Source: Mesorhabditis belari
Lineage: Eukaryota > Nematoda > Chromadorea > Rhabditida > Rhabditidae
NCBI GenBank assembly: GCA_958450365.1
Contig: CAUEEP010000935.1
Coordinates: forward strand, 2,058,001-2,122,000
Direction: 5' to 3'
DNA: 64,000 nucleotides
How positions within the stretch are numbered: position 1 is the first letter of the stretch; each line of letters starts with the position of its first letter. The position numbers and the translations under genes were made by a program. This document shows positions 1-64,000 of this stretch, in pieces. A model generated the notes under the pieces. That model was given only the letters and a program-made list of their open reading frames with translations, did no database searches and was not told the DNA's origin.

Positions 1-2815
1 CTCAATCGTTTTTTGATTCGATTTCTTTCAAACCTCTCAAAAGATTCGGTCGATTTTTCCTCAGGGACTTGATCGAGGCGACGAGGGCCAGCAACTGGAA
101 AAAGTCGAAATGGAATAGCATTTTAAGAATCGATACAAAAAAAGGTATTTTTCAAATATTTTGAATTTCATTAACTTTTTTAAAAGTCAGTTTTTTTATG
201 TTTCACAGTTTCAATCATTTTTCACTCACCTGGAGTTTTTAGTTGCAATTGACTGAAGAAAAGCTCATCATCCAGCGAGCAAACCGATTTATACGATTTG
301 ATCGATCCAGGCGTGGCTGCCTGAATGCTTTTATGTCATCAAGATCATCGAAAGGATTACCATTTTAAAATTTTCATTACTTTTTGATTTATTTACCATT
401 TTCTCATTCAAAAAAGCCACAACTCTTCTACAAGACAGCTTTTGAAACTAGAATTTTTATTCACTAAAAAAGAAATAGTACGTCAAATAATCTAAATAAC
501 TAAATTTTTAAGACATTCAGGTATTTTAGACCTTTCGTCTAAATAATTTGGAAATTCTTATTTAATTACCAATTTTTGCGATGCCGCATAATCAGAGCCT
601 TGTATCCTTTTCGGGGGACGAGATGGGAATGAGAAAGTTTTCTGAAATTGGTTTGGGTAAATTAAGTATACTTGAAATTCAGCTTTTTATTAAAATTAAT
701 TATCTAGAGTGGATTTTTGCTCACCCTTGCAGACGGTTCCAAGGGAACACATTGAGATCCATCGAATAAACCGCCACTTTGGAGATGGGGAGCGCTCTGG
801 AAAGATGTAACTTACTTTGATAACTGATACAGTACTTATAGAGAAACAATTTATGTAAAATCTGATTGATAGTTGTCTAATCCTTTTCATTTATATGTTA
901 CGTCCGATTAAGAATTCCGAAAGATTCAATATTGCACCAAGTGAGCTTAAAATTTTGAGAAAAGCACTCTTTGAACATAATAAACATAATATAATAAACG
1001 TAAAAACGTGATATGTTGCATGCATTATCTTTTGAGAGCCCGTTTTTTTGACACAGTTGATTCGATAAATCCTTATCGGATGTAACATATAGACCGATAT
1101 TTCCGACTAACCATTGGTAACTGTTGTGGTCGCTCGATTGTCTCAGATGGTGTTGGGAGGATTTCGATTTGCAGCCGGGATTTTCTATCGACAAACTAAA
1201 GCGATTTGGGTATTTCTGATTTATATTTGACTTCTGAGGCTTGACTTAACAAGTACTGAGATCTTTAGGAGATATAAAACATTTGGCAAAGTCTCGCATA
1301 AAATACTAATTTGCAATTACCTCGACATTCTCCGAATCAAAACTTTGTCCGGCTGTAAACCGAACCCGATCAAACGAGCCAGCCGGAGGGGTGATCGAGG
1401 GAAGATGTTGAGTGCTGGCTCCTAAAAAGTGAATGGGTTGGGTACGGTAGATCAAAACAATTATCCACAATCAACCCACTCGTCGATCGATCCGCATCAT
1501 GGACAACTTCTCTCGTGATCGTTGAATCGATTTGTTCCGGGTTGAAACTCGATCGATATCTGCCTTGACGACCTTGTAGTAACGAGGAAAGGGAACCTCT
1601 GAAAAATTGTCGGGACTGCCTTTGGAGAACTTTGAACGCAACGTTTACAAATTAGAGTTATGACCTTTCTTTCAAAATACATTACTCCGAAACTCACTGT
1701 CGATAGAAAGATCTTAACGAGTGCATGACAATCGACATTGCCGAATCCCTTCTCGGTCCCATTTGGTGTTTCCCGATTTTTCTCGTTGTCGCCATCGCGT
1801 TCCGCATCGTCGCCTCATCGAGGTCCATTGTACTCTAAAAGAAACCAGTAGAATGCATCAATTAACTAGTTCTCCAAGCGCTGTACCTGGACTGTTACTA
1901 GAATTTCATTTTTCACCTGATTATACGATCCCTCGAAATACTCCGGTGTGTTCACCACTGACGGTTCTCCTCCCCTCGTGCACTCTTTGTTCGCCTCTTC
2001 GGCTTTGATCCCGTATTTCCGGTATAAGCGCTGGAGTTGTTACTTTTAATTTACAAATAAGAAATTTCGGGCTCAAAATCAAAAAAAATGAGCCTTTAAA
2101 ATGATAACAAGCTCCTTTCTAGGGCTAGCAAGTGTATTTTTAAGCTATAAGCTGCTTACCTTCAATCGTTTGCTTCTCCAAAATTCCTCATCTTCTTGTG
2201 CTTGATCAGTTTTCTTTGATTCATCTGCAGTGGGTCTTTCCGATGTTTCCGGAGCTGTTGGTGGAATTCCGAAAAAGCGTGCACTCGACTCAATGCAATC
2301 TCGAATACTGAACAAAACTTTGATCTTTTTTGTTTTTCAAACCTCTGTGATCTCAAAAATGGCGGTTTATGCGATGGACCTGGTTGGGGGTTTTTGGCGA
2401 GTTGTTGACTTCCGTTTGCTCCGCCCTGCAAACAAAGGTTTTAAAAGGCTTGGTAAAGTTTTTTAAATTGTATACTGGTGTCCTTATCCATGTCATTTTT
2501 CTACCTTTTGTGCGTGCGCGACTTTCTGCAGCCATTGGTTTTTCTCCCGTTCCTCTTCTTCGTTTTTTTCTTCCTGAAAGTTTTGATTTGAGAAAACTAA
2601 CTCACGTTCTTTATTGAGTTCTATTTCGTTAGTAACTTTTTGGAATTGGAAAAGGAAAAACATTTAATTTTAGAAATACCTAGGTAGCAATGATGGTACA
2701 AATCTTTTTCATTTCCCACCTCATCATCATTCTCATTCGGCACATTCCCCTGCCGATGCAGATGTTTTCGTGAAGACATCCAAAAAGATTCTAGTTTTTT
2801 AGCTAACAACCACAT
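1..2815 (-). CDS. Unrecognised multi-exon Ser/Arg-rich protein, 3' end off the left edge
   Basis: I do not recognise this family. A chain of at least ten exons can be read on the minus strand with good GT/AG signals. The likely start is the ATG at 2815 (begins MWLLAKKLESFWMSS; exon about 2679-2815). Further exons lie near 2501-2577 (very acidic, EEKNEEEEREKNQW), 2161-2310, 1926-2032, 1698-1834, 1493-1597, 1319-1423, 1100-1190, 725-807, 568-640, 239-329 and 1-95. The protein is hydrophilic, rich in Ser, Arg, Gln and acidic residues, with no membrane segment and no catalytic motif that I can name. A basic stretch (FERNRIKKRL) is coded at the extreme left. It starts about 110 bp downstream of the DNAJC17-like stop on the same strand, so it may be the third gene of an operon with the THOC1 and DNAJC17 genes. 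The first exon and some boundaries are uncertain. It could be a scaffold or cytoskeletal adaptor, but nothing here proves that. Confidence 0.55.
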
Positions 2816-2926
2816 TTCTTTCAAGTAATGGTGTTCATAACACTATCAACGACAAATATAAAACCGATAATCATTTATTACAGCACAATCAACAAAAACT
2901 TGTAACAACGAGATCAAAAAAATAAA

Positions 2927-4453
2927 TTACTCATCATCCCATTTTGTCTTCTTCGTGTCGGGATCATCCAAAAGATCATCTTGAAATGTTGACGGTTCGG
3001 GTTCGGCCAAATTCGCGAACATCTGTGCTTCCATTTCTTCCAACGATAACGATGCAAAATCTAAAGAGAAATTTGAACAACCAGGTTGTAAAGAAAAGTA
3101 CCAAACAACTTACTTTCATCTTTTTTTATTTGTTGCTCATTACTCTTTTTATTTCGATCATTCTGCGTCGAAGATCCGGTTTGTGGTTTTTGTATCCATT
3201 CACAGCTGAGTTCACTTCCACCAGCACCTGAAATAATATTAAATGTTTGAAAGTAATTATAGATTATAAATCCACACCAATTTTCTCCCAAATCCAACCT
3301 GTCTCCGTTTCTGCTCCCCAAGGATTTCCACCGTTGCTGTATACGATCAAGGCCGTTCTTTTGTTCTTTTTTCCTTTCATCAGAATCACTTCGTCAATCG
3401 TTCCGTACTAAACAAAAAGATTACGAAATGTTTCGTGGAAATCAACTTACCGGGTCAAAAAGAATTCTCATGGCCGTTTCATCGTAATCCTCCGCTTCAT
3501 TTGCAATTTTCCAGGACACTTTGAGTTTAGGAGCAGAATCTAAAAAGAATTTGTTTACTCGAGTTAAATGCTAACACGCTTACCATTTTCTTCGTGATGT
3601 ACTTGTGCGTGACTTAATCGTTCCTTTTGTGCGCGAATTTCCTCCTCGACTTCAGCTTCCCATTTCTTGCGCAAAGCCTCTGTTTCAGCTCGAGCCTGTT
3701 GTTCCTGAAAAAAGATGGCTCTTCTAATAGTAAGAGAACAATTGGTAAGTAATCTTTCTCAAATCGATAAACCCAATTATCATTCAAGTAATAATTCAAA
3801 TAACTCACATGAACTTTTCGCATTTTTGCTTTATATTTCTCATCGCTTTCTTTGGCGGTAGTCGATGGTGCATAATGGGTTCCTCGCTCGACAAACTCTT
3901 TCTCTCGTCGTATCAAATCATCGTACATTCTAAATGTAAATATTACGAAAGTCATAACTAATGTTTTGCTCTCAAGTCCTAAACAACTTACTGTTTTCTT
4001 TTTGCATCTCCATGCTCTCGTCGTTCTTGTTGTCTCTTTTCAGAAGTGGCTTTTCGTTGAGCGGCGTTATCGAATTCGGTCCTTTTCTCCTTATCCAAAA
4101 GTAGATCGACGGCTTTCTTTGCTTCGATGAACTTCTGATTGGCTAAACATTGAATAATTAACACAGCTGACACAAGCCAATAACTTATACCATTTACTCA
4201 CTCTCAATCAAAAATAAACCTCCTTGTAGCGTGAAGGACCAAATGTTAAAGGAAAAATGCAAAAATAAAGCGTAAGTCAGGTCTTTTAACTGGTAAAAGG
4301 TTTTCAAACTATGCTAAATAACAAACCTAGTTCGACGTTGTCCGGATTTTTATCTGGATGCCATCGTAGACAGAGCACTTTGTAAGCCTTCTGGATGTCC
4401 TTCTCGTTGCAGTCTCTCTGCAGGTTTAACACCAAGTACGGGTTAAACGTCAT
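2927..4453 (-). CDS. dnajc17: DnaJ homolog subfamily C member 17-like (J domain + RRM)
   Basis: Co-chaperone/RNA-binding protein of the DNAJC17 type, a nuclear family linked to pre-mRNA splicing. Exons read on the minus strand: 4327-4453, 3992-4142, 3809-3929, 3584-3704, 3451-3539, 3299-3407, 3114-3227 and 2927-3060, with compatible phases. The first exon encodes a J domain beginning [11 protein letters not shown] with the Hsp70-stimulating tripeptide seen in [10 protein letters not shown]. The middle is a long charged helix typical of this family ([32 protein letters not shown]). The carboxy end carries an RRM-like fold starting [11 protein letters not shown], with [14 protein letters not shown] as the RNP-like strand, and ends in an acidic tail (KKTKWDDE). 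A TTTTAG acceptor lies just before the ATG, consistent with trans-splicing. It starts about 240 bp downstream of the THOC1 stop, an operon-like spacing. Assignment is by domain order: J domain alone would be ambiguous, J plus terminal RRM is not. Confidence 0.88.
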
Positions 4454-4695
4454 TGTCCTAAAATCAAAATACTGCGTATATGACACTTTCAAGTTTAAAG
4501 CAGCAACTTAATATGCAACATTTCCCGGCAACCACTCAATGCTACAATCAAAACACTTTTGGCATAGATCCCATGCAACCGACTTCAAGAACAATGTTGG
4601 CTTTTAAACCACAAAGCGAAACAAATTGACTCGCAAATAAAAATATTTATTAGCACATAATAACAAATTAACAAAGACAACAAAGTTATATATCA

Positions 4696-7545
4696 TTATT
4701 CTTCCATTACAGCTTTCGAGGCACCATTTTCGCAGGTTCCCTAAAATGAGTTGTTTGAAAGAATAAAAACAAGTTACGTACTTTTAATATATTTTCGATA
4801 TTATCCGTTAACAATTCGTGCTCCCTCAAGAATTGCAAGAGATCTGGAATGCAACTGCCCGCGTTGTTTTCAGCTTGAATTTCGCTCCATTGAAGGATCA
4901 ACTCTTGCACACAGAAATCGGGCTAAATTAGAACATACTTTAGTCTGTTTTTAATTCATTACATTCTTTTTGTTGTCCATCAATTTCGTCTGCATCTCAT
5001 TTGTCAAATCGAGTGCCGTCGCAAGTTCTGTCCACTTTGATGACAATTCATCGCACAATTTCTTGAGTTGTTGCTCATCGAGGAAAGGCGCAGATTCTTG
5101 ATCACTAAAAAGCATTCAATAAAAGTCTAATCAGCACAAAAGCTACTCTTTTGGCTCTTGCTTTAAGCGACTTTTCATCGATTGCAGCAACCTGTCCCTC
5201 TGAATACGCTCACGATTCTCCAATTGCTCATGTAGCTCCTAAAATGCAGAATGATCTCTGAAGAGTATATTTTTGAATTACTGGTATTTCATGAGCCGTC
5301 TTCACGATGACATTGTCGAGGAACTTCGGAATCGAGTCGTAGTGCTTCTAAAAACATTTGATTACATGTAACTACTCAAATTCACAACCTGTGTAATACT
5401 TGACGATAAATATTCCTTGGCTTGAGATGATAATAGACGAGAGCATCTCCACTGAAAACCCGAATCGTAAATGGACCTGAAATATGACAAAATTAAATTA
5501 TGCAGTGCAGCTCGTCGTACAGAATATATAATCTAAATATAGAATACAAAGCATACCTTTCCAGTTCAAAGATTCTATATCCAAACCCACTTGTATTGTT
5601 CCTCGACTTGCTGGTCAGGGTCCCCTTCGTCCAACGGATCTTGCAAAAAGTTTTTCAACAATGGCGTAAAATCACTGAAAGCTTTGTGATAAAATCGGTT
5701 AACATACAAAAATACCGTTGTGGTTGTTGACAAAATTCGAGCAACGACACATCATTTCCCTTCCATAGTTTGTTTAAATCCGCATTGCCGAGATCAAGCG
5801 TATCGCTTATTGGTGGCGGCGGTCGCCTGCAAAATCTCTGGTTTAATTTAGAATCAAAACTCTACTTTGCAAATTTTCTCATTGGTGCCAGAATCCGGCG
5901 ACTCGAGTAATCCTGACATCCATTGTTTTTCCACTTCGACCATTCTTCTTCTCGTTGCAAGATTTTCTGAATAAGTAATCTTGATTAATCTTAACAGGAA
6001 TATGTAAACCTTCAACGAATCGGAGAAATGTTGTCCATTGGGGTACGTTTCACGCAGCAACCGGTAGCATTTCTCTTGCATTTCCGTCACAAAACGTTGC
6101 TGATCTTCTGTCAATATAGCTTCTTTCTTACTAAAGTCTTTTTTAGTTAAAAGCACTAAAAATAAATATTTACGATGCTTTGAATTTAACATCGGCAAGT
6201 AAATACTGAAGAATGATGAGTGTTTGGACCAAAAATGAGCGTCTGAATTGAGAATCGGCTATTTGTAGAGCAAACAACTAAATAAAGATAATTAAAAGTA
6301 AAAAACAATAATCTCACCTTCGTACTCGTTAAATATTTGGCAAAATAGAGATCCGGTTCATCAAACCAGCCTTGCTCCTTCCTTCTCTAAAAACAATGAG
6401 TATAACCACTGGGTTAGCTTTAAAAAGTCCCCACTTACCTTCCGATGTTTGCTTCCCTTTTCTAATTTGTGTGAAGCAAAGTAAATGAGAACTTCATGTA
6501 GACACTAAAATACAACTAAAGTTTTGACACAAAATTGATTTAAACTTGTCGAAAGTTGCCCCATTCCAGTTTCTCGAAGCATTTGTGTGGGTTACAAAAG
6601 AAACTTTGCATTTTCCAAAAGTTTGTGTAAAAAGCTGGATCCACTGATTCACGAGTGCTAAAGCATGCGATAGATTTTAACAAATTATAATATTTACCTC
6701 TCTTTCTCATCACTTTTGCTTCCAGATTGGGCATCGGCGAGGAGATTCTCGAAGAATGTTTCATTCGTCGTGTTGAACTGACCGGTGATGTTTAGGCCGG
6801 ACTTCTCCGAAAGAGCGAGAAATCTAAAAAAAACTTTAGTTTATCTTAAAGAATCTTTCATTTAAAAATATTACCTGCTCAAAAAGAACAAAATTCTTCC
6901 GCAAAACGTTGCATTTGTCGCTCTTGATAGTCGCTTCAGTAGATCATTACAGGTTCGAAGCATTGGCACTGTATCCAACTAAAATTAAAACTATTAAAAC
7001 TTTTTTTGTTAAAACAAACCTTTTTAAGAGCCTCCTGATTTTCCTCCACAATCGCAAAATACTTTTCGCAGTTCGCAACATTCGAGAAGTCGAATGCATC
7101 GGCCATACATTGAAGCGGAGTCGGACGCGTGCAGAAACCTAGAAAAGACAAATCAATCACAAACGATAATGTTTGTCACACAAGCCTTACATTTTGTGTC
7201 ACTTTTAAAGGGTTAAATAGATACTTACAATAATCAAACAGATAAAGCTGACCTTTGTTCAATGTTTGAAAAGCAAAAGCGATCAACGTCCTCAATTCGT
7301 CCACCGATCCGCTTTTGACAATGTCAACGACTCGCTTTCTCAATGCTGCGTCGACCTCGTTTTGTAAAAACTCATTTACCCCACTAAAAGAAATCAAGAT
7401 TAGATCTGAAAACATTTTGATATTTAAAAACTGTTGTTACGCTCAAATTCACTCACTTCAGTTCTTTTCGCTCGTTAAAGTGCTTCTCAAGGTCATCGAT
7501 GTTACTTGTGACGACAAATCTCTGGATATCCACATGGCTCATCAT
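4696..7545 (-). CDS. thoc-1: THO complex subunit 1 (THOC1/HPR1)
   Basis: Subunit of the nuclear THO/TREX complex, which couples transcription elongation to mRNP assembly and export. About 16 small exons are read on the minus strand, from the ATG at 7545 (a second in-frame ATG follows directly; MSHVDIQRFVVT) to the TAA at 4696-4698. Diagnostic family blocks are visible: an amino-terminal segment with DAFDFSNVANCEKYF, the conserved LRTCNDLLKRLSR followed by FCGRILFFLSRF near 6860-6960, ALSEKSGLNITGQFN near 6775-6830, and EPDLYFAKYLTSTK near 6310-6360. The carboxy end (SCIPDLLQFLREHELL, exon 4782-4922) resembles the death-domain-like tail of animal THOC1. The last coding exon is only 45 nt (4696-4740). 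Introns are mostly 40-60 bp. It is probably the first gene of a minus-strand operon with the J-domain gene downstream. Exact exon borders in the middle were not all resolved. Confidence 0.88.
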
Positions 7546-8346
7546 TTACCTGAAATAAAAAATAAGTAACACAGTAAGAAATAAGTTAAAGCTCAGAAGT
7601 AGATCAAATTTAAAACACAAAACAAAGACATAAAACCGTAAATTTACCATTAACTCGTGATTTTCGATGCAGAACCTTACGAAAGCTCTTATCTTTAAAA
7701 AAAGTTGCGGAATGCTGCATTAGCAATTAGTCATATCAGGGTTTTAGCTTCACAAAAAGACCAAGAAACAAACAAATTTCAAAATCTCTCCACGTGGATT
7801 TTGAAAAACGCAATTTATGGAAAAGTTTGAAGCAACGAAGTACGCTTTTTATAGGCTGTTCACAAATATTTAGATATTGAATCGTTTAGCTGAATATTCG
7901 TAAAGCACTTTGTTTTTAAATATATTGCCTACTGTTGGATTTTGGGTATAAAAGTTGTTTTGCGAGCAAGTCGCAACAACAAGATTTTATGCGGTTTCTA
8001 TAACCAAAACATGCATTAAAACCTTACTTTAAGGTTAAGTTAGCTAAAAAATGTCGGAAAGATGAAAGATAGCTGGTAAAATAGCACTAAAACAATAAAA
8101 TTTCGGAATCAGAGTGTTTGTTGATTCTGCTAGAGAACTTGCAAACTTCATCGCAGAAAACGCGACTTTACACGTTCTCTTCGTTCTTTTCCTCTCTTTT
8201 TGCTCGTCTTTTCCCGACGTTTTCTTTTTCGAAAGTCTACTCGCGGGTACAATTGACGAATTATCAACTTGAATGCTCTCTTTCTTTGAGAAAATTTTTA
8301 TGACCGTTTGTTTACTTGCAGATTTCTTCAAGCGATTTGTCTGAAG
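7546..8346. promoter_or_regulatory. Divergent intergenic region between THOC1 and ALG14 genes
   Basis: This is the 800 bp between two divergent start codons and should hold the promoters of both candidate operons. It is AT-rich, with a pyrimidine-rich run around 8175-8225. I see no TATA-type box or named factor site that I would defend. Potential trans-splice acceptors precede both ATGs. No coding exon was recognised inside. Confidence 0.4.
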
Positions 8347-9588
8347 ATGTTGGTCTTCGTCTTTGTCATCGAAGTGATTGCGGCGGCCATCTTCTTGGGA
8401 TCCCTCTACGTGTGGTATCTCATCCGACATGCGAAATCACCGAAAAACTTCAAACGCAAGAAGGTCAGTTTAGTTTTATGTATTTGCTAAATGTCGAAAG
8501 TTTTGTCAGCAATTCTTGAAATTGTCTTTTCTAAACTATGACAAAATGCTTGAACAACGTTTGGTATGTTGGAACTCTTAACACGATTGCTCTGAGTTAC
8601 GATAATGTACCAATTTCACCATTTCAGCACCCTCATCACTAAGTGTTAAGAAAATTATACCTACATGTTCATTTTATTTTGAATAATAGGAGATATTTTT
8701 TATAGATTAACTTTTACTAACGAGTTCAATGTTTTTATTTACAGGTTCGAACACTGGTAGTAATGGGTTCGGGAGGGCACACAACAGAGATGACAGAAGT
8801 GCTGAAAACGTTACCTTCACAATTCGAATGCGTCTTTGTTCTCGCCGACACGGATAGAATCAGTCAAGGAAAGGTCAGTGAACGACGGCCGGCGGTGTGT
8901 TTTTGTTGATTCCCAAGGGAACTCGAAGTTTGAAGGCTGGCTTTATGTTGCGTTCAACTGTTTAAAGTGCATTTTATCTTTAAAGCAATCTTTATTTGAC
9001 ATAAAGCATAATTTTGTTTTAGGTCGAAGAAATCGTTCGTGAGAGAGCCGATCAAGCATTATCCATCGAAAGAATTCCAAGGAGTCGGGAAGTTGGGCAA
9101 AGTTATTTCACCTCAATTCTGACCACACTTGTCGCAACAATGCATGCACTTCGTATAGTATGGAATACAAGGTGAGTTCTTAAACAAACCTAGGGATCAA
9201 TTATGCCATCAAGCTAAACATTTTAAGTCTAAAAACGGTCGATTAAAAGGTATTAGTAAGGCATTATTAGTGGTTTTTGATAATTTTACGAAAGTGTCGT
9301 TGCTAACTTAATTACAAGTTTTCTTTAGACCAGATCTTGTGCTGACGAACGGACCGGGTACGTGCATTCCGATTTGCGTGGCAGCATTTTTCTTCGATCT
9401 TTTCCGTCTTCGCGACACTCCAAATCATTTTCATCGAATCAATTTGCCGGGTGAAATCCTTATCGCTTTCGGGTGCAATTCTCTACTTTTCTGGCATCGC
9501 CGATGATGTAATCGTTCACTGGCCGGACCTCAAGCTAAAATATCAACGGGTACTTGTGCTTTCTGATATTTCCTTTGATTCACTTTAA
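8347..9588 (+). CDS. algn-14: UDP-GlcNAc transferase subunit ALG14, with apparent frameshift
   Basis: ALG14 is the ER membrane anchor that recruits ALG13 to add the second GlcNAc to the dolichol-linked N-glycan precursor. Exons: 8347-8463, 8745-8873, 9023-9171 and 9329-9588. Exon 1 encodes an amino-terminal membrane helix (EVIAAAIFLGSLYVWYLI). Exon 2 opens with the family motif VMGSGGHTTEM, and exon 4 has the conserved LTNGPGTCIPICVAAFFFD. Directly after this, near 9405-9412, the reading frame must shift by one nucleotide: the continuing frame stops after a short unrelated tail, whereas the +1 frame reads IIFIESICRV, then SLSLSGAILYF and HWPDLKLKYQR, all expected for ALG14. Without intron signals there, this is either a one-base assembly error or a real lesion. 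The end at 9586-9588 assumes no further splice. It is first in a plus-strand gene series with COX16 and the PTH2 gene. Confidence 0.88.
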
Positions 9589-9810
9589 AGTTAATACTTG
9601 CTTTACTTATTTCTGGATGTGCTTTTAATATTTATTTTGCTTTATCTGTGTGATTGTGCTTTAATGTACCTATCCTATTTATTATCGGGTGATTTCTTAC
9701 TTATCATGTGCACATAGTCTTGCCAAATAAATTATATATAAGTTTTATTGAAAGAATCAAAGCTTTTAATGCTCGGAATTTGATATTTATGCGATTTTGA
9801 CTGTTCAGAG

Positions 9811-10424
9811 ATGAAGTTAAAATTTGCAGATCACTTTTGGGTCTTGATGACCAAAAGTAGTCTGAAGTTCTGGAAAGTAGGACTCCCTTTTTTCACGCTT
9901 TTGATTGGTAGCGCGTACGGGCTACACTTTTTTCAGGTTAGTGTTATTTAAACGTTAATCCGGGAAAATCAACGCATTTAATTACGGTTATTTTATTTTA
10001 GGAAGTTCGCTACGACTTTCGCCGTGTGAAGAAAGAGGACACAAATCTTGAGCAAATTGTAGGCTTTTGAAACATTGCTTTGAAAATGTTAATCGTTGAA
10101 CAAACTTTAATTATGTGTTCAGAAAACGGATTTGAGCAAGAGCGGCATCAAAGTGAAAGACAAAGTCACTGTCGAGGATATCTACAAGGTCATTGATCGA
10201 GTATTTTCACGAAGCCCAATTTTTTTCTAGGAGATAGCAGTCGAGGATACAGAGAATTGGACCAATATTCGTGGACCGCACGAAAACGAGGATAACTCCG
10301 AGTACTTTAAAATCCAGTACGTCTTGAGTGGGTCTGTGAGTAGCATTTATACTTTAGAAAAGAACAACGAGAGCAACGTGACCGTGCTCGTAAAGAAAAG
10401 AAGACGTTGTTGAATAGCGTCTGA
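9811..10424 (+). CDS. cox-16: Cytochrome c oxidase assembly protein COX16 homolog
   Basis: Small inner-mitochondrial-membrane factor for complex IV assembly. Exons 9811-9936, 10002-10058, 10123-10188 and 10231 onward join in phase. The protein begins MKLKFADHFW and has one membrane helix (FWKVGLPFFTLLIGSAYGL) directly followed by the family signature around EVRYDFRRVKK. The second signature, ENWTNIRGP, lies in exon 4. The carboxy end is uncertain. Read straight through, the frame stops at 10411-10413. A very short intron ending in TTTAG at about 10357 would instead give a charged tail (KEQREQRDRARKEKKTLL) stopping at 10422-10424, which looks more like nematode relatives, so I used that end. 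The gene follows ALG14 by 222 bp and its stop lies only 8 bp before the next ATG, which argues for polycistronic transcription. Confidence 0.87.
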
Positions 10425-10432
10425 GAGTCCGA

Positions 10433-12251
10433 ATGGCTGAGAGGATTCCTGCCGAAGATAGTATTAATAGGTGAAATTTTATTTGTTTGCTGTAGTTAGC
10501 TTGGCCTGGTGGATGAGCCACAAACGCGTTCTCTGACGATAAATTGCGTTTAAAAGCTTAATCGACTCAGAAAAATGTGGAGAATCCGAATATCGACATG
10601 ACTTTAAAATCCGTCTTGTAGATTTTTCGGAAAAAAGTCTTATCAAAAGTCTTCAGTTTTATCAAAAAGATAGAGCACCTCAAAGTTTTGTCTCTATAGT
10701 AAAATGACTCACTTTTTTCTATTCTGAAAAATCTACAAAACGGATTTTAAAATCATGCCGATATTCGGATTCTCCACATTTTTCTGAGTCAATTAAGCTT
10801 TTAAACGCAATTTATCGTCAGAGAACGTGGTTTTTACCTTATTTCGCGCGGATGTGTGAGCAAAAAATGCCTGGACAAAATAATCGATACATCCCCACCA
10901 AATAGATTGTAAATCGATTCTATATTTTATACCCAATCAATCCGATACAGCCTTTTTTAGCAATCCAACCAACGATCAAGAAAACCCTCCTGAACCCACA
11001 CTTGGGCTTCCGCGAAACGATTCTTTGTCAGGTATTTAACTTTTCCTGATCGCTCTACTTTATTTATTTAGCTTCAATTCGTGCTGAACGCGGCTCGCCA
11101 ACCCCCGAAGTCTTCGAAGTTGATTCGCTTTCTCTGCCGGAAATTCCTGCTGAAGGTGAGATTACCACTTATTAAAACACAATGTGCCCTTTTAGATCCA
11201 GCACCATCAATCGCTTCAAGTTCTATTCAAGCGAACCAAGGAAGCATTTGCTCGACCAGTCAACTCACTGGCGCACATCCCGTGGATCCACAAGCTGATC
11301 AGGTAGTTTCCACTTGCTTGTAAATCTAGTATCTTTTTTTAGGCTAACCCTGCCCTATTGTCCCAATTGATCGAATTGGGATTTGACGATTGGACCTCAA
11401 AGCTTGCCCTTCAAAGAACGCGTAACGCTGGTGTCGAGGCAGCTGTGAATTGGATAATTGAAAGGTTTGAATTACACGTTGGCAATACCATTTCACTTTT
11501 AGGAGCAACGAGAGCGATTTTGAATCATCACCAAGCTCGGACGAAGAAGAGCCAATAGATCAAGAAATGGGAGGTTTGTTATTTGGGATTTCTTTTTAAG
11601 TTTTATTTTGTAGCTGCTCAATCCGGCGAAGGAGCTCCGGCTGGCTTTGATGCTGCTAGTTTGATGAAATCGTTGGCTAAAGGTTTTTTTACTTAATTAA
11701 CTCGTAATATTTCTTTTAGGTGCTCGCACTCATAAGATGGTTTTTGTCGCTAATATGGGTCTCAAGATGGGCACAGGAAAATTGGCTGCTCAGGTAAATT
11801 TTAGATTTTAGATTCTTATGATTATTCACTTGCAATTTTAGGTCGGTCATGCTTGTTTAGGCCTTTACCAAAAAGCCGTTGCGAGCGAAGAAGGAAGACA
11901 TGGAGTGAATAGTTGGGAAAGAATGGGAGCTGTAGGTGTTTTGTGTTATTCTTCTTATTTTAAGCTTTCAGGTTAAAATTGTTGTCAAAGGAGAAAGCAC
12001 AGAGCAACTGATGAATTTGTTCAAACAGGCTAAAGAAGCGGTATGTTTATTGAAGAGCTGAAATTATAGAATACAAAAGCAATCACGCGTTTAGCGTTTT
12101 GATCAATACAAACTATTTTCAGGGTTGTGTCGCTTATCTCGTGCAAGATGCTGGTTACACGCAAATCCCAGCCGGATCTCGCACCATTCTTGGCGTTTTT
12201 GGACCTGTTGAGGCTGTCGATTCAGTAACCGGCTCTCTTAAACTTCTTTAA
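10433..12251 (+). CDS. pth-2: Peptidyl-tRNA hydrolase 2 (PTH2/Bit1) with amino-terminal UBA domain
   Basis: PTH2 enzymes release peptides from prematurely dissociated peptidyl-tRNA. Eleven exons join in phase to 307 codons: 10433-10470, 10961-11031, 11072-11155, 11196-11302, 11343-11464, 11503-11573, 11614-11682, 11720-11793, 11842-11931, 11972-12040 and 12123-12251. Residues 1-100 are Pro/Ser-rich and disordered-looking. Residues about 101-140 form a UBA domain (LIELGFDDWTSKLALQRTRN, then AAVNWIIER). An acidic linker (SSDEEEPIDQEM) follows. The PTH2 catalytic domain runs from about residue 190 to the end, with KMVFVANMGLKMGTGKLAAQ, the QVGHA block, VAYLVQDAGYTQIPAGSRT and GVFGPVEAVDSVTG, all characteristic. 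Exon 1 sits 8 bp after the COX16 stop. Intron 1 is 490 bp, far longer than the others (about 40 bp), because it holds a foldback element. The UBA fusion is known from other nematode PTH2 proteins and suggests a link to ubiquitin pathways. Confidence 0.93.
10527..10827. mobile_element. 301-bp foldback MITE in intron 1 of the PTH2 gene
   Basis: The outer roughly 105 bp at each end (10527-10631 and 10723-10827) are almost perfect inverted copies, starting CGTTCTCTGACG and ending in its complement, with about 90 bp between. It has no coding capacity. It lies wholly within intron 1, between donor 10471 and acceptor 10960, so splicing should remove it. The family was not identified. Confidence 0.85.
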
Positions 12252-12454
12252 TTTTCTCAATAAAATTTCTTTTGATGTAAGCTTTCTATCTTGGGTAGGC
12301 TAAATTTGCTTTGTTGTTTTGTTGTTTTCAAGAATTTTGTCTGATTTAGTTGCGTTTGTAGGCAATAAACAGTTAAATGTTTATGGTAAATGTATTTCGA
12401 TTTGAAATTAGGCATGGAAGGGAAAGTTTATGATTGAGTTACTACGTAGATCCC

Positions 12455-12727
12455 ATGAATAAGTCCTGGAATATAGAAGAGACAACAGAGAATGAAGTTG
12501 AGACAAGCCTTCGAACCCTCGCCGGTCACAAGGGCCACCGCGACTGGCTGAAAGAATTGGTCAAAGTAAATTTGATTTGTCTTACAAGCCTGCTAGTGCT
12601 CATTGGCTAGTTAGGCTATATCACTTGTTTGATTGAGCGATCACTCACCGGGCTCAAAATCAACCACAAGATTTCCCAGCCGGTGCTTCGAGCCATCGAA
12701 TCAGCCTCACTCTTCGAAGATTACTGA
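12455..12727 (+). CDS. Small hypothetical protein (about 75 aa), two exons
   Basis: Not recognised. Exon 12455-12565 starts MNKSWNIEETTENEV and joins exon 12611-12727 across a 45-bp intron (GTAAAT to GGCTAG), the same intron size as in the PTH2 gene just upstream. Together they give 75 residues ending ASLFEDY before TGA. A segment, LRTLAGHKGHRDWLKEL, looks compact and helical. It begins about 200 bp after the PTH2 stop on the same strand, so it could be the last gene of the operon. Support is limited to a clean splice join and position. It might instead be a remnant of a mobile element. Confidence 0.4.
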
Positions 12728-14189
12728 AATTTCTTGGCATTCGGATAACGTTTCGATATTAAGTAAAAGAGAGATTGAATTTGGTGAAACTACAGTCTAG
12801 TTTAATATAAAAGACACAAAATTATAGCGCTAACGCTTGTAAAAAGACAAGGTTTTGAAGTTGGCTCAAAGTTGAAGGCAATCGAAATGCAAACGTTTCT
12901 TTGAAAATGGTCGACTTTATTCGGGGAAAATTTTTCCGTTTTTTCGTTTCTTCTTGTTTGTTTCCGGGAAACCGAAGAGGAAGAGGCGGTTTTTGAGAAA
13001 TTTTTTTCAACTGTTCTGAATTTTTGAGTGAAAAAAGGGGAAGAAAAAGATAGTGATGATCTTTTACCCAACACTTGGAAAATTTCCATTGTGTGATGAT
13101 GTGAACTGCCAAGGGCAACCTTTATTCTTCTTCTTCTTCTTGGGTTCGTCGACCTGTTTCGTTTTGTTCGAGCTTTTTTTCGGAGTGAAGATCAGAATAG
13201 ATTTGAATGGACTGGGAAAACCTTTGAAAGCTTTTTTCTTGGGCATGCTAGAATTGACGAGTTGAGTCACCAAAAAGCTGCACTCTAATAAGACACCCGA
13301 AATACCGTACCCTAAACAATGTCGCGTATAAAAGAACGCCTCATTTCTCATTTGGAGAAATGTTTCTCTCATTTGTCTCGCGCAAATTGGTTTCTTTTGT
13401 TCGAGATAGTTTCACAAATTTCATTAAAGTGATTCCTGTCTCTGGATCAACACATTGTTTCTTTGAGCTTCGTTGAAACATTTTTTACACGCTTTGCCCC
13501 ACGTGTATTGAATAAACTTGGTTTTGTTATTCACTCAAGCAAAAGCGCACAGGTCTAGCCACGTCTAGTTTTAGCCAGGTCCTTCAAAAGCGTCCGGTTT
13601 TGTTCTTCATTCAAGCATCTAGTGAATTTAAGGGAAAGCACACTAGTAATTCGTAATACAAAGCAAATTAGCTTTGATAATTGTTAAATGGAGCTTTTGT
13701 TATCGATAGATGATTGATCAAGTATAAAAAAATGCTTTAAATTTTTATCGTCTTTGCAGATTTGTCTTGGGATTTTTTGTTAGAAGATCAGCTGATTTCT
13801 TGTGATTCAAAGTGAAATTGTGATTTCATTGTGCTATTGAAAGCTTTCTTTTATTACCAGTATTGCTTATTGGCAAAAGCCCGATGGCGTAACAACAAAA
13901 TTTACAAACAAAGTAACAGAAATGATAACAAGAAAAACAAAACAAGGATTTGGTAACATTTCAACACTTTTAGAATAAGAGTTTCAATTTTGATGACTAC
14001 TTGGGAGAATTCTATCTTTAGTGTCGCATTTAGCGTAATCTTGTCCATTCTTTATCAAAACTATTCATTTTTGACTCTAATTCTGTGAGAAAAAACAAAA
14101 GATATGAAAAGTGAATAGATTCGATAAAAATTAGATACAAGATTACGGTAGAATGGGGACACGGTTTAGGGAAGTGGAAAGATGAAATT
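12728..14189. other. Spacer between convergent genes, no confident gene
   Basis: This lies between the plus-strand series and the 3' end of the SID-1-like gene. On the minus strand 13064-13372 is open for 102 codons with a Lys-rich tract (GPKKKKKNK-like) opposite a TTC repeat at 13122-13142. I see no homology and treat it as chance. Three GTTTCA/TGAAAC cores are present (about 13408, 13474 and 13981). Confidence 0.4.
14052..14170 (-). repeat. Interspersed repeat, copy 1 of 3
   Basis: The reverse complement matches copies at about 19148-19245 and 29203-29345. Shared landmarks are CCTAAAC(C/T)GTGTC, CTTTCTACCGTAATCT, TTTTATCGAATC and TCGATATCCTTTGT. It ends about 20 bp from the SID-1-like stop codon, so it probably forms part of that gene's 3' region. 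Confidence 0.7.
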
Positions 14190-17100
14190 CTAGAAGACGT
14201 GTAATCGTTCTCTTGGAATCGCCGATGTTGAATCGTCGATTGTTGAGATCGAAATAAGTGAGAAAACGGAGGCCAAGGCGGATAGGAAATGCCAGAGATC
14301 GTGATAATCGAAGAAATCCAGCATAATGCATTGAGAGTTCAGTTCACGAGATTTCGCCGGGGAGAGCTGAAAGTGTGCTGTCCAATTACAGGATTTTGAT
14401 TGTTTTTTTCAAAAAATTGATTAATGCATAACTGTCCTTTACACGTTTGAACTCCTATACTTTACTATACTTCCTAAAACTTGGTTTGTTTAAAGTCAAA
14501 GAGCTTAAAAATGTTTTTGTACGCGGAACGCCATGTTTCAAAACAAGCACTTTATTGTGTAACCGTCTCCAGTTAGTCGTTCTTTACTTTTTCCTTCAAA
14601 AACTTCAGGTTAACAAAAGATAGACCAATAGTAAGCTATCTACTATATAGAAAAGAGCAGTGTCTGTCCCCGTCCGTTTGTACGAGCTTTTTCTTAGCCA
14701 TTTTTAGACCAAAAAAGCTGTAATTTTTTTTAAAGACTTAAAATATCATATAGTTGTGCCATTTAAAATAAGAAATTAAAAAAAAACAAAATTTACTGGC
14801 ATTACGGTGGGTCGAACCCGGATCGTGTGGACCGTAGACAAGCGCGCTCCCCACGGCACCACGGCGACAAAAATACGGCCAGAAAAACCCGTGATTAGGC
14901 GAGTTTTTCAGCTGGTAAAGTCGATAATTGATGCATGCAGTTTTGGAAAATCTCTGGGAATTCTGGCACTTTTGTGGTCTATCGGAGGAATCAGCATGTT
15001 TCATCGTCAACCTTTTGGCATCTAACGTCTCAAGGTTAATCTTTCCATTTGAATTTCCCCATTTAAATGCTATCTACTCAGAAAATGACCCTTTTTCGTT
15101 GAAATCCACTTTCGGGCTAACTTTCTAGCTTTTAGATACAACTTTTACTGAAATACAGAAGATTTAGAACTGTTGTCGACTCACTTTTAGCTGAGATTAA
15201 GAAAAACTTTGTCGGTGTTGGCTTTAAAAAGTCAAAAACTTCAAGAAAAACTGATTCTGAAGACTTTTGAAATATTTTGAGCAAAATTTCCCAACCGTCC
15301 AATCGGATTCCTCTCTCGTGAAGGCGAAAAGCGCGAATGTCCAGCAAATCACGGCCATTAACAGAGAGATTTTCGTGATTTTCGAGAGTTTCTCCTTAGA
15401 GTGACGCTGAAATTTCAAGAGTTTCCCTCCTTTTTTTGAAAACTTTAACTTTATTGAAAACTTTACTTTACTTTTAACTTTTAACTTTATTTCTCTTTAA
15501 AAACCTTATTGAGCAGATAGTATCCCAAATAGAAAAACAAGTTCAGGACGACGAAAAAGACGACCAATTTGTTCGCGTGGAGATAAGTGTGAAAGAAGAA
15601 GTAGATCACTGGAAATTGGGGGATTGTTTGAACGAAAAGCTGAGCTAGCTTTGAAAAACTTATACTTGAGTGGATTTCAGTTTGTTTACTGAAAATTTTT
15701 GACTGTTAAAATGCTTTTAACTATTTTTACCGGCCAACAAAACGTTGATCGAAGCGACGAACAGGAGAATTCTCCCTTGGTAATTGATAGTGAGACGACG
15801 GAAGAAATCCGGACGTATCGGTCCTGAAAAATTTCATTTTTTAAAATTTAATAGTTAAAATATGAAATTTTAAGTTTAGATTTCAGAGAACATTTTTAGA
15901 GTTCACAACAGAATAATAAAACCTGTTTTTCGCTTGAGTTCACCAAAATTTGAAACGCATATGCTTGTAGGGATTGTAAGGCCTTTCAATTTTGAAAGTC
16001 AATCTAGAAAATTCATCCGGCTCATCCGGTTCATCCAGAAGCAAGCTTTTCAACATTTCGCAATAAGTTTAAGAATCTAATTCCTTGATTTACTTTCCAA
16101 AAAGTGTTTCCCCGTATACACTTTGAAGAGGCCAAAGAGGAGGGAAATGACGAGAACGATCGCTTGGAATGGCCATGTCCATTGGTGTTCGGCGAGTTGC
16201 TGCAAATTGAATTTAATAACTTGGAGATATCCTGCCTTTGGTCCTTTGATATTTTAGTTCAATTTATTGTAATAAGATAGGTACAGGATCCTTAAATCAT
16301 TCCCGAAATTCCCTCACCGAGACACAAAAGTCGACGAAGAGAGCGATGGCGACAAAGAGATGAGCTTTCGTGTTTGATGGAGTCCCGTGTCTCGATCCAT
16401 ATAATTTCACCCATCCCAACACGCAAACGATCACGATGAATGGAGTATCTGATATAAAGTTGTATAAAAGATGTCATTAGTTTTTTAAAGAAGATTAAAG
16501 TTATAACTTTAACCTCTCTAACTAGGAATTTATTCAGTAATTTGAAGCTGAATTCTTTGAAACATACAAAATACAAGAGTTGGAAACAAAAAAACCATTT
16601 TTTTTTGTTCAAATAAATGCTACTACCTTGATTTATTTTTACTCACCAAATTTATACGTGCTCTTTGATGGACACAAATGATAGACCCCACTCGCGATCG
16701 CCTCACAAATCAACGCCAAACCCATCGACCATTCCAGGTGGACATTTTGGAAAACGCCCATTGGTGACTAGAATAAATGGAAATGAGTGGGAATATTGTT
16801 GGGTTTAAGGTTATTCCAAAACCATTTTCCTAGCCCTAGTCCAGGTACAGAACTGTTTCAGAAAAGTATCTGATTGTGAGTTTTGTGCCCAGAGCTAAGG
16901 CCTGGATCTAAGTTGAAGGTCCAGAACAGGACGTGTAAAGCTAAAGTCCAACTAGAAGCGAGGAGTGAAATCTTGGCCTAGCTGCTGACTTGGCTTACTG
17001 CAGGCCTGCCAACAAAAAGCAGCCGCCAGAAGCCAACCTGGATCTGATTTCCCTGGTTTAAGGCCTGGGACCCTGGAAGATCCTTGGTCGTTTCAGAATT

Positions 17101-20100
17101 TACCTGGGAATCCTGTCCTTGTCGCCATTTTGAGTGGATCTTGACGAATGACAGGTAGAAGAAGCCGGCGAATGCTGAAAATAGCAGCTCATATCTAGGA
17201 TTTTATAAAATTTTCCCTTTTGTCCCTAAGCTTCAATGCTTCAAAATATTTATCTATTCACAAAGGAATGTCAACCGAGTGTGGTGGCCAAATGACAAGT
17301 CCCATGGGTCATTCGACGCAGAATTCTATGCTGGTTCGGAATTCGTTTTCCATTTCTGCTCTGGAGCACTCTTTCAAAATTTATAAGCGTGTTTTGTATG
17401 GGATTTCAAAAATCATCCCTAATCGCATAAAATTTCATTTAGCTTACTTACTTTTTCATTTCTGAATTCTAAATTTCTAAATTTTAAATCAGTTCAATCT
17501 AAACTCAATTTTCAGTTCAATGTTTCTTTTCTAACCAATTCTGCTTATACTCACCGTAAGGTGCATTCGAAATGACATGATTGAAGCTCTCGATATTCCC
17601 CCATTTCTTTGCGCACCCGAAATTGTGAAAGCAGTGATCAAGAGAGGGGGTTGGTTGCTGAAAAATGGGCAATTATCTAGATTGACTGGATTGATGAGGC
17701 GATATAGCTGTTTTGGTGATTTTGTAGAGAATAATCCTGATCAAATTGCTTTTTTTTGGTCTGTTTTAAGCTTTAATCATTCAACTTCTTCTTTACATAA
17801 ATTCTCCTGTACCTGAAAGTACGAGATAGCTATTTGGACGATGATCGGCATCAAAAAGAAAGCGAATTGGAAATTCTCGAGTGGGATTCGATTCGATGAT
17901 CGGTTACCGTCCTGAATTTGGTTTTAATTTTAAAGATTTTAATTTCATTCATTTTCTCGGAAGTAAAGCGTAGCCGATTTGTTTGAAAGTTTTTGGTATA
18001 AAAGGTATAAATTGCTTGTTAAAATCTCAAATCTTTCTAATTCAAAGAACGAAACGGTGAGTTTCAAAGTGATCGGCTAGGGAAAGGAGTAAATATTGTT
18101 AATACCTTGTTGTTTAGAAGATTTTAGGTAAAAAAAGATTGTTTAAATCTTTTAACCGACAAGGCATTAACAATATTTACTCCTTTCCCTAGCCGATCAC
18201 TTTGAAACTCACCGTTCGATTCGTGGAATTTGAAAGTGAAAGAAATTTGAATGATTTGAGATTTTATTAAGCAACTTATACCTTTTGTACCTAAAATCTC
18301 GTTGTTTAGTACCGAAGCTGATGTTGAACTTTATCCTAAATTTCTTGAATCTTTGAAGTTGATCCGCATCTTGATACAAAATTAATATATATAAATGTAC
18401 TTTGTGCTCTGATTATTTTGAAACACGCTTTTTTCTATCCATTTTTCAAACTTCTAATCATAAGTATCACTAGTAGAAGACTTAGAAGTTTTAAGAAATT
18501 TCGAATTTTAAAAATTACTTAAATAAACAGCTGAAAATATACAGCTCAAATATACAGCTGAATAAAGAAACAATTCTAAACCACTAAGGAATTGACGTTA
18601 CTCATTCGTTTTCTTAACGCCTCATTTTGAAACTCACTGTCTCATCACGAATGAGTGCATATTCTGGTTCCTCGTTGAGCCCAATTTGATCTGCTGAATT
18701 GAGTTCTAAAAAATGAATTTGAACCAATGACAAGTTGGTGAATGAAAAAGAAAAAGCTTGTGTTTCAAGTTTGTCGAATCAAAGCCCATATTTGTCAAGT
18801 TAATAGCGTTACCATTCTTCCAGCATGGGTTTTCTGTACTTAGAAAAATTGATTTCTCAAAGATTTTCTCAATATTTTTAATATTTTTAATTAGTACCCA
18901 AAAGCTGAAGATTCGCATTGTCATCGTTGTTCCTTTGTATAATTCTCCATTCAATCAACGCGTCGTCTGCGTCGATCGATTCCATGGGGATCGCTTCTTC
19001 ACGGTTTATCTGGTTATCATGAATCAATGTTACTCTATTTGATTCATATCAAATCTGCCAATTTCTAGCAAGAATTGAATCTGATTTCGTAAACAATTCA
19101 AAAGCAAATATTTGAAAAAAGAAGCAGACGGTGGCTTTCTAATTGATTTCCCTAAACCGTGTCCCCTTTCTACCGTAATCTTGTCAGATTTTTATCGAAT
19201 CTATCCACTTTTTGTATCTTTCGATATCCTTTGTAAAGCCAGAATTGAAACAAGATTAAACTGAAATTTCTCACCATTTCTTGTGGTTCCCTCGTTTTCG
19301 TCAAATAGCGCACGAGCTGTTGCCTGAAAAAAACGATTATTTTCAAAATAAACGAATTTTGGAATTTTTAAACGAATTAGCCTTTGCTCTACATGATTTT
19401 CAAATCTTATAGGCCTATCAAGATATTTTTAGAGTAATTATATTAGCTTTCAGTACTATAAATGAAATTTTTTTCGGCTTTATTTAAGTTTTATTGTCAT
19501 CATTGCTCTACAGGTTTCTTGGTTAGGGCCAAAAATTGAAACTTGTAGAATTTTTCAAGTAAAATCCATTGATAAATTTGTGAAATAGCACTTTCTGAGC
19601 AATTTTAAACGCACCCAGCCACCGGTAAAATCGGCAGAATCATCAGAAAAATTGAGAAGCCGAAAAGTGCGGCGATCGGTCGAGAAAACGGTGTTTCGTC
19701 GATCAACTGATACGAGATTTCGATCTTTTTCGAGCGTTTTTTCGGGCTATCTCAAATGAAACGTAGAACAATTGTAAAAAAATAAATAGGTATTATGGCT
19801 GAATATTTCAAATTTATTGTACAGCGTTATGCCGACGGAAATATGCGCCCCGGATTACCTTTCCTGATGAAGTCTTGAAGTAATTTTCTTTGAAACTCGA
19901 TTTTTTCTCAACGATTTTCCTCGAGTTTTCTTTCAAAAAGCTTTGGATTTCTGTTTTTTTTGAATTTCAAAACCCAGCTCTATTATGTGGCAAAGAAACA
20001 AGTTTTATTGAATTTTATATAATTGGGAAAGAGTTTACATATTACAATCGCAATTACAATTTACAATTTACAATTGCATATTACAACTGTAAACTTCATT

Positions 20101-23100
20101 GTAACCTTTTTTGAAGCAATTTTTTAGAAACATTTAAGCTAGTTATTTTTCTAATAGAATTTTAAAAGATAAATTTTGGGTAGCCTTTAAAACCGACCCC
20201 ATTTTGTGGCACAATGCTCATCGTTTTCATCAACCAGATATCGAAGGATCAACGGCTCGTCGTTTTTCGGCTGAATTTCGTGAATTTTGGTGAATATTGA
20301 TTTGCAGAAGTTGGCGGAGAATTGCATTTGCTATTGTGTTTTTTGAAGAAATTTGGAGAAAGAGATTCAACAACGCGTCAACAACAGCTTCCAGCATTAC
20401 TTCTTTATCATCAATATTGAAACTTGCTAGGGAACTGTTTCAACTTATTACCGATTTACGAAACCGGATTTAGCTACAAAAAACGCCCGTCGAATTCTAA
20501 GAAACATATATTTTTGATTTTTTCCCAGTAGAGGCTAGTTCTTGAGAAAGTTTCGGCTAATTTTGGCAAACGCGTCTATAAGGGGTCTATAAGGGGGAAG
20601 GGAGAAAGAGCCACGGTAGCTTAGGGGATTTTCCGCTACAAACCATGCCATTTTTCCTCGCGAGTTCAATTCCGCTCCCAGTGAAACTTTTGAAAAAGAT
20701 TTTTGAGGTTCCCAAAGTGTCTTAACTTACATCTAATAGCTAAAAAACGTCTAAACTAGCTTTTGAAGGGGATATTTGTTCAACATATGTATTCATTTTT
20801 CATTTGAAAGCGTGTTCTCATTGACTTAATTTACAGGACAAGAGTTAATTTAAAGCTGCTCTTTGTTTTGTTTGCTTTGGTTTTTAAATGTTAGATGTTT
20901 TGAATGCTTTAAATGTTATTTACATGACAAACTAAATTAAACCAATTGCTATTTTCATTGAAGTTGATTGTTTGAACCTTCGAAAAAATCACCTTGTAAT
21001 CCAATGAGAATTTCTTAGTAAACGATCCGATTTGTTGATCGTGTTTCGCCAGCAAAGAGTTGTGCATTAAAGCAGTCTGAAACAATCTCATTTTTAGAGC
21101 GGATTGTAACTGGTAGAGAGATATTATTGCTATGTAAAGTCGTCGTAAAACAGCTTACAAGTAGCATTGAAGATTTTGAGGTAAAGTTTAATTTGATTGG
21201 TTTGCAACAAGCTTTTAAGATTGCTAATATAATCGACTAAAAAAGTGAGATTAGTTTTAAAAAAAGCTTGAAAACCTTTGATTATCTTTAAACCTATCAA
21301 AATCTAGCTTATCTTTCACTGTTTTTTCAAATGGACAATTTTTGAGTCATATTTTGGAGGCCATAAACGGCCATTTTGAACGTAAAAACATAAGCCTTAA
21401 GAAATCAATTCGCCCGGATATAAAGCATAGCTGAATTCTTTGAAATTCGATTTTTTTTGCTTTTTACTATTCAATACCCAGCTTTATTTCAAATAGGCAA
21501 AGAATTAACGATATTTACTTCTTTTTCTAATTGAATGCTTTAAAATGTCTCAGTTCTTAAAAATTCATCAAAAATTGTTTAAAACTGTAAAAAAACTGAA
21601 GTTTTTCTAATTTATAGTGAATAAAAGCTCAAATGGAAAAAAGCTTAACAATGTTTACTCTTTTTTTCAGAACTTTACTTTTTTATATCGGTTCACTTTG
21701 AAATTCGCTGTATTATTGTGAATATGATGACTCTAGCAATGAATTTGGAAGAAAAATGGAAAATGGAAAAGATAGATGTGAAATGGGTTTAAAAATTGTA
21801 ACTAGGTAGCTAAGTTGACAAAATTTCTGGCAAAAACCTAGCCTTGATCGTGTCGGGTTGGGAAAATTGACTGCACTCACCGACTCCTCGAGAAGCATGA
21901 CTCTCATGCAAACTTCATCACTCGAATTGACGAGGATTCGGATAAGAGAGGTTGGCTCTGAAAAAATAAACGATTTTAATTTTAATCGATTTAATTTAAA
22001 GTCTGATTTTCTATTTTCTAGCTAGAGTGCAGCTTTATTCTTGATCGGATTCGAAACTTAAAGATGTAGACTTGAAAAAAACTCGTTTTAACTCCAAAAA
22101 TCGGATCTTTCCGGTGAGGTTCTCATCTCAACCGATCTCAACCGGTTCTTTTATTCAATGTTTGGCAGGTAACCGTGTTCTTATGCTTTTCTATGCTTTT
22201 TATTCTAGGGGAGTTGATGATTTTATTAAATTTCAAGTAGCGTCCCTACCCTACGATGAGTTGAGTCGAAAAGAAAGGAAGCTTATTCTTAGTTCTGAAA
22301 AATGACTTTACCATTGGAATACAATATTTACTCAAGCAATAAAATTTTTGTTGGCTTTTGGGCTAATTTATATTCGGTTAATGATAATAAACTATCATTA
22401 ACCGAATATAAGTTGGTCTTTCCAATTTCTTCACTTCTTTAATTGTTTGATGATCAATCAGCAAAAGTTACAATAGAAAGTAGGAAAGGTCGGCTGAATC
22501 TCTTAGTTTCCTTTGAGAATCCCCAATCCCCTTGTACTTTTCCCCCCAAGAATCGTTACTAAAACATTTTCTAAGCATCAGAACCCTTGTGCACTATGTT
22601 TACGAGTTAAAATTAAAAGTTTGCTTTGAAAGATGAGAAAGAAAGTTGAAATGAAAAGCAAAAACAGTCTTTTTTGAATACCTTGCATTCCAGTGAAGAT
22701 TTACAGTATTTTTTTCTTCAAAGATTCTGTATTTTCTATACTAAAGTTTATGGTAGCGCTAGCTTTTCTGGTTCCCCTCAAGATGACAGCGTCACTAACA
22801 TAAAATTTTTTCACTTTACCTTAGATTCTTTGAAACAAACTTTTCTCAACGACAACAACTCGATGTTCCATGTAATTCGACGGAGTGAGAGCTTTGAATG
22901 ACCATTGTAGGCTGAGTGGGGACTTGTTGGAGAGTCTAGAAATTGGGAAATGAGTGAGAAGATTGAAAATGGGAAAAGCGGTCAAATTGACCCAAGCTAG
23001 GCCTTGGTAACGAGGAAACTCACAACGAAATTTTTCGTTCTTCGTTCTTCACAACGAAATTTTTGAAAACTTGCAAAAGCCCATTGATAAAATATTCAAT

Positions 23101-25660
23101 AAAACAATGAAATAGGTTGAATAAATGAGAAATTTTCAGAATCACCCACTCAATATTGTACTGAGGTCGGGCAATTCGGTGCACGTCGAGGTGAAATTTC
23201 GTGGAGAAGCCGGGACGAGCCTGGGAAGGATTTAAATAAATCATTTTCTGGGATTCAAGTTTGAAACTAGATTTTCTAGATATAAATTACATAATCTAAT
23301 CATTTTACCATTAAAATAATCGAGATATTCGGTGCTTTTTCCGCATTGAAATCTTCATCCAACAGTGGTTGCAGCACTCGACCGTCGATCAAATTTCTGA
23401 AAGGAATTTCTTAAAAAATTTCTTTATAGTTAAAGGAAAGATTTTGTAATCTCTAAAGAAGAATTAACTTTAAAATTCAACTCCAAATGTGCAAATGTTT
23501 GTTTCAATTTAAAAGACCTTCTTTGAATGCGCTTGTGATCAATTTTGCTTCCTCGTAAAATTTTTCAATCACCTTTAAATTCAAAAATTTTCAATTGCGA
23601 TAAGGTTTTTTCAGTCAGGATTTTTTAAATTTATGGTTAACATATATTTTACTTGAAAAAGTATCCAATCGATTGAAACTATCAAAAAAAGTACCATAAT
23701 TGCTATCAATTTTTAATTTCCGACTTAAAAATCCCACTCAGTGTACTTGTAGTACGAACAAAATAGCGCTAAAAGCAAACTGTGAGTAGACCAGTTAGGT
23801 CAGCAATTCTTTAATGCCTAACGGTTCGAATTCTTCGGCTCAAATGTGCAACTATGAAAAGATTACTGTAATTGCGACCAAATGTTAATTTCTTCCAAAA
23901 ATCCTCACGCATTCCCATCGGGTAAAGCGAAGACTTGTGTGTCTCTTCCATTCGATGCAATCACTTGAAGATTTCCCTTTTCTTCACTCACTTTTACCTC
24001 GATCTTCACCAACTAAAAGAACATATAAAATTTAGAAGTGACGATTGGTTGGCTTTCAATCATTAAATTGAAACTTGTTTCGAAATTGATTTTTTGAAAG
24101 AAGCTTTTCAAAATCATAGTTCCTATATTTTCTTTAGCATAAGTGTTTAACGTAATCTATAGAATTTCTTGAAAATTGTTGATTTTCTTGGTTTTATCTT
24201 GCAAAAAGCTGACTGATACTTAGGGACCGCCGTCAGTCATTCTGAATACACAATTAACCAAAAATCGACAAAAAATTGACTGATTTGACCAATTTTTGAC
24301 CAACTGATTTGACCACCAATTCAAGAACATTTTGTTCTATTATTTACAAGTCGACTCCAAGATGGGATGACGGCTTCTACTTATACAATTTTATAGTCGT
24401 TAAAAGCATTTTATAAAATTTGCATCAACCACAAATTTTTCCTATTTTAAGTACTTCATTTTAGGTTTTGAATGGGACCCATTGCCTATCCATTAACCCA
24501 TTAAAAACTTGTCTAAAAGCTGGTCACTCAAAAAGTGATCAAGTCACTTCAGCTCAAGAAATCTCTTATTTTTTGACTTGAAGCCCACTCTGATTTTTTT
24601 GTCAAAAACTTTTTGAAATATGGTCAAGTTTATCAAAAAATCTGGGAAGAATTCATGGCTTGTTCTTTGAGAAATCACCGTGCAAACTTTTTCCGAGAAC
24701 TTTCTCTCCAACCTAATAGTAACAAATTTATAAATAGGTCGTTTGGTTTGGAATTTAAAGTTTGCGGGAATTTAAAGTATAAAAATATCTTCTTCTAAAA
24801 ACTTCCAAAAGAAATTCTACCTATTAATAAGTGATGGGCTATTTGTAGATGCATTCAGTTGAAACTTGGTTTTTTCGCTTAGTTTCTTTCAATTCAAATA
24901 GATTTACAGCTGATCTTCTGTCAAACTGTTATTGAGCAGAGTTAATGAACTTGCCAGATTTAATGATGTTTTGTTTAGTTTAATCTTTATCTTTTTTATC
25001 CATTTCCCTCACTTCTAGCGATTCCCTTGCCGATCCGACAAAAATCACCGGTTGATTTAGCATCTCTCCTTGACATTTGAAGCCATTTTCTGAAAATTGC
25101 AAACGATTTTCATTGATTTTAAATTTCAAAAAAGCTTGTTTTATATTCCGATGTTCATAATCTACAGTTCTACAATCTAAAGATTTTCAATAATCAGTCG
25201 AAAAACACTTTCTTTTCAATGCTGGCGGCTATGAGATTGGGAGTTTTCGATACAATTATCCGCAGTGCTTGTCGTTTCTTTAAAATATTTCAGCAATTTA
25301 AATTTGAACAATGATTTCCCCACTACATTTATTTTGTTATATTAATACATTTATTTCATCAAGCTATCAAGTTTGAGATCTTATTTTAATTCTAAAGTCT
25401 CAAGTTTCAAACTTGAAAAGCTTAAAATACAACCTGAGCTTATCACTTAAAAATCAGTTAAAATCACTTAAAAAGTACCTTAAGAAAACGAAGATATTGG
25501 GCTGGTAATTCACCAATTGTTTTTCGTTTTTTGCAAAACTCTTACTTTGTATCGTGAACGGGATCACCCAGGCCGTATCGTTCAGTTTCGCATTTTCATA
25601 ACAATTTGGTAGTTGGGCAAAAATCGGGTAAATCCAGAGAAATGAAAGCAGCAAAAGCAT
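14190..25660 (-). CDS. sid-1-like: SID-1/SIDT-family transmembrane protein (dsRNA channel / CHUP-1-like)
   Basis: Family members are multipass proteins needed for systemic RNAi (SID-1) or for lipid/cholesterol uptake (CHUP-1, SIDT). About 23 exons are read on the minus strand. It begins at 25546-25660 with a signal peptide (MLLLLSFLWIYPIFAQ), followed by an extracellular beta-rich part in exons 25013-25089, 23909-24012, 23309-23396, about 23146-23247, about 22841-22911, 21881-21957 (LVNSSDEVCMRVMLLE), 20993-21076 and 20198-20330. Membrane exons follow: 19615-19750 (first helix, ALFGFSIFLMILPILPVAG), 19275-19323, 18898-19009, 18638-18705, 17813-17911, 17555-17657 (the conserved HCFHNFGCAKKWG...FNHVISN pattern), 17104-17174, 16647-16767 (ASGVYHLCPS), 16318-16448, 16094-16199, 15731-15823, 15505-15608 and 15296-15406. 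The last exon, 14190-14366, carries the hallmark PAKSRELNSQCIMLDFFDYH then DLWHFLSAL. The His/Asp/Ser residues of the putative metal site are kept. The phase between exons near 22911 and 23146 is unsettled. I cannot separate SID-1 from CHUP-1 by eye. Introns are unusually long and carry many GTTTCAA motifs. Confidence 0.9.
14800..14876 (-). repeat. tRNA-like sequence (pseudo-tRNA or SINE head)
   Basis: The minus strand has a B-box-like GGGTTCGACCC and an upstream GTGGTGCCGTGGGGAGCG in A-box position, within an intron of the SID-1-like gene. Stem pairing is imperfect and no clean anticodon loop is visible. Confidence 0.5.
17996..18295. mobile_element. About 300-bp foldback element in a SID-1-like intron
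   Basis: The left half (GGTATAAAAGGTATAAATTG ... GGTGAGTTTCAAAGTGATCG ... AATATTGTTAA) is repeated as its inverse in the right half, ending at about 18295. The inner arms around 18052-18110 and 18165-18225 are nearly identical. Each arm contains GTTTCAAAG. Decayed relatives seem present near 19790-19910 and 21640-21720. Confidence 0.75.
19148..19245 (+). repeat. Interspersed repeat, copy 2 of 3
   Basis: Matches the copies at 14052-14170 (inverted) and 29203-29345. It begins CCTAAACCGTGTCCCC and runs through TCTACCGTAATCTTG and TTTCGATATCCTTTGT. It is intronic in the SID-1-like gene. Confidence 0.7.
20609..20684 (+). repeat. tRNA-like sequence
   Basis: It has an A-box-like GGTAGCTTAGGGGA and a B-box-like GAGTTCAATTCC at tRNA spacing. 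The ends pair poorly, so it is likely a decayed tRNA-derived element rather than a functional tRNA. Confidence 0.45.
22369..22410. repeat. Perfect 18-bp hairpin
   Basis: Arms 22369-22386 and 22393-22410 (TATATTCGGTTAATGATA and its exact complement) flank a 6-nt loop. It lies in a SID-1-like intron. It could be a tiny foldback element or a structured intronic RNA. Confidence 0.8.
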
Positions 25661-25941
25661 TTTAAATCAGCGATCTTGGTGTCATTCTAAATTTTGTTAA
25701 ATGGCAATAAAGTATTTTGGGTACTCAAATTTGATTAAACAAATATTTCGAATATTTTTTTAAGAGCTCTCAAAAGTCTGACAAGGCAATGCTTCGAAAT
25801 TGCTGGGATATTTTTGTGACTATCGTCCATTTCATTGTTATGACGTAACTATCGTCCATCTCACTATTATATGGTGTTTATAAATACTTTAAAAGTTTTA
25901 AAAATGCTTCCCGGTTATATTTCAAAAAAAGCAAAGAATTT

Positions 25942-26016
25942 GTCGTTATCGGGACTCGAATTCACCGGAAAATGGGATTAGCGTTTTTATAGACGAGAAC
26001 ATTAACCGTTAGGACG
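25942..26016 (-). repeat. tRNA-like sequence
   Basis: The minus strand reads GCGGCGTCCTAACGGTTAAT (A-box region) and GAATTCGAGTCCCG (B box) about 40 nt apart. Acceptor pairing is weak. Probable tRNA-derived repeat. Confidence 0.45.
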
Positions 26017-28556
26017 CCGCTGCTCTTTGGCTTTTTTTCTTTGGCTAGGGACCAAGCTTTTCCCGAATATAGCCAAAACTTTAAGCACGTTTTTCTTGAA
26101 CTCTTTTGAATTTTGGGCAAAAACTAAAAGCGTTATTGAATTCCCAATGTTTTAGGCGTTTAAACATGAGAATTGAAAATCAAGATTGAAAAATTGAATT
26201 GAAATTTGAAAGCCATGGGAAAATTATGAAGCTCTACAAAGTTTGGACAAGAAAACTCATCAAAAAGTTGAGGATACGCCTCAGAAATTCAATTCGAATG
26301 GGTTCAACGCGATGAATTCAATTGAAATAAGAATAATTTTGCAAAATTTCAACAAAATGAAACTAGAAAGTGCATCTTCAGCTCAAGAAACAATCACCAA
26401 TCAAAGGATTGAAAGGAGTGAAATGTCGTGAGCTCATTCAAAAATCTCAGGCAGATGCGGACCATTCCCTTGTGAGAGGGTTCGTGTTTCAAAGTTTTCA
26501 GGATTATTCGGCAAAGGATTATTCAATGAGCGCCCGTATTGCCATACAAAAAAAATCGAATAAAAGTTTGAATTTAAAAAATTTTTGAGCTTGCAAAGAT
26601 ATCAGAATTTGTAAACATCTTAAAACTGAGCTTTTACCGGAAACAGGAGACAAAATCAGTTTTCATGACTCATTTTGAGTCTTATCAAAGAAAGAAAATT
26701 TTTTTTCACGTTTTTGTTCAGAAATGCGAACAAAATATGGCAGGATTTGACCAAGAATTAAAGAAATTTTTCCTTTTGTCGACACTTGTATTCAATAAAG
26801 GAAACCAAAGAGGAAAAAGAAAACAGATTCCAGAATCATTTGTTTTCCTATGACTCACACCATGGGACAAAGAAAGGGGGGAAAAAAAAAGTACAGTTCG
26901 TTTGGACCAAATGGTCTTTCGATTATCCCTTTTTTTTCCATGAAAACAAAAAAAGAAATGGAGTTTCAATTTGATCAGAATGGAAACGGTTTTAAAAATC
27001 TAATTAATTATTTAACGATAGCTTATTTCTGTAATTTGAATCATTGATGGAACGAAGGATTGGCGCTAAAAAAATGGAAAATGTTTGCTTGTTAAAAAAA
27101 AAGAAATTGGGGTTGGTATGCCTTTTGGTAGGTTTAGTCAATACCTATGACTAAAATAGTATTGACTAAAACCTTTGATACCTATGCCTAAAATAGTCAA
27201 TTGACATACCAAATTCCCACAAAAAACGCGAAAAACTATCCCTATTAAAAAAAATCACAATGAAACATTTGTTTTTAGGCAAACAATTTCGACCAATGTA
27301 TGCCAAAGGCGTACCCGTTTCACTTAGAAATTGCTCGTTCTAACGAGGGGAAGGCAAGACTCAAAGGTGGGATTTCTCTAGTCAAAAACGAGATTAAAAT
27401 AACAACAATCAACAAGGTGAGAAACAACTATCACTTTTCTGTTCACTTTCCTGTTCAATCAAGTCTAATCAATCGCCGAGGATTACTACAATTTCATTTT
27501 TTGTTTTCCTTTTCTCATTTATTTTATCTAACCAAACTTTAAGAACTTATATTGATGAGAATGAAATCAGCGCTCACATATCTTTCAAAAAGCAAAAACA
27601 TTGCAAGCCTGAGTTTCATAAAAGCAAGTATTTAGGCTTTAGGTAATTGTAATTTGTCTTTTTTTTGATAATAAATTACTATTAAAAATTAAAAAATTCC
27701 TACGTTAAACAAAATAAATGAAATTTTTAAGGTGTGAAACATTCAAAAAGTCTCGGAAAACGGAAAAGAGCCGAACATTTCAATTTGAAAGTAATAAAAC
27801 TCAAAATTTATCATTTAACATTCAAAAAAAACAAACAAGAAAGCAAAGCAATTTTAGGAAGCAAACAAAAATGGGAATTGTATAAGTTTCAATCTTCAAA
27901 CCAATAACTCTGTACCAGATCCAGCAATTTTGCTTAACTAAACAAGCGGATAGATAAAAAAGGCTCTACATTTTTTGTGTTAAATGTTTAGAAATGTTTA
28001 ATGCTTGTCATGAAATTGGTATTAATAAGCTTTTTATCATAAGCTATCATATCATCGCTTAAGGTTATCATAAGCTTTTTATCAACAAGACAATTGATAC
28101 AAAAAAAATCGTGTTTCAAAATTGCATAAAGTTAAACTTTTTTGTGTGATCACTAATAAAAAAATAAAAAATTTTTTTATAAAAATGACAACGAAAAACA
28201 TGCTTTTAATGAATGTCACCAAAAAATTTCGGTTTTCTTTTCAAATTTTTCAAGTTTCAATGTTTCAGAGCAGTCTGGCAACTGCAGGGAAAACTATGTT
28301 CACAACTTTTTCAACTTAAAAACCAGCGAATTAACCAAGAACTCCAGATTCACGTGGATGCTTCATAAAAAGCTTAGTTTCTACATAAAAATTAGTCGAA
28401 ATAGGATTTTTCTTTAAAAAGGAAGAGTTTCTTTCAAAATCAATCAAATTGTACCCTTCGCTTCAGTCACAAATAAAAGAGTATTCGTTTGGGCACGAAT
28501 AAAAAATAAATCTTTACAAATTTTAACGAAGCATGCTTTTAAAAAAGAAATTGAAA

Positions 28557-28620
28557 AACAAACAAACAAACAAACAAACAAACAAACAAACAAACAACCA
28601 AACAGAAAACAAACAAACAA
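28557..28620. repeat. (AAAC)n microsatellite
   Basis: About fourteen AAAC units with a few interruptions. Simple repeat. Confidence 0.95.
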
Positions 28621-29202
28621 ATTAGGCTAAGAATATAAAAACAAACTAGGCTACGAATTTAAAATGAAAAATTTTCACTGAAATTCTGTTGAAATTGTTG
28701 AATTTGAATTCTGTTGAATTTCAAGGTAATTTTTTTTGGTGGCAGATTTATTTTGTTTTATGAAAGCGCAAAAGCATAAAAAGCTTTTTCTCCAAAATTT
28801 GATCAAATCAAACTAATAATTCTTTGTGCAATATAATTTCCAAAAATTCCATAGTAACGGTGGAATACAAAAAAAAGAAAGAAGTGAACAAATTTGCGTA
28901 TGTGTAGCAAAAAAAGTGTACAAAACGGAAAGGGAAAAAGAGAGGGAAGAGAAAAACGAGGGTTTTCCCCTCGAAAAACGATCAATTCTGCGGATGATGC
29001 GAGGAATATATGATCATTTTGTTGTTGCTTAAAAGTTATTTTATCATAGAAAAGCTATAGAGTTCGTTTTCGAAGTTTCAAAATAAAGCGGCTTGTTTTG
29101 TATTTTTTCAACTTTCTACTTTTTCACCTAATGAATTTTATGGTTCATTGTTTTTAAATCAAAACTCGGAAAGCTCTGTACTTTGAAAGATGACATGTCC
29201 AA

Positions 29203-29345
29203 TTCCTAAACTGTGTCTCCTTTTTCCCTTTCTACCGTAATCTGTCTTTAATTTTATCGAATCAAGACTCACTTTTCGTTTCTTTCGATATCCTTTGTGC
29301 ACTCTCACAGAATCAGAGCCAAAAATGAATAGTTTTAATGAAAAT
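29203..29345 (+). repeat. Interspersed repeat, copy 3 of 3
   Basis: The longest copy. It runs from CCTAAACTGTGTCTCC through TACCGTAATCTG and CGATATCCTTTGTGC to AAAAATGAATAGTTTT, extending the match seen at 14052-14170. Confidence 0.7.
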
Positions 29346-30345
29346 GTGACAAGTTTATGATAAATGCAAGAAATGAGATACTAAAGATATAATTCTCTCA
29401 AGTAGAGTCGCTAAAGTTGAAACTATTTACCTCAAAAAACAATTAGAATGAATCTTTGAAACTTTTATTCTCAAACTCTAGCACAACATAGAGAAAAAAA
29501 AGTCAAAAAACAACAAACGCTAGGGAAAGATTTAGGAATCGATTGGGGATTTTTGGCTAAACAGAAAAATCACAAAAAACGAATTCTCTGGGCTCACAAA
29601 AGTAAACTCGTAAAGAATGAACTAGTATTAGATTTTAAACAAAAAAATCTCTAATCTAAGAAAAAGAAAAAGATTCTATAACGACTAACGGTTTCGGGAA
29701 TCGCTTGGACAAATCACAGCTTCAAAGAAAAATTTAAAGAAAATGAAAAAAGCAAAAAAAATATTAACTAAAGGCAAATCTTTACAAGCTTGATTGAAAA
29801 AAACTAAAAAATAGGTTTTACAACAAAAAATAGGCTTCTTTTTCTTAATTAGATCGTTTTCTAAAGTGTGTCTTTTGAGAGAAGTTACCGTACTGTAATA
29901 ATTACGGTATTTTGCTTATTCACATTCCTTAGACTCAAATCTTGAGTTGTTTTCACCAAAAAAAACTACGATAACTCAATTCTCAGGGCACCTTTTAGAA
30001 AACACTGCAATTTGGAGTCTTTTGAAAATTCTCTCTTACAATTTTTACAAACACAAATGAAACTTTTAACTCAAATTTGAACTCTTTTTACTTTAATTTG
30101 CAAGGAAATTTTTTGATCAAAAGCCAAAAGTAAAGATCGAAAGCTTTAAATTACTTTGTGATTAGTTTTTTGTTTTGAAGACGAGCATTTTAAAACAATC
30201 TTTTAGCTGAGAAATTTAGCATTTATAAACAACTTTACAATTTTACAATCAGCTCGGGAATTTTACCTCAGACAATAACTGTAAATTACTTCGGGTGTCG
30301 TTCCTTTTATTGAAACAATTTGAAACATTCTTTCCCCATTCCCCC

Positions 30346-39506
<9,161 letters not shown>

Positions 39507-40272
39507 CTGCGAAAACGACAGGATAATGAAGCAACGGACATGATTGTTTATGTACAAATTGTGATGTTGATTGAAGGATCTGGAAATGCTATCTTTTGTA
39601 GTAAGAGTTACTGTGAAAAATAGGAAAATAAACATAATGTTTCAAGTTTGAAGACGTTGATAATCGTTTAATCGTTGATAATCGTTTAATGGGCTACTTG
39701 CGTTCTGGTTTCAAATCTTTGTACAAAGAAAGCATGCAAAGACTTGGTTTGCTATCTATAGGCTTTACTTTGAAAAGTTTCATGAATTATATCTATATAA
39801 TATATAGATACTGTATTCAGGACCTGAAATAAAGTGCGCTAGATTTAAGATTAATACACATAACACAAAAATGGTCGATAAAAAGCAACACGATATTAAT
39901 GTATGCAATGGGCAGCACAGATAAGAACGTCAAGAATCCACTAGAGCCTCAAGATCAAGATCATCAACAGATAATTGAAAGGTTTCGAGACTATTGGACT
40001 CTCTCAAAACTCTGGGGAGTCGATTCGAAATTCCAAATTCTGATAGTTCTTATTGGAAAAGAGTTATACAAAAATTTATTGAATGTGAGTGGAATTTCTA
40101 AAACGAAAGAACCTCTCTTTAATGACATGGATTGACATGTTTTTATTATAGCTTTGATTTGAAAGAAAGAGGCATTGATTGATTTCTTTTCAAAAAAACA
40201 TTTTTCAATCTTAAACTTTTCAAATTTGTTTCTTTGTTTGTTTAAAAAATACAGTTGTTTCATCGAAATCTA

Positions 40273-40793
40273 TTAGGTTGATGCAAAAGTCTTTTTCATT
40301 TTTTTCGTACTTCTTTTGAAAAATAACAAAGTCATCAATTAACATATGGTTTGCTCTAAATGAAAAGTGTTTATTGTTCAATTTCCCATCTCTTTAAGTC
40401 AATTTGGGTTCACTTTCAAGCAAATTCGAGAGTGAAAACGGGTTTTTCATAAAAATCTATAAAAACCTCTATAAAGAAATTGGCTGAATCAATTTCTCTG
40501 AAAATCTGAAAAAATATCTAACTTTTTGTGCTCTATCTTTTATTTATTAACATCAAGATTGGTTTCCTTAGCTAAAGCGTCTAAAATGCATCATCGAGCC
40601 GTCGCCTTTTTTGACTACCCGACTTCAGGCTCTCAAAAAAATCTAGACATAAGACATTTTAAACTCGTTTTAATGTCATTTTGCAGAAAAATAATTGGCC
40701 TTTCGAATGCAATAAACCGTTGTTCAATTGGTGCATTTGTTACTTTTTAACGGAAGTACGAAAAAAATGAAAAAGACTTTTGCATCAACCTAA
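40273..40793. mobile_element. Mariner-like MITE, about 520 bp, with TA target duplication
   Basis: The ends TTAGGTTGATGCAAAAGTC and its complement at 40775-40793 form inverted repeats of about 40 bp, extended by TTTTTCATTTTTTTCGTAC. TA flanks both sides. The end sequence is of mariner type. The interior has no intact transposase. A short plus-strand frame (40526-40750) may be a scrap of one. Confidence 0.85.
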
Positions 40794-41224
40794 TATTCGA
40801 AACGAAATCAATCAAAAAATCAGATCAGATTTGCCATCGAATCTAAAAAAGATTGAAGAAAAAGGAAAAAAGAAAAAGGAAAAAAAGAAATTGATTTAAC
40901 AACTTTTAGTTATCAATTTCCCAATTAATTTCTACTGTGCTTAAAAGAAAGCTTAAATGTTCAGTACTACTTAAAGAATTTTTTTTGCAAATTTTTCAAT
41001 TTATATTTGTTTCTTCATTGGTCAGCTTTTTTTCAAATAATAATGATCCAAATTGAAACATTCTTTTTCAAAAACTCAAAAGCAAACCTTATTCCCGTTA
41101 TCCAATAGGAAATCCCTAAAAAAAGCGATTTACAATTCACAAAACGCCCGAAAACGTTCTGAAAATATAAATTAAAGAAAATTTTAGTAAACTTTCAGAA
41201 CAAAGCTGGTAAACGATTGTAAAA

Positions 41225-41480
41225 TAATTGAAAATTGGGGCTAAGAATAGCTAAAAATAGGGAAAGAGGGGAAAAAGGGGGAAGATGAGGGAAGAGAGGG
41301 AAAAGTTGCCAAAATATTAGGGAAAAGGGGGAAATTTGGAGAAAAAAAATGGGAAAACGGAGGGATATTGATTTGTTTTTCCCTTTTTCCTCTCTCCATT
41401 TTGTGCCTTTTCCGATTTTCTTTTCCTTTTTCCCCTTTTTTTCCCCAGACACAGACACTTCATTTTTGCGATTTGGAAAG
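41225..41480. repeat. Polypurine tract followed by polypyrimidine tract
   Basis: About 41255-41365 is almost pure A/G (GGGGAAAAAGGGGGAAGATG), then 41380-41450 is almost pure C/T. The two halves could partly pair or form triplex DNA. The open frames here are compositional. Confidence 0.7.
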
Positions 41481-41534
41481 AAAAAAAAGAAGAAATAAAA
41501 TGTGACCAATTCGAAAACAAATAGATAGTGATAG

Positions 41535-41990
41535 GGGAATATATATATATATATATATGCTTTATTCAGTTGAATAGCGACAAAACAAGACCACCATAAT
41601 CACCCAGGATACCACTCAAAACCTACCGAAAAAATAAAAAGATACCTCAAGAAAGAATCACAGAGCAGTCAAATCAATTGCCGAAATCAGATCTAGCCAA
41701 GGTGGGAATATCGCGAACATGAGGGAGTAAAAGGTTCCACAATTTAATAACTCGTTTAAAAAAGAAACTGTTGGAGCTTTTAGAGGAAACGAAAGGTTGG
41801 CGTATGAGAAAAGGTTCCCTTCTGGAGCCGTAGAGAGTAGATCTTAGAGAGTGCCCGTAGAGAGCCGAATTCAAAGTGACCACAAAAAAAAGTGGATCGA
41901 GATGAATGCCTTTAACAATTTTAAAGCATTCCACGAAATCGATGATAAGGCGGCGTTGGTGTAACGTTTTAAGGCCAAAGAGTTGTAATC
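41535..41990 (-). mobile_element. 5'-truncated LINE (reverse transcriptase 3' end)
   Basis: The minus strand encodes the end of a non-LTR retrotransposon polyprotein: SALYGHSLRSTLYGSRREP then FFFKRVIKLWNLLLPHV, the usual pattern after the RT domain. The 3' end is CTGAATAAAGCATATATAT followed by the (TA)n run at 41538-41558. Only the last roughly 100 codons remain. Confidence 0.75.
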
Positions 41991-42338
41991 TATTAGAATA
42001 ACGGAAAACTGAAAGGAATTTCCGCTAGATTTCTTTAAAAAATCTGGACTAATTACAGTAAGAAGATTGGAAAATTGTAAATAAAAAATTATTTTTAATC
42101 GTTTAATATAGAAATTTTTACACAGTAAAAGCAAAAGTTTAAATTTAAATTGTAAATTGTAATCTTTAATTATAAATTCGCATGTTTCAAATTTTCACAA
42201 ATTAAAGTTGGATAACTGAATTTATTTGAAATAGCAAAAAAAAAAGACTGGTACAGGTTTTCAGGGGTTACAAAAATCTCGTTTTTCGACGTCTCTTTTC
42301 AACATCTCACTTAAAAAGCTTTTCTCGCGCGAGCCCAA

Positions 42339-42417
42339 TCTCGGCTGATTGTCTAGCGGATAAGGTGCCTGTATGCAAAGCGTCAATTCACTCTTTGCTC
42401 AGGTTCGACGCCTCACA
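42339..42417 (+). repeat. tRNA-like sequence
   Basis: A-box-like GATTGTCTAGCGGATAAGG and B-box CAGGTTCGACGCC. The acceptor stem is poor. Likely tRNA-derived repeat. Confidence 0.45.
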
Positions 42418-44989
42418 TTTGTTTTTGCTTTTTTAGATTTTAATAAAACTAATACAAATATGTTTTTTTTTCATTTTTCCTTCTATATTTCAATAAATAA
42501 AGAAAATTAACAAAAATAAGAATCGGAAATAAGATTTTAGAACAACAAACGTAACAACGATTCATTAAAAAATGAATCGAAAAAGTTGGTTGTTTTTTTA
42601 AATGTAAAGATTTTGTTTTATTTGCTATAATTAAATCAACCAGCTGGAATGAATAAATTGGTCAATTCTGGTTTGTGTTTGTTTTAATTGCTTTAATTAC
42701 TTTGGATGATCAGTTTACCGGAAAATTTGTGACTCGTCAAACTTGAAACATTGTTTTTCATTCAGCTTCGATGCTTTTATGGGGTTTTTCTTCAAAATTT
42801 GGTGTATTCCAAGGACTTTAATGCATAGGAATCAGTAAAGCGAATGATTAGAATGAATAGAAAACTTAAATACTAAAAATTGAAAATTTGGCAATTGAAT
42901 TCTCGGAGGAAAAAAAATCGAGTTTCAACTTTTATTAAAGTCTGACAGTTTTGATCGATGCTAATCGTATCTTGCGTTTTTTTCAGTCTAATACTTGTAA
43001 ACAAGAGTTGTATGGTGTATTTTTGTGCTCCAAAAATGTAAACCACCCGCTTTCTAGTGCACTGATAATTGATAATGAGTAGCACTTTTCTTAAACATAA
43101 TTTTTGACATTTTTCCCGCAAAAGAGGAAGAATTGAGTGAACAGAAAGAGAAAAATGAAGTGGAAAATCGAATTTGAATCGAATTTGAAAGGCGGTTTTC
43201 ATTTGCAAGTGAAAAGTAAACAAAAAAAAATCGTGTTGTTATCAAAAATTCAAACAAATCGAAGAGTTTGTTGCAAAAGTTTACCAAAAACAATGGTGAT
43301 TCGTTGAAAAACAAAAAAAAGCAAGAGATAACGCTAAAGAGAGGAGTTATTGCCCAAAAATAGAGAAAATCGAAAAAATTTTTGGAGTAAACAAGTGCGG
43401 AAAATATTTATTGAGAGAAAAAGGGCACAAAATAGGGAAAAATTTGAGATTTAAAGGAAAAATCGAGGGATTTGAATGCGGAAAACAAAGAGATTTCAGG
43501 TGAATTTGAGAGAGGAAATGCGGAAAAGTTTGTGCAAAAGATATTCAGTGGAGAGAAAGAGAAAGCAAGAGGAGAAGCTCATTCATTGCTTTGCAGCAGA
43601 GAAAATAGCGATGATTTTTGAGACTTCAATCGGGCAAATCGACGAAGAAAGATCTTTCTAGGCACTTTTCCAGATGGATTTCATTGTGTTTTGAGATTGG
43701 TTGGGGGAGAAGTTTGAAAAGGAATCAATTCTCACTGGGAAATGATTATCTTTGGTTATCTATATTATCTTGATTCTCACTGGGAAAGGATTGTCTTTGG
43801 TTTAAAACGATCCAAAATTTACGCCTTTTTTTGCCAAAAAGCTTATGGTAAAAAGTTTCAGGATATCACAAAAATATTGCAACAAAATTTTGAGGTAACA
43901 ATTTTGTACATGAAAATTAAGTAAATCAATCAATTTGTTACCCAAAAATATCAAGCAATTTGTTCATAAGTGATCTGATATTTGATTTCAGTCCATTTTC
44001 CATCCTTGACAACCTAACTTTAAACTCAACTTTAACTTTAATCTTGCTGAGTTGTCCGATTGAAATAGTTTTGGTATCATTAGACTTTCCATGTCTTCAT
44101 TTGTCGATTAATACTAATCAATTAATAAAAAATTATTTTAATCGGGGCAACGAGAGAGAGAGAGAGAAATAAAAAGCAATAATAGTTGTTGCAATAATTT
44201 ATGGACATTCTGTAAAATTCCTCTCCTCAAATCGATTGCCCGTTCTTTTCCTCTGATTTCCCCTCAAAAATCTCCACTCTTTTCAGTTTTTTTTACATGT
44301 TTGTGGTTTGGGGAAAACTGAAAACAGACGAAAAAGAGAATGAAAAGAGATTTCAATGTTTTTCCGATGAGAAAAAGTGGCATTTTTGGATGGGAAAAGA
44401 AAAAAAAGCGGTAATTTATGCAGAAAAAGAAATTATTGATTAATCTTGATCTTGATAACCTTTTCTTATTTTGAAACACAAGTTTTCAGGTCACAGAAAA
44501 TGGGTGGATTTTGGTCGATTTCTAGATTATTTCAGTTGAAACGAGTTTTGAAGAAAGAAGAGTTTCGTTTTAAACAGTTTTTTGTTTAGAATGATGTCCC
44601 TAATCGACAAACTAATAGTAAAATAAAAAAAATAAGAAAAAGACTCCAAAATTCTGTTTCGAATTTGAACTTTTAGCATTTGTAACTGACTTCTAAATGA
44701 TCCGTTTTGGATAATTCATATTCTAAACATCGATTTTTATCTTTGATGAGGATAATGCGCGAATTAACTTACCATTAGTACTGTAGGTGGTTATGGAATC
44801 GAATAAAAATCACTCTCATGCTCGTAATTTGCTTAATTTGCTGAATTCTGAAGCTGAAAATTGAGCGACCCCAATTCATTAGCGTCAAAACAATAACGAT
44901 AAACTCTCTCATTTTGAAACCCAACTTATCAAATCACAAAAAATAAAGTACACAAATTTGGGTATTTTTTGAGGATTTTAAAGTCTTTT

Positions 44990-45640
44990 AAATTTTTAGC
45001 AAATGTTTATTCATTAGCACATTTTGGTCTTCTAGGAAATCCGGATCTTTTGACAAAATTGACAAGATCTCCGCGTATTTTCATTGTGAAAAGTTATCAT
45101 TTGCAAATACCGAACAATACCGAACAGAAACGGATTCGAATCGATGAATTCAAGGCGGCAACTCCTTAAATTATTGTTGGGAAAAGCTGTTGGATGGCTT
45201 GAGTACGTTACACTTTTTGTTTTGTGGTTCTAAGAAGGGAATCGATTCACTTGGTAAAAAGTTTTCCAATATTCCGGAGTTCGAAAATATCTTGCAAATG
45301 TGAAAAGGAATCGAATTGGCTTTGCGGCAAAGATTCATCCCGAAAATTTGGGCATAGTCAGGACCAAAGGAGAATTGACACGATCTCCGGGTCTTTTCAT
45401 TGTGAAAAGTCCCGGGGACCTGATGATTGTCACCTTTCCTTCCCGTTACGAATTACAAAAGCGAAGCTTCCTATCCTCGGACTGTATGCCAGGTCGCAAA
45501 CGAGTACGTGGCCGCACAACATCTCGTCAGTTATTTACACAGGGATTTCTCTTTTGTTCTGGAAATGATTCCCAAATGAGATTTAATGTTAAAAATTTGT
45601 GCCCTGGTCGTAGAACCTGTAGGTTGTTTTAGTTTGTTTT
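44990..45640 (+). repeat. Diverged duplicated block
   Basis: Segment 45050-45110 (AATTGACAAGATCTCCG, TTTTCATTGTGAAAAGT) recurs at 45370-45425. Part of the second copy is open for 110 codons (45300-45632). I do not recognise the product. This may be a decayed element or a small duplicated gene. Confidence 0.4.
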
Positions 45641-46099
45641 AATCCTTCGACCCAAGAAAAGTCTCAAGAGAATCGAATTGGCATGATTTTGCAAATGATA
45701 ACTTTTCACAACGAAAAGATTCGGATTTCCGAGAAGTACCCGCATTTTAGTAGTGAATTTGGTAAAAAAACCGACCAAACCTACGGCGCAAACTTGTTCA
45801 TTATTAAAGCTCTATTAGCATTTTAACAATATCATCAAATTGTGTTTATTTTGAAACATAAACTTTCTAATCATCAAAATAAAAACAAAAAATTGGACGA
45901 TTTCCGCAAATTTCAAATTTTCTATACCCTGAAGTAGTTTAAAATCCGATTTTGCAAAAGAAAAGCTGATTAAATCCGCCTTTATTTGTTATTTCCAGGT
46001 AGAACAACAAAAAAAGCTTGTTCACTTTGAAAAGTGAATTTTCAAACAACCAAAAGGTACACGAAAATTTGGTGAATCTGCATAAAATTTCATTGCGTT

Positions 46100-46210
46100 G
46101 AATTTGCAAAAATCTACTTAAATCTACTTAAATGAATCTATTTAGTTCCTTTATAGTTCCTTTATGGTCCCTTTAAAGTTCTTTTATAGCTCCTTTATAG
46201 TTCCTTTCCT
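46100..46210. repeat. Tandem repeat of AGTTCCTTTAT units
   Basis: About six imperfect 11-bp units, preceded by a doubled AATCTACTT. Confidence 0.8.
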
Positions 46211-46939
46211 TTCTAGGATCTTCCATTATTAAAAAAGTCAAAAAGTCGAATCAATTCACGTTAAAACAAGAAAAAAAACGAACCACAACGACAAGCTGAT
46301 TCAATTTCAACGCAATTTTCCAAGCGATTAAACGAAATTAGTTCAATTTAAACGCAATTTTTCAACGGATTAAATAAAATTACATAAAATTTATTCAAAG
46401 ATGCTAATTTCAAGAAATTTCTGAAACATTTGAGCATTTGATTTGGATTTTCGCGTGAAAGTGACACTTGGGATAAGACTAGTGAAAAATTGGCTTTAGA
46501 AAACTCATAAGCAAACAATTGTCAGTCAATCAATACTGATAAGCTTGCTCCTTTTTGAAACACAAGTTTTCAAACGTAAAAACGGCTATGCATTTAGTTC
46601 AGGTCTCAAAAATTTTCAACAAAATAAGTGAAAAAAAAACAATCGAAATCACTCACCAGACGAAATCACTCACCAGTTGAAGGGAAAAGAAAAGAAAAAA
46701 AAATTGTTTACCGTCAATTTTTTCTACGTCTCGAGCTCTTAAACAAGTTGCGTGTTGGGGGAAAAAGAAAGGGAAAACATGTTTACTTCCTAGAAAACAA
46801 AATTCTCATTTTTTTATTTGGATGGAAAAGTGATATAAACAATGCTTTATTTTCCTGCAAATAAACTAAAGAAAAGAAAAGGAAAACAACCAATTTGGGG
46901 GGTTTTTGGAGGAAAAATTTGAAAGTATTTACTTGAAAG

Positions 46940-47041
46940 TACCGTATTTTCTGTAATAGTAGTGCGCACTACTATTTTTTCAAGCCCCCTCCAGCCAGCA
47001 CTACTATTATCGACTGCACTACTATTGCAGAAAATACGGTA
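46940..47041. mobile_element. TACCGTA-family MITE, 102-bp variant
   Basis: TACCGTATTTTCTGTAATAG at the left and its complement at the right, with GTAGTGC subterminal blocks. Very short interior. Confidence 0.85.
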
Positions 47042-47178
47042 TTCTTTTTCCGAGAGACTTTGAACAAAAATCTTGCAATTTTTCACAAATTTGCCACTTT
47101 TTAGACTCAAAATGACACACTTTTCTTGATTAAAATGGTTTCTAAAAGATGCTATTGGGTACCGTAATCTAAAGCGAC

Positions 47179-47923
47179 TAGCGTATTTCCTGTAATAGAA
47201 GCCCCAGGGCTTCTATTTTTTTTTCGATATTCCTCTAGGGGGAGAGGCTTCTATTTTTTCAATGACATCGAATTGTATCGGGCGGGGGCAAGTGTAACTA
47301 TACACTCAAAACTTTGTCTAACTTGGTTTTTGTCTTGTCTTCTTGCCTTTCTTTTAATTTAGTCTTTTGGATCGTTAAGTTTGCACTACTTTGACGTCGC
47401 CGTCTCGTTCTCGTACAACTGAAACAAACAAATTCATATTTTAACCAACATTTCAGTAAAATAAAAAAGCAAAAAACATAAGAAGTAAAAACAACAGTTA
47501 ACAAAAATTTCTAAAGACGGATTCTATTCAATCGATGCCTCTGCATCGTTTTCTTCTTCAATAGTTTCCACTTCTTCGCGAAAGTGGCAGAGTTTGGTCG
47601 AAGTGGAGTGGGACTAACAATGCATCAATTTCCTTTCCATCTTTTAACAATTGTAATCCGGAAGGTATCGGTCCATCGGGCTTCAAACAATGGATGATAT
47701 CAGCCTCGACTCCATTTGAATCGATTCCAATCCCACAGCTGTTAAATGACTGACGAATTGTGTCTTCAGAGATTTGATCCCGCTCGTTTTTCACGAATCC
47801 AATTAGCCAAAGCTTCGTCGATATCCGCTGAACGCGAACGACGTCCGGCTCCATTCAATCTTTTTCGTTTTCTTTTCATGATTTTCAGCTCATCTTCTTG
47901 TTTCTATTACAGGAAATACGGTA
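47179..47923 (-). mobile_element. Pogo-like DNA transposon, internally deleted, with TACCGTA termini
   Basis: The left end TAGCGTATTTCCTGTAATAG and the right end CTATTACAGGAAATACGGTA are inverted repeats of the same kind as the nearby MITEs. About 745 bp in total. It carries the fused transposase remnant described next. It looks like a deletion derivative standing between an autonomous pogo/Tigger-type element and the MITEs. Confidence 0.75.
47558..47879 (-). pseudogene. Pogo/Tigger-type transposase remnant (HTH start joined to carboxy end)
   Basis: From the ATG at 47879 the minus strand reads a basic start, then GAGRRSRSADIDEALANWI and REKR, typical of the CENP-B/pogo DNA-binding HTH. One frame away, directly after it, comes DQISEDTIRQSFNSCGIG, typical of the carboxy end of pogo-type DDE transposases. 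The catalytic centre between them is missing and the frame is broken, so this copy cannot make an enzyme. Confidence 0.65.
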
Positions 47924-48058
47924 AACCTTTATCGTTTATAGCAAATTCAATACAAAAAAATGGTCCTGTTTACTTATTTATCATATCTGGATATTCTAAT
48001 TTCCTTCTTTCTTTCTTCTTCTCTTTTGTCTTTCCCTTTTTCTTTTGGCAGGTTAAGG

Positions 48059-48131
48059 TACCGGAGAAATCAGTGGTAAGAGGATCAGTGACCAGGAAGT
48101 GAAAGGTCGAGGGTTCAATCCCCTATCCGGA
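48059..48131 (+). repeat. tRNA-like sequence
   Basis: The ends CCGGA and TCCGG can pair. A-box-like region AATCAGTGGTAAGAGG. B box GGGTTCAATCCCC is good. The anticodon arm is irregular. Pseudo-tRNA or SINE head. Confidence 0.5.
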
Positions 48132-49083
48132 AAGTGACTTTTTTCTTGCCAATTCCTTTACTTCCTTATTACAGACAGCCTTCTTTCCTTTTTAGTTTAA
48201 AGGGTTTTTATTTAGCCTTTTGTATTTACAAGGGAAGGCCAACGGAATATCCAGCTAGTCAAATGACATTCGACGCAGAATTTCACGCTGAACACGATGT
48301 TGCTTTTCGTTTGGCACTCTGTCAAAAGTTCCAAAAGTTCAAAAGAGTTTCAAAGAGATTCTTTACTTTGAAAAAGCTATCGTAATCCCGTTGTCTTACT
48401 GGAGATGTTTTAATGTTATGGAAAATCTTAAAATATACGAATACTACCGTAGGTCTGTCTCCAAAAGGCACAAGGATTATTGTAGCTTTTCTTCATAGCT
48501 TTTCCTAATAGCTTTTCCTTATAGTTTAATAAAGCTTTACTTGCAAAAATAAAGTTATACCTAAGTTGTAAAAAAACGAGTTTCAACTTTGCACCTGATT
48601 CATTTTAAGTTTTCGTTTTATTCAATGTCGCAAATGATAATATTTAACCACAATTTTCTTGTCATTCTATCAAATAATCCATTGAGAATTCAATTCAAAT
48701 CAAGCGACATTAATGCTTGATAATGTCAACTTTTAAAAAAAGATTTTAAATTGAAACAAAAACTGTCGTTTGTTCTTTAAAAGTCATCCATTTTCTCAAT
48801 AGCATTTGAATTTTCTCCCGTTTTACACACTCAGAAAAACGTGTTTTGTGTTTTGACGATCCGCCGTTTTTTTTCATTGGGAAAATGGTGAAAAAGCAAA
48901 AAGAAAACGAAAGAAATGTCTGAAGAAAAGTGAAAGTCGGATGGAAAAAGAATGGGAAAGAAAAAGAGAAGGATTTGAAGTTTTAAATCATTGTTCATTT
49001 GCATAATTGCTGAATAAAAACAATGCTCTAATTTATTGTTTGAGTTTTTGTCTTTTGGTCACTATGTTTTCCAAAAAAAGATC

Positions 49084-49185
49084 TACCGTATTTTCTCTAA
49101 TGGTAGTGCACCCCGGCGAGCCGAGTTGGCGATGATTTTACGGTTTCCAAGCTTTTGCAGAAGCTCAACACCTTTCAAAGCGTGA
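49084..49185. mobile_element. TACCGTA-family MITE, partial copy
   Basis: The left end and first 95 bp match 49328-49420 (GGCGAGCCGAGTTGGCGA, GGTTTCCAAGCTTTTGCA). The right terminus is missing. Confidence 0.8.
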
Positions 49186-49327
49186 TGTTTAACTGACTAT
49201 TACCGAATACTTTGTAAAATGTCTGATGGATTACTGTAGCTTTGATACAGTACCCCTTACTACTAAACGTGAAAACTGAAATGCCAAAAGCCATCCAGCT
49301 ATTTGTTATCAATGCCTAAATGATAGT

Positions 49328-49549
49328 TACTGCATTTTCTCTAATAGTAGTGCACCCCGGCGAGCCGAGTTGGCGACGATTTTACGGTTTCCAAGCTTTT
49401 GCATAAGCTCAACACTCTAATCCCCCACTAGATCTCATCGTCAGCTACATTTTCCGATCCCACAACAATAGGTTCTGATACGCGGTTCTCAAGATTTCGA
49501 GGAATTTAGGCGACACACATGGTGCACTACTATTAGAGAAAATACGGTA
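49328..49549. mobile_element. TACCGTA-family MITE, complete copy
   Basis: Complete element of about 222 bp with both termini. It is inverted relative to the copy at 32164-32375, sharing its interior (AGATCTCATCGTCAGCTAC). Confidence 0.85.
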
Positions 49550-50400
49550 TTCTAGAAAACTACCGTTGTTTTCTAGAAATTTTCATTTGATCAGCCCAAA
49601 GAGATTAGAGATTTATTGTGCTTTTTTCAAAGCACAAGAAATCTCTAATTTCTTAAATCTTTAACATAAAAACTTTTCAAAAAGTGATTCCAAGTTGGCC
49701 AGTTTAATGCTAACTGGCTCCACGTTGTTAGAAGTCTACACATTTTTGTTTTAAATCCAAAAACGGTTCTTGTCTTGCTTTGAAAAATCGTTTTCTTCAC
49801 TAAAACATTTTATTTTTCTTCGCGTGATATAAATGCGTTTCAATTTTAAGTAGAATGTATTAGATAAAAAGCAGTCACTTGAAGATTCTGCTTAATGCAA
49901 TCTTAGTAGCAGCTCTAACAATAATCCTAGTTTTTCTTTATTTTCTTTACTTTTTTGACATCAAAAAAATTCACGGAGAATCGAGGTTTCAACGTTAGCA
50001 GTGTTCTATCTAAATTAGTATTGAGAGTAACAGGTTAGGCTCGTTGCTTTTTAAAAACCAAGACATGAGTCCTGGCAGACTAGATTTCGTTGTGTCGGTA
50101 CCAATAAGCATCGAGACAACAGTGCAATAAGTGCAGTCCAAGAGCCTAGAGCCGCTAGAATGCGATAACATTAAGATTGAGACCCAAGTGTTGCACCAGA
50201 TCCTTAGAACAATCCGAGTACATTTCGACTTAAAACCAAGAGATCCAAGGGATCAAAGAACGCTTTGATATCTCTTTTTCAACAAAAGCAAAACACAAAA
50301 TCAAATCCGTATTGGCTAGAGATTATCAGTTTCACCCTAGATGGAGATAATTGAGAAGAGGGAGTGCGACACGAGATTGGAGTTGGGAATACAAAAAAAT

Positions 50401-50468
50401 GGTCGGCGTCGGGAATCGAACCCGCGACCGCTCGCTTACCGGGCGAACACCCTACCGACACGTGTCCC
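50401..50468 (-). pseudogene. tRNA-like sequence with good anticodon and T arms
   Basis: The minus strand reads GTGTCGGTAGGGTGTTCGCC, CGGTAAGCGAGC, then a strong T arm, CGGGTTCGATTCCCG, and ends CGCCGACC. The anticodon loop would give GGT (Thr), but position 33 is C rather than U and the D arm is eroded. I call it a pseudo-tRNA. Confidence 0.55.
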
Positions 50469-52298
50469 ATTGCCGTCAGGGTAATAGATAAATGTAGCCA
50501 AGTTTAAGAGCTTCAATATTTTATATAACACTTAACAGATTAGGGTTAAAATAGATGCTTGGGAGCTAATCTACCAAAAAGAATCTCGCCGTAAATACCC
50601 TGTATTTCCAGTCAACTTTTTGATAGTTTAATATTTGGTATTAACTGCAAATAGCAGATCTATCAAATAAGTTGACAGATTTTATCAAGTATTGCGTGTT
50701 TTACCAGATATTTTTGGTGCAACTAGAGCTGTGGCAAGTATACGAAGCTATTTTAGTACCCGATTCTTTGATCACCTTCTGATTAGAGCAATTCGAGTGA
50801 TTAGATCGAAACATTTCCTCCATTTCCATGTTTTGATATCTTTTCTTTTAAACAAAAAAACAACACACTTTGATTTTTTGCGAGAAGTGTTTTTCTCGTG
50901 TTTTGTCGAGTTTTTTGGAAAGAGAAAAGGAGAAAAGGCAAAAAAAGGCGTGGAAATCTCTGTGTTCTCCTCGGAATTCCCTCTATTTTTCTGTTTTTCT
51001 TTTCCTCAAGACATGTGTGTGAGTGCGTGCCAGGAACCCCCCACCAAATGGGAAAAGTTCACCTAAACATAGAGAAAGAAAGTGAGGAGAAAAGATTGGG
51101 GAAAAGGGAGAGATTTTCGAGAAATTGTTCTCCTTTTTCCCTTCATTGAAGACTGGCCATCAGCCAGGCCATTTCTTTTTTGCTTCTTTTTTTCATTCTA
51201 AACAGGCTTTTATCTTAATGATAATCAAGGAATTGAATGAAAAAAAGGCTTTAGCATATTTTCTCTGGGATTTATGGCAAAAAAATTTCCCCAAACAAGC
51301 TTTGTTTTACCGATTTTAAGCCAACGAATCCTGTCATAATGTCATTTGAGCACTTGTATTATTTTAAAAACCTTAAAAACTTGTTCATGCCAGCAAAATT
51401 AAGCTTTAATCTCTAATTTTATTTAACTAAATCAAAAGAGTTTGCAAAAAAGTCGCCTGTCAAAAAAAATATTAATTCGCTTCTTGCAAAAAATATCAAG
51501 TTTCAATTTTACTGATTTCACAGGGCTTGTTTTTACGTTAATTTGAATATCTTATTTTTGATAATTTTTTAATGAATACTCTTCTCTAGCATTTCTTTCA
51601 TTTACTTTTAGATTGGTTTACTCAAGCAAAATTTTAACTTTCAATTTTAACTCTACCCAGAACATAGGGTCCTTGTATTTGTTGTTTTTTTTGTTCTTTT
51701 GTTTGTTGTATTTCTTGCTTTTCAATCTCATCATTTTCCTATTGAATGAGAAGACTTTTAAAAAAAGATTCTGAGCTTTTAAAATCCGATTTTTGTTTTG
51801 AAAAATTTCGTGTTTTAATTTCTCAAAAGGCCTGAAAAGGCCTGCTTTTTTTCTAAGATAGTTTAGTTTTTTCAGATTTCCAATTTTCCAAATTCATTGT
51901 TTTTCTAGGTTTCAAAATCGAAAAAGAAAATTGAGAGGAAAGAAATTGTTTAGTCATCACTTTTTTCTTCTTCCAAGTCCACGAATTTCGAAAGAAAGGC
52001 CAACTTTGGGTAAATAGCTTTTAAAAAAGCAACACAATTACTTTATTTCAGTCAAACTGTGATTATCTTTTTTTTTACTTAAACTCATTTTATGTATTGA
52101 TGAGTAAAAGAGTTATTTGTGAAGGCATCAAGTCAATCAAGCACTTAAAATTAAAAAGTCCACTAATTTTGAAAGAAAGGCCAACTTTGGGTAAATAGTT
52201 TAAACTTACACTTAGAATTTTGTGTGTTTCACTTTAATCAAACATTTAAGACACCGTTTAAGCTAAGAGAATTGATTTTCTAAATCTAAAGAAAAGAC

Positions 52299-52566
52299 TA
52301 CCCTAAATACTGTAATAGTACCCCACCCCCATAATGACGGTGCGGAGCGCTGCGTAGTCTAGCTTTGAACGAGTTTTTCTCGGCACTGGTTTAAGCTACA
52401 ATGCGCGCTTAGGTATCAAAAAATAGCTGAAATTCAGGGCTATTTATTGGTACCAAAGACGCATTTTTCAAAAGTATGGGCGCTTTGAAAAAAATGAAAT
52501 ACTAAAAAACTTTTGCGACTACCCGACTGTACGAGGGGGGTGGGGTGCTATTACAGTATTTACGGT
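52299..52566. mobile_element. TACCGTA-family MITE, CACCCC variant
   Basis: TACCCTAAATACTGTAATAG at the left and CTATTACAGTATTTACGGTA at the right. The interior GCGTAGTCTAGCTTTGAACG is shared with 33514-33763. Confidence 0.85.
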
Positions 52567-55500
52567 ACTTTTAAATTATTCACTTTTTTTTGGAAGAAAA
52601 ACACAAACAAATTGCGGTATATCATCAAGGAAATCCCGTAAAAATTCCATCTTTCACTTTACTCAAGAAGTCAATTTGTAACCGAATGACTTGTACACAG
52701 TTGTATAAATACAGCTAAGAAATGCTTCACTTTACGCTGCATTTGAGTCAAACTTCCGGTAAAGATATCCATTTGCTGATGGTTTTATGATTTATGGGTG
52801 TTCGATTGATAAAACTCTCTAAAATTGGGTCATCGATGCCATCGGCACTTTAGGGAAACTCCAAAGTTGCCTTCCTTTTTTTTACCTTTTTTTACCTTTC
52901 TGTACCTTTTTTTGATCACAAAGTTTCATTTCTTTTAAACAAATACTTTTTAAAATAAACTTGTCTAGTTCATTTTAAGTTTAGAAATCCTTTTTGAATT
53001 CTTCAAGTTTCAAAGTATTCAGCTTCCCGATGGTTTGATAAACGTTAATCTTTACTTTTATTCTTATACTTGTTTTTCAAGTTGTTTGCAAGAAAAATCG
53101 TTAAATTATTGAAATTTTCAACTATTGTAACAAAAAATAGTTCACTAATTCAATTGATTTTACAATTTTTTCCCCATCAATTATCAATTCACTTGTTTCA
53201 AGATAAGCTTGTAGATTTTTCGGTGAACATTAATACACTAAAGGTTTTCCGTTAAGAATGATAGAAAAAAAAACAGATGTTGCTTTACCTCTTTTGTTAT
53301 TTTATCGATTTATCAATCAATTTAAGTCCATTTGAGTGTCTTGATGTTTTTCTTGTTATTTAAATGTGTTTAATGTTCAAGCTTCAAAGTAGACGGCTTT
53401 CTGTGGTCGAGAAAACTTTCGTTTTTAAAGACTTAGTTAAATTATTCCTTTTTCATTTTCATTTCATTCAAACCTCTTTTCATTGCATATGAAATTGCAT
53501 GTTTCAAAATGCTTAATGTCTACAAACCGGCTGTATAATCAGCCTTTGATATTTAAAAAGTCATAATTCTTGTTTCAACCTTTTGAATGTACAAAGAAAT
53601 TGGGTTAGTTTAGTTGATGATTTTAACGGTAACGGTAACGGATTTTTGGTAAAGGTAACGGTTCTAAATGCCTCTTTTATTTCGAAATTCTAAAGATTAT
53701 CCCCATTTCTTCTTCTGTATCGAATTTTCGCAAAAACGAGACAAATATTTTGTGTGTTCCCCTTCTTTTTTTATCTATTCATCAGCCAAACGATTCCCTG
53801 TTTTTTTTTTCACCAAAATCGCAAAAGAAATTTCCCCTTTTCTTTCTTGAAATCATCGATTTTCGATTGTTTTTGTTGATTTGATGGAAAGAGGGCTTTT
53901 GATTACGGTAGATATTGTCTAGGTTTTGTGAGCTAAACAACCAACTTCTTATCGTTGTAAGCAAGTCTAATCTGTGCTTAAAAACATAGGCTTTCTGACT
54001 TTGTATCCATTTCAGCTTAAAAACCTGTTTGTGCTCTTGGAAACGCACACTTCTTGGCGCAGTTGATAGATGATTTTATCAAGCATCTTCCAAGATTAAA
54101 ATCGTTAATCGTGATCGTTAAAAATCAGTAAAAAAACTATAAAATCTTGTCTTTTAGAAGCTAGAAATATTTTTTAACTTTTCAAAATTTGTTTTCTAAT
54201 TGCGAGCCCTCTAGTTTAGCTGGTTTAGCTCTGGTTTAGCTTTGTTAAGTTGGAACTTGCAACTTTATTTTCTCCAAAAAAAGAAAAGTTCTAACTTGAA
54301 TTAAGATTCTAAAAACAATGATTTTTATCGAAAATTTGTGTTTTCCTCAAAATTGTGCTCTTTCAAAAAATTTTAAACCACTTTTAACTCATTCTACACC
54401 AAATTAACATCCCTATGATGATCAGTTTGAAATCAGCTTTTTATTACAGCGTTTTCTTGATCCGAATGAGTACCAAGCTTCTTAACAACATCTTTTTTCT
54501 CCTTATCTTTCTTCAGTAAAATTATTCTTGAGCTCAAAAATTGAAAGAAAAACGCGGAAAATCTTTGAAAATTTTTGCATATTCGAAAAGTCTCTTTAGC
54601 TTAGTATTTTTCGGTCTGATTTCCGAATTGCTTTCTGGTCCAATAAAATTCCAATCAAAATTGGAAGTTCAATCAAAAGTTTATAGCTCAAGAAAGTTAT
54701 TTTTTAAAAGAAACTCAAAAATTCGCAGAGATTATCTAGTAAAGTGATCCGAAAACTATGAAAACATTTTGGAGCTTTTGAAACTTTTGAATTTTGTAAA
54801 TGAAGATGTATTTTGAAACTAACTTTTTGCTATATCAATTTTACTTTAACTTAGGAATCTAACCTTTCCAAAAAAACTTTGGTTTTTCCGATTCTTTCAT
54901 CTAAAAAAATCTCATGGTCAAAAATGGGAAGGCGGATGACGCGCTTTTCAAATCGATGACGAAGTCTAGCAGAAAGTGAAAAAAAATGGGGAATGAGGAA
55001 AAGAAGATCGAATATTTTGCCTGTTTGCAAGAGGAATTTCAGAAAAATAGAACTCTTTCCATTATTTGGTTCTATTTTGCAGAAAATTCCTGGTTTAAAA
55101 GAGAAATTCCTGGATTTTCTGAAGATGCCGAGGCTGAACAAGATCAAAGAGCAAGGTGATTTGGCAAAGTTTGCAATTTTCAATTTTATCTTGATTTAAA
55201 GTTTAAAACAATGTTAATAAAAAGCTTTTCTCGTTAAAGTTACCGTAATTCTGCTAATATTTTGGTTATTTGGGTGTATTTTTCAACTAGAAAGTTCTTT
55301 TTTGTGTTCTAGCCAGAATTTCTTGGTTTCAATTTGCGTAAGAGTACAAGGTCTAGAAGAAATATAGTTTAAAATTGTTAAATAGTTTAGAATATTAACC
55401 GTTTAACCAATTGGTCCTTACTTTTTATCTCTATAAGTCTTTTTTGAATTTTTAAAACAACCGATCAAGTTAGAGATCAACTTTATTTTTACACGTTTCA

Positions 55501-55920
55501 ATTTATCTAAGGTTATTGATTTAAAAGAAAAATAATAACTTATTAACTTATTTAACTTATTTCCCAATATAATAATTTATTTTTATTTTTAATAAGATCA
55601 ATTTGCGCAGTTCTTCTCATAAAACAAACCAAATTAACAAGGAAAATTTTGAAGTTTCAAAGGGTTTAAGGGAAAAGAAAATCAATCTTTTATTGCTTTT
55701 TTTTCTAAACTTAATAATCTAATTAGATTTGCTTTCTTGTTTATTTTTTGTTTTTTTTTGTTTTTGTTTGTTTTTGTTTCAGTTAAACACCTTAAAAGGC
55801 AATTTCAAAGCTTTTTTTATTGCTTGTTTCAAGTTTTTCGAGATTGAATCTTTCAGCGACATATTAATGAACCTCGCAAACGGCTTCTTTTTGCTTAAAA
55901 ATTCAATGCAAATTGAACTC

Positions 55921-56030
55921 TTGTTCTTGTTCCTATTCTTATTCTTATTCTTATTCTTATTCTTGTTTTTATTCTTATTTTTGTTCTTATTCTTATTCTT
56001 ATTCTTATTCTTGTTCTTCTTATTCTTAGT
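55921..56030. repeat. (TTCTTA)n minisatellite
   Basis: About eighteen hexamer units with G substitutions. It creates a spurious Leu/Phe repeat frame. Confidence 0.95.
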
Positions 56031-56739
56031 TCCAATTCGAAGTTATTCTTGCTTTACACTTTAAAAGCAACATTTTAGTCATTTTTAATGTCTATCATTT
56101 AAAAAAACTCGATTTTCTTTAAAACTCAACTGTTTTCGAATAGAATTCTCAAATTTTTAGCCACTTTTTTTGAAACCGATCTTTTTTCCGGCGCGAAAAA
56201 GCAGTTTTTCAACAAAAAAAATGAATCAGAAAGGGGAAATTTCCTGGCTTTTTCATGAACAAAATTGACTCATTTCTTCCGATTGCTTTTATTGTTTTTG
56301 TTTGCTTAGAAAAGTGTTTGTGAGTTTTTTCGCATCAAAAACAAAAATTGTAACTCAAATTCTGACTTATTTCCTAAAAAAAATGACCTTTAACACTCGA
56401 AAATTGTCGAAAAAACGCCTCAACTCGTTGTCGAAAAGGAGTGAGTTTTCATGTTTTCATGTTTTTAAGTTTTTCACTAAAATTAAGTTGTTCCAAAAAA
56501 ATTTTGGCAAACATTTCAAACTGATGAATCTTTTTGGAGAAAAATTATTTGAGTTAAAGCTTTCAGAAATCATTCGAAACCAAAATCTAGGCTAAATGAT
56601 GGTGTTTCAAGATTGATCCTCATCAAACCTTAGAACAGCGCCTTCTTATCATAGATTTGGTTGAGTGCTTTAAAATTGTAAAAGGAAAACATCAAAACCC
56701 TCTTTTTAAAAAGTTTTTCGGCTAAACTTTTGGCTTTTC

Positions 56740-57000
56740 GAGGCTTTTGGCGACTAGGCGTGGCTCTTTTATCTTGCATCTCGAATCTGCTTTCTCTAAA
56801 TCCTCTAGAGCTTTTTTTGTAAATCGTGTGATTAAAGTTTGCAATGCCCTTCCCGACAAGTTGCGTTTGATCTCCACCGTTTCTGATTTTAAAAGGGCTA
56901 CTTCGTTGCATTTTAAGTGACTTTTTCATCTTTTATCTGCTACATTTTTCATGTCGTTTTCGCACTTTATTTCTTTCTAAATAAAGTATTTATATCATCA
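56740..57000 (+). mobile_element. 5'-truncated LINE end
   Basis: The plus strand reads ESAFSKSSRAFFVNRVIKV then CNALPDKLRLISTVSDFKRA and a stop at about 56921: the same post-RT pattern as the element at 41535. It is followed by a short 3' region ending TAAATAAAGTATTTATATCA. Confidence 0.7.
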
Positions 57001-60000
57001 AATCGATACCGAAAATTGTCTATTTGTAAAGTTCAAGTTTCAAAATCTTTCGTCACAAATAATCTTTCAGAGATTTTGTCAAAAAACATAGTTTTCTTGA
57101 TCTAATTATGATAAAAACCTTTACAATGCAAGCTTTAAATTCTAATGTTTCAAAGTGTTTAGCTTAAAAAGTAGAAATTGAAAGTCAATTGGACCAGAGC
57201 CTGCTTTTAAAAATTTCTTATTGAACTTCTCCTGCTTCGTTTTTCTTTTAACATTTGCCTCTTGTTTTACGAAAACCTATTTTCGTCTTTTTCCAAAATT
57301 TCGGCGGATATTGGACACATTTTCGAGAGTTATTCGACATTTTTTTAAAGAATACTTTAGAAAAGAATCGATCCAAAGAGCTTTCATCCTTGCAAAATTA
57401 TCTTTTACAACGTCAATATATAAGAAAAGTCAACTTTTTGTATTTATTTCAAATCTAAGAATCAAAATAAAGGGTTGAATGAGGTTTTGTGGGAGATTTA
57501 CGGTAATTTGAGTGGTTTAGGTGCTCAGAAAAAAGTAAGTTTCAAATTATAACGAATAAAGTCGCTTTAAAAATTTCCAATATTCCAATATTTTCCAAAT
57601 TTTCGTTTTTTCATTTTTTTTTACTTGTTCAAAATAGAATCGACTAGATTTTTTGGATTATTTTTATGTCAAATCAAATGGGAAATTTCGTTTTTTTATA
57701 AGTCCGTTTTTTCAGGTACATCATTAAGCCCAAAAATCTTTATTTTAAAAAAAGAACAAAAAGCAAGTTTCAATTTTATCGAAATTTCTTTCCCTCTGAA
57801 AGGCTTTCGTTCGTTTCATTTCAGTGTTTCAATGGTAAACTTAAGCTATTAATTGAATACCATAATATATCCTTTAAAGGCTACTCTATCAAATCGTTTT
57901 TTTTGGTTTAAAAACTTTTGCTCTTCTACTCCTTTTCCAGATTCCAGATCCTCAAAAATCCGAAAACTTTCGATTTCCTTCTCATTTATTGAATCCCCTT
58001 CGATAATCCCTCTATTTTGTCCAATTTTAAGTTTTTTTCCTTAAAATCACCTTGGAGAGTAATCCGGATCGTATAATCCGGGAAATTGTTATTCACTTCA
58101 AATTCTTGATTGTTCGATCGATCTTTTATCATTTTCGAACTTTAGATACTAATTTTTGATAGATTTTCGAGTTCTGACGATTTACGTGACGAAAAAATGA
58201 TGAATTCTGTCTTTTTTGAGGTTCAATATTGGGGCAAATTTCTTGGCTTCTTAAAGAAAATTTTAAAGAAAAGAAAGAAATTGCTTTTTGGCTTTTATTC
58301 CTATATATTGATCGGTTTAAAACACGATTCTTTCGGGATAAAATTCACTTTGATATTTAAATTTACTGTAAAGTCCCGTATTCAGCATAAAAAGCACTCA
58401 GTTGCGTTAAAATGTGTTTTTCTGATTAGATGTTTTCAGCGTTTCATTTCGAGTCATTTACTTGAGTTTTTGAGATGAAATTTTGCTAGCGGATAGATTT
58501 GTATAAAAAAATCAATTATTATTAAATCATTAAAGCTTTACTTGGTTTTATTACTTTAATAAAAGTGAAACGTTTCTTTTTAAAGTGTTTAGAAAAGGAA
58601 AAGCTTGATGTTCATCCAATTTTTGAATGATTTTTGCTTTTGAAACGTACAATACTGTAAAATTTAAGTAAAGCCTAGTACTGTTGAGTCGACATATCTT
58701 TAACTCCACTTACAACCAAAGCTTTTAAAAGATGTTCAGTCTATCGGCTACGGATTAGAGCTACAGTATGGCTAGAAAGCTCAAATTAAAGTCGAAAGCT
58801 TCAATTTTAAGCCACAAAACTACTTGAATTTCCCAGTAGATTCTCTTTTCTGGAACATTTTTGAAATTTCAAAGTTACAAGTAACTCAACGAAACTCGTG
58901 ACCTCATCAAAAACTTGATCTCAAATCTTTCCACACTAATCCCTTTTATATTTCTTTTCATTTTCCATCCAATTTCCATTCATTTCCCCTCAACTTTTCA
59001 GCAAATTCATCAAAAAGAAAAAAATGAGAAAAATCACCGTGGAGAATAATCCCATTCCGATTTTTTCTCCTCTTTTCCTCAAAAATAATATTCATTTTTG
59101 TGTCCACTGAATTCCCAAGGAAATCCTCTTCACAAAATTCAGAAAAAATCCTGTCGTAAACAACAAGTTTTTCCCCGTCTTTCATTGTTTGTCACACTTT
59201 TTCTTATCACAAAAAAAAAGATTTAGTTCGAGAGTTTTTTCAATCAAAAACACACACTTATTTGAGTGTGTAAACACTTTCGGATTCAGTTTTTTCCTTG
59301 GAAAATTCTAGTTTCAAACTGCTAACGATATTCAAATTCAAATTTCCGATTGAAACCCGTATATTGTTCTTTTTCAGCGTTTTTGATTCAAATTTTTTGA
59401 AAAAGATCAACTTTTTTGATAGTCAGAGTTTTAAGGTTGGATTATTTTTAAACTCAGCTTCATCCCCTGAATTGTCTAGACGTAAATCTGAGTTTCATTT
59501 TCTAAGTTTCCAAAACGCAACACGAAGCATTGAAAATTCGTGAAAAATATTCAAAGTTTCACGTTTTGGCGGCTTCGATAGTGACTAAAAACCCTTAATT
59601 TCCTAACCTTTTTTTGTACATAAAAGATTAGATTTTATTAAACTATTCAACCTGTTTCTTTTTGTAAATAGTTAATGATAGTTGATGAAATTTTGATAAA
59701 ATCTCAATGAACTTTTATGATTAATGAAAATGGTAAAAAATTTCAAGTTTCAAATTGAACTGAATTGTGATGGAGCTCGAAATTGGCAATGGTGTTGACT
59801 TTCTGTACCTTCAATAATCTTTGTTTTAAAAATTAGTGATAATCTTTTCGTTTCATTTTATTTCAAATTTCCGAATCTATTAGCCAAACCGATTAGATTC
59901 TTTTAATTGATTAAGCAAAAGACTAAAGTTGCAATTGTAACGGTGTCACGCGTTGTTTCCAATCTAGAATATAGCATGGTCAAGCAAAGTTCAACCAGGC

Positions 60001-60529
60001 TTCCTATCTGGGTTCGAATTTCAAAAATTTATGTTTATTATTGATTCAAATTGCTTCAGATTTCCATTAGTTATCATTAAATCAAAAATCCCAATTAAAG
60101 TCTATATTTATGTCTAGAAACAAAAAGCAAAGTTTCAATTTGAACGTTATCATGCGTTCCTTTTGGCAGATAGTCTTGACAATAGTTTGATTTCTTATTT
60201 AGTTTCGAAATTGCAAAGTCTATTCATTTTCTTTGTGTTAATTAAAATCGCTAATCTGCAGTTTTCTTATTCATTCAAAATTCAAATCATTAACTTTCAA
60301 AATTGCAAAATTTATACGTTTTTTGTTAATAAAAATCACTGTTGATCTTTTATATTGAAGATTTTCTCATTAGTTTGCTCAATTTCCTCAATTTTCTCTT
60401 TTATTGTTTCCAAGAAGATAGAAGGGTAAAATCAAGGTTTCAATTTTGATTAACACCAATCATCATCGCAAAGTATCTGTAAACGAATTAGATCTTATTG
60501 CCATGTCAAATCTGCCCTCTATTTAATCT

Positions 60530-60690
60530 TTTTGTACCTGTGTTTCCTAACTCTAGTCTTACTGTAGACTATTTTTGGTTTCCTTTCTTTTTTGTGAAAG
60601 TATTCTAGCAATATGTTAGTTGCGGTTATGACTATCTGATTCGCTTCTATTTGCCCCCTGAATAAAGCATATATATCACAAATGTTCAAT
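60530..60690 (+). mobile_element. LINE/SINE 3' tail fragment
   Basis: It ends CCCTGAATAAAGCATATATATC, the same tail as at 41535-41560 and 34800. No coding part is left. Confidence 0.5.
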
Positions 60691-60785
60691 TTCGTTTCGT
60701 ATTTGTCAAATTTTCGCAATTTTCCACTTTTAAACTACGAAATCTACTAATTCATAAACTTTTCTGAATTTGAATTTCAGGCAGA

Positions 60786-63395
60786 ATGTCGATGACATCA
60801 TTATCGATGAGATCCCGTAAATGGGAAGACGTTTTGATGGAGGGATGGTTGCACAAAAGAGGAGAACATATCAAGAATTGGAGGCCACGGTGAGCAAAAA
60901 GTTTAAAAGAACAAAAAAAAAGATGATATAGATTATATAAATATAAAAAGATATTAAAAAAAGATAAAAAAAAGATAATAAAAAAGATAACAAAAAGATA
61001 ATCTAAAGTAAAAAGTACGCTAGAGGTGATTTTTGGTTTTTAAACGATCACAGATTGAGGCACAAATTTTTGTCTTTTCAAGTCCCTCCAATAATAAGGG
61101 TTTAAGTACAAATAAAGGATTCTAACATTTCATTTTCAAAGCCTTCATAGCAAAACTTTGCATTTCAAAAAATGACTTTAGATTTAGATTTTAAAACAAT
61201 ATCAATGCTTATTTTCCGCTTCAGTTATTTCCTTCTCTTCCGCGACGGTGCCCTCGTTGGATTCAAGTCGAAACCGGAACACAATCAGTCATTCCCCGAG
61301 CCACTCAACGATTTCATGATAAAAGATGCTCAAGTGAGTACTGTAGTTGATGATAAGATGAGGAAACATCAAAAAAAAGTTGACATTTGAGTTTAGCAAT
61401 CTAGGAATTCCATGCCTAATGAATTTAAAGGATAGACTGTGAATTGAAAGATCGTGTTTCAAATTATTTGATATTAGATATGAAACAACACAGCCAGTTT
61501 TGTTCACCTTTGTTTATTATTTTCCCCAAATAAAATAAAGATATATAAAAAACTATAAACTAATACAATAAAATAAAATGCAATATTCCAAGAACTTTGT
61601 GATTTAGAATGGTAATCCCTTCATTTTCTAGGTTTGCACAATGGAGAAACCTCGCGCGAATATGTTCATGATTCGATGTCTTCAATGGACAACGATTATT
61701 GAAAGAACTTTCTATGCTGATTCAGCTGAGGTGACAATTGGAAAGAGGAGACGAAAAAAATCCGCCCAAAAAAAGCTGTAGCTTCGGAAAAACTTGAGAA
61801 ATTCTAGAACATAAGTTCTAGATTTTCTAGATTAAACTTATGAAATCATAGTTTCGAATTGGAGATCTAGTCTTTTGTAAAGGAGTTAATAAGCAGCTAA
61901 AGCAGTTAATAACGAACAAGGCTCGAACTCTTATTGCATCTTTATAGGAGTTTCAAGTTTGACGACTATAAAACGAAAACAGCTAGCTAGTGAGGTCATA
62001 GATCGCAATAAAGTTTTCATTTCAAATTTTCCTTAACATTTCTCATTCAGAATAGAAGTTTCAAGCTTAGCAGTTAATATGCACTTTTGAAACAATTAAT
62101 TTCTAGCTTCTCTAGACAATTTAGTTTCTTCTCCAAGATTTGATTACATTTAACATTTCTCATTCAGACTCGTCAACGATGGATCACCGCAGTGGAATCG
62201 ATTGCAAAACGATATCGAGCGGCCGCCGAGGATGGAGATGAAGCAATGGAAACGGTTGGTGAGGTGCGGAGTGAGGAAATTGAGGGGAAAATATTAAGAA
62301 AACATAGGAAATATACGTTTACACTAAAAAAACACGAAAATCTTTCTTGCTCAAATGTTTTCATAAATCAAATACTACTTTTCTTTCAAAAACTTTGACT
62401 CTTCCGTGATTGTAACGAAATCTCTTTGAATATTAAACAATATTCGGCTTCGACATAGCATGAACAAGATTTTACTGATTGTGAAGTTGTTCGACTCTGA
62501 AAATCTTTTCATCAGTGAAAACGATTTTGAGATGAGCGTCGTTGGCGAAACAATTGAGAAGATCACTGCATCGGTCTTTCGCGTCTGTTTTGTTGCCCGG
62601 ATCAAAAGTTGTGCCTTACTTTTCTTGTGCACTTTTAGCTTCAAATGATCCTTTGTGATTCTCCCCAACGATCTAGCGGAAATCCGCAATTGTTTGGCCA
62701 TCTGGCGCATGCTGCACCCCGGGTTGCGGCGCACTCGATCTCGCACTTGTTTGATCTTGGCAGCGGTGACAACAGATCGCTTTCTACCCGAACGAGGACG
62801 ATCACTTTCCAAAGAAGTCGTTGAATTGTGCGACTCACCAGCTTTCGATTCACTTTGAGGCGTGTTTGAACTTGAATTTGAATGTCGCGCGCCGAAATAC
62901 CCTTTTTTGTGAAGAGCTATGATTCCTTCACGATTTGGAGACGGTCATGCCATTACTAAAAAACAACTTGAGGTCAAAAAACTGAAAAAAGTAGATCAAA
63001 ACAAATGGAAACCATATTAAAAGCAAAGAAATAAGCGCAAATAACAAAGAAATGAAACGCTTTTGCATTACAACTTATGGGAAAGTAATTATGCCACACC
63101 CTGTATGTGTTTGATATGTTTGCTTCTTTTTTTAACATTAGATTTGAACAAAATGAGCTTTAAACCTAGAGATATATTGGCCCCCATAACTTTTCAACAC
63201 CCTGTAGAATGAAACTTTCAGGTTTCAATGGAGGATTTGTCAGCACCGGGCCCAGGAATGCCCGGTCATCCAACCACTCATCATCATTTACAAGGTGGAC
63301 AAGTCGCTCCAGGACAAGGCTCATTTCCCCAACCACCGATGCTTCCACAGCAATCGATTGCCGATGCATCCGATGCGGCAAAGAGAGATCATATT
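60786..63395 (+). CDS. akt-2: AKT/PKB paralog 2, amino half (PH domain); continues past the right edge
   Basis: Second AKT gene, on the plus strand. Exons: 60786-60889, 61225-61333, 61632-61730, 62168-62263 and 63222-63395, all in phase. It starts [20 protein letters not shown], almost the canonical nematode AKT start, and a TTTCAG acceptor lies just before the ATG. The PH domain ([62 protein letters not shown]) is highly similar to that of the minus-strand copy. The hinge is longer and different, with Pro/His/Gln ([16 protein letters not shown]), ending in the shared [10 protein letters not shown] just before the kinase. The kinase exons are expected beyond the window, so I cannot say whether this copy is catalytically intact. 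A dead mariner-type element sits in its intron 4. Confidence 0.92.
62398..63102 (-). mobile_element. Tc1/mariner-type element, truncated, in intron 4 of the second AKT gene
   Basis: It has a terminal CAGGGTGTGGCATAATTAC (complement at 63085-63102). The minus-strand transposase remnant (62375-62812) shows the paired HTH region: [37 protein letters not shown], then [13 protein letters not shown]. Past that the frame shifts and the catalytic DDE/D part is missing. The other terminus is lost. A second ACACCCTGTA lies at 63197-63206, close to the exon-5 acceptor. Confidence 0.8.
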
Positions 63396-64000
63396 GTGAG
63401 TTTGGATGATTGGTTGTAAGTATGAATTGTAGGTTAGTATTGTTAAATCCAAGAAAACAAGAAAAAGTTGTCATTAGGCTGCATAAATCTATCAATCACG
63501 ACTTTTTAGTTTGTCAAGCTATAGAATTTGGTTAACTTTTCGAAAAATCCGATCAAAAAACAACCAATAAATAGAGATTTCGCAGTTTAGTATTTTAATA
63601 GACATTTGCAATAAGTAGAGCTTGACTGCGCCAAGATAAAAATGGAGTTTCAAATAAATTCAGCTCAAAATAAAAGAGATGGGATTAGTTGCTTAATAAA
63701 AGGCCCTACATTGTTCTTGAAGAAAAAGTGTTTAGTAAGAAAATAAGAAATTTTTATTTTAAAACTACTCAACTGACTATTTTAAGGCTTACTGTAGCAA
63801 GACAAAGCCTTGGAGTCACGAAAATGATCAAAAGGAATACGTGGTTTCAAAGTTATTGCTATAGCATTGGTTTAAATTTATATCAATTATAATAGAGCTT
63901 AAGTACTAGCGATCGGAAGGAAAAAGGGTACTTTTTGTTAGGTGACCCCCAATTTTTTGCGGCGAATCTGAACTCCATTGCTTAATTTTTTGCCCTGATC

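Follow-up and report, generated by a model that had tools for sequence, protein, structure and literature searches.

A predicted clustered domain of 21U-RNA loci with a variant GTTTCAA core in Mesorhabditis belari

The 64,000-nucleotide stretch of Mesorhabditis belari DNA analyzed here (the window; positions 2,058,001-2,122,000 of contig C710) very probably lies inside a clustered domain of piRNA loci of the type I 21U-RNA class, in the genome of a nematode that in all likelihood belongs to clade V. Judging from the excess of sites over the rest of the contig, its content can be put at about 85-105 predicted loci. The known nematode piRNA loci would thereby gain a clustered domain whose core is a variant one. 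Raw sequence alone suffices, on this evidence, to locate such a domain in a nematode, to set its limits and to separate it into individual loci, each with a predicted RNA start.

Core word and initiator spacing

GTTTCA occurs 157 times on the two strands of the window (89 plus, 68 minus), against 72.2 ± 9.7 expected (maximum 94) in 100 dinucleotide-preserving shuffles, and 111 of these copies read GTTTCAA. The sequence-only reading had described an excess of about 140-150 cores, mostly extended to GTTTCAA and nearly absent from the first 13 kb (about ten), and the counts bear it out on each point, with 10 GTTTCA and 4 GTTTCAA falling in 1-13,400; its expectation of 44, drawn from base composition alone, was too low. 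Nor is the C. elegans core that it quoted, CTGTTTCA, the one used in the window, this 8-mer being without enrichment (4 copies in the window; 8,794 genome-wide versus 10,166 for the reversed word). When the domain samples (236 copies in 134 kb) are set against the rest of the contig (37 in 75 kb), GTTTCAA emerges as the 7-mer with the top z-score. As a separate observation, TTTCCAA is also enriched in the window, with 39 copies, three of them inside one repeat, and by eye without a general common context.

A YRNT initiator stands exactly at +39 from the core in 39 of the 111 window GTTTCAA (35%), against a mean background rate of about 7% (seven comparison words, 58 offsets). Over the domain samples, window included, the same spacing is seen in 39% of 212 copies, as opposed to 6% of 31 outside the domain. 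In a comparison of 392 7-mers that occur 40 times or more, made over offsets 12-65, the GTTTCAA spacing peak is the strongest (z 10.4); ranks 2-5 are shifts of GTTTCAA itself, and the best unrelated word reaches z 4.3. With YRNT at +39, the 5' U of the predicted RNA would lie at +42 from the core G. A second, lesser YRNT peak at +9 (21%) coincides with the motif's own T. The proposal that the field is a piRNA domain in which each motif acts as a promoter is thus supported by the spacing, the domain and the PIWI gene described below, but not every core is a locus, as the 39% figure makes plain.

A weight matrix (PWM) was trained on flanking parts of the domain and then applied to the window, where 92 sites score above 12, three of them in 1-13.4 kb. 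Sequence from outside the domain has 7.7 such sites per 64 kb, and a set of 20 Markov-1 sequences gives 14.8 ± 3.1. Across 91 of these 92 sites, T occupies +42 in 55% and A occupies +40 in 59%. The core consensus, an A-box followed by (A/T)GTTTCAA, differs from the C. elegans form CTGTTTCA in having no CT, a point against the piRNA reading. The flanks share little sequence beyond about -13 and from +22 to +36. The following are examples of predicted loci.

18051..18103, plus strand: A-box, core GTTTCAA at 18061, TAAT initiator, U at 18103 (PWM 18.3, initiator 3.1)
34155..34207, plus strand: within the AKT gene and between its exons; core at 34165, U at 34207 (PWM 17.4, initiator 3.3)
45814..45867, minus strand: core G at 45857, U at 45814 (PWM 22.1, initiator 2.3)
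51490..51542, plus strand: core at 51500, U at 51542 (PWM 18.6, initiator 3.1)
57137..57189, plus strand: core at 57147, U at 57189 (PWM 18.0, initiator 2.2)
59737..59790, plus strand: core at 59747, U at 59790 (PWM 24.7, the top motif score listed; initiator 1.1)

The first of these has a mirror copy (core 18208, minus strand, U 18166), which lies in an imperfect palindrome spanning 17990-18296.

PIWI pathway and the nature of the loci

The genome holds a PIWI-clade Argonaute gene: locus L028 on contig C179 finds its best PDB matches in Siwi, Piwi-like 1 and Piwi (E 2e-18), versus E 4e-6 or weaker for Argonautes. Contigs C189 and C702 score the same as C179 in the Argonaute search, the sequence read being that of C179 only, and two further Argonaute loci match AGO better than PIWI. 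The exact SL1 22-mer is present in 430 genome copies and in none when reversed; the Rfam SL1 model found no match among the 50 of 79,819 first-look candidates scored. The PIWI-clade Argonaute and the SL1 copies together point to a nematode genome with a piRNA pathway, although the presence of the gene does not prove that the domain supplies the PIWI protein.

It is very unlikely that the domain is a relict in which loci have decayed and transcription has been lost. Such a reading could appeal to the initiator, which at +36 to +40 exceeds background in no more than about half of the GTTTCAA copies in the domain, a shortfall that we also count against the piRNA reading itself. Yet the sampled domain retains the core, the A-box, the T at +9 and the spacing throughout, and the PIWI gene is present. 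The pausing signature is small (0.044 ± 0.011, n=225; GC of 0-20 minus GC of 26-40 after U) and is the same at sites without initiator (0.043 ± 0.018, n=73), a result that we count against the piRNA reading. A/T tracts accompany piRNA regions in C. elegans; hence the weaker 10-nt A/T-tract period inside the domain (power 3.4, versus 8.9 outside) also argues mildly against it.

Even less probable, in our view, is that the sites are promoters of some other SNAPc-driven short non-coding RNA, snRNA-like or SL-like. The motif by itself cannot separate piRNA from snRNA-type promoters, because the nematode piRNA motif derives from an snRNA promoter element (PMC6436959). On the other hand, comparison of the window with Rfam gives no family at or above its gathering score, and the many unrelated downstream sequences starting in YRNT fit 21U-RNAs and not one conserved RNA. 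We give just as little credence to the motif copies being pieces of a dispersed repeat (transposon or MITE) spread across the domain. Among 234 contexts, each 160 nt long and holding a GTTTCAA, 94 do resemble another at E 1e-4, and 13 of the 94 are alike over at least 50 nt (e.g. 18061/18208 and 13981/29423); nonetheless, 39 of the 94 resemble overlapping neighbours only and 42 match over less than 50 nt only, the other 140 contexts are without a match, and the flanks are not common to most copies.

Extent of the domain

The clustered piRNA domain favoured here, and the interruption within it, are laid out in the window as follows.

13400..64000, no strand: window part of the piRNA (21U-RNA) locus domain, predicted from GTTTCAA density
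1..13400, no strand: locus-poor gap with compact genes, including THOC1-like and UBA-domain genes (PWM counts, Pfam)

Within 13.4-64 kb, GTTTCAA numbers 107 in 50.6 kb, or 2.11/kb, a density 5.6-fold that of the genome as a whole. The bounds of 13.4 and 64 kb drawn by the sequence-only reading are too narrow, the field extending past both ends: on C710 the left edge falls between 2,015,000 and 2,030,000, that is, within 15 kb, and the contig itself stops, still within the domain, at 2,371,182. The sampled domain spans at least 341 kb, of which 134 kb were read. Samples from 2.030 Mb on (8 in all) carry 7-25 GTTTCAA per 10 kb and the 9 at or below 2.015 Mb carry 1-10; the ranges touch at samples L018 (7) and L010 (10), which have 5 and 2, respectively, with YRNT at +39. 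In the gap, PWM sites above 10 amount to four (0.30/kb), versus 2.3-3.4/kb elsewhere in the window. The left-flank samples L015 and L016 are rich, so that the gap is a hole inside the domain and not its edge. A large domain with an internal gap, the layout of the Caenorhabditis type (C-type), is thus present on C710, the one contig mapped. Equal density with no positional constraint, named beforehand as one outcome that would speak against a piRNA domain, is not what we found: YRNT is fixed at +39 and density is uneven.

The least credible reading holds that GTTTCAA is merely a frequent word wherever introns and spacers of this genome are AT-rich, and that 1-13 kb stands apart only for being coding; sites do avoid the recognised AKT exons, the gap is gene-compact and GC is lower in the domain samples (0.330-0.353) than outside (0.353-0.386), but the whole genome holds 78,197 GTTTCAA in 207.6 Mb (0.377/kb), below the 84,723 of its reversed control AACTTTG, the outside samples of the same contig are poor in the word, AACTTTG is about equal in the domain (64) and outside it (53, from a larger set of samples totalling 113 kb), and both the YRNT spacing, which composition cannot yield, and the domain edge stand against it. 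In the window AACTTTG occurs 34 times (0.53/kb, versus 0.41/kb genome-wide). Chance and AT-richness are ruled out as the source of the excess by the shuffles, the reversed word and the all-7-mer control, and a uniform genome-wide density is rejected by the genome word counts and the comparison of domain with outside samples.

AKT host genes and known piRNA systems

Two AKT genes lie in the domain.

30349..39149, minus strand: AKT/RAC-type kinase gene, host gene a (Pfam and PDB matches)
39149-38922 (PH part), 36858-36586 and 36092-35856, minus strand: exon-bearing frames of gene a
33227-33006, 32670-32461 and 30582-30349 (which we take, by eye, to be the C-terminal part), minus strand: exon-bearing frames of gene a, continued
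61199..64000, plus strand: start of a second AKT gene, host gene b, head-to-head with gene a (tblastn)

In Pfam the two main kinase exons of gene a match clearly, 32461-32670 (E 0.02) and 33006-33227 (E 0.08) match weakly, and the PH and C-terminal frames are without a match; the best PDB matches are RAC-alpha/beta, with a weaker one to RAC-gamma/beta PH (E 4e-4). Gene a holds 30 of the 140 window PWM sites above 10 (11 plus, 19 minus) and, at 3.4/kb, the densest loci; none of these sites overlaps its recognised exon stretches. The kinase exons of gene b lie beyond the window in sample L017 (2,122,043-2,128,003), where L017:1-6100 carries 17 PWM sites above 10. In C. elegans, akt-1 is on chromosome V.

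piRNAs are small RNAs that protect the germ line. Type I 21U-RNAs are 21-nt, 5'-U, PRG-1-bound RNAs whose capped precursors begin 2 nt upstream. In the C-type organisation the loci sit in H3K27me3 chromatin and their host genes are silent in the germ line; in the Pristionchus type (P-type) they are found genome-wide in introns of active genes. PMC6436959 describes YRNT initiators at nematode piRNA loci, reports for every species it examined a peak 42 nt from the 21U site (without stating at which base of the motif the count begins), and defines the motif across nematodes by GTTTC. By that definition the window core, without CTGTTTCA, is a variant and not excluded from type I. The C. elegans type I clusters of chromosome IV, with their Ruby motif, have in common with the window the GTTTC core, the YRNT start, the 42-nt peak, a promoter per locus and a dense domain with locus-poor stretches, which in C. 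elegans lie at active genes (PMC6436959). There, germline expression of genes that hold piRNA loci is minimal (same source), whereas the densest loci here are inside a conserved kinase gene. Dispersed Pristionchus-type loci resemble those of the window in lying within genes, between exons and in both orientations, but here the loci form a bounded domain, the genome shows no overall excess of the core word and the pausing signature is weak. Plectus piRNA promoters (a Ruby motif with a SNAPc-like 5' motif) share the GTTTC core and the pathway; unlike them, the 157 window sites have no conserved second upstream block (columns -60 to -14, at most 0.062 bits). The portions of the literature that our search reached contained no domain recognisably matching this one in a named species.

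Transcription, factor binding, precursor processing and chromatin state we infer. Each locus would be self-contained: an A-rich box (-10 to -7) precedes the core (A/T)GTTTCAA, which together with a T at +9 makes up a variant of the Ruby motif; sequence from there to about +36 is under weak constraint, and then comes YRNT, whose T, 42 nt past the core G, would be the 5' U. By analogy with known systems, a SNAPc-related complex on the motif may recruit RNA polymerase II, which would start 2 nt upstream of the U and stop after a short capped precursor; this in turn would be trimmed and loaded into a PIWI protein. More tentatively, the domain might mix layouts, being a bounded C-type cluster in which the density of loci peaks, P-type fashion, within a conserved AKT gene that is presumably active in the germ line and whose head-to-head paralogue belongs to the domain too. 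If so, clustered and intronic modes are not alternatives, and the AKT pair would become a clock for the birth and loss of piRNA loci; the pair makes both locus turnover and the clustered/intronic split testable with one small-RNA library. Five of the six gene a frames match the gene b region (window or L017) by tblastn, the C-terminal frame being the exception. Among the matches listed for window positions 32400-37900 (40 of 1,616 first-look candidates scored) there was no second assembly copy, only dispersed repeat. In the part compared, short blocks of the two paralogues align at 89-95% at the DNA level, and the sequence between them hardly aligns.

A core word at fixed distance from an initiator

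Counted over the whole window, the core GTTTCA has 157 copies, 10 of which fall within 1-13,400; in 100 dinucleotide-preserving shuffles of the same sequence it averages 72.2 (sd 9.7) and never exceeds 94. The dense field of cores described in the sequence-only reading, with about ten in 1-13 kb, is thus borne out, as is the extension of most cores to GTTTCAA (111/157). The 50.6 kb beyond 13.4 kb hold 107 GTTTCAA, a 5.6-fold enrichment over the genome mean; the word has no general preference in the assembly (207.6 Mb, 714 contigs), since its reversed control outnumbers it (84,723 vs 78,197). The C. elegans form CTGTTTCA, which had been cited as the model core, shows no enrichment in counts of window (4 copies) and assembly.

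The initiator YRNT, the T of which is the predicted 5' U, lies at +39 of the core's G in 39 of the 111 window GTTTCAA sites (35%), placing that U 42 nt past the G. Seven comparison words, two of them not independent (TTTCAAA overlaps the motif and TTGAAAC is its complement), average about 7% over 58 offsets, with peaks of 13-21% at scattered offsets, and the positional constraint sought for the core is therefore present. A second, smaller peak of GTTTCAA (21%) falls at +9, the position of the motif's own T. Among 392 window 7-mers, compared strand-specifically (at least 40 window occurrences each, offsets 12 to 65), GTTTCAA has the strongest YRNT peak (z 10.4), followed by its own shifts (TGTTTCA and AGTTTCA at +40, TTTCAAA at +38, TTCAAAG at +37); the best unrelated 7-mer reaches z 4.3. 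The initiator stands at +39 in 39% of 212 GTTTCAA sites from samples of the surrounding locus-rich domain, versus 6% of 31 outside it. The available text of Beltran et al. 2019 (PMC6436959) reports YRNT initiators for nematode 21U loci and, in each species, a peak 42 nt from the 21U site, counted from an unspecified motif base.

Columns computed around the 157 window sites and 293 wider-domain sites (the latter including the window) reveal a box rich in A from -10 to -7, a bias towards C at -3 and A at -2, either A or T at -1, and then A in position +6 and T in +9. Preferences are weak from there until about +21, with little up to +37; across +37 to +42 the most frequent bases read T T T A A T. 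At 57 sites of the same contig (C710) outside the domain, +40 and +42 carry no signal (0.002 and 0.004 bits). In the 134 kb of domain sampled, an A-box plus GTTTCAANNT has 68 copies vs 0 in 113 kb elsewhere, and its reversal 2 and 0.

A weight matrix spanning -13 to +20 was trained on the domain outside the window (samples L015-L020, L024 and L025), the window entering only via background base composition. Above a score of 12 it finds 92 window sites, 3 of them in 1-13.4 kb; 20 Markov-1 sequences yield 14.8 +- 3.1, and samples from outside the domain 7.7 per 64 kb. Among 91 of the window sites (one being lost to ends), 55% have T at +42 and 59% have A at +40. With an initiator term and a score of 11, there are 123 window sites vs 25.6 per 64 kb outside, and 97 of the 123 predicted RNAs start with T, a figure favoured by the score itself. 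Judging from the excess over outside samples at several thresholds, the window would hold roughly 85-105 loci, some 2 per kb past 13.4 kb.

TTGGAAA/TTTCCAA ranks third in 7-mer enrichment of domain samples over the remaining contig (86 in 134 kb vs 12 in 75 kb), with no general shared context on inspection by eye, and one repeat containing TTTCCAAGCTTTTGCA has window copies at 32167-32377, 49084-49171 and 49326-49545 (86-94% identical).

Extent of the domain

The window occupies positions 2,058,001-2,122,000 of contig C710, which is 2,371,182 bases long. Per 10 kb, GTTTCAA numbers 1-10 in nine samples taken between 1 and 2,015,000 and 7-25 in eight from 2,030,001 to the contig end, so that motif density is not equal throughout; an equal density would have counted against a piRNA domain. 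The two ranges touch, with 7 in the domain sample that is poorest (L018) against 10 in the richest one from outside (L010); of these, 5 and 2, respectively, have YRNT at +39. If continuous between samples, the domain would span at least 341 kb, its left edge lying between 2,015,000 and 2,030,000, and window 1-13.4 kb would be an island within it. Hence, the block proposed at 13400-64000 is locus-rich, but its limits do not hold, as the sampled domain runs from 2,015,000-2,030,000 to the contig end. The island contains two gene candidates:

Genes in the locus-poor island
within window 1-13.4 kb: THOC1-like gene (two exons, the better one at 4e-6 in Pfam and narrowly short of the cut-off)
within window 1-13.4 kb: UBA-domain gene (Pfam)

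C. elegans clusters are described, in the available text of PMC6436959, as broken by active chromatin devoid of piRNA loci. GTTTCAA density is 1.76/kb in the domain vs a genome mean of 0.377/kb; as a rough bound, and given a background of 0.30/kb or more, such domains would account for no more than about 5% of the assembly.

The window also has imperfect palindromes of about 300 bp at 10527-10827 (81%) and 17990-18296 (77%), the latter carrying two mirrored predicted piRNA loci, and an open frame at 62378-62944 (-) that matches HTH_32, a helix-turn-helix of transposase-like type, at E 3e-6, short of the cut-off.

Predicted loci within a duplicated AKT gene

AKT-type kinase genes, arranged head-to-head
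30349-39149, -: AKT/RAC kinase gene a, exons in 30.3-39.1 kb (Pfam kinase clear for two frames)
61199-64000, +: AKT gene b, from 61.2 kb into the adjoining sample (L017:43-6003)

The best PDB hits of gene a are RAC-alpha and -beta, with weak ones for the PH part; its putative C-terminal frame has no family match in Pfam and was assigned by eye. Gene b matches 5/6 gene-a frames at 67-99% protein identity, and the pair is an inverted duplication. The span of gene a harbors 30 of the 140 window sites with matrix score >10 (11 on +, 19 on -), or 3.41/kb vs 2.30 and 2.66 in neighbouring parts, and none overlaps exon stretches or a conserved block (38277-38379). Another 17 such sites lie in L017:1-6100. 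DNA comparison of 38201-39520 with 60801-61800 yields three alignable blocks, 74-129 bp long and 89-95% identical, while the remainder hardly aligns at all; sense-strand GTTTCA cores there number 4 in gene a and 1 in gene b, one pair sharing 13 bases.

One L017 exon (1898-2122) has 98.7% protein identity to its gene-a counterpart and is followed by a second version (2439-2651, 60.6%), perhaps reflecting gene conversion or alternative exons. At window ~34479-34814, the AKT gene span also contains a dispersed repeat some 340 bp long, with at least 39 other assembly copies at 94-97% identity.

Proposed mechanism and host pathway

Save for the exact C. elegans 8-mer and for a pausing signature that does not discriminate, the sequence-level hallmarks of type I piRNA loci in nematodes that were tested appear among these predicted loci, and we consider it very probable, judging from sequence, that the window is part of a clustered type I piRNA domain, a rating lowered slightly because the sample density ranges touch. 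The motif, its spacing, the domain and a PIWI gene are direct observations. A SNAPc-type complex would sit on the motif, Pol II would start 2 nt before the U, and the resulting short capped precursor would be trimmed and then loaded. The type of system is already known, and its interest here would lie in the combination of clustered and intronic layout.

The pausing signature, taken as the GC of positions 0-20 past the U less that of positions 26-40, comes to 0.044 +- 0.011 in 225 domain sites and the same in 73 sites lacking the initiator (0.043 +- 0.018). It is weak and not diagnostic, resembling the weak signature that the available text of PMC6436959 reports for clustered species.

A search of the assembly with PF02171 returned 57 matching stretches. 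That on C179 (L028) best matches Siwi, Piwi-like 1 and Piwi (E 2e-18), Argonautes reaching 4e-6 or weaker, and the same PF02171 scores recur at C189 and C702; two others (L026 and L027) best match Argonautes. As far as the available text of the nematode survey goes (PMC6436959), Piwi is confined to clade V and plectids, and plectids have a second upstream motif. The columns around the 157 window sites give no sign of such a motif, and clade V therefore appears the likelier placement.

Equal or nearly equal Argonaute scores on two or three contigs (C50/C687, C545/C550, C179/C189/C702) suggest uncollapsed haplotypes or recent duplicates. The exact SL1 22-mer is found 430 times in the assembly and its reversal 0 times, with SL1 tandem arrays on C280 and C372 that repeat about every 870 and 960 bases.
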